Positions 1-64,000 of a stretch of DNA of 64,000 bases are shown here, in pieces. The translations under genes and the position numbers were made by a program. The stretch is from assembly GCA_039583875.1 (NCBI GenBank), contig CM077150.1, forward strand, positions 47,072,261-47,136,260, written 5' to 3'. Each line of letters begins with the position of its first letter. Positions within the stretch are counted from its first letter, which is position 1. The notes below the pieces were generated by a model, which saw only the letters and a list, made by a program, of their open reading frames with translations, was not told the DNA's origin and ran no database searches. This DNA is from Platanthera guangdongensis. Taxonomy: Eukaryota > Streptophyta > Magnoliopsida > Asparagales > Orchidaceae.

Positions 1-1331
1 ATTTGGGAATGGTTTGACTAGGTAATGGTGTGACCAAAGTTTGGTCCTATAAGAGAAAAATTCAGACAAAAGTGCATTTGATGGATTGAGTGACCAATCC
101 TCGTCAAAAGTTGGATAAACTTTGGCCACTGAATTATTCTCATATAAAACACTCCCACAAAAGTTTTTGGGTGGTTTGGGCTTGAGATGCCCTAAAATCC
201 TAGTGTGAACCCTAGGGTTGGATATTGAGCCTATTGAAGGACATATGACCATATGTCCTTGGAATGTCTTGGAAATTGGTAGATGAGTTCATAAGGTGGA
301 AATAAGCCCTAAAAATGTTATTAGAATTTTTAGGAGCATTTAACCCCTCTGAAATAATTAAGGACCAATTAGAGAACTTCTACTCATAATTTTATTGCAT
401 GATTATATGATCTTGGATGTTCATGAAACTTAGACAGTAATCTTATATAGTTGTTATTAATCTATGAAAATTGTTGTATGAATTTTGGATTGATATTTGT
501 AGTACTTCATTGACAAATCTTATATTTGTCTTGATCATAAGATATTTATTTAAGAGTTAATTACCCACTGGATTATGAAACTTGGTTTGAAGACATTTTA
601 AGGCTTCATCATACTTTGGGAATTTTATAAAATTATTGGAAGCCTTTTTATACAGGTTGTTTCACAAAGTGCCTTGCGAATAATACTTTTAAATGATTTA
701 TTTAGGTGACCAAATATGCTTAGAAAATTATAATTTTTAGCCAGTAGACTTTTTTTGCTCACTTTGGAGATCTGGTAATTTTTTTATAATTTTTGGATGA
801 TTAATTTTATTATTTCCTGTTATGCCCTATCATTGTGGTTATTTAGTCGATAAATAGTTTGAAAGTTAAAACCTTTTTAGAAAATTGTGAAATTCAGTAA
901 TTACAGTTATTTTGATGTTATACTCTTGTCATAATTTTTTTAAGGTCATTTCATGTCATAGAATTGTACTTGGTGTTCAAAGAACAGTTGGCATGATTTT
1001 GCAGAAAATTAAATAAATGTCAAATAAATTAGGAAAAAAATTATCTTCTGCATTTAATCTTAAAATATGATGATTGACCACCAGTAATAATCTTAGGTCA
1101 TTTGGATGAATATTTGGAGTGGTCATCACTCATGCACGTCATGTAGCCCATTAGGTCTCAACATAGTAAAACTGTAGAATTAAGAAATCATGTGAACCTC
1201 GGTATGAGATAAAGGAGATAGTTGGTGGACTTAATCGGGGTAGTATGAATGAGGTCGCCAATGGAAGTCAATTGTGAGAGCCTAGTTGACTAGGGGAAAG
1301 GTTGTGCTCGATGAAAGATAGGGGATAGATC
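1..1331. other. AT-rich DNA with no recognisable gene
   Basis: No open frame of useful length, no retrotransposon protein motif and no RNA gene is visible on either strand. The composition is strongly AT-rich, unlike the GC-richer copia LTRs further right. It may be old intergenic DNA or a decayed element; I could not assign it. Confidence 0.5.
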
Positions 1332-2098
1332 TGATTACTCTAGAGGGGGGGTGAATAGAGTATGTTAAAACTTTTGGTTATTTTTAAATATATCAGAGTA
1401 ATAAAATAGATGATACTATAGTAGTAACAGAAGATTGAAAACAGTCTAAGCAAAACTACCACAACATTCAGCACATAGCTATAAGAAAACAAAGAGAACC
1501 AGACGACACAAGAAATTTATAGTGGTTCCCCTAAACTTGGGTACATCCACTCTTCTACCACCCTAGTAGGAATACACTACAGGTTTTTGATCAGGTGCCC
1601 TGCCACCAATAGATTTTTGCTCAGGTGCCCTGTCACCACAAGATCTATTTGAAGGGAGATCTCACAACCCTTTGAGCTTTTGATCAGGTGCCCAAAAACC
1701 AAGCATAAACTTCTGAAGGGAGTTAATAAACCCTTTTACAAGTGGGGGGAGAGAAATTTGATGGTGTCTTCTCTTTCTCTAATCAACAGAGAAGACTAGT
1801 GGATTGCTGTTTTCAAGACTCCTTCAGAAATCACTTGAAGCCTTACTCAGGGTGTAAGTCTTCAGCCTTGACTTGAAGTAATCCAGGAACTTCTAACTGA
1901 TTCAAATTATGTTGGCCTTGAAAGCTCCTAAAGTTGAAGTTGAAGAAGACTCTTGATTTGTGTTTATTGTTCTTCTTCAGTCTTCAGTAAGATCAAGGTG
2001 AAAACAGATTGTTTTCTGCACAGAGAATTTCTGAGAGTTTTTCTGTAATCTCGGGTTGTATTTTTCTATCTCTGCATTTCGTCTGAAAGAGAAAATCT

Positions 2099-2106
2099 CT
2101 TTTATA
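2099..2106 (-). promoter_or_regulatory. Probable LTR TATA box
   Basis: TATAAAAG on the minus strand inside the solo LTR, downstream of its short-repeat array. It is called by motif and position only. Confidence 0.45.
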
Positions 2107-2386
2107 TTCTACAGTTGAATTCTCTTTTGAAATTTGAATCTCAAACATTGATTGTTGATTGTCTGGAGAATGAAAATCGGCTGGAGAATATTATCTTTAA
2201 TGATTTTCCCAACTATCCTAATAAATTAAGCAAGTAATTAACCTGATGAATACCATAATTAATGCTGCCAATAATGGCTATATTCAAAGAATATGAGCAT
2301 TAATTACTCAGGAAATTACTACTAAATAATATATGGAATAAGGACAAAAAATGAGAAAAAACTCTAAGTCAGGAAAAGGATAGAAA

Positions 2387-2722
2387 TCGTCGAGCTCTGA
2401 ACAGATTTCATCGACCGGAGATCCAAGTTCGTCGAGCTGAGAAATCCTGTTCGTCGATCTGAGAAAACCTATTCGTCGACCTGAGCTCAGCGAACTGCAT
2501 TTTGGAGATAACTTGCCTAATATGCACTCCAAGTTTATCGAGCTGAAAATCTATCTTCGTCGAGCTAAGTTCAGCGAAAGTAATCTGGAAAGAATGTGTT
2601 GAAGCTGAACTCTAGACTTCATCAACCTGAGCTCGAATATCGTCGAGCTCAACTCTGAGAATTAACTCTGAGTTCGTCGAGTAGAGCACGATTATCGTCG
2701 AGCTGAGTTCGACGAACATCGA
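2387..2722 (-). repeat. Short-repeat array (TCGTCGAGCTGAG type) in LTR U3
   Basis: About a dozen imperfect copies of a motif around TCGTCGAGCTGAG, and its inverse GCTCGACGA, lie at intervals of roughly 20-35 bp. The array lies upstream (minus strand) of the TATAAAAG box at 2099-2106. Position and spacing match the palindrome arrays in the LTRs of SIRE-A and SIRE-B, but the core sequence differs. Confidence 0.7.
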
Positions 2723-2910
2723 ACTTAAATTCTGAACTTTGATTACTTCTAAGTCATGAGTCCACTGAGGTATTCTGCTAGCTTGTCCATCAAAGTTGAA
2801 CCTAATGACTTAGCCTAAACTCTAGGAATCAAATACATGACCATGGCTATACAATATGGGTCAGACATCCTAATTAGTGAACCTAGCGCAAATACAATAG
2901 GGATCTAACA

Positions 2911-3226
2911 CTCGGGATCGACGATGGATCGTCTTTCCCTTGGAGAAAGTCTAAATATACTTAGAGTTAAATCAAGTATAAGATCAGTAGAGTCAGGACA
3001 TGGGTATATACCAACAATAATAAGTACCTTGTGAAAGGGAACTTTGAGCTTCAATCCATCGTAGTTCTCAGTGTCCTCGAGAGCCCTTCACAGGAAATGT
3101 CCTGAGCAGTCCAAGGTTAACCCTAAACTATAAGGTTAAGCTGTTAGTGCAAGATTAATTCTAAGTACTTCACTTTCACTCACCCCGCAGTCACGGGAGG
3201 CTAGTTTGGTTTATACTCACGAGCAG
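2911..3226. other. Spacer between two LTRs, no gene seen
   Basis: No retrotransposon motif, PBS or long frame is visible between the solo Sirevirus LTR and the gypsy-type LTR. It may belong to an older host element that I could not identify. Confidence 0.4.
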
Positions 3227-5871
3227 TGTAACGACTCCATCCGTTCATATAGTATATAATAGAAGGTCCGACCGGGGCCCCACACCATATACCACAAAAC
3301 AGGCGGTGAAGTCATGGAGTGATACCAGAGTTGCACAGCCTAATACAAAACATTCTAGCGGAAGCTTAACACGACACTGAACTCCAAACATGAATGTCCA
3401 CCATATAAAGATTCACATTTATATATAACAGGAATGTTCACCAAATACAAAACAGTTGGCCTTATGGCCTTACCATTCTTTTCATAACAGTGGCCTTAAA
3501 CATTGGCACGTAGGCCGACCACGTATAAATAAATATAGCATTTGAACCTTCGCCTTCAAAGGCTAGCGACAGCAACAGCAGCAGCAGGGACTTCAGCCTT
3601 TATATGTCCCGCTTGGCTCTCAAGCACCTGTGCAAGGGCATTCCACCCAACGGTGGCAAACAAGGCAACGGTCAGCATTCAGCTGACCAATTTTATAACG
3701 GCCCTACCCCTTTTCCGGGGCAGTGGTTTTCTTTCCCTGCTGGCATAACATTTCATAGGAAAATATACGTATTCATCCATTGTGCTCTCACGCACATCCA
3801 TTCCATCACAATCGTCGGCCATGCGGCCCGACGATCCGTGCACTCAGGGCACATTCTTAGTGTACCGGCGAACCAGTTGCCCACCACCGTATCAGTGTCG
3901 CAACCCAACAGTAAAACATTGAGCATTTACTCCATGGTGTGTAGCCAGAGATTGCAGTCTTAATGACCCGGGATTGGCCCGTAGCCCCCCATGATGTCGT
4001 GGCACACAGGCCTAAGACTCTCGCTATGTGTTTCTTCCAAATGCCAATTCATCCAGACACCCATGGCAGACAACCATAACGCAGATACAGTTCAGCCTTT
4101 GCCTGTTGCTCAAATCGTTAGTTCTATAACCATACTAATGGGGGTCGGCATCCCCTTGTCTGTTTAGCAAATAGTCATAATGTCCTCGCAGGACAAGCTT
4201 CACAATCACAGGTTAGCTAGGTGCCACATTCAATGGTAACAACAGATCTCATATTCCATCCCTAGCTCTAACCATTTGCGGGTATTTTCCTGGGCTTTCC
4301 TACCAGTACTTCCTGCTACTTCCCTTCACAGGCACAACCCAGCAAGTATCACAAGCATCAAGGGTATTTTTCTGGCATATCACGCCAGTACTTCCTGCTA
4401 CTACCCTTCACAGGTACCACCCATGAACATCAAGCATTACAAGGGTATTTCCTGGACTTCTAATCCAGTACTTCCTGTTACTACCCTTCATAGGTACAAC
4501 CCATTCAGCACAAGCAATAACAACAAGATAGGAACGCGCAGGTTCCTCAAACACATGTATTTGCATTCCTAAAGTGGACATTCACGAGTTCATTAGTGTT
4601 AACATGGTTCGTACAGACATGTGCTCGCCACCCCATAAAAGAATTCGACCACAAATTCAAAAGGGAAAGACTCTAGAGTGTGTAGTGGTTGGGACTGGCT
4701 TGTCAGTGTCTGTGGAGACGCTTACCTAGTGACACTACACTTGACCATGAAGACTGGCGGGTTTGTCAGCATTAGTACGTGGTGACTCTAGTGTATCCTT
4801 CAGAGGCGTATGCAAGGGCTAGGCCTGGTAGTGTGGTTACCCACCTAGGAGTGGGTTGGCCCAACCCACTATCTCTGTTGGCCACTACGGAGGCTCCTGG
4901 GAGTGAAGCTAGCTTCCAAAACCGGGGAACTAACGGTCTGTGCGCATAGAGTCGGGTGTGTGTTGCACTTGTATGAACATAACATTAAACCAGCATAACA
5001 TAGCATATCATGTCATAATTGCATTTAAACCCCTACACCTATCATATAAATTGATATGAGACTTTTTATATGATAGACCTTGCAAAACGATCCCTTAACT
5101 TATGAGTTTGTATGAGCATTCTTATAAGTTAAGGTTACTTATTCTATAATTTACTTTACTTTACTTTATCTGTGGTAGAGGGTAGTTTTAGTTCTTTACT
5201 TGTACTTTTATTACTTATGTTGTAGCATGTTCTTACTGCTCTATACTTTACCCTGTTTAAATTACTGCTAGCTTGTTATAGTTCCTCTGTACATACTCCA
5301 GCTAGGGTAGTTGTCACATGCTCTTATTCATTCTCCACCTTAAATATCTTTCCTTTCCTCCTCCCCGCACGGTGCCTAGGAGTCGTGGGGGTGAGGCGAG
5401 GATGATAGTGGCTTAATCTTTTGACTAACGGTCGGTGGACCACATCATTTTAGGAATTTGAGGTGATGCACCAGTCATAGGAGGATGGAAGGACTTGAAG
5501 AGCAGCTGTTGCACACTACCGCTACTACTCGGCGACAGGTCGAAGACGGTTTTCAGTTTGCTTCTACTAGATTTGTGAGTTGTGTGAGAGAGATTATTTA
5601 TGTTAGACATGTACCGGGCTTAAGCCCATTTTCTTCGCTTTTATACATGTACTCAATGCGGACTATTGCTCTTTATATACATATTGATAGTGAGTTGTGA
5701 TCTGTGTACTTGTATTACTCACTTACTTCTCTTTGGTTGACCTATTGTGATGTGATCGTTTTAGCCGGTAGGGTCAGCAACGTGCGGTGGTGTTTAACAT
5801 GATAGTTGGAGTCACCATAAGGCGGCAGTTCTGGGCGTAAGACCTGGTGGTGAAAAAAATGGGATCTTACA
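3227..5871 (-). repeat. Probable Ty3/gypsy-type LTR, minus strand
   Basis: Read on the minus strand the block begins TGTAAGATCCC and ends GGAGTCGTTACA, an inverted-terminus pair typical of plant gypsy LTRs. Its 3' portion has the same landmarks as the LTR of the gypsy element at 8188: a GGCCATAAGGCC motif, then TATATATAAATGT, then GGGGCCCCGG(C/T)CGGAC, then a GTTACA end. It is therefore a related family in opposite orientation. No PBS or polypurine tract flanks it and the flanking 5-mers differ. It may be a solo or truncated LTR, and the boundaries could be off. At about 2.6 kb it would be long for a gypsy LTR. Confidence 0.5.
4279..4505. repeat. Tandem repeat, about 80 bp x 3
   Basis: Three consecutive copies of a unit begin at GGGTATTTTCCTGG (4279), AGGGTATTTTTCTGG (4363) and AGGGTATTTCCTGG (4442). 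Each runs through CCAGTACTTCCTG.TACT.CCCTTCA.AGG. The copies differ by scattered substitutions. The repeat lies inside the gypsy-type LTR. Confidence 0.75.
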
Positions 5872-6440
5872 TTAGATCCGCCCCTGCACACACCAATTAT
5901 TAATTTTGCTAAGTGCCCCCCCCCCCCACATAAGGGGTTGTTATTCGAGGTGTTTACATGACGATTACATGTGATCAGATGGTGAGGATTAGGCGGCCTC
6001 CAAAAGATTGATCGAAGGAGTACCGGCCGACGACAGGAACACGCTGCCGGCCGAAAAGCCTCCCGCGCGATGGCACCGCGGCGGCCGCCCTTGCTGTTGC
6101 ATGTAGAGGCCTGGTCGTGTGTGAGGTGGGGGGGGGGGCGAGCGGCTACGCCTGAGGGCGCGACATTGCGATCACACGACCACTAGTAGTGTGCGGTCGC
6201 ACGCATGCGTGGTTGCAGCCCGGTGATGGCGGAGTTAGTGAGGTTGACTTTGGTCAAACCCTGTAAGCCCCCATTTTCCAGACCAAGTTAGTGAGCGAGA
6301 TGAGGATTTTAACAATCCACAACCTATTTTGCGGTAAAGATTATCTGTTCGTCCGAACCTCTCTTGGGAACCCTATCACATTCGTTCCTAACATCATTGA
6401 AATTTGTATTTGATATCATTTATAAAATCTACATTTGTCA
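5872..6440. other. Low-copy-looking spacer left of Copia-A
   Basis: A GC-rich patch (about 6000-6240) with C-runs and G-runs is followed by AT-rich DNA up to the Copia-A LTR. I see no retroelement motif. It is the best candidate in the window for non-LTR host sequence. The last five bases (TGTCA) should be the left target-site duplication of Copia-A. Confidence 0.35.
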
Positions 6441-8067
6441 TGTTGAATTTTCTCAAGATGATCAGCGAGATAGTCTGACACCAAATTAATATTCTCAGAG
6501 TTATCAAGATCACACATTGATCAAGCGGAACTAGAAAAGCAAGCTTAAACACCAATTACAAGAAGAATGAACATGCATATCATATATTTATTAACTTCTT
6601 TACAAGACGAGGTATACGTGGCGAGACATGATTTCGCAAGTACACAAAAAATAGAAAGAAATAAATCAATCCGGGCGGACAAAACTGGAGACCGCTGAGA
6701 CCGTCCAGTCTGCCAAAGTCGCCAAGGCCGCCCGAACTACTGCTGCTAGAAGACGAATATAACACGGAGTCCGCCGAGACCGCGAGGTCGCGCGGACACG
6801 TCGTTGTTCGATGACTGCTGCTGAACTGAAGAACATACTGTCTAACTGCACGAGTCCGGCGGACAGGTTATTGAACTTGGAAAAGCTGAAGCAGAGAAAA
6901 CTGACAAGCCATAGAAGAGACCTGCTGAGACCGTTGATTATAACCGCAAACTTCACTGATCCTGACCGAAGTCAAAGCCAAACTCTTGGCTCTGCAGTGC
7001 TAGTCGCGCAACCTGCAAACAACAACAAGTTAACTATGATCAAACCGCGTGGACAAGAAAACTGAGGCCGTCATACTTAATCAAGTCTCAACTTACTGTT
7101 CCCTCAGTTGTTGTAGACATGTCGGGGGGGTCTATTTATAGGCGGGGTGAGTGTGGTCACTGCCCTACTGAATAGAATCACCATCCCAACTCGCAGCTAG
7201 CAAAGCCTAGTCTGCCGAGTCCGCAAGGACTTTGCTGGACTTCAAACAACCTGTCAGGAGCTAAGACAAGGTGTTCACCACCAGGCGGACACCGTGACAG
7301 TTCGCACACATGCAGCACACGGACACAACAACAATCCATTCACCGTATCAGTCTGCATGCTACATGCGGACAAGGCAACAGTCCGCACAGCTTGCGAGCA
7401 CTGCACCAGACTGCCACATCGCAAAGCACACGGACACAGTCATAGCCCATACTGCATCAGTCCGCACACCAAATGCGGACATGGACACAGTCCACAAAGC
7501 TCGAGAGCAATGCCTCAGCCCGCCACATGAGTCCACGACCAACAGGCAGACCGACCGGTCAACAACGGACTCTGCGAACACTACATCAGCCCGCCGCACA
7601 AGTCCACGACAAACAGGCAGACCTCCCGGTCAATAGTAGACTCTGCGGACACAGCAAACACCTTGCACTTATCACAGAGTGTGACCAAGTCCAGCAACCA
7701 CCAAATGTCTGGCGCGAGCTCGGCGGATAAGGCCCCAGTCCGCCAGCTCATTGGAAGATCGCCAATGCTCTACCAGAGCAAGGTAGAACTCGCAGGCTCC
7801 AACTCGCACAGCTCCCAAGCCAGCAATCAACTGCAGGACTCGAAACCAGTCCGCACAGTTCACGGAACAACTTCAATCCCACAATCCACTGGCAAAAGCC
7901 AGACCGCAGTGGCAGGCGGACTCCAATCCAAGTCCGCCCGGCTACCTTCATAACCACATCAGGCTGCCTCCACCAGACCGCCAGCCTGCTCCAACAATCT
8001 GCATGGACAGTCTGCCCAGGCCGCCCGATTTGTGTGATCACCCACTTTCACTTCACAAATTTCAACA
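6441..8067 (-). repeat. Copia-A 3' LTR (complete)
   Basis: On the minus strand it runs TGTTGAAATTTG...GAAAATTCAACA, 1627 bp. A TATAAATAG box lies near 7130-7140 on the minus strand. The rest is rich in GCGGACT/AGTCCGC motifs in both orientations. A minus-strand purine tract (plus-strand CTCCCCCTTGAAG at 8068-8080) adjoins it as the polypurine tract. It matches the partial LTR at 30697-31244 and is related to the Copia-B LTR. Confidence 0.85.
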
Positions 8068-8187
8068 CTCCCCCTTGAAGTGAGAATTGGTGATCAAGCC
8101 CAGTAGACCCCGTAGTCGTTGAAATGGACCCTTCGACAGCGGCTTCGTGAAGATGTCAGCAAGGTTGTCTTCACTCTGAACATGCCC

Positions 8188-10343
8188 TGTAACACCCCGA
8201 AGTCAATCGGGTCATTTTGGGCCAATTTGGGTTCATGCATGGGTGACACGGCCTGGGACACGGGCGTGTCCCAAGGCATGTCAGACCTGGGTTGTGTCGA
8301 GTCGTGAGGTCGACGAATTTTGCTCGACGATCGTCGAGTGTCGAGTGTCGAGTGAGGACACGGCCTGTGACACAGGCGTGTCACAGGGCGTGTAAGTGGT
8401 CGTCGAACTCAGCTCGACGTCTTGCACTAGGGCATGTTTGCGGGACACGGGTGTGTCCAGGTGCACACGGCCTGGAACACGGGCGTGTGCCAGGGCCGTG
8501 TGAGTCTCGGGTGGTTTTGCGGGTGTGCAGCCTGATGCACACGGCCTCAGATACGGGCGTGTCTGAGGGCGTGTCGTGGACACGGCACGTGACACGGGCG
8601 TGTCACACGGCCGTATATTGGCTGGATTGTCTCGGTTGACTGCCGCTTAGAGGGACACGGCCTGTGACACGGGCATGTCACAGGGCATGTCAGTCCGTGT
8701 TCAAGCTTTTCTGGCCAAATTTGTGTCGTTTGTTTCCCTCTTCCTGGATCCAGTGGTTGGGCTCTGTCCAGGTATTGTGAAGGCCGAGAAAAAAGGGATA
8801 TAACCCTTTCTTTCTCTTCTTCTTCTTGTTCATTTTATTCCAAGAGAGGGACGAAGAAAGGCCTAAGGCAAGAGGGAAGGGAAGAGACTACCAGCTGCTG
8901 GAGGAGCTGCGGAGTGCGGAGCGAAGATCCGAGAGCGGATTCGTGAAGGCAGAGCTGAGGCGGTGATTTTCCTCCGGCTACTTAATGGCGCCGAAGCGAT
9001 CTTCAAGGGTAACGATCTCCTTCTTGGACATCGAAGTCCTTTCTTTATGCATGTGCTTGGAATCCTCCACGAAGAGGTGGATTTGCGGAAGTGATTCCTT
9101 TGTTGAGTCTGCATCTAGAGCCGGAATTATGGAGTACGGCATAGACATGCTGTGTAAAGCCCATCTGGACCGGTAGTCTGGATTGGTGATGTTCATGGGT
9201 AAACCGGAGAAGCCTCCGTGGTTTTGATGAGATGCAAATGGATTTCTGTTGTGATGAATGTATGGATGTGATGCTGAATGTGAGGAGGCTTTGGTGAAGC
9301 TCCTGGTTATGAAATGATCAATTGGTAGCACGCCTGGGGATCTCGAGATAAACCCGGCCTGTTACACCACTAGGGTGGGTTGATCTAGTTAGGTAGGGAT
9401 CGATTGGTGGCAATGCTTGGGGAGCCGAGTTAAACCCGGCTTGCTGCACCACATGGGTGGGTCGATCGGAATAGGAGGGGGGTCGATGGGTGGTAATGCT
9501 TGGGGAGCTTGGATAAACCCGGCTTGCCACACCACATGGTGTGGGTCGATCTGCTCTGGTTGTTATTGGATGATGTGAGGTTGTACCTCTAATTGGTTTG
9601 GGCGGGATGTCGCCAGCTTGCGAGACTGGTGGACTAGGGCCGGTCAACCAACAAGTTAAAACCTCTGATCGGCGGTGTATGACTGGTGGATTCCGGTACG
9701 CCAAGAAGGTGCCCTGAGTGCACGGAGCGTCTGGTGGATTCCACCGTTTGTGATGTAATGTGTTTGCTAGCGGGATAAAGAAAATGATATACATATGATG
9801 TTTAATGATGCTTGATGATAGTTGATGGCACTGTATACAGGGAAGGAAACACTACCCCGGGTAGGGGGTAGGGTCGTTATAATGGGTCAGCCAAATGCTG
9901 ACCGTTACTTTGTTTTCTGTATTGGCTTGGATTTTAATTGCAGGTGTTGCGGCTTGAAATGAATAAGTAGAATGGCTAGCTTGTTGTTATAGGCCCTTGA
10001 AGGCCATGCAAAGAGTTGTGTTTGGATTTCATGTGTAGCCGGCCTGCTTGCCGATGTACGAAACTATTGATGTGTAAAAGAGGAACCTGTAAGGCCATAA
10101 GGCCAGGGTGTGTGGGTTGTATACATTCCTGGTGTTGTTATATATAAATGTGGTATTTATATATTGGTGGACATTCTGGTTTGAGTTCATGCTAACATAA
10201 AAAGGCTGCGCTAGAATGAATGAGTTAAGGATACGCATAGATTTTGATTTCCACACGTAATTCATTCACTTGTCTGTGATATATGGCATGGGGCCCCGGC
10301 CGGACCCACTGTTATATGTCATGTGACAGGTGGGGGCGTTACA
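8188..10343 (+). repeat. Gag-only gypsy 5' LTR
   Basis: It runs TGTAACACCCCG...GGGGCGTTACA, 2156 bp. The first 500 bp carry repeats of ACACGGCCTG and GACACGGGCGTGTC and CGACGATCGTCGAG-type palindromes. Farther 3' come GGCCATAAGGCC, a TATATATAAATG element near 10140 and GGGGCCCCGGCCGGAC. Three bases separate the end from the PBS. Confidence 0.92.
8240..8700. repeat. Palindrome array GACACGGGCGTGTC in LTR
   Basis: Repeated units such as ACACGGCCTGNGACACGGGCGTGTCNCAGGG recur about six times. They are mixed with a second dyad family around GCTCGACGATCGTCGAG and CGTCGAACTCAGCTCGACG. Each ACACGGGCGTGT core is a near-perfect inverted repeat. The same array is at about 12056-12385 and 12686-12735 in the 3' LTR. 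Confidence 0.8.
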
Positions 10344-10346
10344 AAG

Positions 10347-10359
10347 TGGTATCAGAGCC
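10347..10359 (+). promoter_or_regulatory. Primer-binding site (initiator Met-tRNA)
   Basis: TGGTATCAGAGCC follows the 5' LTR end by three bases. This is the plant initiator Met-tRNA primer complement, used to prime minus-strand DNA synthesis. Confidence 0.9.
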
Positions 10360-10607
10360 ATGTTTAGATTGTTTGGGAGGAGAGAACATAAATGAACTCA
10401 TGAATGTCCACTAGGAATGTATATCATGCACATGATATGCGTGAGTGTGTAGTCAATGTAGCAGTACCGTTATGATTTGAAGTATTAATGGTGTTCTGTA
10501 CATTGATAGGTGGCGAGGGATGGAGCTGGGTCGTCTGAGCCCCAGCGGTCTGATGAGAGTGCAGCACCCGTGGAAGCGCTGATGCCTCCCTCGGCAGAAG
10601 CCATAGG

Positions 10608-11678
10608 GTGGTGACGGAGATAGTGCTTGCAGTGTTACAAGCACAACCTACTGGACAGGCAAGACCTGGTGGAAGGCAAGAGCATTCTGCAGTGGTGGTG
10701 GAGGCGCAAGCAAGTGACGAGTCATTGACACGTTTTATGAACTTTCATCCACCGACGTTTGGTAGAGCATTTTCCCCAACGCAGGCGGAAGATTGGTTGG
10801 CAAGGGTAAAAAGGATCCTAACTGCAATTAGGACGGTAGAGGAGCAGAAAGTGACGTTGGCCACTTTTTTGTTGGAAGGCGATGCAAGATTGTGGTGGGA
10901 TGAGATCGAAGTGCATCACTTGGCAGGTCGGGGTTTAACGGAAGTTTCAATGGATGATTTGTCCCAAATATTTTTAGCCAAGTATGTGCCAGTGTCGCAG
11001 AGGATTGCGCGGGAAAATGAGTTTCTACGTCTGGTGCAGGGTGAGCACGATATTGATACCTACCTGCATGAGTTTACAAGATTGGGGAGATATGCGGGAT
11101 CTACCTTCGCGGAGGAAGCACGAAAGACAAATCGGTTTTATGAAGGACTACGGGATGAATTGAGGTTGGCACTTCCGAGTTTGGTGAGCCAAGGCTTCCA
11201 AGTGTTGGTCGACACAGCTCGTGCATTGGAGAAGGATATGAAGCGGGTACAAGAAATGAAGAGACTGGCAGCGGAAAAGCCAGAGTTTAAAGTGCCGCAA
11301 TTGGATCAATCGGAGTTTCGAAGATGAGAGAAGAAAAGATTTAGGCCTGCGGAATCAGCTCTGTCGACTGTTTCTTCGGGAGCTACTTATGGGCCAGGAC
11401 GTGTTGATACGCGTATATGCTATAAATGTGGGCAGCAAGGACACATCGCAAACTTCTGTTGGAATGCCCCTCCAGGGAGTGAGAAAAAGACAGGTGTGTC
11501 ATATGAAGAAAAGGGTAAAGCAGTGGCCGAGTCATCTGCACCCCGGACGCAACCTCGATTTCATGCGATGGAAGTGCAAGAGCCGCAAAGCTCAGTTGGT
11601 GAAATTCAGCTTCGGGTGTTTAATTTGTCTCCTAACGCGAATTGCAAAATCGGGAGGCTGAGCGGAGGTGAATTATGA
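10608..11678 (+). pseudogene. Ty3/gypsy Gag with zinc knuckle, one stop
   Basis: Gag forms the virus-like particle and packages element RNA. The first part (10608-11327, 239 codons) has the retrotransposon Gag core typical of Tekay/Del elements. It shows motifs FMNFHPPTF, a WL..VKRIL segment, LEGDARLWWDEI, FLAKYVP and the YLHEFTRLGRYAG region. An in-frame TGA follows the QSEFRR segment. The same frame then continues through a CCHC knuckle CYKCGQQGHIANFC (about 11420-11461) to a stop at 11678. No protease follows. The true start is uncertain: 10608 is the first ATG in this frame and the leader from 10360 shows nothing else. The single stop could be a recent mutation or a sequencing error. Confidence 0.85.
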
Positions 11679-11950
11679 ATTAACTCTCTTGGATGCTCTG
11701 TTGTCTGTAAACTATGCTTATATACCGGTGTGATGAATATTGTATATCTCTATCAACGTTTGGTGCACATGTGACAGTGATGAGATAGATTGATCATGAT
11801 GTCTAGTTCTGATATGTTTGTGTCGAGATCACACTCTGGATGTTCTGGCTAACTGTGCACAAGTGGAAGTTAGGGATGTTTGTTTGTGTTGTATGTTTGT
11901 TAGTTTGTGCGGAGGCTTGGGGTGTAAGATTTTGTGATGTTGTGGCTAAT

Positions 11951-11986
11951 TGGAATGTGACAAATTTCGAGTACGAAATTATTTGA
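11951..11986 (+). pseudogene. Remnant C-terminus of gypsy polyprotein (12 codons)
   Basis: The frame TGG AAT GTG ACA AAT TTC GAG TAC GAA ATT ATT TGA encodes WNVTNFEYEII-stop. Autonomous Tekay/Del elements end pol with an NVTNFEDEI-type sequence directly before the polypurine tract (knowledge of the family). Its survival directly before the polypurine tract shows that the element arose by internal deletion of pol. The stretch 11679-11950 shows no other coding motif. Confidence 0.65.
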
Positions 11987-11999
11987 AGGAAGGGAGGAT

Positions 12000-14376
12000 T
12001 GTAACACCCCGAAGTCAATCTGGTCATTTTGGGCCAATTTGGGTTCAGACATGGGTGACACGGCCTGGGACACGGGCATGTCCTAGGGCGTGTCAGGCCT
12101 GGGTTGTGTCGATTCGTGAGGTCGACGAATTTTGCTCGACGATCGTCGAGTGTCGAGTATCTAGTGAGGACACGGCATGTGACACGGGCGTGTCACAGGG
12201 TGTGTCAGTGGTCGTCGAACTCAGCTCGACGTCTTGAGCTAGGGCGTGTTTGAGGGACATGGGTGTGTCCAGGTGCACACGGCCTGGAACACGGGCGTGT
12301 GCCATGGCCGTGTGAGTCTCGGGTGGTTTTGCGGGTGTGCAGCCTGATGCACACGGCCTCAGACACGGGCGTGTCTGAGGCCGTGCGAAGAGTTGTGTTT
12401 TCTGTATTGGCTTGGATTTTAATTGCAGGTGTTGCGGCTTGAAATGAATAAGTGGAATGGCTAGCTTGCTGCTATAGGCCCTTGAAGGCCATGCGAAGAG
12501 TTGTGTTTGGATTTCATGTGTGGCCGGCCTGCGTGCCGATGTACGAAATTATTGATGTGTAAAAGAGGAACCTGTAAGGCCATAAGGCTAGGGTGTGTGG
12601 GTTGTATACATTCCTGGTATTGTTATATATAAATGTTGTATTTATATATTGGTGGGCATTCTGGTTTGGTTGACTGCCGCTTAGAGGGACACGGCCTGTG
12701 ACACGGGTGTGTCACAGGGCGTGTCAGGCCGTGTTCAAGCTTTTTTGGCCAAATCTGAGTCGTTTGTTTCCCTCTTCCTGGATCCAGTGGTTGGGCTCTG
12801 TCCAAGTATTGTGAAGGCCGAGAAAAAGGTGATATAACCCTTTCTTTCTCTTCTTCTTCTTCTTCATTTTATTCCAAGAGAGGGAGGAAGAAAGGCCTAA
12901 GGCAAGAGGGAAGGGAGGAGACTACCAGCTGCTGGAGGAGCTGCGGAGTGCGGAGCGAAGATCCGAGAGCGGATTCGTGAAGGCAGAGCCGAGGCGGTGA
13001 TTTCCCTCCGGCTACTTCATGGCGCCGAAACGATCTTCAAGGGTAACGATCTCCTTCTTGGACATCGAAGTCCTTTCTTTATGCATGTGCTTGGAATCCT
13101 CCACCAAGAGGTGGATTTGCGGAAGTGATTCCTTTGTTGAGTCTGCATCTAGAGCCGGAATTATGGAGTACGGCATAGGCATGTTGTGTGAAGCCCATCT
13201 GGACCGGTAGTCTGGATTGGTGATGTTCATGGGTAAACCGGAGAAGCCTCCGTGGTTTTGATGATATGCAAATGGATTTCTGTTGTGATGAATGTATGGA
13301 TGTGATGCTAAATGTGAGGAGGCTTTGGTGAAGCTCCTGGTTATGAAATGATCAATTGGTAGCACGCCTGGGGAGCTCGAGATAAACCCGGCATGTTACA
13401 CCACTAGGGTGGGTTGATCTAGTTAGGTAGGGATCGATTGGTGGCAATGCTTGGGGAGCCGAGTTAAACTCGGCTTGCTGTACCACATGGGTGGGTCGAT
13501 CGGAATAGGAGGGGGGTCGATGGGTGGTAATGCTTGGGGAGCTTGGATAAACCCGACTTGCCACACCACATGGTGTGGGTCGATCTGCTCTGGTTGTTAT
13601 TGGATGATGTGAGGTTGTACCTCTGATTGGTTTGGGCGGGATGTCGCCATCTTGCGAGACTGGTGGACTAGGGCCGGTCAACCAACAAGTTAAAACCTCT
13701 GATCGGCGGTGTATGACTGGTGGATTCCAGTATGCCAAGAAGGTGCCCTGAGTGCACGGAGCGTCTGGTGGATTCCACCGTTTGTGATGTAATGTGTTTG
13801 CTAGCGGGATAAAAAAATGATATACATATGATGTTTAATGATGCTTGATGATAGTTGATGGCACTGTATACAGGGAAGGAACCACTACTCCGGGTAGGGG
13901 GTAGAGTCGTTATAATGGGTCAGCCAAATGCTGACCGTTACTTTGTTTTCTGTGTTGGCTTGGATTTTAATTGCAGGTGTTACGGCTTGAAATGAATAAG
14001 TGGAATGGCTAGCTTGCTGCTATAGGCCCTTGAAGGCCATGCGAAGAGTTGTGTTTGGATTTCATGTGTGGCCGGCCTGCGTGCCGATGTACGAAATTAT
14101 TGATGTGTAAAAGAAGAACCTGTAAGGCCATAAGGCCAGGGTGTGTGGGTTGTATACATTCATAGTGTTGTTATATATAAATGTGGTATTTATATATTGG
14201 TGGGCATTCTGGTTTGAGTTCATGCTAACATAAAAAGGTTGCGCTAGAATGAATGAGTTAAGGATAGACATAGATTTTGATTTCCACACGTATTTCCTTT
14301 GTTTGTCTGTGATATATGGCGTGGGGCCCCGGCCGGACCCACCGTTATATGTCATGTGACAGGTGGGGGCGTTACA
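12000..14376 (+). repeat. Gag-only gypsy 3' LTR, internally rearranged
   Basis: It has the same ends as the 5' LTR but is 2377 bp, about 221 bp longer. The extra length lies at about 12380-12668, where a copy of the LTR's own 3' part has replaced about 70 bp of the palindrome array. The rest aligns with scattered substitutions. It is followed by the TSD TGCCC. Confidence 0.92.
12380..12668 (+). repeat. Ectopic copy of LTR 3' segment inside LTR
   Basis: Sequence from GCGAAGAGTTGTGTTT through the TATATATAAATGT region to GCATTCTGGTTTG duplicates about 13943-14215 of the same LTR. The array-type sequence resumes at GGTTGACTGCCGC exactly as in the 5' LTR (about 8634). Short microhomology (GGTT) lies at the right junction. 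The event is unique to this LTR. Confidence 0.85.
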
Positions 14377-14381
14377 TGCCC

Positions 14382-15170
14382 GACCATAAAAGATCCATCC
14401 AAGACCTTCTCTCTTATTAAGTGGTGCTCGATCTCTATATACTTCGTCCTTGCATGATAAACTGGATTGTTCACCAGTTTGAGAGCACTTTCACTGTCAC
14501 CTCGGAGCCGAGTTGTACCTTGCACTTCCTCATGGATGTCCACAACTAGCCTTTTTAGCCAAATGGCTTCTCGAGCAGCCAAGGATGAAGCCTTGTATTC
14601 TGCTTCTGTAGTTGAGATGGACACCGAGTCCTGCTTCTTGCTACACCACGAGATGCTAGCTGATTCGCAAGTGAAAACATAACCCGTTGTTGATCTTCGA
14701 TCATCCGAGTCACCACCATAATCAACATTCGTATATCCTAGCAAAAAAAAGTTTGTGTCCCTCCTATAAAGGAGCCCCATATCAGAAGTTGCCTTGACAT
14801 ACTTCAAGATATTCTTTGTCGCCACCAGATGAGACGTCCTTGGCTCTGCCATAAACCGACTTACTCAGCCAACAACGTAAGCAATTTCTGACCTTGTAAT
14901 AGTTAGGTAGATCAAGCTCACCACTAGAGCTCTGAACACCAAGGGATTAGGAAGAATTCTTCCTTCATCTCGTCGAAGCTTCAGCCCATAATCCAGAGGA
15001 GTAGAGCAACTCTTCCCTTCCTTCATGCAGAATCGATTCACAATGCGATCCGCATATCCTTTCTAGCAAAAGAGAATCCCGCTCTCCTTCCTCTCCACTT
15101 CGAGACCAAGAAAGTGATGAAGCTCTCCCAAGTCTTTTATCTTGAAGAGAATAGCTAGCTCAGCCTTGAG
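14382..15170 (-). pseudogene. Copia-A RT 3' end and RNase H remnant
   Basis: RNase H removes the RNA template during reverse transcription. A 166-codon open segment (14352-14852, its last residues running into the gypsy LTR) shows GYTNVDYGGDSDDRRSTTGYVF, then SVSISTTEAEYKASSLAAREAIWL, then the DNESALKLVNNPVYHARTKYIEI-type block (here SESALKL, losing one acidic residue). Upstream sequence to 15170 encodes the end of RT with stops. It is separated from the rest of RT by SIRE-A and from its own C-terminus by the gypsy element. Confidence 0.85.
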
Positions 15171-15483
15171 TGTTGAGTATTGTATCCACAACAACCCAGA
15201 TTTGGTGAAGTCACCCTTGAACTAAGATGAATTAAGTTGTATTTGACATCTTGTTTGAGTTATGTGTTTGCAGGACTATATTGCCAAGTGTAGACCAATG
15301 TCAGTCTACAATGGGTCACCAAACACAGGACCATACAATGTAATCTCTCATTGTGTGATCCATGGTGTTGACTCATGTGTAGCCTCTCTATTGGGATACA
15401 CTTCATCTTTCAAGCACTAGGATTGATTGGAGAAAGAAGTGTTGCTGAGTTTATTGAAGAAGAGAAAATTCTGTTGAAGAAAA

Positions 15484-16131
15484 TTTTGCTAAGTCTTTTA
15501 CTCGAGTAGTAGTTTATACACTTGAGTCGAATACTTGGCAATTACTTGAGTAAATCTATCTGTACTCGAGTAAGGAAAATGGCTCTCGAGTAGTCTGATC
15601 ATAGCTCTCGAGTAGCCAAGTCCACTACTTGAGTAGATCTTCTTTTATTCTCAAGTTAACAGAATTTCCTCTAAGAATTTATTCTAATTCGTTTACTCGA
15701 GTAGTCATGTTAACCACTCGAGTAGATAAGTCTTTTGTCTCGAGTTACAGAAGACAGATTTTCGTGTTGTTTTACCCCACTCGAGTAGTCAAGTTCATGT
15801 ACTCGAGTAATCTATCTACCACTCGAGTAGTCCAGCTCTAATACTCGAGTGATCAGATTTTTATCTCTCAGAATATTTCTAAGTCCCATACTCGAGTAGT
15901 AATATTCATATACTCGAGTAGTTAATCTCCTCTTGAGTAGTTTATTTCTAGTACTCGAGTAGTTCAACTCCACATATCGAGTAATCATATTAGAACTCGA
16001 GTAAGTCTTTGTGTAGTCGAGTGATTACTCATTCTATTCTGAATTTTGTCAAAGTCTTCTACTCGAGTAGTCTCCTTCTATTCTCTCGAGTAATCTCATT
16101 AATACTCGAGTAGGTAATCTTTTACTCGGGT
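15484..16131. repeat. ACTCGAGT palindrome array, SIRE-A 5' LTR
   Basis: About 25 copies of ACTCGAGTA or one-base variants (ACTTGAGT, CTCTCGAGT, ACTCGGGT) are spaced about 20-35 bp apart, with unrelated spacers. The core CTCGAG is self-complementary. The array ends 120 bases before the TATA box. The 3' LTR carries a slightly shorter version at about 26031-26642. Confidence 0.93.
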
Positions 16132-16251
16132 AAATGAGTCTGATTTTTCCAGAAATTTGCTAAGTCCAGAATCGACGGGAATTTCAAATGGCTTGACGTG
16201 ATTGGTCCACGTGTACATCATTAATGTTAATTATGACTGTTAGGGAGATCT

Positions 16252-16258
16252 TATATAA
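16252..16258 (+). promoter_or_regulatory. SIRE-A LTR TATA box
   Basis: TATATAA lies 120 bases downstream of the last array motif. The equivalent in the 3' LTR is at 26763-26769, with the same 120-base gap. Confidence 0.7.
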
Positions 16259-16967
16259 GGTCTTGTCAAAACCTACTAACCCTAACAAGTTGACAACATA
16301 TTATTCTAAGAAATCTAAATCATATTCTCTCTTTCTAAAAATTGAAGCCGCCGACCTTTATCGTGCATATCGGCTAGGGTTTTTGATTCAAGAAGATTCA
16401 GATCAAAGTGGACTTATAGATCAAGATTGCTTTTCAACTCCTCATCATCTCTCAGATTGTGTGAGTCAAAGGAATTTTAGATCCAGATCTTGCTGAGTTT
16501 CTTCTTCAGCTTATTCTGATAAAGTCGAAAAGATCAAGGAAGAAGACCTAGGCTGACAAATTCTAGATCTGAGAAATTACTGTTCGTATTTTCATATATT
16601 CTCAATTTAATTCTTGTAGGAGATTTCTCTTCGAGTGTAGGAGCTTTTGTCTCCGAGTTGTAGGAAGTTTTTATCTTCCGAGTGTAGATCCGTGTTGCGG
16701 ATCGAGATTGTAGGAACTTTGTTTCGAGGCGTAGGGTTGGTTTTCAATCCGAGATAGTGGAGTAGCCGAGTCTAGTGCTTTGCTAGATCGGTGAGGGAAA
16801 GTGGATGTACCCAAGGTTGGGGAACCACTATAAATCTTTTGTCGTCTGTGATTGCTTGGTTGATTATTGTGTGCATAGATCTCTAAATTTTTATTATGCA
16901 AAAAGACGCACAACTCACATATTCACCCCCTCTAGGTGATTTAGGTAGACAACTGAACACTTTCAAT

Positions 16968-16983
16968 TGGTATCAGAGCCAGG
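16968..16983 (+). promoter_or_regulatory. SIRE-A primer-binding site
   Basis: TGGTATCAGAGCCAGG follows the LTR end by two bases and is complementary to initiator Met-tRNA. Confidence 0.92.
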
Positions 16984-17048
16984 TTGATCACTAAAAGGTT
17001 AACATCTTGATCAGATCTTACCAGTTGTCTTTTGAGAATTATCCAAGC

Positions 17049-19356
17049 ATGGACATGGCTAAAGATTTTGCTAAGCTTCCATTGTGCACAAAGAATAACT
17101 TTCTCATGTGGAAAGAAAGAATCAGATTTTTCATGAAAGCTGTGGATCCAAGGATCTTCATGATCGTTGAAGAAGGTCATTACATTCCCATGGCCGTCTC
17201 CACTATATATCCAATAAAGAAGGTTCCAAAGAAATTGATGGATCTCGACAAAGACGAGATTGCTCTTGTGTCTTTAGACAAGAAGGCCAAGAATATTATA
17301 GCAAGTGCAGTTGATGACTCCATGTTTCAGAACCTGATCCACTGCCAGTCTGCTAAGGAGATGTGGCAGTCCCTCGTCACCTTGATGGAAGGCACAAAAG
17401 AAGTTAGGGATGATAGAAGATCCCTTCTGAATCAGAAATATGAAGCCTTCCGATAAGTACACACGGATACCATTGCTGACACCTTTGAAAACTTCTTCAA
17501 GATAGTCAACGGTCTAAGGGTCTATGTCCGAGTCTTCACAAACGGAGAACTAAATGATAAGTTCTTGAGATCCCTAACTAAGGAATGTGATAACAAAGTA
17601 TTTGCTATCCGATAATTTGGAAAGCTAGCTAAGACAGAACCGCAGAATCTCTTCGGGAAGCTTATGTCATACGAGCTGCAACTCAATACAAGAAAAGCTG
17701 AAGAAGAGAAGATAAGGTCCGCGTCCAAGGAGAAGTCTGTTACTCTCAAAGCATACACCTCAAGGAATTCCAAGGCTACCTCTCCTGCCCCAGCACAAGA
17801 AGTTAGTGAAGAAGATACCTCAGAGCCAAGTACCTCAAGCTCAGAGCTATCTGATAGAGAGTTCTCTCTACTCTCACGACAGTTCAAGAAATTCTTGAAC
17901 AAAAAGAAGAAATGGAAAGGCAAGGATTCCTCCTACAGAAGATCACGACATGATGGTGATCGACACAAAATAAGGGTCAAGCAGCCATGACAAGTATACT
18001 TCTAAACCGAACAAACATATTTCTACTGATATCGTTTGTTATTGAAGTAATAAGCCAGGTCATGTCATCGCTGACTGCCCCCACAAGAAGAAGGAGGGTG
18101 GAAAGAGAGAAGAAAAGAAGTCCTCATACAATAAGAAGAGGACATAGAAGAGCCTAATAGCCAAAAAGGGAAAAACTCTTAGCGACTCCGACACATCTGA
18201 GTCGAGTGAAGAAGAAGAAGCCTACTTTGGGCTTATGGCTCAGACTGATGATGAACAAGAGCCCCAGTTCACTGGGAAGGTAAACTCTTACACTCCTCTT
18301 TCCGATTCTGATGTTTCTGAGCATGATCATAAGGACAGCTCTTCTGACGATGAGTCTGAACTCATGGCCCAGTACAAGGAGTTAATCAAGGCTTACAACA
18401 AATGTCGTCGAGTCGTGAAAACTCAAACTAAAGAGATAAAATCTCTAAAAGCTGAAGAGAGCACTTTGAGAGAGGAAGTTGCTAAGACCGACTCACTCAG
18501 AGAAAACTTCAACGCTGTCATTGAAGAATATAACAAGGCTCTCGAGCACCTAGACCTTAAGGAAAAGATCATAAAAGAACTGGAAGCACAACTTGAAGCC
18601 GAAAAGAAACTTGTTGAAAGTTTCTAGAAGCCAAAAACTATACTTCCTTTCGTTGCTGAATTCTCAGCCAAGGCAAAGGGTGCTGGGCTAGGCCATGTAG
18701 AAGCTCCTAGTAAATCTTTTAGGAGTAATAAGACTCAAAGAAAGAATAAGGCCGCCAAAAAGGCTTTGGCCAAAGAGAAGGGGAAAGCCCCTCAAGATCA
18801 GACTTCTTTCAAGAAAGTCATATTTCCAACAAACGAGTTTGATCTTGACTCATCCTACGGTCACTTCGCTAGGCCTACTTATGTAGAGCCCAAGTCTCGT
18901 TACCAAGGATGGACTCGCCCCAGAAACTTTGGTGAGAGTGTCTTTAAGGCACCTCATGAAGAAGTCATTCTTCAGAGCTATGACCCTTATAATCATGGTC
19001 ACAACATCAAGAAAGCACCAAAGGTAAAGTCTATTGTGGAAAAGCCACTTAAGGAGAAGAAATCAAGTGATTGTCATCGCCATGAAGCTTCTTCTTCCAA
19101 GAAAGTTGCCTCTGCTATACCACCATCTCAAAAGGTCAAGCAGGAGAACTTAAGGCAAAGATACAACAGGTTCGACTGTTGGTGTTGTGGCAAGATTGGT
19201 CATTTTGCCATTGACTGCTGGTTTAATCCCAAGAATTTTGCAACTCCTCATGTTAGCAATATGAGAAAGACCACTTATAATGCTAATACTTGTAGTGGGA
19301 GTGTTCTAACAAGAGACCAAGGACCCAAATATATTTGGGTTCCTAAGGCAAATTGA
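17049..19356 (+). pseudogene. SIRE-A gag, multiply interrupted
   Basis: Open pieces at 17049-17456, 17664-17990, 18235-18627 and 18766-19356 together make a Sirevirus Gag. The N-terminal piece has the copia Gag (UBN2-type) fold, with LCTKNNFLMWKERIRFFM, a VEEGHYIPM segment and LIHCQSAKEMWQSLV. A Ser/Glu-rich and coiled-coil middle follows. The first CCHC knuckle (about 18028-18075) has lost its second Cys to TGA. The second, CWCCGKIGHFAIDC (about 19176-19217), is intact. ATG 17049 is preferred as start because homology begins there. Several stops and a frame change mean no functional Gag is made. Confidence 0.88.
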
Positions 19357-19371
19357 TTTATAATTGCAGGT

Positions 19372-22300
19372 ATGTCCAAAGGCCACCAAAACGCCTATCT
19401 GGTACTTGGACAGTGGATGCTCTCGGCACATGACCGGGACAAGAAGCCTTCTTCAGAACTATTCTCCCGTCTTGAACGGGACAAAGGTCATCTTTGTAGG
19501 TTCGGACTGAGGAATTACTAAAGGCTATGGTATGATCTCTAACGGTAAAGTATCCTTCTCAGATGTGGCTTATGTTGAAGGATTGGAATAAAATCTCATA
19601 AGCATAAGTCAACTTTGCAATAAAGGATATATTGTTGAATTTCATGCTGATAAGTGCTTGATAAAATCTGTTGACAATATGGAAACGATTTTATCAGGCA
19701 CTCAAAGCAGAAATATATTTTGTTTAAATTTCATTTGTATAAACTCTTCTACACCAGAGTGTCTTATGGCTAAAGATAGTGTGTCTCTTGGTGACCAATG
19801 ACACAAGAGATTAGCACATATTAATTTCAAAACTATTAATAAATTATTTTCACTGAATTTAGTACGTGATGCCCAAATATCAAGAACGTCAAAGATAGAC
19901 CTTGTCACGTATGTGTAAAAGGCAAGCAAACAAGGGCTACCTTTAAAAGCGTTATTGGCAAAGATTCTAACAGATGTTTACATCTGCTTCATATGGACTT
20001 GTTCGGTCCACTACAAGTTAGAAGTTTGGGAGGAAAGGATTATACGTTTGTTATTGTTGATGATTACTCGCGGTTTGCGTGGGTGTTCTTTCTGAAACAC
20101 AAGTCAGATACCTTCAACATCTTTACAAATTTTGTCAGGCAGGTCCAAAATGAATACAACTATTCCGTAGTCAAAATCAGAAGTGACAATGGAACAGAGT
20201 TTAAGCCTGAGGCCATGACAGAATTCTGTGAAAGCTTGGGTATCTTTCATGAGTTTTCCTCTCCTCATACTCCTCAATAGAATAGAGTGGCTGAGAGAAG
20301 GAATAGAACACTCCTAGAGGCCTGCAGGACCATGTTGAGTGATGCCTCACTTCCAGAACACTTCTGGGCTGAAGCCGTCAACACTGCATGTCATGTGCAA
20401 AATCGAGCACTCATAAACAAGAACCACAATAAGATACCTTACGAACTTCTAAAGGGCAGGAAACCAACTGTCTCGTATTTTAGAATTTTTGGTTGTAAGT
20501 GCTTCGTGCTTAACAATGGCAAGTATCATACTACCAAGTTTAGCGAAAAGAGTTTTGAAGGTATTTTTGTAGGATATAGTAGTCATAGTAAGGCATATAT
20601 GATATTTAATAGAAAAACTCTGGTGGTAGAAGAATCCATACATGTTGTATTTGATGAGACGAACTTGCTGCAAGTCAACTCTTCTAGTGTGTTCATTGAA
20701 GATGCAAGTACAAAGTTGAATGAACTTAACTTGGAAGAACCAACTGAAGAAAAAGGTGAAAAGTTCATCAAGATCACCACTCCAACCCCTATTGGAGAGG
20801 TTGAAGATCAAGATGAAGAAATCATCCAAGTTGAAGAAGTCACTCCGGTGATTGAAGACAATCCAGATGCAAGGACTCTAGAGCTCAGACATCTGAAGGA
20901 TCACCCCATGGACCAGATCATAGGAGATCCCCGGGATGGTGTCAGAACTTGTCAAGGTACAACTAACAAGAATTTATATTTAAGTTTTATCTCACAGATT
21001 GAACCAAAGAAGTTTGAGGAAGCAAACTCAGACGCATCGTGGATAATGGCGATGGAAGAAGAACTAAATCAGTTCAAGCGCTGTCAATTATGGAAACTTG
21101 TTCCAAGACCTAAAGGTAAGAATGTCATTGGGACAAAGTGGGTCGACAAGAATAAGATGTATGAGGATGGAACGATCATAAAGAATAAGGCCAGACTCGT
21201 TGTCAAAGGATATCATCAAGAAGAAGGAATCGACTTTGACCAGACATACGCTCTAGTGGCAAGGCTGGAGGCAATCAGGTTATTCCTAGCATATATCGCT
21301 TTTAAGGGCTTCACCGTCTATCAGATGGACGTGAAGTCTGCCTTCCTTAATGGTGACATAAAGGAAGAGGTGTATGTGGAACAACCTCCAGGTTTCGTTG
21401 ATCCTAACTTTCCCGATTATATTTATTTATTACAAAAAGAATTATATGGTCTGAAACAAACTCCTTGAGCTTGGTATGAGACGTTGTCTAGCTTTCTTTT
21501 TTAGAAAAAGTTCACAAGGGGAAAGATAGATAAGACATTATTTCTTAGGTAAATAAAAGGCAAGATTTTGCTAGTGCAATTCTATGTCGACGACATTATA
21601 TTTGGCTCTACTAACGACAACCTCTGCAAGAATTTTTCTAAACTTATGCAAGAGAAGTTTGAAATGAGCAGTATGAGTGAGTTGAAGTATTTCTTAGGAC
21701 TTCAAGTGAAACAATCTGAAGATGGAATTTTCATCTCGCAGACTAAGTTCACCAAAGTGCTAATTAAGAAATTCGGAATGGAGAACGCAACCTCTATGAG
21801 GACTCCAATGGGTTCAACTGTGTCTCTGGACAAGGATGAGAAATGGAAACCTTTTGATGAAACCAAGTACAGAAGCATAATTGGATCCTTGCTCTACCTT
21901 ACTGCCAGTAGACCAGAAATAATATTCTTAACATGTGTCTATGCTAGATTTCACGTAAACTCTAAGGAATCTCATTATGCTGCTGCAAAGCGAATTTTGA
22001 GATACCTTAAAAGTACACCAAATCTTGGCTTATGGTACCCAAGAAGTAATGATAGCGAGCTAATTGGTTTTTCAAATGCAAATTTTACAGGCAGCAAAGA
22101 CGACAGGAAGAGCACTTCCGGGACTTGCCAATTCTTTGGAAGAAGGCTCATTTCCTAGAGCAATAAGAAGCAAAACTGTGTTGCAATTTCAATGGCTGAG
22201 TCAGAGTATATCTCTGCAGGCAGTTGTTGTGCACAATTTCTATGGATAAAAAACCAGTTTGAAGACTGTAACATGAAGTTTCAGAATATTCCATTATTTT

Positions 22301-22545
22301 GCGACTCTTCAAGTACAATTGCAATAGCCAACAACCCAGTCTCTCACAGCCGGACAAAGCACATAGAGCTGCGGTACCACTTCATCCGGTAACATGTGGA
22401 GCATGGGGACATAGATCTATAGTATGTCCAAACAGACAGGCAGATTGCAGACATTTTCACGAAGCCCCTGGACGAGACCAAGTTCTCGTTCTTCAAAACA
22501 GAACTTGGAATACTCAACAAAGAAGATTAGAGAAGGTATACTCAC
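19372..22545 (+). pseudogene. SIRE-A pol: protease-integrase-RT-RNase H, broken
   Basis: The order is as in Ty1/copia. Protease (about 19395-19700) keeps YLDSGCSRHMTG but has stops. Integrase core (19993-20900) has the first Asp in HMDLFGP, the second in RSDNGTEF and the Glu in [11 protein letters not shown], with a TAG at 20278 just before NRVAERR. RT has [12 protein letters not shown] and the FYVDDIIFG catalytic box (about 21583-21610), with stops at 21466, 21502 and 21549. RNase H (about 22030-22490) keeps AESEYISAGSCCAQ and the NPVSHSRTKHIEL block. It ends with an ADIFTKPLDE-type segment. Reverse transcription and integration would need help in trans. Confidence 0.9.
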
Positions 22546-22628
22546 AAAAAGGCTCAGAGATCAAGAAATCAGTCAAAAGTTGAAATTTTTCTAAGTTCAG
22601 ACTTTATGACTCGATTAAGACAAAGACT

Positions 22629-22823
22629 ACTCGAGTAGTACTTCAGCCTACTCGAGTACTCTGACTTTCACTCGAGTAAACTCTAAACTACGAGTACTTC
22701 CTCAACCAACTCGAGTACTAATGAGATTACTCGAGATGCATAAAGACAGATGACTCGAGTACTTCAATTTCTTCACTCGAGTACTATCATCATTTCACTC
22801 GAGTACTTCCAATTCACTCGAGT
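22629..22823. repeat. Second ACTCGAGT array, ahead of the SIRE-A 3' ORF
   Basis: About ten copies of ACTCGAGTAC-type motifs lie between the end of RNase H and the 3' ORF, using the same palindrome as the LTR array. The last copy ends at 22823, and a TATATAA box starts at 22944, 120 bases on. That is the same gap as in both LTRs, although the intervening DNA is not recognisably similar. One further motif lies at 22998-23005, after the TATA box. Confidence 0.92.
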
Positions 22824-22943
22824 ACCAAGAAGACTCTTTCTCAACTTCAATTCAAATTTTTTATTCGCAACCCGAGGCTTATGCAGCCCTTTCCAAGGTC
22901 ATGTTAAGCTTAATTTACTTTCTTAATCATCATAAATTAGGGT

Positions 22944-22950
22944 TATATAA
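22944..22950 (+). promoter_or_regulatory. Candidate internal promoter of the SIRE-A 3' ORF
   Basis: TATATAA (within GGTTATATAAATAG) lies 152 bases upstream of the ATG at 23096 and downstream of a palindrome array matching that of the LTR promoter. This is inferred from layout; no transcript evidence is available. Confidence 0.55.
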
Positions 22951-23095
22951 ATAGAAAAGTCTGGAATTCATTTCTCTACACGAATCAAAACCCCTTCACT
23001 CGAGTAAAGCCGAAAGACTCTTCATATTCCGCCGACAGTTGCAGAACCCGCGTCGTCTCCCTCCCCGCCGCAGATTTCCCTCAAATCCCTAGATC

Positions 23096-25490
23096 ATGGC
23101 ACCTTCTTCCAAGATTGGAATCAGCTATGAGCTCGCCGTCGCAGGGATTGCCGACATATCAGACGATTTCCGCAATCTTCTGATCCTCCTCGACACCGCC
23201 GGCCTAACATTCATCCTACAGCAACTGTGTAAGATACTATTTCCAGAGGTCGAAGAGTTCTTCAAAAACATCAAGGTCAAGAGAAATGGAACAGTCCTTA
23301 AGTCCAAAGTGAAGGGAATCAAGATCAAGCTCTCCAAATCCTCTGTTTCAACTCTTCTTTGACTGCCAGTTGTTGATAAAGAAGATCACCTTGGTCCTGA
23401 GGATACTGACAGGACATGTATGTTTTGTGGTGTCTCTCCAGATGTACTCACTATCAAAAGATCAGAACTAAATCCAGAAGGAAAACTGTTTGTCGACATC
23501 ATTGGGAAGATACTTCTATGCAAGACAAGTTCAATCAGAGATATTTCACTCAGTATGTTTGACATCATGATAGCTATCATTTGCAGGAAGAGATATCAAT
23601 TTGGTATGTTAATTCTAGACAAGATCAGGGACAGCATCAAGGCTCCAAGTTATGCAAGGATTATCTCCATTCTACTACATGAGATCAATCCTGAAGTCTT
23701 CAACTTCTCCAAAGGGACCATTCTACATCACATGAAGAAAGTCTCTATTTCATCCATTCAGAGATGGGACTTAAAGCTGTTGAATCCTGTTCAATCTGCC
23801 AGAGCCCATGAACTTCCTACTGTAGAGGATAGGACCCCATCTCCCTCTCCACCTCATGTTGTCAGCACATCTGGTGTAACTGCTGAGGGGGAGCCTGCTC
23901 CTTCTGTTCCAGAAGTCAGAGTCCCTACTCTACCAGCTGATACTTCTCTCCATCCATCCACTCCTGAAGAAGTTCCAATAGATGCTCAACTCCAAGAAAC
24001 CCTTCTCTCCACTGAAACAACCATCAATGAGATGATTGAAGAGTTAACTTCTGAAGAACCTCTTCCCCCACTTCAAAAAGAACAAACTGTCGAACCATCA
24101 AAGAAACAAACTCCAGTACCTTCTCCCACTCATACTCCTCCCAGATCTCCTGTTCCATCTCCTCAATCCCCTATTCACCACTCTCCTGCTGCTGACAAAG
24201 AACAGGTTGAGACCATTTTGATTCCTGATGACAAAGAAACTTCTCCAGAACCAGTTGAAGCTCCCTTGAAGAACCTAGATTTTCATATCCCCACCTTCAT
24301 CACTAAAGAAGGGGATGCCATGATTCATACCACCAGAGCTGAGAGCTCTCTGGTTATTGAAGAAATTACCCCATGGTTTGCTCCTCCTCCTCCAGTTCCT
24401 TCTACATCTACTGCTACTCCTCCTGCTGCCACTGATCTTATGGGTATGTTTGTACAACTACTTCAAGAATAAAGAAAATATTTTGATGATTCATTCAAAG
24501 CTGTTACTGAGAAAGTAACTGCTCTTGAGAAAGAGATGAGTAGAGGCTTTGCTGAGATTCAGCATAATACAGATCAATTAAGATAGCTATTCCAGATAGG
24601 TGGCAAAGCTCTGGACGCATTATCACTAGTGTTGGTCTTGTCATGGAACAAGGTGTCACTCTTGCCAACAACCAGATTGAGTTAGATAAGAGAGCATAAG
24701 AACATAAAATCAAGATCTGTGAAGAGGTAGGCACATTCAAAGATGATGATATTAATACTCTGACTGTAGAAGTCAGAAAGGGGGAGAGCTTACTAAAAGA
24801 ATATCTAGACAAATCAAATGCCAACAAGCAAACACTCTGGGAAGCTAAGATGAAAGAAATTCATGATGATCTGCTAGGCTAGATTCAAAGTGTGAAGTTT
24901 CATACTTATGATACAGCAGTCTGGATGCATAATCAGATACTCCCTGACTTTCCAGCTGATCCAAATGTCATTCCTCACCATCTGAATCCCTTGGCTCATG
25001 TTCCTCCATCTTCAATCCCACAGCCTTCCTTCTCTCCAAGACCTGAAGGATCAGAAGCCCCCCCCCCCCCCCCTTCAGATTCTAGGAGGCTTATCCAACA
25101 GACATTTTTCTTCATGCTCCTCCTAAGATTCATATTCCAAAGAAGAGAAAGTATGGTGATGGAGCCTCTGCCAGTAGATCTATTCCAGTACCAAACTCAG
25201 AGAAGAGAAAAGCTCCAGAATTTGTAGAGATTTGGTCTCCTACTTCTAAGTCACTTATTCTGGATAATCTCAAGCTTGTCATGGATTTCAATGAAAATAG
25301 GAATGATTATTACAACTCCTAAGAATGAGACTTATATGAGAAGTCTATGACAAAGAGAAGGTTATATGACAGATAATATGGAAGAAACAATCATGTTGCT
25401 CCTCTAAAGCCTCCAAAGTACTATCCCAAGCCTTACAGTTACCAGAGAAGACATCAAGAGAAGAAGGACAAACAACAACATCAAGTTTAA
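23096..25490 (+). pseudogene. SIRE-A 3' ORF (Sirevirus extra ORF), broken
   Basis: It starts MAPSSKIGISYELAVAG. Its N-terminal 200 residues align by eye with the intact SIRE-B ORF: a KSKVKGIKIKLSKSS segment, LNPEGKLFVDIIGKILLCKT, SMFDIMIAII and the RIISILLHEINPEV region. TGA at 23360 replaces a Gln codon. The frame resumes to 24472 through a Pro/Ser/Glu-rich stretch, then is broken by several stops. A recognisable basic C-terminus follows, with PPKYYPKPYSY (about 25410-25440). Sireviruses often carry an ORF here, sometimes called envelope-like, but I see no signal peptide or membrane segment. After 25490 there is only non-coding sequence up to the polypurine tract. Confidence 0.8.
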
Positions 25491-25690
25491 GCATAGAGAA
25501 GTTATGAGAGTGGGGATATGAATTGTGTAGAAATTACTTTTGGACAATCTTAGTTACATAATTCTTAATTTTGATCCTCTGCTCTTTGATTTTAATCTTT
25601 ATGCTTGTTACACTGCTTTCTCTCTTGATTATCTAGTTCTATATTTATCTATATAATTCACCTTAGTGTAGAGGGTTTTGACTTCTACAA

Positions 25691-25702
25691 ATAGGGGGAG
25701 AT
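25691..25702 (+). promoter_or_regulatory. SIRE-A polypurine tract
   Basis: ATAGGGGGAGAT directly precedes the 3' LTR, the expected site of plus-strand priming. Confidence 0.85.
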
Positions 25703-27478
25703 TGTTAGGTATTGTATCCACAATAACCCAGATTTGGTGAAGTCACCCTTGAACTAAGATGAATTAAGTTGTATTTGACGTCTTGTTTGAGTTATGTGTT
25801 GGCAAGACTATATTGCCAAGTGTAGACCAATGTCAGTCTACAATGGTTCACCAAACACAGGACCATACAATGTAATCGCTCATTGTGTGATCTATGGTGT
25901 TGACTCATGTGTAGCCTCTCTATTGGGATACACTTCATCTTTCCAGTACTAGGATTGATTGGAGAAAGAAGTGTTGCTGAGTTTATTGAAGAAGAGAAAA
26001 TTTTGTTGAAGAAAATTTTGCTAAGTCTTTTACTCGAGTAGTAGTTTATACACTCGAGTCGAATACTTGGTAATTACTCGAGTAAACCTATCTGTACTCG
26101 AGTAAGGAAAATGACTCTCGAGTAGTCTGATCATAGCTCTCGAGTAGCCAAGTCCACTACTTGAATAGACCTTTTTTTATTTTCGAGTTAACAGAATTTC
26201 CTCTAAGAATTTATTCTAAGTCTTTTAATCGAGTAGTCATGTTAACCACTCGAGTAGATAAGTTTTTTCTCGAGTTACAGAAGACAGATTTTCGTGTTGT
26301 TTTACCCCACTCAAGTAGTCAAGTTCATGCACTCGAGTAGTCTATCTACCACTCGAGTAATCCAGCTCTAATACTCGAGTGATCAGATTTTTATCTCTCA
26401 GAATTTTTCTAAGTCCCATACTCGAGTAGTAATATTCATATACTCGAGTGGTTTATTTCTAGTACTCGAGTAGTTCAACTCCACATATCGAGTAATCATA
26501 TTAGAACTCGAGTAAGTCTTTATGTACTCGAGTGATTACTCATTCTATTCTAAATTTTGTCAAAGTCTTCTACTCGAGTAGTCTCCTTCTATTCTCTCGA
26601 GTAATCTCATTAATACTCGAGTAGGTAATCTTTTACTCGAGTAAATCAGTCATATTTTTCCAGAAATTTGCTAAGTCCAGAATCGACGGGAATTTCAAAT
26701 GGCTTGACGTGATTGGTCCACGTGTACGTCATTAATACTAATTATGACCGTTAGGGAGATCTTATATAAGGTATTGTCAAAACCGACTAACCCTAATAAG
26801 TTGTCAACGTATTATTCTAAGAAATCTGAATCCTATTCTCTCTTTCTAAAAACGGAAGCCGCTGACCTTCATCGTGCATATCGGCTTGGATTTTTGATTC
26901 AAGAAGATTCAGATCAAAGTGGACTTACAGATCGAGATTGCTTTTTAACTCCTCATCATCTCTAGGATCGTGTGAGTCAAAGGAATTTCAGATCCTGATC
27001 TTGCCGAGTTTCTTCTTCAGCTTATTCCGATAAAGCCGAAAAGATCAAGGAAGAAGACCTAGGCCGATAGATTCCAGATCTGAGAAATTACTGTTTGTAT
27101 TTTCATATATTCTCAATTTAATTCTTGTAGGAGATTTCTCTCCGAGTGTATGAGCTTTTGTCTCCGAGTTGTAGGAAGTTTTTATTTCCGAGTGTAGATC
27201 CATATTGTGGATCAGGATTGTAGGAACTTTGTTCCGATGCGTAAGATTGGTTTTCAATCCGAGATAGTGGAGTAGTTGAGTCTACTGCTTTGCTAGATCG
27301 GTGAGGGAAAGTGGATGTACCCAAGGTTGGGGAACCACTATAAATCTTTTGTCGTCTGTGATTTCTTGGTTGATTATTGTGTGTGTAGATCTCTAAATTT
27401 TTATTCCGCAACAAGATGCACAACTCACCTATTCACCCCCCCCCCTAGGTGATTTAGGTAGACAACTGAACACTTTCA
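25703..27478 (+). repeat. SIRE-A 3' LTR
   Basis: It runs TGTTAGGTATTG...ACACTTTCA, 1776 bp. It matches the 5' LTR with scattered substitutions and a loss of about 20 bp spanning one array unit (near 26450). Its array lies at 26031-26642 and its TATATAA at 26763-26769. A C-run near 27437 is longer than in the 5' LTR. Confidence 0.92.
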
Positions 27479-30400
27479 CTGATCCTAGCTACCTCCTCCT
27501 CTGAATTCTCTGTGATGATCATATCATCAACTTACAGCAGGACCAAGACTTGAAGCTCCCCCTTCTTCTTGATGAACAAGCTTGAATCTGAGTTGGAAGC
27601 AAGATATCCGCAAAATTGGAGGTATTCTGCTATCTTCTCATACCAAGCTCTTGGAGCCTGCTTCAACCCATAGAGAGCATTCTTGAGTTTGCAGATGTTG
27701 TCCGGATGAACTTCAGAGACAAATCCAAGCGGCTGATCCATGAAGATGTCCTTATCTATCTCTCTGTAAAGAAAAATGTTCTTTACGTGAAGCTGCCACA
27801 ACTTCCATCCTTGGCAAGCAGCCAAGACGATCACCACCCGAACCAAAGTCATCTTTGCAACTGGACTGAATGTCTCATCATAGTCCTCTCCATACTGTTG
27901 TGAGAATCCTCGAGCAACAAGGCGAGCCTTGTATCTTTCGATGCTCCCATCAGCCTTCTTCTTCAACTTGTACACACACTTGCAAGTCATTGGAGTAATG
28001 TCATCAACCCTAGGCACAAGGTCACAGGTTTCATTCTTCTTGAGAGCAGAAATCTCCTCCTTCATGACATCTTCCCACTCCTTGACTCTAGTGGCCTCAT
28101 TGATGTTTGCAGGCTCTCGCTCATCCAGAGTACTTGGAAAGAAGCAGGAGACAAAGCTCACTGCATTCTCTTCACAATAACGAGCTGGTGGATTGATAGT
28201 ACTCTTTGATCTCTGAAGGGTCTGCTCCTTACTCACCACCTCTGTTGCTTCTTTAGGCTCAGCTCCATTTCCAGGTAGATTTTGAGCAATGCTCCCCCTG
28301 CTTCCTGAATCAGTGGCCTCTGCCCCAGAGCTAGAAGCAACAAGAGCTGCTGGTGAAACAACAAGCTCCTCTTGAAGAACTTCAGCAACCACCTTCTGCT
28401 CTTCATCAACCTTGCTCTCTGATAGCTCAACTGAGCCTCCTCCATACGACGTCAGTTCATCAAAGACCACATCTCTTGATACAACAAACTTATTCGTCGC
28501 AGGATCCATGCACTTCCATCCCTTCTTCCGCTCGTCATAGCCTACAAAGACAAGCTTCATTTCCTTTGCATCAAGCTTTGTCCTTGAAGCATCCGGGACA
28601 TACACATAGCAAGTTGATCCAAACACTAGAAGGTGTTGCACGCTTGGCTTCTCCTTCAGCAACATCTCGAAGGGAGACTTCATGTTGATCGGACTAAGTG
28701 ACATCTGATTGATGACATAAGAAGTGTAAGACATTCCCTCTGCCCAAAAAGACCTAGGAATGTCTTTTTCATGAAGCCAGCACTTGCAGGTTTCCGTCAG
28801 ATGACGGATCTTCCGCTCCGCTACTCCATTTTGTTGTGGAGTATGAGCACAAGTAAGCTCTCTCTAGATCTCGTGCTTCCTGCAAAAGTTAAAAAATTCA
28901 CAGGATACAAATTCACCACCGTTGTCTGATCTAAACTTCTTGATCCGCAGACCAAGCCGGACCTCCACCAGCTCCTTGAAATCCACAAACAAATGGAAAG
29001 CTTCTGACTTCTTCAAGACAAGCATGTATTTGCTGCCTCCAAGACTAGTAGTAGCAGTTGGTCTCATCAAATCACCATGGATACACTCCAATGGTCTCTT
29101 GCTCCTTGTTTGCGACTTATCAAATGAAAGGCGATGAGCCTTACCGTACTGACACCCTGCGCAAACTTGACCGTCGCCAAAGGATGAAAGCTTAGACAAG
29201 CCTTTCACAAGGCTCCTATTTGCCATACCTTTCAGCTTATCCATCCCTACATGCCCCAGCCTCTCATGCCAAATAGCAGCGCTATCGTTTGCCCTCATCC
29301 GATCAACATAAGAGTTTGTTGCAAGAACAAAGTAGTTCTTTACTCTCCTCCCAACGTGAGCAACATCTGCATTTACCGCTGATACGTTGCGAAGAAACTT
29401 CACTTCTGTTGGCCCAAATAGAACGTGATAACCTGCGTCTACCGCATTGGTCATAGAGAATAGGTTCTTTTTCATGCCCGGTACATGATCCACACTCCTT
29501 AACATGAGTGGCCCCTTATCACCACCCAAGGACACAACCCCCTCCTTCTCTACTGCATAAACAATATTATCAGCAGTAATAATAACATCGTTACCTGAGT
29601 AAGTTTGCAGTGAGGATAACTTTGACTTGTCTCCGATGAGGTGATGACCACACCTGGAGTCCACGATCCAGTCGTCTTCAAAGTCGATGGAGGACAAGGC
29701 ACAGCCACAAGTGCTCGTCATGAAAGCTCTACCCCAGCCAGCTTCCTCAGTATTAGAGCAAGCTTCCTCCTTGCCTGCAACATGCCCAGGCTGCAGCTTG
29801 ACCTTGCAGTCACGCTTGAAGTGACCAGGCTGATGACACCTGTAGAACTTCAAATTCTTCTTCCAATCCTTCTTAAGAGCAGTGCTCCTCTCTGACTGAT
29901 AAGAGGTTGAAGGCTCATTTTCAACAGCGGTCTTCTTCTTCTTCCCTTCTCATCTCTTCTTCTTCTTGCCTGTGAAGAGCGTTTCACTGCCTTCTTCAGA
30001 AATAGAGACTCCAACCATCTATCTAGCCAAACTTTCCTGCGAAGCAAGCAGGTTCTCAAGTTCCAGCAGAGATGGCTGAGTTTCCCACCCTTGAACAAAG
30101 GTTACAAAGGCCACATACTCCTTCCGCAAGTTGCGGATTATGTGTCTTTTCATCTTAGCCTCAGAGATCAGCTCATCAGGATCAAGCGCTGATAACTCAG
30201 CACACAGACACTTTATCTTCAGAAAGAACTTAGAGATGGTCAGGTCACCTTGAGTTGTCCTAGCAAACTCATTCCCCGGGAACTGTAGTCTCGCCACATT
30301 CTTTCTGTTGAACAACTCATCAATGGTTGTCCAAATATCAGCAGCTGACTCACATCCGATGATATGATCAAACAGCTCTGGTGAAACAGCCCTCTTGAGG

Positions 30401-30609
30401 ATAAACTCTGCCTTTGTATTAGTTTTCCTCCAGACCCTCACCTGCTCAGCAGTCCCAAACGTAGCTGTAACTTCCTGTCTGTCGTCACCAGCGACGACCT
30501 CCCATAGCTCCTCGCCCAGAAAATAACTCTTCATGCCCGACTTCCACTTCTTAAAGTTAGTCGGCATTAAGAGCTCAATACCCAGACCTCTTGCGTAACT
30601 TACTTCCAT
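27479..30609 (-). pseudogene. Copia-A gag-pol (gag to RT), broken
   Basis: Read on the minus strand from ATG 30609. Gag has TNFKKWKSGMKSYFLGEELWEVV and LFDHIIGCESAADIW, followed by TAG near 30018. The CCHC knuckle YRCHQPGHFKRDC keeps the spacing but begins with Tyr instead of the first Cys. Protease DDWIVDSRCGHHL has Asp-Ser-Arg where Copia-B has Asp-Ser-Gly. GAG-pre-integrase has WHERLGHVGMDKL. Integrase has CIHGDLM, RSDNGGEF and AERKIRHLTE, with TAG at 28863 between pieces. RT has the first catalytic Asp changed to His (LWQLHVKNIFLY), and its YVDD box begins with TAA (about 27529-27531). Stops relative to Copia-B fit CAG-to-TAG and TGG-to-TGA changes. Confidence 0.9.
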
Positions 30610-30680
30610 TGCAAAAACTTTGGTTAAGCTTCCATAAGCACATAGCACAACACAAGTTGATCACTGCTCAAGCAATTGAA

Positions 30681-30696
30681 CCTCCCTCTGATACCA
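30681..30696 (-). promoter_or_regulatory. Copia-A primer-binding site
   Basis: TGGTATCAGAGGGAGG on the minus strand directly adjoins the LTR end. The same PBS is used by Copia-B. Confidence 0.88.
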
Positions 30697-31244
30697 TGTT
30701 GAATTTTCTCAAGATGATAAGCGGAATAGTCTGACACCAAATTAATATTCTCAGAGCTATCAAGATCACACCTTGATCAAGCGGAACTAGGAAAGCAAGT
30801 TCAAACACCAATTACAAGAAGAATGAACAGGCAGATCATATATTTATTAACTTCTTTACAGGGCGAGGTATACGTGGGGCGACATGATTTCGCCAGTAGA
30901 CAAGGAAAAAACAGAAAGAAACAAATCAATCCGGGCGGACAGAACTGGACACCGCCGAGACCGTCCAGTCCGCCAAAGTCGCCAAGGCCGCCCGAACTGC
31001 TGCTGCTAGAAGACAAATAGAACACGGAGTCCGCCGAGACCGCGAGGTCGCGTGGACACGACGTTATTTGCTGACTGTTCCGAACAGAAGAACAGACTAC
31101 CTAACCGCCCGAGTCCGGCGGACAGATTATTGAACTTGGAAAAGCTGAAACAGAGAAAACTGACATGCCACAGAAGCGACCTGCTGAGACCGCCGATTAT
31201 AACCGCAAACTTCACTGATCCTGACCGAAGTCAAAGCCAAACTC
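30697..31244 (-). repeat. Copia-A 5' LTR, 3' part only
   Basis: It matches the corresponding part of the left LTR from TGTTGAATTTTCTC to CAAAGCCAAACTC, where Copia-B begins. In the left LTR the sequence continues TTGGCTCTGCAG. The remaining part (about 1.08 kb) is predicted to lie beyond the right edge. AACTC (31240-31244) should be the Copia-B target duplication. Confidence 0.85.
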
Positions 31245-32912
31245 TGTTGAATTTTGTGAAGTGGAAGTGGTTGACGGGACAGGCCGGGCGGCCTGGGCGG
31301 ACAGCATTGGCGGACTAGGCGGACTGGGCGGACTGTGATATGCGGCCTGGTGGAAGGTCTAGTGGAAAGTCGGCTGTCGTCTGAGCGGGTTGTTGCATGG
31401 AGTCCGTGGACTGTGCGGCCTAGTATCTGCGGATAGGATGTTGGCTTTGGTTTAGCCAAGGAGCGGACTGAGCGGATAGAGGCTTGCGGACTGGTGCATT
31501 GCTCAGTGGCCGCGTGTGCAAGCTTGTGCTGATAGGCGGTTTGGCTCATGTCTGCTGGAAGCTTGCAGACTGGTGTGTCTGTGGTGTGGGCTGTTGCGGA
31601 CTGTGCTTAGAGCTTGGCTGAGGCCTTGTCGAGCTCTGGTGACACAGCAGGTGCTTTGCTGTGGAGGTCTTTGGCAGACTGGATTATGAAGTCCGGGAGA
31701 TGGCTGCTGCATTGGGCAGGAGTGCGAGGAACTTGCAGACTGCTGGCGGTCTGTGCTAAGGTGTTTGGCGGACGGGAGTTTGAGTTCGCCATGCTCGCAT
31801 TAGCCCTTGATTGTTTTGGACTTGGTCACATTCTGTGTCAAGACCATGGTGTCCGCGGTATCCGTTAAGTCTGCTGTGACCGGGCGGACTGTTGTTATCT
31901 GCCTTTGGTCGTGGACTTGTGGCGGATTGAAGTGTGAGTCTTGCGGACTGCCTCGGGTTGGTGCGGACAGCCATTGAAGGGGGTTGCTGTCCTGCAGTGG
32001 TCGGAAGCTTTGCGGGCTGATGCCTTGTCCGCATAGCTTTGGCGGACTGGAGAGGGTTCGCCAATGTTGCCTTGCTCCTGGCGGTTTTCCTTGGTATCCG
32101 GCTAAGTCCTTGCGGACTCGGCGGACGGTGTTTTGCTATCGCGTGGGATGGGGCGGTGTCTCTATCTCTAGGGCGGTGACCACACTCCTCACCTCGCCTA
32201 TAAATAGGACCCCCCCCCCCTGGCAGGTCTACAGTAACTTGAGTGAACAGTAAGTTGGGTGGGCAAGAAGCTGCGGTCTGAGTTCGTCTGTCCGCGCGGA
32301 TTGTTTCAGTGCTGACGTTTGCTGTGTGCAGGACGCGCGGGTTGCTTCAAGGAGCCAGGAGTTTGGCTGTGACTTCGGTCAAGTACTTGAAAGTGTGCGG
32401 TCTCTGCGGACTCAGCAGGAGGTCGCTCTGCGGCTTGTCAGTTCTGTTTCATCTTTGCCAGCTTCAATAACCTGTCCGCCGGCCTCAGGCGGGTAGGGGG
32501 TGTTCCTCAGTTCAGCTTCAGCAGGAGACGAATAACAGTGTGTTCGCGCGGCCTCGCGGCTTCGGCGGACTCCGTGCTATTCGGCGGATTGCAGCTAAGT
32601 TCGGGCGATCTCAGCGGACTCGGCGACCTCGGCGACCTCGGCGGTCTCGGCGGACTCCGGTGATGTCCGCCCGGCTTGTTTTTTGGTGCTTTCTGTTTAC
32701 AGCTGTTATACTAGCGAAATCATGTCTCGCTATGTATGCCTCGTGTTGTAAAGAAGTGAATGAATAACAGACCTGCTTGTGCTTCCATTGTTTGTTGGGA
32801 TTAACCTTTGTTCCTTGGTTTTTCCGCTGGTTCAGCGTGAGAACTGGGTAGTTCCAAAGATATTAATTTGGCGTTTGGGCTATCTTGTTGACCACATTGA
32901 GAAAATTTAACA
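31245..32912 (+). repeat. Copia-B 5' LTR
   Basis: It runs TGTTGAATTTTGTG...GAAAATTTAACA, 1668 bp. It is densely populated with GCGGACT and GGTCTGCGG-type motifs. A TATAAATAGG box is at about 32199-32208, followed by a C-run. The PBS follows immediately. Confidence 0.9.
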
Positions 32913-32928
32913 TGGTATCAGAGGGAGG
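32913..32928 (+). promoter_or_regulatory. Copia-B primer-binding site
   Basis: TGGTATCAGAGGGAGG directly follows the LTR end. Confidence 0.9.
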
Positions 32929-33035
32929 TTCAGTTGCGTGAGCGGAAGTCAGCCAGTGTTGTTACTCACTGATTGAGTGGTGATCAACCTGTGTTGTTGC
33001 TCGGAGCTTCTGAAAGGTTGCCAACAGGTGTTGCA

Positions 33036-36000
33036 ATGAAAGGGAGTTTTGCAAGAGGTCTGGGTATTGAACTCTTAACGCCGACTAACTTCAAGAAGTG
33101 GAAGTCATGCATGAAGAGTTATCTTCTTGGCGAGGAGCTGTGGGAAGTCGTCGGTGGTGATGACAGGCAGGAAGTCACTGCTGCTTTCGGTACTGCTGAG
33201 CAGGTTAGGCTCTAGAGAAGAATAAATGCTAAGGCGGAGTTCATTCTGAAGAGAGCCGTGTCTCCGGAACTGTTTGATCACATCGTTGGATGTGAGTCGG
33301 CTGCTGATATTTGGACAACCATTGATGAGTTGTTCAATAGGAAGAATGTGGCGCGGCTTCAGTTCCTGGAGAATGAGTTGGCCAGGGCAACTCAGGGAGA
33401 CCTTTCCATCTCCAAGTACTTCTTAAAGATGAAGAGCTTGTGTGCTGAGCTGTCGGCACTGGATCCTGATGAGCCTATCTCTGAGGCGAAGATGAAAAGG
33501 CACATTATCTGAGGATTGTGGCAGGAGTATGTGGCCTTTGTCACATCTATTCAAGGGTGGGCTACTCAGCCGTCTTTACTGGAGCTGGAGAATCTGCTTG
33601 CATCGCAAGAGAGCTTAGCAAGGCAGATGGCTGGAGTGTATCTGAATCAGGAAGGCAGCGAAGCTCTCTTCTCAGGCAAGAAGAAAGGATGGGAAGGGAA
33701 GAAGAAGAAGAAGAAGGTGCAGGCCACTGGTGAGGAGACTTCAACTTCATATCCACCGGAGAGGAGCAATGCTCCTAAGGACTGGAAGAAGAACTTGAAG
33801 TGCTATCGGTGTCATCAGTGAGGGCACTTCAAGCGGGACTGCAAGGTCAAACTGCAGCCTGGGCATGCTGCGGGAAAGGAGGAAGCTTGCTCGAAAAGTG
33901 AAGAAGCAGAATGGGGCGGAGCTTTTATGACGGGCACTTGTGTCCGGGCCTTGTCTGCTGAGGACTTCAACGGCGAGTGGATCGTGGACTCCGGGTGTGG
34001 TCATCACCTCACCGGAGAGAAATCGAAGTTCACCTCCATGCAGGCTTACTCAGGTAATGAAGCTATTATCACTGCTGATAATACTGTTTATGCAGTAGAG
34101 AAAGAGGGGGTCGTGTCTTTGGGTAGTGATCAGGGGCCACTCACGTTAAAGAGTGTGTATCACGTGCCGGGCATGAAGAAAAACCTCTTCTCGGTGACCA
34201 ATGCGGTGGACGCTGGTTATCACGTTCTGTTTGGGCCAACACGCGTGAGGTTCCTTCACAACGTATCAGCGGTGAAGGCTGATGTTGCTCATGTAGGGAG
34301 GAGGGTGAAGAACTTGTTTGTTCTTGCCACCAATTCTTATGTTGATATAATGAGGGCCAATGATAGCGCTGCTATCTGGCATGAGAGGCTGGGGCATGTT
34401 GGCATGGACAAGCTGAAGGCGATGGCGAGTAGAAGTCTGGTGAGGGGGTTGCCGAAGTTGTCCTCCTTTGGTGATGGGCATGTTTGCGCGGGCTGTCAAT
34501 ACGGTAAGGCACAACGCCTTCCGTTTGATAAATCACAAACAAGGGGCAAGAAACCATTGGAGTGTATTCATGGCGACCTGATGGGACCGACGGTTACTGC
34601 CAGCCTTGGTGGAAGCAGATACATGCTTGTCTTGGTTGATGACTACTCAAGGTATACTTGGGTGTACTTCTTAAAGGAGAAGTCGGAAGCCTTCCGGTTG
34701 TTTGTGGAGTTTAAGGAGTTGGTAGAAGGCCGGCTTGGCTTGCGGATCAAGAAGTTTAGAACTGATAACGGGGGTGAGTTTGTCTCCTCCGAGTTTTCTA
34801 ACTTCTGCAGGAAGCACGGGATCCAACGAGAGCTTACTTGTGCTCACACTCCACAACAAAATGGGGTAGCGGAGCGGAAGATCCGTCATCTGACGGAGAC
34901 CTGCAAATGCTGGCTTCATGCGAAAGATGTCCCAAGGTCCTTTTGGGCGGAAGGGATGTCTTGTGCTGCTTATGTTATCAACCGGATGCCACTCAGCCCT
35001 ATCAACATGAAGACTCCTATTGAGCTGTTGCTAAAGGAGAAGCCGAGTGTGGGACACCTTCGGGTGTTCGGTTCAACTTGCTACGTGCATGCCCCGGATG
35101 CTTCACGGACAAAGCTGGATGCGAAGGCAAGGAAGCTTGTCTTTGTTGGCTACGATGAGCGGAAGAAGGGATGGAAATGCATGGACCCTGTGACGAAGAA
35201 GTTCATGGTATCAAGAGACGTTGTCTTTGACGAGCTGACGTCATATGGAGGTGGCTCGGTTGAGCTAACCTGAAGTAGCAAGGTTGATGAAGCACCGTTG
35301 GCGGCTGCTGAAGGCTTGGAAGAGGAGCTTGCTGTTTCACCAGCAGCTCCTGTTGATTCTAACTCCGAGGCTGAGCCTTGTAGCTCAGGAAGTAGGGGGA
35401 GCACTGCTCAATGCTTGCCCCAGGTAGGAGTGGAGCCCGAAGAAGCAACGAAAGAAGTGAGCAAGGAGCCGTTTCTTCGGAGATCGAAGAGGGTGGTTAA
35501 GCCACCGACTCGGTACTGTGATGGGAATGCAGTGAGCTTTGTCTCCTGCTTCTTTGCAGGTCCTCTGGATGAGCGAGAGCCTGCAAACTTCAACGAGGCC
35601 ACTGGGGTGAAGGAGTGGGAAAGTGCCATGAAGGAAGAGATTGATGCTCTGAAGAAGAATGAAACCTGGGAACTTGTGCCCAAGGTTGATGGCATTACTC
35701 CGGTTACTTGCAAGTGGGTGTACAAGTTGAAGAAGAAGGCTGATGGGAGCATTGATCGGTTCAAGGCTCGCCTGGTTGCTAGAGGATTCTCACAGCAGTA
35801 TGGAGAAGACTATGAGGAGACATTCAGTCCAGTTGCGAAGATGACTTCAGTAAGAGTGTTGATCGCCTTGGCTGCTAGCAAGGGATGGAGGTTGTGGCAA
35901 CTCGATGTGAAGAATGCTTTTCTTTACGGAGAGATTGACAAGGACATCTTCATGGATCAGCCGCTTGGTTTTGTCTCTGAAAAGCATCCGGACTATGTCT

Positions 36001-37124
36001 GTAAACTCAGGAAGGCCCTCTATGGGTTGAAGCAAGCTCCTAGAGCTTGGTATGGGAAGATTGCAGAGTACTTGCAACTCTGTGGATACCTTGCTTCCAA
36101 CTCGGATTCAAGCTTGTTCGTCAAGAAGAAGGGGGAGCTGCAAGTCTTGGTCCTGCTGTATGTGGATGACATGATCATCACAGGGAACTCGGAGGGGGAA
36201 GTAGCAAGGCTTAGGGCTGAGCTTGCTATACGCTTCGAGATAAAAGACTTGGGAGAGTTGCATCACTTTCTCGATATTGAAGTGGAGAGGAAGGAGTGCG
36301 GGGTTCTCATTTGCCAGAAAGGGTATGCTGATCGCATTGTGATGCGGTTCGGCATGGGCGAAGGGAAGAAGTGCTCTACTCCACTGGAACCTGGGCTGAA
36401 GTTTCGATGAGATGAGGGAAGGGTTCTCCATGATCCCTTGGTGTTCATGGCTCTTGTTGGGAGCTTGATTTAACTGACGATTACAAGGCCGAACATTGCT
36501 TATGTTGTTGGCCGATTAAGTCAGTATATGGCTGAACCAAGGCAATCTCATCTAGTGGCAGCGAAGGGTATTCTGAAGTATGTCAAGGCTTCTTCTGACA
36601 TGGGACTCCTCTATAGAAGGGACTCGGAGTTTGCGTTGCTCGGGTACACGGATGCTGACTATGGCGGTGATTCGGATGATCGGAGGTCTACTTCAGGTTA
36701 TGTGTTCACTTGCGGTTCAGCTAGCATCTCGTGGTGTAGCAAGAAGCAGGACTCGGTGTCGGTTTCAACCACGGAGGTGGAGTATAAGGCTTCGGCCTTG
36801 GCTGCTCGGGAAGACTTTTGGTTGAGGAGGCTTATAGAGGATGTTCATGAAGAAGTGCAAGGGCCTACTTTACTCCGGGGTGACAATGAGAGTGCTCTCA
36901 AACTGGTAAACAATCCAGTGTGTCACGCCAGGACCAAGCATATAGAGATTGATCACCATTTCATCAGGAAGAAGGTGTTGGAAGGATCTCTGCTGGTCGG
37001 GCATGTTCGGAGTGAAGATAATCTTGCTGACATCTTCACGAAGCCACTGTCGAAGGGGCCCTTTGAGCGCTTGCGCAGCTTGCGGGGCTTGGTCACCACT
37101 TCCCACTTCAAGGGGGAGTGTTGA
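33036..37124 (+). pseudogene. Copia-B gag-pol polyprotein, broken by stops
   Basis: Gag from ATG 33036 has GIELLTPTNFKKWKSC and LFDHIVGCESAADIW, with stops near 33213 and 33510. The knuckle CYRCHQ-GHFKRDC carries TGA at about 33820. Protease has WIVDSGCGHHLTG (about 33978). GAG-pre-integrase has IWHERLGHVGMDKL. Integrase has HGDLMGP, RTDNGGEF and AERKIRHLTE. An open frame of 448 codons covers 33927-35273 and ends at TGA 35271. RT (35298-36410) has [13 protein letters not shown] and LYVDDMIITGNS, with both catalytic boxes intact. RNase H (36528-37124) has ADYGGDSDDRRSTSGY and DNESALKLVNNPV. Stops at about 36408 and 36470 separate RT from RNase H. It is the best reference for reading the Copia-A insertions. 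Confidence 0.9.
37109..37118 (+). promoter_or_regulatory. Copia-B polypurine tract
   Basis: CAAGGGGGAG lies directly before the 3' LTR start at 37119. Confidence 0.8.
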
Positions 37125-37712
37125 ATTTTGTGAAGTGGAAGTGGTTGACGGGACAGGCCGGGCGGCCTGGGAGGACAGCTTTGGCGGACTGGGCGGACTG
37201 TGATGTGCGGCCTGGTGGAAGGTCTAGTGGAAAGCCGGCTGTCGTCTGAGCGGGTTGTTGCACGGAGTCCGCGGACTGTGCGGCCTGGTATCTGCGGATA
37301 GGACGTTGGATTTGGTTTAACCAAGGAGCGGACTGAGCGGATAGAGGCTTGCGGACTGGTGCATTGCTCAGTGTCCACGTGTGCAAGCTTGTGCTGATAG
37401 GCGGTTTGGCTCATGTCCGCGGGAAGCTTGCGGACTGGTGTGTCCGCAGTGTGGGCTGTTGCGGACTGTGCTTAGAGCTTGGCTGAGGCCTTGTCGAGCT
37501 CTGGTGACACAGCAGGTGCTTTGCTGTGGAGGTCTTTGGCGGACTGGATTATGAAGTCCGGGAGATGACTGCTGTGTTGGGCAGGAGTGCGAGGAACCTG
37601 CGGACTGCTGGCGGTCTGTGCTAAGGTGTTTGGCGGACGGGAGTTTGAGTTCGTCATGCTCGCATTAGCCCTTGATGGTTTTGGACTTGGTCACATTCTG
37701 TGTCAAGACCAT
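37119..37712 (+). repeat. Copia-B 3' LTR, 5' part only
   Basis: It matches the first part of the 5' LTR, with one short deletion near 37195 and many transitions. It stops at GTCAAGACCAT; in the 5' LTR the next bases are GGTGTCCGCGG. The break coincides with the TG start of Gypsy-E, so ACCAT (37708-37712) is the likely target duplication. Confidence 0.88.
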
Positions 37713-38945
37713 TGATGGCGACGGCCATCATGATGGCGATTACGACAATGGCGGCCTAATTGGTAAAGATGACGGCGATGACGACGATGGCGGCGATGAC
37801 GACGATGGCGCACGTGGTGTTCATGGCGATCGCGAGATATTGGCGGAAGATGAAGATGATGATCCACCGGCCAAGGATTTGCGGCGCCGCAGCGGCCATG
37901 ACTACAATCTTCGCCAATGGAAATAGACTTATTATCATTAATAATTTTAATTTGCTAGTTTATGAGTTTTTAATAATTGACATTTTTATGTTGGTGTGCG
38001 TTTAGTCACTGTTTTGGGCTGCTTATAGTTTTTGTTTGATGTAAGCCTTATAAAAGGCCATGACTATTGTTTTTATCATTAGTTTATGAATGAATTGAAA
38101 ACCTAAATTCCTCCAACCTAATTTCTCTCCTTCATCCCTCTTAGCTGCCGCCTCCCTTAGGGGTTCTTCTTCTCCAAAGCTCTTGGCCGCCCCTCCTTCT
38201 CACTTCTTTTCCTCTTCTTTCATCTACTCCCTTTCCCCCACTCTTCAATACCTCCATCATCGTGTTTCTCCTCCACGGTTTCTTCACCTCCCATCAATCT
38301 TCGGTCTCCTTCGGTTTGGGGAGTCAAGTGCAAGGAAGAAGAGGCCATCGTGGACTTCTACGGCGAAAGGCGGGGAAGACGATCGAGTTTTCTCATCATT
38401 GGTGCATCTCCCGTCGCGTCCAAGGAAAGCGATCGTTCTTGTTTGTGGATCCAACATCTCGGATCTACTATTCCGAGCGGGGTAACGAAACCATCTACTC
38501 ACGAGATTTCTTTCTTAGATAGTTCTTGTGGTGGCGACTTTTGCGTGGAATTTGAATCGTTGAATTTTCGCGGTACTACTTTTAATAGTTTGTCATTTTT
38601 GTTTTGTTTTCCGAAGATCCTTCGAGAGGAGTGGCGATCCTCGCTTCTTTGTTTTAGTTGGGATATATCCTACCATTTTCCGAATTCGTGATTTATTTTT
38701 TGGTGGATCTATTTTGGTACAACTCCAAGCTCGTCGGAATAAATATTATTCCCTTTAGCCGGAAAGGATTTTGGCCTATAGCCATTCTCCATTCCTTTAA
38801 CGGATCGGCTATCCGTATGTTAGCGCGACAGATAAATTAAATCATTGTGACGGCTGCGTTTCATAGTGTGCTGGTTAGAGAGCGTTGAGAGTTGCGAGCG
38901 TCGTCGTCACGCCGTCCGTGTAGGATCTTTTAGGACGGACCTACA
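37713..38945 (+). repeat. Gypsy-E 5' LTR
   Basis: It begins TGATGGCGACGG and ends GGACGGACCTACA (alternative end 38948, CATCA). The 5' portion contains a GAT/GAC/GGC triplet-rich stretch (about 37722-37815) that reads as Asp/Gly codons in one frame. A TATAAAA box at 38049-38055 sits in an AT-rich core. The U5 part is pyrimidine-rich. The right partner LTR is outside the window, so the left end rests on the Copia-B comparison. Confidence 0.75.
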
Positions 38946-38951
38946 TCAATT

Positions 38952-38963
38952 TGGTATCAAAGC
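38952..38963 (+). promoter_or_regulatory. Gypsy-E primer-binding site
   Basis: TGGTATCAAAGC is a one-base variant of the Met-tRNA type and lies a few bases after the LTR end. Confidence 0.7.
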
Positions 38964-39007
38964 GAGATTCTCGTCAATTTCCTAATTGACACTCTTCCCC
39001 CTCTTCA

Positions 39008-39125
39008 AATTAAAAACAAATAAATTTCAAAATTCAAATTTCAAATTTCAAAATTCAAAATTTAAATTTCAAATTTCAAATTCCAAAATTTCAAATTACA
39101 AATTTCAAATATCAAAATTCAAAAA
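39008..39125. repeat. AT-rich TTCAAATT microrepeat in leader
   Basis: Interspersed AAATTTCAAA and AAAATTCAAA units alternate for about 120 bp between the PBS and gag. The rest of the leader to 39364 shows no coding or repeat structure. Confidence 0.8.
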
Positions 39126-39364
39126 AAATATTCTTGTTGGTCTGCCAATAGCGGCCTAGATTTCTTATTTTTCAGCAAAATTAAAAAAATAAATTTTTTA
39201 AATAAACCTCATATTTTTTCCAGCAAGAAAATCTATTTTATATATTTATAATCTTAGTGGCTAAGCGGGAACAATTCTATCTTTCCTAGAATTAGTTGTT
39301 CAGGTACCATTTCTTTGCATTCGCATAAAATCCGGATCGAGTGTCCTCTCCGGTTCACACTGAA

Positions 39365-39475
39365 ATGGCTTTCGACGTTAACGCTTCCAATCGTCCCCTG
39401 ACTTATCTACACACTAATATTTTTACCTATGATGGTTATGGGGATCCCAAGTATTTTAGATACTAGCTTGAGGGG
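39365..39475 (+). pseudogene. Gypsy-E gag, N-terminal part
   Basis: ATG 39365 opens a frame reading MAFDVNASNRPLTYL and then GYGDPKYFRY, followed by an in-frame TAG (39464) where a Trp is expected, and LEG. At 39475 it is cut by Copia-C. Removing Copia-C and one AGGGG copy joins it in frame to the segment starting at 63126. Function would be capsid formation; with the stop it is probably dead. Confidence 0.7.
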
Positions 39476-39883
39476 TGTTGAAGTATTAGACCGGGCGGCT
39501 TAGCGGTCTGATCCAGCGGTTTGTTGACCGGGCGGCGTAGCGGTCTGATCCAGCGGTTTGTTGACCGAGCGGTCTGGCGATCTCACTCTGAAGCCTGGAG
39601 ACCGGGCGGTCTATCGGTCTACCATTGCGGCCTGTTCTATCCTGCTGGAGTTGCCGAGCGGTTAACTCATCTATCTAACCGCGCGGCCTGTGCGGTCACC
39701 TTTATTCTAGCCGCTCAGTATTGTAAATGTTTAGTCCCACAATGTTTGTATTCTCTCTTTCTTATCTCCTCCATTCTATATAAGGGAGGCCATACCTTTG
39801 TAAATGATATAGTTTTTGGATAATAAAATTTCAATTATTCAAAAGTTTATCCGCTTGTTCTCTTTTTTTGCTACTTTCTAACA
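39476..39883 (+). repeat. Copia-C 5' LTR
   Basis: It runs TGTTGAAGTATTAG...CTTTCTAACA. The U3 part carries repeats of GACCGGGCGG, AGCGGTCTGATCC (a 38-bp unit in tandem near 39490-39565) and CCGCGCGG. A TATATAA box is at 39777-39783, and GTCCCACA lies just upstream. Confidence 0.95.
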
Positions 39884-39896
39884 TGGTATCAGAGCA
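39884..39896 (+). promoter_or_regulatory. Copia-C primer-binding site
   Basis: TGGTATCAGAGCA directly follows the LTR. Confidence 0.9.
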
Positions 39897-40244
39897 CACG
39901 GTCATTTCCTCCTGATTCTGTGCGCTCTCTGCTGTTCGCGGCTTGTTTTCCGCTTTCTGCGACCTGTCTCGCGACTTGCCTTCTCTTCTGTCCGCTACCC
40001 TGTTCGCGCGGCTTGTTTCTGTCCGCTGCCCTGTTCGCGCGGCTTGCTTCTTCTTGGCTCTCTTCTCCTACTACTATTCGTCGCAGCGACCTGTTTCCTT
40101 GTCGCCGCGCTCCTTGTTCTTTCTTGCCTCTCCGACTTCCTAGTCGTTGCGGCCTGTCCCTGTCCGCCTCTGCTTTCCCCATTTCCGCTTGTCTCTATAC
40201 TCGCGGTTTGCTGCTGTGATCTGCCTGACCGTGCGGGTTGTTCC
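39897..40244 (+). repeat. Copia-C leader, GC-rich CGCGCGGCTTG repeats (part 1)
   Basis: The leader between PBS and gag contains direct repeats around TGTTCGCGCGGCTTG and CTGTCCGCTGCCC. It is cut by SIRE-B at GTTCC (40240-40244) and resumes at 57950-58132 with more CGCGCGGCTTCTTC repeats. Long frames here are repeat artefacts. Confidence 0.75.
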
Positions 40245-41133
40245 TGAAAGATATGGTACCTAAACACCTAGAGGGGGGTGAATAGGTGACCTAAACCTTT
40301 TTAAAACTTTGTTGGCAGCACAACAGTTATTTCACAGATTACTACAGCTAACAGCAATTACAGAAATCAAACAGTCAATCCACAGCACAGCACAGCAGAC
40401 ACACTAATTTATAGTGGTTCCCCAATCTTTGGGTACATCCACTTTCCCCCTTCGCCTATCTAGCAGTGTACTACATTCGGCCAAACTTCTCCACTATCTC
40501 AGAACCCAACAAGGTTCCTACACCTCAGGCCCAAAGCCTTACACTCAGCCACAAAGGCCTACACTCAGCCACCCAGGCCTACACTCAGCCAATTAAGGCC
40601 TACACTCAGAGTTCTTCAACTCCTACACTCAGGCAATCAAGCCCTACCCTCAGCCTTTATAATATAGGCTTACAATTCTCTCAAATCCAATGGATCCTAC
40701 AAGTTAAAATAGAAATACAATTGTTAACTCTACAACTCAGAAAATAAGAGAGGAGTTGAGAGTTTCTTGAAGAGTTCTTGGAAGAACTCAGTTAGATCCA
40801 AACTGACTTAGCTTCCTTCAAAGCTTCTTGAGTTAGAACTGAATTAGTCTGAATCTTCTGCAGTTGATCCTTGACCTCTGCTTCTTGAGATCCAGATGTT
40901 TCTGAATCCTTCTTCTCAGCCTTAGTTCCAAAGACTGAATTCTTGATTGGAGCTCTCTCTCTCCAACTTCTTAGATCTGCAGTTGGACTGACAGATCTTC
41001 TTGTGTTGATCCTCTGTATATGACTTTTCTGATTTCTTGAAGAATCTGATCAACCACTTTAAGTATTCTTCACAACTACTTGTAACCAACAACAATCAAT
41101 CACACACACTTTTTCTGTAAACAATGGGTGCCT

Positions 41134-41140
41134 ATTTATA
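41134..41140 (-). promoter_or_regulatory. SIRE-B LTR TATA box
   Basis: TATAAAT on the minus strand (GCCTATAAATAGGC context), downstream of the palindrome array. The copy in the 5' LTR is at 56786-56792. Confidence 0.7.
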
Positions 41141-41273
41141 GGCTTCCTTCATGGTAACCGGCTGATCCGGTTCATAACAGACTTCTGATTTCTCTGACAG
41201 TTGCAGTAGACCGGCTGGATCGGCAGCTGTCATGTCAACCAGTCACTTCTTGAAATTCTCTAACTGTCAGATA

Positions 41274-42147
41274 GTGTCGAGACTTTCTGTTCTTAAGTGT
41301 CGACACTTATAGACTAAGTGTCGACACATGTTGTGTAAGTGTCGACACAAGTCTACAAGGTGTTGACACAATTCCTTGTATGTCTCGACACAGATTCTTC
41401 TGCATGTGTCGACACTGAAATTGAGTGTCGACACAAGTCTTATTCTTCATTCTTTAACTGTATTCTTCTAAGTGTCGACACATGTTCTTTGTGTCGACAC
41501 ATCTTCATGTGTTGAAACTGTCAAGTGTCGACACTGCTTCTTGGTGTCGACACAAGTCTTCACTTTTGTTTCTTCAGCTGAGTGTCGACACATTCCTTTA
41601 GTGTCGACACTTTTACTTAGAATATTTTGTAACTTTTCTGTTCTTTGCTAAGTGTCGACACAGCTCCTTGTGTCGACACTTTCTTCAAGTGTAGAGTCTT
41701 CAACTAAGTGTCGACACATTGTGCTGAGTGTCGACACTTTCTTCAAGTGTTGACTTTCCTGGTTGTGTGTCGACACATTGTGCTGAGTGTCGACACTTTC
41801 TTCAAATACTGACTCTTCAGCATAGCGTCGACACATTGTGTTGAGTGTCGACACTTGTACTTAGATTCTGCAGACTTTTGCTGAGTGTCGACACAGCTCC
41901 AAGTGTCGACACTTTCTGGTGTAGACACAGCTCTTCTAGGTGTCGACACTTCTGCTAAGTGTCGACACAGCTTTTCTGCATACTTCTTCACTGAGTGTCG
42001 ACACAGCTCCAAGTGTCGACACTTTCTGTCTGGTGTCGACTCTTCATTCCAGGTGTCGACACAATGACTCCAAGTGTCGACACTGCTTGTCTGGGTGTCG
42101 ACACAAGCTTTCTCAAGTGTCGACACTTTCCCTCTGGGTGTCGACAC
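41274..42147. repeat. GTGTCGACAC palindrome array, SIRE-B 3' LTR
   Basis: Roughly 40 copies of GTGTCGACAC or near variants are spaced mostly 15-30 bp apart over about 870 bp. The 10-base motif is a perfect palindrome with core GTCGAC. The equivalent in the 5' LTR is at 56926-57800, with one or two unit-level differences. Confidence 0.95.
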
Positions 42148-42292
42148 ATGGACTTAGAAACTTTTAGCTTCAGTCTAGTGAATACCTAACCTGCAAAAGT
42201 AACTCAAACACACATCAAATACATTATGATGTATATCATTGAGTTAGGTGAGGCTTCTTCAAATCAGGTACATTTGATCAATGTACCCAACA

Positions 42293-42306
42293 ATCTCCCC
42301 CTATTT
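42293..42306 (-). promoter_or_regulatory. SIRE-B polypurine tract
   Basis: AAATAGGGGGAGAT on the minus strand adjoins the 3' LTR, nearly identical to the SIRE-A tract. The stretch 42307-42571 between it and the 3' ORF is AT-rich and shows no further gene. Confidence 0.88.
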
Positions 42307-42571
42307 GGAGAAGTCATAACCCTTAGTCAATGATATACACCATTCACAATTAAAAAATTATAAAATGATGAAAAGCAAATTATAATCAGCAGGGTTAACA
42401 TGAACATGTAAAACTTCACACATATACACATTCAACATTCCAGAACAAATAAGAAACAGACATATTTCAGAACAATCATAATATATTTATCATATATTGT
42501 TCTAACATAGTTCCTTATACATTTTCAATGTTGTACAAAAATGTTTTTCATTTAAAAGTTTACAACAGGCT

Positions 42572-45388
42572 TCAAGTAAAATTCCTAATCCATTTCAGAT
42601 CAGGTTCTTTGATAACTATTCCCTTTCCAGCTTTAACTTGAGCTTTGACAGCAGCAGCAGTAGTAGGCTCAGCATCAGCAGGCTTCTTGCCTTTGGAGTC
42701 CTTCTTCTTTAGTTCTTCAGCCTTGATTTTTTGTCTCTCAAAATAATGATAGGGCTTAGGAAAGTACTTGCTAGGCTCCACAGCTGTAGGAGGTAGCTTT
42801 CCTAACTTAGCCTTCCTTCTATACTGGACAATGGCTTCCTGCCTGATCTCATGCTTCCTCCATTCTGCTTCTGAGAACCATTTATTCCTTTCATGAGCAT
42901 TGTCCTTGGCTGCTTTCCAGGCTGTGAGAATGATGTTCCTAGAAGTAGGGCTCCACTGTTCAAAATCTGGTTTTTGCTCAGCAAGTTCCCTGAACTTCTT
43001 CTTTGACAGCCTTGTTTCTTCTTCTTTGTCCATAGCCTCTTGCATAGCTGCTGTAATAGGTTGAGTAACCTTTTCTAAATGGACATTGTCCTTGCCCCCA
43101 GATGGGCTATACATAGTGCTCACCTCTGCATGAATCATTTCAAAATCTGGAGGTGGATAAATGACTTGAGCTACTTCTTGTGGCTCACCTCCAAAATAGG
43201 CAGGGTTCAGTCCAGATTCAGCAACTTCATTGTCATCACACAGGGGAGGATATCCAAGTGTAGCCCTGATTGAATTTGAAATCCATTTTGCATGCTCAGA
43301 ACTGGCCTTGACTAACACTCTCTCCCCCTTTATGACTTCTTGGGCTACATGGTCTCTTACATCATCTTTCTGGAACCTGATTTGGCTGTCCAAATACCTT
43401 ATGCCATCCTTAAAGAAAGGTCTAAGCTTGGTAAGCTGTTCAGAAATGACCTTCTGGGAATCCTTGATTGCAGTCTTGACAGCAGCAAGTTCTTCTTGAA
43501 AAGCTTTATCAAATTCAGCCTTGGCAGCATCAGCAGAAGTAGATGGTTCAGCAGACTTATTCTTTAATTCAGTCACTATAGCATTGTGAGAGGCAGTTAA
43601 ATTGTCATTCATTCTTAATTGATTCTCCAGCACATAGCCTTGCTTTAGTGCTATATCATCCACTTGAGTCTTTATTTTTTCTTGGTGGGTTGCCAGATAG
43701 ACCACTGCATGAGCACCCTTGGTAAAACAGTCAGTCATCTCCTTTTTATTAAGGTTCATTTCAAACCTTATTGACTTGATGTCCTGTGCCAGATCCGATT
43801 GAAGTGCCTTGTGCCCTTCATCAACATAAGTTTCTATAGCCTTCCTTTGTTCATCCATCTTGATTTGCATTGCAAGCAGTAGAGCACTGTAATCAGTTGA
43901 TGGAGCTTGTTGGACTAAGGAGTGTTGAGCAACAGTTTGTAGAGCCTTCTTGTAGCTCTGACTCCTTCTTTTGAAAACAAAGAATTGTTTCTTCTTAGCT
44001 TGCTCAGTTTCTTCATCCTCAGACTCTGATGTACTTGCTATATTTACCCTATCCTTAGGGCTTGAGGGTCTGTCAGCTTGCACATCTAGTGCCTTCTCAG
44101 TATCTAGCCTTATAGGCTCTTCCTGAACTTCCAGATTCTCCCCCTCAACAGCAGCACCCTTCTCTTCAGTAGCAGCATTCTTCCCTTCATCAGCAGCAGT
44201 CTTGTCCATGTCAAAGTCCTCTTGATCTAAATTCAGAAATAGATCTTCCATTGTATATTCTGGGGGTGACTGAGCAGGAAATGTACTGGGTACATTAACT
44301 ACAGCAGATGTGTCTTGGAGAACAACATCTGGTTCTTGAGTTGCTTGCTGATTTTGCTGATGGACATCAGACAAATCAGAATTTATTATAGAAAAATCTA
44401 AAGTATTGAGGTCAGATAGTACCTCTTGGATAATTATTGTAGCTTGCTCACTCTCCAGTGTAGAGGGTTGTTCTACAGCTGGAGGCTCCCCCTGGATTTC
44501 AGCTGGCTCTTGAGGAGCAGGTGACTTCTCTGCAGCCTCATCCTCATGATTATCAGGAGTGAAAACAACATGTTCTTCACTACCTGAGCTGCTGGAGGAC
44601 TCCTGAGTCACAGCAGCTATTTTCCTCTTCTTCTGTGGGGGTGAATCTTTCTTAGAAGCTTGTTTCTCAGGGGTGGTCAATTCCTTTGACAGTACCCTTT
44701 CCCACCTGGAGAAGATCCTCATGTCCATCCTTCTCATGTGGTTGATTTTAGCACCAGCAGCATTGCTCATTACCTCTGGTATTGTACCAGCCAGGTAGAG
44801 ACTAAGTATCCTGCCCAGATTGGGCTTTTTCAGACTTTCCTTTACTTTCTCAAACACAACCATGGACCAGTCTGTTTTGAGGTTGAAGATGATTCTAGTC
44901 ATAACACTGAACATGGAGGCTGACACCCTGTCATGCCCTCCAGTCTTGCTGAGGAGTACTTTGCCCACAATTTCTGACAGAAATTTTCCTTGGGTATTCA
45001 TTCCTTTCCTATTGAAGACAGAACCTATTTTCATCTTAGAATCTAGACCACACCAGGCAAGTGCTTCTTTGGTCTTAGATGTTGTTACTTCCTCTTCTTC
45101 CTGAACTTTAGGTAGCTGAAGTACCTTTCTCAGAGACTTGGGTGAAATCTTGACCTTGGTGCCATGCACCCTTGACTTGATTCTGTAGCCTGAGTCATCT
45201 ACAGACGCTCCAGTAAGAAATTCAATAACTTCCTTCTTCCAAATTTTGGTTGGTTCTGAAACCAAGAACTCCAATCCTGAATCGGTGATTAGGGTTACCA
45301 CCGATTTTATTTCTTGATTGCCATCGTCGAATGCGCCTCGCACGAGCTCATAGCCTTCGTTAACGTTCTCTTCCAGCTTGGGAGCCAT
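42572..45388 (-). CDS. SIRE-B 3' ORF product, 938 aa, function unknown
   Basis: An uninterrupted frame begins MAPKLEENVNEGYELV. Residues about 1-240 form a domain shared with the SIRE-A 3' ORF: KSRVHGTKVKISPKS, a LSEIVGKVLLSKT segment and RILSLYLAGTIPEV. Residues about 245-470 are acidic and Ser/Pro/Gln-rich. A short basic run (KKKQFFVFKRRSQSYKKAL) follows. Residues about 500-680 look coiled-coil and charged, and the C-terminus is Lys-rich (KYFPKPYHYFERQ, then KKKDSKGKKPA). I see no signal peptide and no hydrophobic membrane span, so an envelope role is not supported by the sequence. ATG 45388 follows a TATA box by about 100 bases. It is intact although gag-pol of the same element is not. The N-terminal domain resembles one seen in plant proteins annotated as putative plant transposon proteins (recalled family knowledge). 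Confidence 0.88.
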   Translation of the reverse strand: MAPKLEENVNEGYELVRGAFDDGNQEIKSVVTLITDSGLEFLVSEPTKIWKKEVIEFLTGASVDDSGYRIKSRVHGTKVKISPKSLRKVLQLPKVQEEEEVTTSKTKEALAWCGLDSKMKIGSVFNRKGMNTQGKFLSEIVGKVLLSKTGGHDRVSASMFSVMTRIIFNLKTDWSMVVFEKVKESLKKPNLGRILSLYLAGTIPEVMSNAAGAKINHMRRMDMRIFSRWERVLSKELTTPEKQASKKDSPPQKKRKIAAVTQESSSSSGSEEHVVFTPDNHEDEAAEKSPAPQEPAEIQGEPPAVEQPSTLESEQATIIIQEVLSDLNTLDFSIINSDLSDVHQQNQQATQEPDVVLQDTSAVVNVPSTFPAQSPPEYTMEDLFLNLDQEDFDMDKTAADEGKNAATEEKGAAVEGENLEVQEEPIRLDTEKALDVQADRPSSPKDRVNIASTSESEDEETEQAKKKQFFVFKRRSQSYKKALQTVAQHSLVQQAPSTDYSALLLAMQIKMDEQRKAIETYVDEGHKALQSDLAQDIKSIRFEMNLNKKEMTDCFTKGAHAVVYLATHQEKIKTQVDDIALKQGYVLENQLRMNDNLTASHNAIVTELKNKSAEPSTSADAAKAEFDKAFQEELAAVKTAIKDSQKVISEQLTKLRPFFKDGIRYLDSQIRFQKDDVRDHVAQEVIKGERVLVKASSEHAKWISNSIRATLGYPPLCDDNEVAESGLNPAYFGGEPQEVAQVIYPPPDFEMIHAEVSTMYSPSGGKDNVHLEKVTQPITAAMQEAMDKEEETRLSKKKFRELAEQKPDFEQWSPTSRNIILTAWKAAKDNAHERNKWFSEAEWRKHEIRQEAIVQYRRKAKLGKLPPTAVEPSKYFPKPYHYFERQKIKAEELKKKDSKGKKPADAEPTTAAAVKAQVKAGKGIVIKEPDLKWIRNFT

Positions 45389-45423
45389 TAGGGTTTGGAG
45401 AATTAGTCTTTAGAGAAGAGAAA

Positions 45424-45865
45424 TGTCGACACAAGAGTTTTGGTCTCGAAACTTTTGAAAGCGTGTCGACAAACAAAGACAGAACCCTATTTATACCTTT
45501 CTTGTTTGAAGACGAACAGGCGGGATGAATTTCTAAAGATGTGTCGACACTGTCAATAAGTGTCGACACTGACTTATAATGTCTCGACACACATGTGTCG
45601 ACACAAGTTTAGTCAACAGATTTTATGTGTCGACACTTGGTTAAGTGTCGACACCACACTACTCGACATGTAGTCGAGACTTAGAAAATTCTGAGTAAAA
45701 CTTAAGTGTCGACACTTTATTGGATGTGTCGACACCTACTCGACATGTGTCGACACTAACATTCTGAAGTGTCGACACCAGCTTCCTAGATGTGTCGACA
45801 CCATTTTCCTGAAGTGTCGACACTTACTATTCTGTGTCGACATAGACTTGTCTATGTGTCGACAC
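45424..45865. repeat. Second GTGTCGACAC array, ahead of the SIRE-B 3' ORF
   Basis: About 18 copies of GTGTCGACAC or variants fill most of the gap between the RNase H stop (45899) and the 3' ORF start. Most lie upstream of the TATA box at 45495; two weaker copies lie between TATA and ATG. The motif is the same as in this element's LTRs and different from SIRE-A's. Confidence 0.93.
45489..45495 (-). promoter_or_regulatory. Candidate internal promoter of the SIRE-B 3' ORF
   Basis: TATAAAT on the minus strand (GGTATAAATAGGG context) lies about 100 bases upstream of ATG 45388 and just downstream of the second GTGTCGACAC array. The layout repeats that of the LTR promoter. Inference only. Confidence 0.55.
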
Positions 45866-45898
45866 CTTTTTACTTAGCCAATTTTTAGTTCTGTAAAC

Positions 45899-48629
45899 TT
45901 AGTCTAAATTTATCATACCTAGTTCAATTTTGAACCTATTGAACTTAGCTTCTTCTAAGGGCTTAGTGAACATATCAGCTATCTGATTATCAGTTCTAAC
46001 ATATTCAAGTGCAATATCATTTCTTTCTACATGCTCTCTAAGAAAGTGATATTTAATCTCAATATGTTTAGTTCTACTATGTGATACAGGATTGTTAGCT
46101 ATTGAAATAGCACTAGTAGAATCACAGTAAAGTGGAGTTCTACTTACCTGAAATCCATAGTCTTCTAACTGATGTTGAATCCACAGAAGTTGAGCACAGC
46201 AACTTCCTGCAGCTACATATTCTGACTCAGCTGTGGAAATAGCCACACTGGTTTGCTTCTTACTGCTCCATGAAATGAGTCTTCCACCTAGGAATTGACA
46301 GGATCCAGTAGTGCTCTTTCTATCTTCTTTGCATCCTGCAAAGTCTGCATCTGAATAGCCTGTTAGATCAAAATCTCCATTCCTAGGGTACCAGAGGCCT
46401 AGATAAGGTGTGCCCTTTAGATATCTCAAGATTCTCTTGACTGCAGTCAAGTGAGACTCTTTAGGGCAGGCTTGATACCTGGCACAAACACATGTAGCAT
46501 ACATAATGTCAGGCCTACTTGCAGTCAAGTATAGTAGGGAGCCAACTATCCCTCTATACAAGGTTTCATCTACAGGTTTCTCTGCATCATCCTTGCTTAG
46601 AGACATACTTGACCCCAAAGGAGTCTTCATGGTACTGGAGGAATCCATACCATATTTCCTTATGAGTTATAGGGTGAACTTGGACTGACATATGGATAAA
46701 CCATTTTCAGTCTGTTTAACTTGGAGACCCAAGAAAAACTTCAGTTCTCCCATACTACTCATCTCAAATTGACTTTGCATAAGCTTTGCAAACTTTTTGC
46801 AAAGGCTACTTTCAGTAGACCCAAATATAATGTCATCTACATATATTTGGACAAGTATTACTTTGCCTCTAGATTCCCTAAGGAATAGAGTCTTATCTAT
46901 TTTCCCCCTTGAGAACTTGTTCTCAATGAGGAAACTAGATAGGGTTTCATACCAAGCTCTAGGTGCTTGTTTTAACCCATATAATGCTTTCCTAAGTCTA
47001 TACACATAATGAGGTAAAGTTGGATCAACAAAACCTGCAGGCTGCTCCACATAGACTTCTTCTTTCAAATTACCATTTAGGAATGCTGACTTGACATCCA
47101 TTTGGTATACCTTGAATCCTTGATAGGTTGCATAGGCCAAGAACATCCTTATGGCTTCCAGTCTGGCTACTGGAGCAAAGGTTTGATCAAAATCAATACC
47201 TTCTTCTTGCCTATATCCTTTTGCAACCAGTCTTGCTTTATTCTTGATGATAACTCCTTGTTCATCTAACTTATTCCTATAGATCCACTTTGTTCCTATC
47301 ACATTGTGATCTTTAGGTTTAGGAACCAGGTCCCAAACCTTGCACCTTTTGAACTGGTTAAGCTCTTCCTGCATTGCTTCAGTCCACTGTGGATCTTGTA
47401 TAGCTTCTTCAAATTTCTTTGGTTCTATTTGAGACAGAAAACTTGAATATACTACAGCATTCTGATTTCTGCTCCTTGTCTGAACACCTTGTCTTGGATC
47501 TCCAATAATCAGCTCTACTGGATGATCTCTTAGATGCCTGTTGGCTGGAGGCATCCTTACTTCTGGTTGAACTTCTTCAGCATCTTCATCAAGCTGAGTT
47601 CCTTGTACTTCTACAGCTCCTTGTTCATGTAGTTCTCCCCCTGGACATAAGCCATCTTCTTCTACTTGCTGTCTTGCAGCAGGTACATCTTCTATGGTTA
47701 GCTTGTCCATCTTCTTAGTAAGACCTGTGGGGCTGCACACACTACTAGACAACTCATTGTTAATTAGTTGTGTCTCATCAAAAACTACATGCACAGACTC
47801 CTCTACAACTTGTGTAGTCAAGTTGTAGACTCTATAAGCCTTACTATTATTGTTGTACCCAACAAATACTCCCTCTTGGGATTTGGCAGCAAACTTAGTT
47901 AAGTAAGACTTTCCATTGTTAAGTATGAATCATTTGCAACCAAAAATCCTGAAATAGGATAGGTTTGGTTTCCTGCCTTTCACAACTTCATAGGGGGTCT
48001 TGTTTAACCTTTTAGTGATGGTATCCCTATTTATCACATGGCATGCAGTATTAACTGCTTCAGCCCAGAAATATTCTGGCAGTGATGAATCACTTAATAG
48101 AGTTCTACCAGCCTCTATCAAGGTCCTATTTTTCCTTTCAGCAATGTCATTTTGCTGAGGTGTTCTAGGTGAAGAGAATTCTTGAAATATCCCATAGTCT
48201 TCACACAGCTTTGTCATGCTTTCAGACTGAAACTCAGTACCATGGTCACTTCTAATTTTGACCACTGTACAGTTCAATTCATTTTGAATTTGCTTAACAA
48301 AACTATAGAAGACACTAGGTGTTTCAGATTTCTGCTTTAAGAAGAACACCCAGGAAAACCTTGAGTAGTCATCAACAACTACAAAGGTATAGACCTTCCT
48401 ACCTAAGCTGTGAACTGGCATTGGACCAAATAGATCCATATGCAAGAGGTATAAACACCTCACAGCATCTTTGTTGTCTAAGCTTCTAAAGGTGGATTTA
48501 GTCTGCTTGCCCTTTTGACAAGCTGAGCAAATGCCATCTTTGACACACTTAACTTGAGGACCATTCCTCACTAACTCTTTGCTAAAGAGTTTGCTAATAG
48601 TCTTGTAGTTAAGATGAGCTAGCCTCTTG
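45899..48629 (-). pseudogene. SIRE-B pol: integrase, RT and RNase H part
   Basis: On the minus strand, integrase (48571-47930) has LHMDLFGP, a RSDHGTEF box (DNG changed to DHG) and AERKNRTLIEA. TGA near 47930 replaces the Cys of a GCKCF-type motif seen in SIRE-A. RT (47821-46667) has [26 protein letters not shown] and [11 protein letters not shown], with both catalytic boxes intact. A TAA near 46666 interrupts the RT connection. RNase H (46648-45899) has GYSDADFAGCKEDRKST, AESEYVAAGSCCAQ and NPVSHSRTKHIEI, ending with an ADMFTKPLEE segment. Only two stops separate long open pieces, so the decay is recent. Confidence 0.92.
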
Positions 48630-48634
48630 TGCCA

Positions 48635-48978
48635 TGTTAGAAAGTAGCGAAAAGAAGAGAAAAGTAGAGAACAAGCGGATAAGCTTTTGAATAATTGAAA
48701 CTTTATTATCCAAAAAAGATATCTATTACAATGGTATGCCCTCCTTTATATAGAATGGAGGAGAGATGAGAGAATACAAATAAGAGATGTGGGACTAAAA
48801 TTTACAGGACTAAGCGGACTATACAAAACAAACCGCACAGGCCGCGCGGTTAGATAGCAGGGCTAACCGCACGGCTACCACCAGAGAGGAAGAGAGACCG
48901 CCAGAGCAGACCGCCAGACCGCGCGGTCTTCAACCCGCCAAGACAAACCGCCAGTCCGCCCGGTCACTAACTTCAACA
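48635..48978 (-). repeat. Copia-D 3' LTR
   Basis: On the minus strand it runs TGTTGAAGTTAGTG...CTTTCTAACA. It carries GACCGCGCGGTC and CCGCGCGG palindromes and a TATATAAAGG box (plus-strand about 48755-48764). The adjoining plus-strand CTCCCCCTCAAG (48979-48990) is the polypurine tract. Confidence 0.95.
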
Positions 48979-48985
48979 CTCCCCC

Positions 48986-51900
48986 TCAAGCTGGAGCATA
49001 TATATCGATCATGCCCAGCTTGTCGCAGATGTGGAAAAAGGAAGCGGACACCGGTTTGGTGAAGACATCTGCCAACTCGTTGTCGGAAGTAACAAATGGA
49101 GTGCAAATCTGTTTCTTCAATATTTCTTCCCGAATAAAATGACAGTCGACTTCTATGTGTTTTGTTCTCTCATGAAAGACCGGATTTTTGGAAATGTGTA
49201 TCGCGGCCTTATTGTCACAGAACATAGGAAGAGGATAGTTGTAAACCTCTCCTAAGTCAAGCATGAGAGCCCGCAACCACTTCAACTCACATGTAGTCGA
49301 TGCCATGCTGCGATATTCCGCCTCTGCACTGGACCTGGAAACGACAGACTGTTTCTTGCTCTTCCAACTCACAAGATTGCCTCCAACAAATGTGCAGAAA
49401 CCTGAAGTCGATTTGCGGTCCCCTTTGTCATCCGCATAGCTTGAATCAGAGTACGCTTCAACCCTAAGGTGACCATTTTTCTGAAATAGGAGTCCTTTCC
49501 CTGGAGCAGCTTTAATATACTCTAATATCCTCAGAGCAGATTGTAGATGACACTCCCTCGGAGCTTGCATGAACTGGCTCACCTTGCCAACAGCATAAGA
49601 GATGTCCGGTCTGGTTACCGTGAGATATATGAGCTTGCCCACCAGATGCCGGTATCTCGTAGGATCGGAGAGAAGAGGTGAGTCATCTGTCCAAGTTTTG
49701 TCTTCTCCAACAGCCATAGGACAACGAGCAGGTTTAGCACCAGTCAGTCCTGCCTCTTTTAAAAGATCAAGAGCATACTTCCGTTGTGAAAGGACCATGG
49801 AGTTGGGCTTTCTAGAGATTTCAATTCCCAGAAAGTATTTCGGGGAGCCCATATCCTTTGTGACCAGATGTTGACGAAGGTGTTTCTTGGTCATCAATAT
49901 CCCATCCTGGTCATCGCCAGTAAGAAGAATGTCATCAACATAAACCGCAAGAACAACAAGACCAGAGGCGGTTTTCCGAACAAACAAGGAGTGATCTGCT
50001 GAGCTTCGTGTAAAACCAATGGCCGCAACAATGCCACTGAACTTGTCAAACCAGGCACGAGGACTCTGCTTGAGGCCATAGATAGCCTTCTTTAGCCGGC
50101 ATACCCGTGTCTCCCCCTGAGCAACATACCCAGGAGGTTGCTCCATGTAAACATCCTCCTGCAGATCACCATAGAGAAAGGCATTCTTAACATCTAGCTG
50201 CGAGATGGGCCAATCCCTGTTGACAGCCACAGAGAGAAGAACCCGAATAGTGCTGAGACGAGCCACGGGAGAGAAAGTGTCAAAGTAATCAACCCCATAA
50301 GTTTGGGTAAAACCCTTGGCAACCAGGCGAGCCTTATAACGATCCACACTGCCATCCGGTAGAAACTTCACCACGAAGACCCAGCGACAGCCAACCACAT
50401 CTGTGCCGAAGGGAGGAGGAACAAGGGTCCAGGTACCCCGTTCAGTGAGAGTAGCAATCTCCTCATCCATGGCAACTTTCCAATGAGGAATAGTAAGGGC
50501 CTCCCGGTAGGAACGGGGGGTGGCAGTGGCCGAGATAGCCAGTGCAAAAACTCGGCGAGCTGGGGTAAGACGATCATAGGAAACAACTGCAGCAAGCGGG
50601 TGTTGGGTACAGGCCCGAACCCCTTTGCGAAGAGCAATCGGGAGATCCAGGTCAGCAGGTGCCTCAGTATCCGGAGTATCCGTGGTGGAGAGAGCTGGCC
50701 CGAGAGTAGAGAGAGATGACAGCGGAGTGGAGGGAGAAAGCGGAGTAGAGGGTGGAGAGGATGAGGATGGGGAAGACGGTGGAGTAGAGGGTGGAGGGGG
50801 TGGAGAGGGCGGAACAGAAGTGGGAGTAGAGGGAATAGATGGGTTGGTAGGAGAAGGAGGGGCAGGAGGAGAAGAAGAGGAAGCGGGAGAGAAGTAAGAG
50901 GCATTGGCAAAGAAGGTGACATCCGCAGAGACAAATTGCTTGCGGGTAACAGGGTCAAAGCAGCAATATCCTTTCTGAGTGGGAGAGTAGCCCAGAAAGA
51001 CACATTTGGTGGCACGTGGTGAGAGTTTGTCACGGGTGGCAGCGGGAGAGTGCACAAAAGCGGTGCACCCAAAGATGTGTAGAGGAAGAGGAAAGGGATC
51101 CTTGTCTGGATAAAGAATGGAGAAGGGGGTAGCACCGTGGAGAACTGTGGAGGGAAGGCGATTGATGAGATAGCAGGAGAGGAGGACAGCATATCCCCAA
51201 TAGGAGCGAGGAACATGCATTTGAGTCATCATAGTACGAGCGACATCAAGGAGGTGACGGTTTTTGCGTTCCGCCACCCCATTTTGTTGGGAGGTGTAGA
51301 CACAACTTGTTTGACGAATAACACCATGGTGAAGACAAAAGGAGGAGAAGTCGTGGCTAAGATACTCCTTAGCATTGTCAGAACGAAGAAGTTTAATAGA
51401 CGTATCAAACTGAGTCTTAACCATAGAATAAAAGGAGGTCCAAACAGAGAACAGCTCGGAGCGATCTTTGAGAAGATATACCCATGTACATCGAGAGAAA
51501 TCATCAATGAAGGTGACAAAATAGGAACTACCCCGACCGATGGTGAGGTTAGGAGCGGGTCCCCAGATGTCAGAGTGAACGATGTCGAACGGACGGGAAG
51601 AGCCCCGACTTTGCGTTGGGGGGAAGGATGAGCGGTGATGTTTGCCAAGTTGACATGCATCACAGTTTAGAGGAGGATGATGAGGAGGGAGGTGCGGCAA
51701 GAGCTGGCGGAGAATTCGGGGAGGAGCATGGCCAAGGCGAAGATGCCATTGGAGAAGATCTGTAGAGGAGGAGGAGAAGGCGGAGAAAGCAGAGACGTTG
51801 TCGAGGAAGTAGAGGCCACCACTCTCAGTCCCGGTAGCAATCGTCCGTTGGGAAACCGGATCCTGAAAAGTACAAGAGCTAGGGGTGAATAGGACAGAAC

Positions 51901-52212
51901 ATCGTAGTTGCTTGCATAAAGAAGTAACCGATAATAAGTTGCACGGAAACTTGGGCACATAGAAGGTATCAGCCAGGCAGAGAGAGGGAGTGACTTGAAC
52001 CATGCCCGTCCCATGGACCGGGAGGGAGATCCATCAGCAACAATGACCGGGGGCAACTGAGCATGTGTGTCAAGAAGAGAGAAATATTGAGGATTTCCTG
52101 TCATATGATTGGTTGCACCAGAGTCGATGAGCCATCTGCCGTGAGTAACAACATGAGCACTACCAGAAGAAGTGACCACGGAGGCGGACAGGCCTGAGGA
52201 GGGAAAAGCCAT
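48986..52212 (-). pseudogene. Copia-D pol (PR-INT-RT-RNase H), one frameshift
   Basis: Translation can start at ATG 52212 (MAFPSSGLSASVV), directly followed by protease [15 protein letters not shown] one-base loss near 52015, relative to Copia-C, shifts the frame. The remaining 1005-codon frame (52003-48986) is unbroken. It has GAG-pre-integrase WHLRLGHAPPRIL and integrase [17 protein letters not shown] and AERKNRHLLD. A Pro/Ser linker follows. RT has [12 protein letters not shown] and VYVDDILLTGDD, and RNase H has YSDSSYADDKGDRKST, SSAEAEYRSMAS and NPVFHERTKHIEV. All catalytic boxes are present. There is no Gag domain or zinc knuckle upstream. Confidence 0.92.
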
Positions 52213-52964
52213 GGAGGCAAGAGAGGAGCAAGCCGCGACGATAAGAACAAGCCGCAAGAAGAGAAAAGAGCACCAAGCCGGGCGAACAGCAACAGGTCGG
52301 GCGGCTAGGAAGGCCGCTACCAAGAAGGAGAGCAAAGCAGAGAGAAAGAAGTCGCACGGCTTGATAAAGTCGGGCGAACAGAGGAGAACAGGTCGCACGG
52401 CAAAAGATGAGGCCGGCGCGACTAGCAAGCAGGAACGGGTAGAGGGGAATAACAAGAGCGCGAACAGCAGCGGCTAGCAAGAGGTCAAAGGCACAGCGGG
52501 GAAGAGGTCGCGCGGACTGAAAAGGCCGAGCGAACAGAAGAGAGGAGAAGGGCAGGTGACCGCGACCAAGATGCGGGTGAGAAAGGAACAACCCGCACGG
52601 TCAGGCAGATCACAGCAGCAAACCGCTAGTATAGGGGCAAGCGGATAAGGGGAAAGCAGAAGCGGACAGGGAGAAGAAGTCCGCAGCGGGTAGACACAAG
52701 CCGCAAAGACTAGGAGATGCAAGAAAGAGCAAGGAGCGCGGCGACAAGGAAACAGGTCGCTGCGAAAAGGCACCAGGAGAAGAGAACAAGAAGCAAGCCG
52801 CGCGAACAGGGCAGCGGTCAGAAAACAAGCCGCGCGGATAGAAACAAGCCGTGCGGACAGAAGAGAAGGCAAGTCGCGAAAGAGGTCGCGGATAGCGGAA
52901 AACAGGCTGCTAGAAGCAGAGAGCGCACAGAATCAGGAGGAAAAGACCGTGTCCTCTGATACCA
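52213..52964 (-). repeat. Copia-D leader, GC-rich repeats where gag should be
   Basis: A 752-bp leader runs between PBS and pol, with CGCGCGGCTTG, GCGGCTTGTT and CCTGTTCGC-type repeats. It is longer than the reconstructed Copia-C leader (about 544 bp). No Gag motif is visible in any frame. The long hydrophobic-looking frames here come from the repeat composition. Confidence 0.75.
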
Positions 52965-53308
52965 TGTTAGAAAGTAGCGAAAAGAAGCGAAAAGTAGAGA
53001 ACAAGCGGATAAGCTTTTGAATAATTGAAACTTTATTATCCAAAAAAGATATCTATTACAATGGTATGCCCTCCTTTATATAGAATGGAGGAGAGATGAG
53101 AGAATACAAATAAGAGATGTGGGACTAAAATTTACAGGACTAAGCGGACTATACAAAACAAACCGCACAGGCCGCGCGGTTAGATAGCAGGGCTAACCGC
53201 ACGGCTACCACCAGAGAGGAAGAGAGACCGCCAGAGCAGACCGCCAGACCGCGCGGTCTTCAACCCGCCAAGACAAACCGCCAGTCCGCCCGGTCACTAA
53301 CTTCAACA
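52965..53308 (-). repeat. Copia-D 5' LTR
   Basis: It is 344 bp and identical to the 3' LTR except for one base near its minus-strand 3' end (AAGCG versus AAGAG). The PBS TGGTATCAGAGGACAC adjoins it on the minus strand. Confidence 0.95.
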
Positions 53309-53313
53309 TGCCA

Positions 53314-53745
53314 CTTGACACAATGAGAGATTGTCTCATTAGCTACAAGACAGACAGGAGAACCATTGTTCTCAATCATAATGTCTAAACAATAGACATT
53401 TCTCTTTCTATATCCTGTCAAAATGATCTCTTGATCACTTGACCTCTTGATATGACAACCATTTTTAACAAATGAGATGTCATACCCTACATCACTTAAC
53501 TGACTTATACTAATGAGGTTGTGTTTCAACCCTTTAACATAAGCCACTTGAGTAATGGTAACAAGGTTTGAAGAGATGTTACCAAACCCTTTGATGATTC
53601 CTTTTTCAGAACCACCAAAGGTCACTTTAGGGCCATTTTTGATTGGAATGTAGTCCTTCAGTAGTCCCCTTGTTCCAGTCATATGTCTGGAACATCCACT
53701 ATCCAAGTACCATGTTGGGGTATGACCACTTGGATTCACCTGCAA
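53314..53745 (-). pseudogene. SIRE-B protease and GAG-pre-integrase start
   Basis: The frame from 53745 reads a copia protease with TWYLDSGCSRHMTGT (catalytic Asp-Ser-Gly) and AYVKGLKHNLISISQL, then CLVANETISHCVKWH, where Copia-D interrupts. The pieces on the two sides of Copia-D rejoin into the WH.RLAHL motif expected of GAG-pre-integrase. The protease cleaves the Gag-Pol precursor. Confidence 0.85.
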
Positions 53746-53751
53746 AACAAA

Positions 53752-55789
53752 TTAATGAACCTTAGAACCCAAAGTAAACTTGGGTCCTTGGTGATTGTTA
53801 GTTTGCAATTTGACATAGCTACCTGCTAGCTTTCCACCAGTTAACTTGCTACTCAACTTGGCACTGGCATTGTGCCAACAATCCAAGGCAAAGTGGCCAA
53901 CCTTGCCACAACACCAGCATTCAAACTTGTTGTACCTTTGCTTAGGTACAACCTTTGCTGTTTTGACTACAGCAGGCTTGTTGAATGTTGGGGCTTTGCC
54001 CTTGGACTTGGACTGATCCTGAACAGTCCTAGCTGGTTTAATAAAACCCAATCCAGCCTTTCCTTTATGATAAACAAATTCATCAATCAAGGGTAGCACT
54101 GATTTAGGTTTTGAAAACCTAGCAACTAGCTCTCTTTCCTTCTGGAGATTGATCTCCAGTAACTTAATTTGATCATTTTTATAAGTGATAGTTCCCATCT
54201 GAATCACAGTAATGTGTTTCAGCCTGGCTACCTCATTGAGCTTTTGATCAAATTCCTTCTCAAAGTCTGTTGCAGCTGCCTTTAGATCAGCAATTTCCTT
54301 TGTCTGACTTTTGGTAAGGGACTTGCTTTTCTTATAGGCTTGCAACAGAACTTTATATTCATCTAGGAGCTGATGAATATCTCCCTCAGATTCAGAAACA
54401 CTTCCATCACTTGATGAAGATGAATCTGACTCTGAACAAGAACTGAAATCTGAACTTTGAGTTGGACTTTGTACCTGACTAGGTCCTGGCTGCTCCAGGA
54501 TTTTGGTACTTTCAGTCAATGTCATCAGTCCTTGGCACTGACACTCTTCTTGTTCATATATTGATTCCATGATCTGCATAAACTCCTCTTCTTCTTCAGC
54601 AAATAACTCTATGTAGGCTTCAGCATCTGTCTCAGTGTCTGAAGAAGAAATGTCTGAAAGAGTCTTCTCATTCTTTGCAACAAAGGACTTCTCCTTCTTT
54701 CCTTTGAAGTGAGTCTTCTTTTTGTCACTGGATTCTTTTCTTCTTTCAGGACAATCTGCAATAACATGCCCCTGTCTATTGCAGCAGTAACATACTATCT
54801 TAGACCCAGTTGCCTTGCTAGTCTTTGTCTTTTTCTTGTCCTTCTTTGAAGGCTTCTTCTCCTGATACTGAACTTCTTTCCCTTTGGAAAATGAAGGTCT
54901 GGACCTACATTGTTTCTTCTTCAGGAATTTCTGAAAATGTCTGGTGAATGCAGCAAAGTCTTCATCACTTTCACTGCTTGTAGACTTTGTGCTCACAGAC
55001 TCATCTGATTCTGATTCACTACCTCTGGGGGAGGAGTTGATGACTTAGTCCTTCCCTTTCTAGGTACTTCTGTCTTGAAGGCAACAGTCCTTTCCCTGTG
55101 CTCAGTCCTTGTTGACTTTTCCTCCTCTTTTCTCACAGACAACTGCATTTCATAAGATAACAATTTGCCAAACAGTGTGGGAGGAGGAATTTCTCCCAAC
55201 TTTGCCATTTCCCTTATGGCACAGATCTTGGTGTCCCAATCTTTAGTTAGGGACCTTAAGAACTTATCATTCAATTCATAGTTTGTGAACTCTCTTCCAT
55301 AGGACATGAGTTCATTAACAATTCTGTAGAACTTTTTGTAGCATTCAGTGATGCTATCTCCTCTTCCTTGCCTAAAGCTCTCATACTCTTGATTAAGCAA
55401 GGACTTCCTATCTTGCCTAACTTCTTCAGAACCTTCCATATAGACAATGAGGGTATCCCACATTTCTTTGGCTGTTTTACAATGAATTAGGTTCTGAAAA
55501 GTTGCATCATCTATGGCACTTACTATTATGTTTTGTGCCCTTTGTCCATAGTGGCTAGGACAATTTCATCCTTGGTCATCTCAGAGAAATCCTTAGGAGT
55601 CCTCTGATTTGCATCCAATACTGAGATCTTCATGGGCACATAGGGCCCCTCTTTGACTGTGATGTAGATCCTAGGGTCAGAGGCTTCCATGAACAGTCTT
55701 ACCCTTTCTTTCCAGATTCCAAAAATCTCTTTTCTGCATATGGGCAGTTTCATTGAACCCAATTCCTTGTGATTCTCTGAAGAACCCAT
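53752..55789 (-). pseudogene. SIRE-B gag, two frameshifts
   Basis: ATG 55789 opens the Gag N-terminus (CRKEIFGIWKERVRLFMEA, VKEGPYVPM). A frameshift near 55535 is followed by the piece ending at 54993 (MWDTLIVYMEG, FLRSLTKDWDTK). A second frameshift near 55020 leads into the 414-codon piece 54996-53752. This last piece has two intact CCHC knuckles, CYCCNRQGHVIADC and CWCCGKVGHFALDC, an acidic Ser-rich region and a coiled coil, matching the Sirevirus Gag layout. Capsid formation from this copy is unlikely without frame correction. Confidence 0.88.
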
Positions 55790-55876
55790 GTTTCTTGATT
55801 TTCTTGAAACTGTGTTCTGACTTATCCTAAATCTGCCAAACTGGATCTCCTCAGACAGTTAGTCCTTTTTGAGGAA

Positions 55877-55892
55877 CCTGGCTCTGATACCA
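55877..55892 (-). promoter_or_regulatory. SIRE-B primer-binding site
   Basis: TGGTATCAGAGCCAGG on the minus strand lies two bases from the LTR end, identical to the SIRE-A PBS. Confidence 0.92.
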
Positions 55893-55894
55893 CT

Positions 55895-57944
55895 TGAAAG
55901 ATATGGTACCTAAACACCTAGAGGGGGGGGTGAATAGGTGACCTAAACCTTTTTAAAACTTTGTTGGCAGCACAACAGTTATTTCACAGATTACTACAGC
56001 TAACAGCAATTACAGAAATCAAACAGTCAATCCACAGCACAGCACAGCAGACACACTAATTTATAGTGGTTCCCCAATCTTTGGGTACATCCACTTTCCC
56101 CCTTCGCCTATCTAGCAGTGTACTAGATTCGGCCAAACTTCTCCACTATCTCAGAACCCAACAAGGTTCCTACACCTCAGGCCCAAAGCCTTACACTCAG
56201 CCACAAAGGCCTACACTCAGCCACCCAGGCCTACACTCAGCCAATTAAGGCCTACACTCAGAGTTCTTCAACTCCTACACTCAGGCAATCAAGCCCTACC
56301 CTCAGCCTTTATAATATAGGCTTACAATTCTCTCAGATCCAATGGATCCTACAAGTTAAAATAGAAATACAATTGCTAACTCTACAACTCAGAAAATAAG
56401 AGAGGAGTTGAGAGTTTCTTGAAGAGTTCTTGGAAGAACTCAGTTAGATCCAAACTGACTTAGCTTCCTTCAAAGCTTCTTGAGTTAGAATTGAATTAGT
56501 CTGAATCTTCTGCATTTGATCCTTGACCTCTGCTTCTTGAGATCCAGATGTTTCTGAATCCTTCTTCTCAGCCTTAGTTCCAAAGACTGAATTCTTGATT
56601 GGAGCTCTCTCTCTCCAACTTCTTAGATCTGCAGTTGGACTGACAGATCTTCTTGTGTTGATCCTCTGTATATGACTTTTCTGATTTCTTGAAGAATCTG
56701 ATCAACCACTTTAAGTATTCTTCACAACTACTTGTAACCAACAACAATCAATCACACACACTTTTTCTGTAAACAATGGGTGCCTATTTATAGGCTTCCT
56801 TCATGGTAACCGGCTGATCCGGTTCATAACAGACTTCTGATTTCTCTGACAGTTGCAGTAGACCGGCTGGATCGGCAGCTGTCATGTCAACCAGTCACTT
56901 CTTGAAATTCTCTAACTGTCAGATAGTGTCGAGACTTTCTGTTCTTAAGTGTCGACACTTATAGACTAAGTGTCGACACATGTTGTGTAAGTGTCGACAC
57001 AAGTCTACAAGGTGTTGACACAATTCCTTGTATGTCTCGACACAGATTCTTCTGCATGTGTCGACACTGAAATTGAGTGTCGACACAAGTCTTGTTCTTC
57101 ATTCTTTAACTGTATTCTTCTAAGTGTCGACACATGTTCTTTGTGTCGACACATCTTCATGTGTTGAAACTGTCAAGTGTCGACACTGCTTCTTGGTGTC
57201 GACACAAGTCTTCACTTTTGTTTCTTCAGCTGAGTGTCGACACATTCCTTTAGTGTCGACACTTGTACTTAGAATATTTTGTAACTTTTCTGTTCTTTGC
57301 TAAGTGTCGACACAGCTCCTTGTGTCGACACTTTCTTCAAGTGTAGAGTCTTCAACTAAGTGTCGACACATTGTGCTGAGTGTCGACACTTTCTTCAAGT
57401 GTTGACTTTCCTAGTTGTGTGTCGACACATTGTGCTGAGTGTCGACACTTTCTTCAAATACTGACTCTTCAGCATAGCGTCGACACATTGTGTTGAGTGT
57501 CGACACTTGTACTTAGATTCTGCAGACTTTTGCTGAGTGTCGACACAGCTCCAAGTGTCGACACTTTCTGGTGTAGATACAGCTCTTCTAGGTGTCGACA
57601 CTTCTGCTAAGTGTCGACACAGCTTTTCTGCATACTTCTTCACTGAGTGTCGACACAGCTCCAAGTGTCGACACTTTCTGTCTGGTGTCGACTCTTCATT
57701 CCAGGTGTCGACACAATGACTCCAAGTGTCGACACTGCTTGTCTGGGTGTCGACACAAGCTTTCTCAAGTGTCGACACTTTCCCTCTGGGTGTCGACACA
57801 TGGACTTAGAAACTTTTAGCTTCAGTCTAGTGAATACCTAACCTGCACAAGTAACTCAAACACACATCAAATACATTATGATGTATATCATTGAGTTAGG
57901 TGAGACTTCTTCAAATCAGGTACATTTGATCAATGTACCCAACA
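55895..57944 (-). repeat. SIRE-B 5' LTR
   Basis: It is 2050 bp and nearly identical to the 3' LTR. The differences I noted are mostly single substitutions plus a G-run length change near 55922. The palindrome array is at 56926-57800 and the TATA box at 56786-56792 (minus strand). Confidence 0.95.
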
Positions 57945-58132
57945 GTTCCTCTCTCACCTGCATCTTGGTCGCGGTCACCTGCTCTTCTCCTCTCTTCTGT
58001 TTGCTCGGCCTTTTCAGTCCGCGCGACTTCTTCCCCGATGTGCCTTTGACCTCTTTCTAGCCGCTACTGTTCGCGCGGCTTCTTCTGTTTTCTAACCGCT
58101 TCTGTTCGCGCGGCTTCTTCTGCTTGCCGGGT

Positions 58133-58995
58133 TCTATGACTACCTCCGGTCTCACCACTACTCCTGCAGCTCCTTCTCCTCCTCCTCCTTCGGGCAACCT
58201 TGGCACCCTTTCCAAGCTTGTTGGCTCCAACTATCCCGATTGGAGCGTTTCTTTCACCTTTCTCCTTCGTTCTCAACGCAAGCGTCATCACCTCACCGAT
58301 GACCCTCCTCCTCGCACCTCTCCTGAGTTTGATGACTGGGATGCGAGTGATGCTCTTGTCCGCACCTGGCTGGCCAACAGCCTTTCTGATGAGTTCCTTC
58401 CCGTCATTCGCCATGATGAGACGGTCAAGGCTGCCTGGCTTCACCTCGCTGCTCTCTATTCTAAGGGGGGCCAGACGTCCCGCATTTATACTCTCTATGC
58501 GGACCTCTTCGCCCGCCCTTCCATGTCACCGGCTGCGGCTTATCAGCAGGTTCAGGCTCTTGGTGCTGAAATCCTCCAGAATCGCCCCTTCTCCGCGGAC
58601 TTGGCCGAACAGCACAAACACTTCCAGGAACTCCTGGTTGTTTGTTATCTTCTTCGTCTTCCCGACTCTTATGATATGATCCGCCAGCAAATCTTGGGTG
58701 AGACGGAATCTCCTACTTTGGATGCCACTGCGGCTCGCATTGCCGCTGTTACTTCGCTCCTCCAGCGGCCTCTGTTGGCCTCCCCCCTTCCCAGGACTCC
58801 TTTGCTCACCAAGCTCAGAGGGGGGGCCCTAGTAGCCGCGGCTCCTCTGGCGGACGAGGTTCATCCCGGTTCCTCTGCTCTCACTGTGGTCGTACTGGCC
58901 ATACTGTTGACCGCTGCTGGCAGAAACATCCTCATCTTCGCCCTTCCGGTGATGCTCCTTCTTCGGCCTCCGCCTCTTCTCGGCCGTCTGCCTCT
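58133..58995 (+). pseudogene. Copia-C gag with zinc knuckle, one frameshift
   Basis: ATG 58133 (MTTSGLTTTPA) follows the leader. The Gag core reads LSKLVGSNYPDWSVSFTFLL, TWLANSLSDEF, AAWLHLAALYSKG and LLRLPDSYDMIRQQIL. The frame is lost at a C-run near 58780. In the next frame the CCHC knuckle [14 protein letters not shown] (from 58876) continues straight into protease. The frameshift is probably a one-base C-run change. Copia-D, its close relative, lacks this whole gene. Confidence 0.88.
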
Positions 58996-61198
58996 GTGGC
59001 CACGACGTCAGGTAGTGCCCACGTCGTTACCCAAGGTAGATGGCTGATTGACTCCGGTGCCACAAATCATATGATGGGCAACCCTCATTGCTTCTCCCGT
59101 CTTGAGACCCATGACCGCTTACCCCCGGTTCGTGTGGCGGATGGTTCCCCGTCCCCGGTTCATGGGACGGGCATGGTTCAACTCACCCCATCGCTTTGCT
59201 TGGAGGATACCATCTATGTCCCGAAGTTCCCGTGCAATTTGTTATCAGTTACTACTTTATGCCGGCAACTTCAGTGCTCCGTCTTATTCACTCCCACTAC
59301 TTGTTCTTTTCAGGACCCGAGGACCCAACGGACGATTGCTACTGGGACTGAGAGCGGCGGCCTCTACTTCCTCGACGATGTTTCTGCTCTATATGCCTAC
59401 TCCTCCACCGATCTCCTTCAGTGGCATCTTCGTCTTAGCCATCCTCCTCCTCGGCTTATTCACCAGCTTCTGCCCCACTTACCTCCTACCAGTTCTCCGC
59501 TCAACTGTGATGCGTGTCAGCTTGGCAAACATCATCACTCCTCCTTCCCACCGAAGCAAGGCCGTGGCTCCTCTCGCATATTTGATCTTATTCATTCTGA
59601 TGTATGGGGTCCTGCTCCTACCCTCACAGTTGGTCGGGGCAGTTCCTATTTTGTCACTTTTATCGATGATTTTTCTCGATGTACCTGGGTGTATCTGTTA
59701 AAAGATCGCTCTAAACTATTTTCTGTTTGGCAATCATTTTACTTTATGATTAAGACTCAATTTGTTATTTCTATTAAAGTCTTACGTTCTGATAATGCCA
59801 AAGAATATCTGACTCATGAGTTCTCCGCATTCTTTCACCAACATGGCCTTCTTCATCAAACGACTTGTGTTTACACCTCCCAGCAGAATGGGGTGGCGGA
59901 GCGTAAAAACTGTCACCTGCTTGATGTTGCGCGTACTCTCATGACGCAGATGCACGTCCCTCGCTCCTACTGGGGCTACGCTGTGCTCTTCGTCTGCTAT
60001 CTCATCAATCGCATTCCCTCTGCGGTTCTCCACGACCAGACTCCCTTCTCCCTTCTCTACCCCCACCAGGAACCTTTTCCTCTTCCTCTCTGTGTCTTTG
60101 GCTGTACGGCCTTTGTTCACGCTCCCTCCGCTACCCGCGACAAGCTTTCCCCCCGTTCCACCAAGTGTGTCTTTTTGGGGTACTCTACCACTCAAAAAGG
60201 CTATTGCTGCTTTGACCCCCTTCTCCGCAAGCAGTTTGTCTCCGCGGATGTGACTTTTTTCGAAAATGCTTCCTACTTCTCTCCTCCCTCTTCTCTTCCT
60301 TCTGATATCTCCGTTCCTTCCACACCTCTCCACGTTTTCTCACCTTCATCTCCTCCTCCACCCACTCCTTCCCAGTCCGTCTCCCCACCCACCCCTCCAC
60401 CCTCCTCTCCGCTGTCGTCTCTCTCTAGTCCCGGGCCAGCCTTCTCCGCCACGGACGCTCCGGTGGCTGACGCTCCCGTCGCCGACGATCCCGTTGACCT
60501 GGATGTTCCCATTGCCCTTCGCAAAGGGGTGCGGGCGTGTACTCAACACCCGCTCACGGCTGTTGTTTCATATGATCAGCTTTCTCCTTCTCGCAGGTGT
60601 TTTTCCTTGGTTATCTCTGCTACTTCTACTCCCCGTACCTACCAGGAGGCTCTTGCTCTCCCTCATTGGAAGTCTGCCATGGATGAGGAGATGGCTACTC
60701 TTACTGAACGGGGTACCTGGACCCTGGTTCCTCCTCCCGTGGGCACTGATGTGGTTGGCTGTCGCTGGGTCTTCGTTGTGAAGTTTCGCCCCGACGGCAC
60801 TGTGGATCGCTACAAAGCCCGGCTGGTGGCCAAGGGCTTCACTCAGACTTACGGCGTTGATTACTTTGATACCTTCTCTTCGGTTGCTCGCCTCAGCACC
60901 ATCCGGGTTCTCTTTTCTGTGGCTGTTAACCGGGCCTGGGCCATTTCCAGCTTGATGTGAAGAATGCCTTTCTCTATGGCGATCTTCAGGAGGACGTCTA
61001 TATGGAGCAACCTCCTGGGTATGTTGCTCCGGGGGAGACATGTGTATGTCATTTGAAGAAGGCCATTTATGGCCTAAAGCAGAGCCCTCAGGCATGGTTT
61101 GACAAATTCAGTGGTATTGTGGCTACCATCGGCTTTCAAAGGAGTTCGGCCGATCACTCCTTATTCATTCGCAAAACGGCCTCGGGACTGGTGGTTTT

Positions 61199-61449
61199 TG
61201 TTGAGATTATATTAGCCAGCAGGACACGTGTGTGTGGGACCGCATGTTTGGGCTTTCCCCATCGCGTTCCAGGTCTGGGTGTTGACCCCGGTGGGCCCCC
61301 TTGTATGGCGGAATATCCCCGCGGTCTTGTGGTTGGGGTTAGTCCCACATCGCCTGCAGCAGGCGATCCTTTGTGTTCATGTCCCCCCGTCCCCTCTTAC
61401 CATCACCTCGGGGTTTTGGGAAGATGTGTGGTGACGGGTGGTTTCCACA
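61199..61449 (+). repeat. TRIM 5' LTR
   Basis: It is 251 bp and differs from the 3' LTR by three substitutions and a one-base C-run change. It contains a perfect stem palindrome TCGCCTGCAGCAGGCGA at 61350-61366. Confidence 0.95.
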
Positions 61450-61484
61450 TGGTATCAGAGCCAGGTTGTCCTGCTGCGGGGGTG

Positions 61485-61736
61485 TGTTGAGATTATATTA
61501 GCCAGCAGGACACGTTTGTGTGGGACCGCATGTTTGGGCTTTCCCCATCGCGTTCCAGGTCTGGGTGTTGACCCCGGTGGGCCCCCCTTGTATGGCGGAA
61601 TATCCCCGCGGTCTTGTGGTTGGGGTTAGTCCCACATCGCCTGCAGCAGGCGATCCTTTGTGTTCATGTCCCCCCGTCCCCCCTTACCATCACCTCGGGG
61701 TTTTGGGAAGATATGTGGTGACGGGTGGTTTCCACA
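61485..61736 (+). repeat. TRIM 3' LTR
   Basis: It is 252 bp. The stem palindrome is conserved at 61637-61653. Confidence 0.95.
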
Positions 61737-62700
61737 GTTTTGGCCGTATATGTGGATGATATTCTCCTTACTGGCGATGACCGAGATGGGGTGGACTTGA
61801 CGAAGAAGCACCTCCGTCAGCACTTGGTCACGAAGGATATGGGCTCCCCAAAATACTTTTTGGGGATAGAAATCTCTCGGAAACTTGACTACTTGGTTCT
61901 CTCTCAACGGAAGTATGCCCTTGATCTTCTACGAGAAGCAGGATTGACAGGTGCCAAACCAGCTCGTTTTCCCATGGCTGTTGGAGAAGACAAAACGTGG
62001 ACGGATGACTCGCCTCTTCTATCTGATGTCACAAGGTACAGACGTTTGGTAGGCAAACTCATCTATCTCACGGTGAATAGACCCGAAATCGCCTATGTTG
62101 TAGGCAAGGTCAGTCAGTTTATGCAAGCTCCTAGGGAGTGCCATCTTCAGTCCGCCCTGAAGATTTTAGAGTATATCAAAGCAGCACCGGGCAGAGGGTT
62201 ACTCTTTCAGAAGAATGATCATCTGAGGGTTGAGGCCTACTCAGATTCAAGTTACGCGGATGACAAAGGCGATCGTAAATCCACATCAGGTTTTTGTACC
62301 TTTGTTGGAGGTAATCTCGTAAGTTGGAAGAGCAAGAAACAGTCTGTTGTCTCCAGATCCAGTGCTGAAGCCGAATACCGGAGTATGGCGTCAACCACGT
62401 GTGAGTTAAAGTGGTTGCGGGCTATCATGCTTGACCTGGGCGAGGCATATGACTGTCCTCTCCCTATGTTCTGTGACAATAAGGCCGCTATACGCATATC
62501 CAGAAATCCGGTCTTCCATGAGAGAACAAAGCATATAGAGGTTGACTGTCACTTCATTCGGGAAGAGATTTTGAAGAAACAGATTTGTACTCCTTTTGTC
62601 ACCTCTGACAAGGAATTGGCAGATATCTTCACCAAGCCGGTTTCTACTTCCTTCTTCCGCATTTGTGACAAGCTGGGCATGATTGATATCTATGCTCCAG

Positions 62701-62712
62701 CTTGAGGGGGAG
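62701..62712 (+). promoter_or_regulatory. Copia-C polypurine tract
   Basis: CTTGAGGGGGAG adjoins the 3' LTR and overlaps the last codons of pol. Confidence 0.85.
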
Positions 62713-63120
62713 TGTTGAAGTATTAGACCGGGCGGCTTAGCGGTCTGATCCAGCGGTTTGTTGACCGGGCGGCGTAGCGGTCTGATCCAGCGGTTTGTTG
62801 ACCGAGCGGTCTGGCGATCTCACTCTGAAGCCTGGAGACCGGGCGGTCTATCGGTCTACCATTGCGGCCTGTTCTATCCTGCTGGAGTTGCCGAGCGGTT
62901 AACCCATCTATCTAACCGCGCGGCCTGTGCGGTCACCTTTATTCTAGCCGCTCAGTATTGTAAATGTTTAGTCCAATATTGTTTGTATTCTCTCTTTCTT
63001 ATCTCCTCCATTCTATATAAGGGAGGCCATACCTTTGTAAATGATATCGTTTTTGGATAATAAAATTTCAATTATTCAAAAGTTTATCCGCTTGTTCTCT
63101 TTTTTTGCTACTTTCTAACA
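62713..63120 (+). repeat. Copia-C 3' LTR
   Basis: It is 408 bp with five mismatches to the 5' LTR: one near 62903, three clustered near 62975 and one near 63049. It is followed by TSD AGGGG. Confidence 0.95.
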
Positions 63121-63125
63121 AGGGG

Positions 63126-64000
63126 GTTGAAACCTATTTTGATTATAACAAATTGGGCGACTACCAAAAGGTTAATGTAGTCCGAGAGCGGTTAAGAGGT
63201 CGAGCCCGTGTGTTTTGGCTGAACGAAGAACGTGGACCTGGTAGCTATCCATATGCCTGACCCCACATGCGAAGAATACTCTCGGAGAAATTTGATTCCC
63301 CCTATTGCCTTACTACTAGCCCGACATCCACTAACCAGTATAGTTATAGCACCTTATCCAAGCCTGATCATAGGGGTGACCTATTCACCCAGGACAGATC
63401 CTTTCCCAGGGCTGGGGGAGCTACCCATAGCACACCTGCACCTACCTATAGAGGAAAGAAAATAGTGAGGTCCCCTATCTCGAGTTCGGTACATGTGACT
63501 GCTAGGACTGGCATGAGCCCGCGGGGTGAGAGTAGTCCTATCTGTAGGGGCAGACAGACGACTACGACTTGTGAGTCTAGCGGCGTATCTGACCATGGCT
63601 ATATTAAGTATCCTACCCTGATTACGGCCATAGACGCTTTTAAGTCTTTCCCCGAGTTGCCTGAATTAGTCGTTGACTCTCCTGTTGAGTCTGAGGCGGT
63701 GTCTAGGACTGTGCCTGTCACTGAGGACGAGATTGAATACGCTGGCGATTTGAGTGACGATGAGGAGATTGGTTACCCTAGTGACCTGGACGAGGATTTC
63801 TCCTCAGAGGAATCGTCTCCTTTTCCTTTCGGCGATGTTTCTGAGGCGTCTCCCTTGATAGTTATGGTGTCTTCTGATGACCTTGAGTCAGAAGACATTC
63901 CGGCTGAGTCACCCTATGTTGAGAGCTTACCTGTAGGTGATGACCTGCTAGAACACGAGCTAGTTCCTTCTATCCCGGAACATATTGAGGTGCCCATTTA
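63126..64000 (+). pseudogene. Gypsy-E gag, continuation after Copia-C
   Basis: The frame from GTTGAAACC reads VETYFDYNKLGDYQ, RERLRGRARVFWLNEER, then TGA at about 63258. Downstream pieces include a Thr/Ser/Pro-rich region and an Asp/Glu-rich stretch (about 63720-64000: EDEIEYAGDLSDDEE, SDLDEDFSSEESS) that stays open to the window edge. The first part resembles the WLEGVE.YF...W Gag core of Ty3/gypsy elements. No zinc knuckle or protease is reached. The acidic tail is unusual. Confidence 0.65.

Follow-up and report, generated by a model that had tools for sequence, protein, structure and literature searches.

Matching palindrome arrays in the LTRs and upstream of the 3' ORF of two Platanthera Sireviruses mark a candidate internal promoter

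How Sireviruses express their envelope-like gene is a question that goes back to 2002 or earlier (Peterson-Burch and Voytas, cited in PMC2829016). The window analysed here, 64,000 nt of Platanthera guangdongensis (GCA_039583875.1, CM077150.1 47,072,261-47,136,260, forward strand), contains two elements, A on the plus and B on the minus strand, in which the gap between RNase H and the 3' ORF carries an array of short palindromes (Table 1). Could this gap be a second promoter, and what keeps its motifs the same as those in the LTR? Both elements are Sireviruses (Pseudoviridae). In each the PBS TATCAGAGC follows A[T/G]TGG (ATTGGTATCAGAGC in A, AGTGGTATCAGAGC in B) and the terminal PPT is AGGGGGAG with AT/TG, additional copies bringing the PPT positions to 23886, 24779 and 25693 in A and 42295, 43322, 44138 and 44486 (minus strand) in B. 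A copia-type RT (RVT_2) was found in both and zf-CCHC only in B, the gag piece of A matching no Pfam family, and a C-rich integrase signal, judged by eye, lies near the LTR end (CACCCCCTCTAGGTG in A, CACCCCCCTCTAGGTG in B). Element B is flanked by GGAAC at both outer ends.

Table 1. Positions of the features of elements A and B within the window.
Feature	Position	Strand	Remarks
A 5' LTR	15168..16965	+	93.3% identity with 25700-27478
A LTR U3 array, ACTCGAGT	15500..16132	+	14 exact, 23 at ≤1 mismatch
A LTR TATA box (TATATAA)	16252..16258	+	121 bp past final array motif
CTAAGT at head of A gap array	22591..22596	+
A internal array, ACTCGAGT	22609..22823	+	between RNase H and 3' ORF; copy 1 (22609) degenerate
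A internal TATA box (TATATAAATA)	22944..22953	+	121 bp past final array motif
Lone ACTCGAGT in predicted 5' leader of A	22998..23005	+	similar copy there in L005, L008, L010
A 3' ORF remnants	23096..25227	+	ATG 23096, first in-frame stop 23360
A 3' LTR	25700..27478	+	array at 26032-26642
B 3' LTR	40245..42292	-	array at 41297-42148, TATA from 41140
B 3' ORF, uninterrupted	42572..45388	-	938 aa; weak PF20167 match, 25.3 bits (cut-off 45)
Two TGTCGACA copies at/past predicted start of B	45424..45471	-	copies at 45464, 45424
B internal TATA box (TATAAATAGG)	45486..45495	-	46 bp past array
B internal array, GTGTCGACAC	45541..45866	-
CTAAGT at head of B gap array	45872..45877	-
B RT end and RNase H ORF	45899..46648	-
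CpG-free B gag-pol, two parts	53309..55894 and 45899-48622	-	0 CpG in each
Copia element nested within B	48623..53308	-	its LTRs 98.9% identical
B 5' LTR	55895..57944	-	array at 56949-57800; 99.4% identity with 40245-42292

A preliminary description had proposed that each element repeats its own LTR array in the gap, with palindromes that differ between A and B, and the motif counts in the window bear this out. Besides the A 5' LTR (Table 1), ACTCGAGT occurs 9 times exactly and 11 times at ≤1 mismatch in the A gap, and 16 and 22 times in the A 3' LTR. Counts of GTGTCGACAC (exact/≤1/≤2 mismatches) are 29/35/36 in the B 3' LTR, slightly below the roughly 40 given earlier, 29/34/36 in the 5' LTR and 12/16/17 in the gap. 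All 39 exact copies of ACTCGAGT in the window lie within the LTRs and gap of A and all 70 of GTGTCGACAC within those of B; near-matches outside the arrays are isolated singles, and beyond element B the 8-mer TGTCGACA has one copy in the window, at 23491. The earlier range for the A gap array (22629-22823) leaves out the palindrome at 22998. When the A 5' LTR, A gap, B 3' LTR and B gap were each simulated 500 times with a first-order Markov model, no 8-bp palindrome exceeded three copies in the LTRs or two in the gaps. The motifs stand about 21 bp apart, with 16/22, 8/9, 23/33 and 10/13 intervals of 18-24 bp, which none of 5000 random placements matched for any array. Spacings centre on 20-22 bp yet vary, and strict helical phasing is not claimed.

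To sample other copies in the host genome, 13 stretches (L005-L017) were taken from the places listed first for a single A-motif pattern, partly for visible internal clusters. Six had an RNase H match (L005, L006, L008, L010, L012 and L013), while L007, L009 and L011 were LTR pieces, L016 had a 3' ORF match without RNase H, and L014, L015 and L017 held two to four A motifs with no query match. L019 and L020 were chosen since B arrays showed in L011 and L016; the sole stretches taken blind were L021-L029, 89 kb adjoining the window, from which elements C, D and E derive. RNase H matches in L022 and L023 were at 35-43%. The 8-mer matrices exclude L006, a near copy of L005, and L013 and L018, which have a D-like gap motif and a truncated LTR; L020, of B type with its 3' ORF cut short by other sequence, is in one matrix and absent from the other.

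Among these sampled copies the A-type and B-type gaps carry their own family's motif, and across A, B, C and D the gap motif is that of the element's own LTR, the co-variation that the preliminary description had asked about. Repeated 8-mers of a gap generally recur in U3s of the same family, and unrelated U3s have few or none: those of A gaps number 76-149 in A U3s vs 0-1 in B, C and E, those of the C gap 26 in the C U3 and 0-2 elsewhere, and those of B gaps 87-195 in B U3s and 21-29 in the C U3. The C U3 holds six B-type motifs, and the C gap lacks them. By 8-mers the D gap gives 46-66 in A U3s vs 55 in its own, and D is separable from A only by its mix of half-sites, with 7 TACTCGA and 9 TTCTCGA in the gap and 10 and 16 in the U3, a similar proportion; in the gaps and U3s of four A-type elements TTCTCGA counts 0-1. 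Element E has an LTR array but no 3' ORF hit, a linker of about 270 bp and no gap array, so that gap arrays were found only alongside the envelope-like gene, with E as the single negative element. From copy to copy the motifs are 0.89-0.96 identical and the spacers 0.41-0.69.

The likeness of the two arrays had been ascribed to recombination or to a shared binding factor. With motifs masked, LTR and gap were aligned and the score compared with those of 200 shuffled spacers. For the A LTR and A gap 80/200 shuffles attained the score, which is chance level, and for the B LTR and B gap 11/200, which is marginal, with the best alignment outside the LTR array. The cross pairs gave 143/200 (A gap-B gap), 26/200 (B LTR-A gap), 3/200 (A LTR-B gap, an unexpected pair) and 0/200 (A LTR-B LTR, best stretch downstream of the arrays). 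As LTR and gap spacers lack clear homology, the arrays are unlikely to be kept alike by recent recombination, which these alignments do not support. Exchange between LTR and gap, by gene conversion or template switching, would suit arrays that are repetitive and match within elements, the B-type block in the C U3 suggests that array segments may move, and few shuffles reached the B score; but the chance-level result in A, the position of the best B alignment and the flank preferred after the motif in A, AGT in the LTR vs ACT in the gap, make it very unlikely. On these alignments the shared factor is the favoured one of the two proposals. Sites that co-vary between LTR and gap suggest a single trans-acting factor for each family.

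The gap also has the layout of a promoter. A TATA box follows the array at all four places, as had been described, lying 135 bp past it in the B LTR, and palindromes recur downstream of the internal TATA, once in A and twice in B. A TATAWA match is present in 9/10 gaps examined (four A, four B and D); C has a weak TATA, TTATATC alone. In both window elements the 3' ORF starts at the first ATG past the internal TATA, while the leaders of L005, L008 and L010 contain one or two additional ATGs. The 3' ORF of A is broken, with 16 stops up to 25230. In that of B Pfam gave no recognised DNA-binding domain, and a single-sequence structure model of its N-terminus (pLDDT 37) was set aside. A PDB sequence search returned 0 matches, and two queries of viral contigs confirmed no relatives.

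It is also conceivable that an old duplication of U3 left the gap array behind as a relic, and that the message for the 3' ORF is spliced from the LTR transcript. CTAAGT precedes the arrays in both LTR and gap in most elements examined (the gaps of L010 and C lack it, and in L005 it lies far from the array), C has an acceptor-like TTTCTTTCTTGCAG immediately ahead of its ORF, and for other plant envelope-like genes the accessible part of PMC2829016 cites splicing or stop-codon suppression. A relic would decay, however, whereas in A-type gaps motifs keep 0.91-0.96 identity with spacers down to 0.41-0.68, and gap motifs follow LTR motifs across families; we regard this explanation as improbable.

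The CpG content sets the same region apart. The gag-pol of B has 0 CpG over 5,310 bp. Non-motif CpGs per 200 bp peak at 0 to +200 from the internal TATA in 6/7 elements (12 in A and 10 in B of the window, 14 in L005, 13 in L006, 12 in L008 and 13 in L010), the exception being L012, with 8 in the preceding bin vs 6; the +800 bin has none in all six elements read. Between the two LTRs of A, CpG decay affects 3/21 motif sites and 18/37 others (Fisher 0.011; sites counted by hand, four other-change sites dropped), a difference that is only suggestive. CpG-free bodies with CpG at two promoters may be the footprint of unmethylated stretches, or of selection against CpG. Together with the TATA box, the first-ATG start and the conservation across copies, this footprint argues for the internal promoter that had been inferred for the 3' ORF, as a prediction from sequence.

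Could the arrays instead act as RNA, with stems between neighbouring repeats serving translation, packaging or siRNA and no internal promoter? The A and B gap arrays fold far more strongly than shuffles (z -5.64 and -10.64), and maize LTR palindromes are described as small-RNA hotspots in the accessible text of PMC5311732 and PMC10760457. Strong folding is, however, expected by construction from self-complementary repeats, pairing requires complementarity alone rather than a single fixed palindrome at about 21 bp, and the array is followed by a TATA box and the CpG footprint. We consider such a role unlikely.

It would seem likely that these are Sireviruses with two Pol II promoters, LTR and internal, read by one family-specific dimeric factor of host or element origin. 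The palindromes, about two DNA turns apart, would be its binding sites; the U3 array would act as the enhancer driving genomic RNA and the gap array as a second enhancer, with transcription starting from the internal TATA box to give an mRNA for the 3' ORF. A changed preference of the factor would select the same change at both arrays, which would turn over jointly because one factor reads both, while the spacers drift. The simplest element-encoded candidate is the 3' ORF product, which might bind its own palindrome as a dimer, activate both promoters and prevent CG methylation there; we propose this only tentatively and think it doubtful. B- and C-type bodies would then have been cleared of CpG, and the two promoters would stand out as protected CpG islands. 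E, with an LTR array and no 3' ORF, would have to depend on a host factor or on the protein of a different element. Such an anti-silencing system would be a retrotransposon counterpart of VANC, with sites co-evolving. VANDAL elements are DNA transposons. In the part of PMC5735166 accessible to us, VANDAL/VANC likewise has short motifs that have multiplied into arrays in the non-coding parts of the TE and that vary from one related family to the next; there a TE-encoded motif-binding protein is demonstrated, whereas the arrays here are known from sequence.

The paired internal array, thought new in the preliminary description, was already reported by Bousios et al. 2010 (PMC2829016), including its family specificity and the internal-promoter idea. 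The accessible part of that paper describes family-specific palindromic repeats (RMs) upstream of the TATA in Sirevirus LTRs, additional RMs just upstream of the envelope-like gene (77/79 of the RM copies in linkers), linkers without RMs in the four elements lacking that gene, CpG islands at both the LTR and pre-envelope arrays, and a suggested internal promoter that could not be identified there. Like those RMs, the A and B motifs are palindromic, multicopy and upstream of both the LTR TATA and the envelope-like gene. They differ from the CGG-CCG signature that the accessible text gives for 12/13 elements (Tnd-1 excepted): neither ACTCGAGT nor GTGTCGACAC has it, A, B, C and D having a TCGA core without CGG-CCG, while the Vitis motif of that study has both. 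Arrays in the LTR cis-region, as here, are also known from maize Sireviruses (Bousios et al. 2016, via the accessible text of PMC5311732 and PMC10760457). In comparison with the part of PMC2829016 available to us, a TATA box, leader palindromes and a CpG footprint here mark the candidate internal promoter, and the CpG-free body, the spacer test and the mixed-motif match are not described there. New here are the matching of gap to own LTR in A-D, including the two half-sites of D, and E without 3' ORF or gap array; LTR and gap spacers without clear homology; and the gap TATA, the palindromes past it, the CpG-island-like footprint at the predicted start and the CpG-free gag-pol of B. A closely placed candidate internal promoter whose sites co-vary with the LTR makes expression of the envelope-like gene directly testable.

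The window contains two Sirevirus-type copia elements, A and B, each with the Sirevirus primer site and the AGGGGGAG-AT/TG junction. GGAAC flanks B on both outer sides. The 3' ORF of B runs for 938 aa with no interruption, and in that of A the earliest in-frame stop is at 23360. Both elements carry a second tandem repeat of about 20 bp, GAGTGTAGG-like, within the 3' portion of the LTR. At another locus, L013 (G000:C1:1488000-1497900), the segment of a Sirevirus from RNase H through the gap to the start of the 3' ORF is tandemly triplicated, with a period of about 2.7 kb and three RNase H matches.

Elements and associated features, in window coordinates
Feature	Position	Strand	Remarks
Element A	LTRs 15168-16965 and 25700-27478	+	LTR identity 93.3%
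Element B	LTRs 55895-57944 and 40245-42292	-	LTR identity 99.4%
Nested copia element	48623-53308		inside B's pol; 1005-aa ORF; LTR identity 98.9%
CpG-free gag-pol of B	45899-48622 and 53309-55894
Second tandem repeat, A	16620-16740	+	by eye
Second tandem repeat, B	40517-40653	-	by TRF

The palindrome arrays of the preliminary description, in the LTRs and in the gap between RNase H and the 3' ORF, are real. Exact copies of ACTCGAGT in A number 14 in the 5' LTR, 9 in the gap and 16 in the 3' LTR, and exact copies of GTGTCGACAC in B 29, 12 and 29 in the 3' LTR, gap and 5' LTR; neither occurs elsewhere in the window. In simulated sequence (500 runs for each of the four regions) any 8-bp palindrome reached at most 3 copies. 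Adjacent motifs mostly lie 18-24 bp apart, and for each of the four arrays 0 of 5000 random placements equalled the observed spacing. Every array is followed by a TATA box, as had been claimed. With the start of A's gap array set at its degenerate first copy, 22609, CTAAGT is the sole hexamer common to the 40 bp upstream of all four; random sets of four 40-mers shared any hexamer in 13 of 20000 cases. Two ACTCGAGT with 12 bases between them occur 53,457 times genome-wide (4.25 Gb), against 112 for the reversed pattern. Two TGTCGAGTAG sites in B's gap, at 45661 and 45738, are hybrids of A and B half-sites.

The match between internal array and own LTR extends to other families of this genome. 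We compared 8-mers in two matrices, of nine elements (four A type, four B type and C) and of ten (four A type, three B type, C, D and E), where C, D and E are further families; only these three came from a stretch taken without selection, so the sample is small. In both, repeated gap 8-mers are present in the U3s (the array-bearing part of the LTR) of their own family and occur seldom or not at all in U3s of unrelated families, with two overlaps, A/D and C/B. The A and D motifs are related: 8-mers of the D gap reach a score of 55 against D's own U3 and of 46-66 against those of A, so that D is separated from A only by a second half-site, TTCTCGA, found 9 times in D's gap, 16 times in its U3 and 0-1 times in A. 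The half-site proportions of D are alike in gap (7:9) and U3 (10:16). Embedded in the TCGACGAA array of C's U3 (L024, sense 5872-6004) is a block of six TGTCGACA motifs of B type that the gap array lacks, which looks like possible motif turnover or replacement in progress. The linker of E is about 270 bp long, and E shows neither a 3' ORF match nor a gap array.

Recombination or a shared binding factor had been proposed to keep the two arrays in step. With motifs masked, alignment of gap to own LTR is at or near chance level: its score was reached by 80 of 200 shuffles in A and by 11 of 200 in B, where the best alignment lies off the array. This speaks against recent recombination. Masked A LTR against B gap stood out above either own pair (3 of 200 shuffles), for which we offer no explanation. 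Motif identity is 0.89-0.96 against 0.41-0.68 for spacers among A-type copies, and 0.94-0.96 against 0.63-0.69 among B-type copies, values biased towards motifs because repeated motifs attract the alignment. The matching would seem to come from selection rather than copying, and the shared factor is retained: two promoters per element, both under one family-specific factor, is probably the best explanation.

The anatomy of the gap agrees with the internal promoter suggested earlier for the 3' ORF. In A, TATATAAATA lies 152 bp before the ORF ATG at 23096, and in B TATAAATAGG lies 107 bp before it; in both, the first ATG downstream of the internal TATA is the ORF's own. The remaining A- and B-type gaps and D also have a TATA match, and C has TTATATC only. 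The four A-type gaps that were aligned also have a motif copy in the leader, and three A-type copies have extra leader ATGs. On this sequence evidence an internal promoter is probably present. A telo-box-like sequence, TAGGGTT/AAACCCTA, lies beside the internal TATA in the gaps of A (22930-22955) and L013; in B it coincides with the region of the start codon (45380-45400).

The gag-pol of B has 0 CpG in 5,310 bp against 206 expected from base composition; the only CpGs of its ORFs, at 53266-53291, are past B's edge, and the arginine codons of these ORFs are AGR in 77 cases and CGN in 2. Other B-type copies have 0 in 5,307 bp (L012), 7 in 5,541 bp (L019) and 6 in 5,469 bp (L020), and C has 2 within the 1,829 bp read. 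Near-total absence of CpG is a feature of B- and C-type gag-pol, with promoters keeping CpG, and was not seen in gag-pol of A type (observed/expected 0.44-0.52), D (0.50, part read) or E (0.56), nor in the nested copia ORF (0.62). In the distal 3' ORF the ratio is 0.00-0.13 in all seven elements examined (A and B of the window, L005, L008, L019, C and D). CpGs reappear in the arrays. For 6 of 7 elements the peak of non-motif CpGs per 200 bp (10-14) falls directly downstream of the internal TATA, the exception being L012 (8 in the bin before, 6 after). The promoter contrast is weaker in A type, given its gag-pol background of 1-9 CpG per bin. It would seem likely that both promoters have been unmethylated in the germ line and that the body has lost its CpGs through deamination or selection. 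TpG and CpA are elevated in B (1.20-1.41), consistent with deamination; in our judgement decay alone seems insufficient to bring the ratio so close to zero. Among the matches listed, with subscription papers mostly outside the scope, no title or abstract start dealt with a lack of CpG in Sirevirus bodies or with the mapping of an internal promoter; PMC6696364 contains the term 'internal promoter'.

The paired internal array had been thought undescribed, but it is a known arrangement, being described in Bousios et al. 2010 (PMC2829016). That paper reports palindromic repeated motifs, differing mostly from element to element, in 13 Sireviruses, where they precede the LTR TATA box and stand a second time directly upstream of the envelope-like gene. 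Of 79 linker copies, 77 have this latter position, and linker copies are missing from four elements that lack the gene. CpG islands are reported at both sites, and the authors favoured an internal promoter, which they could not identify. What our results add is confirmation of this arrangement in new variants, stronger evidence for the internal promoter that had been proposed, and a CpG pattern that was not expected. A and B share the paired LTR and gap arrays of those elements, but their motifs are a variant, with a TCGA core and without the CGG-CCG signature of most motifs described there.
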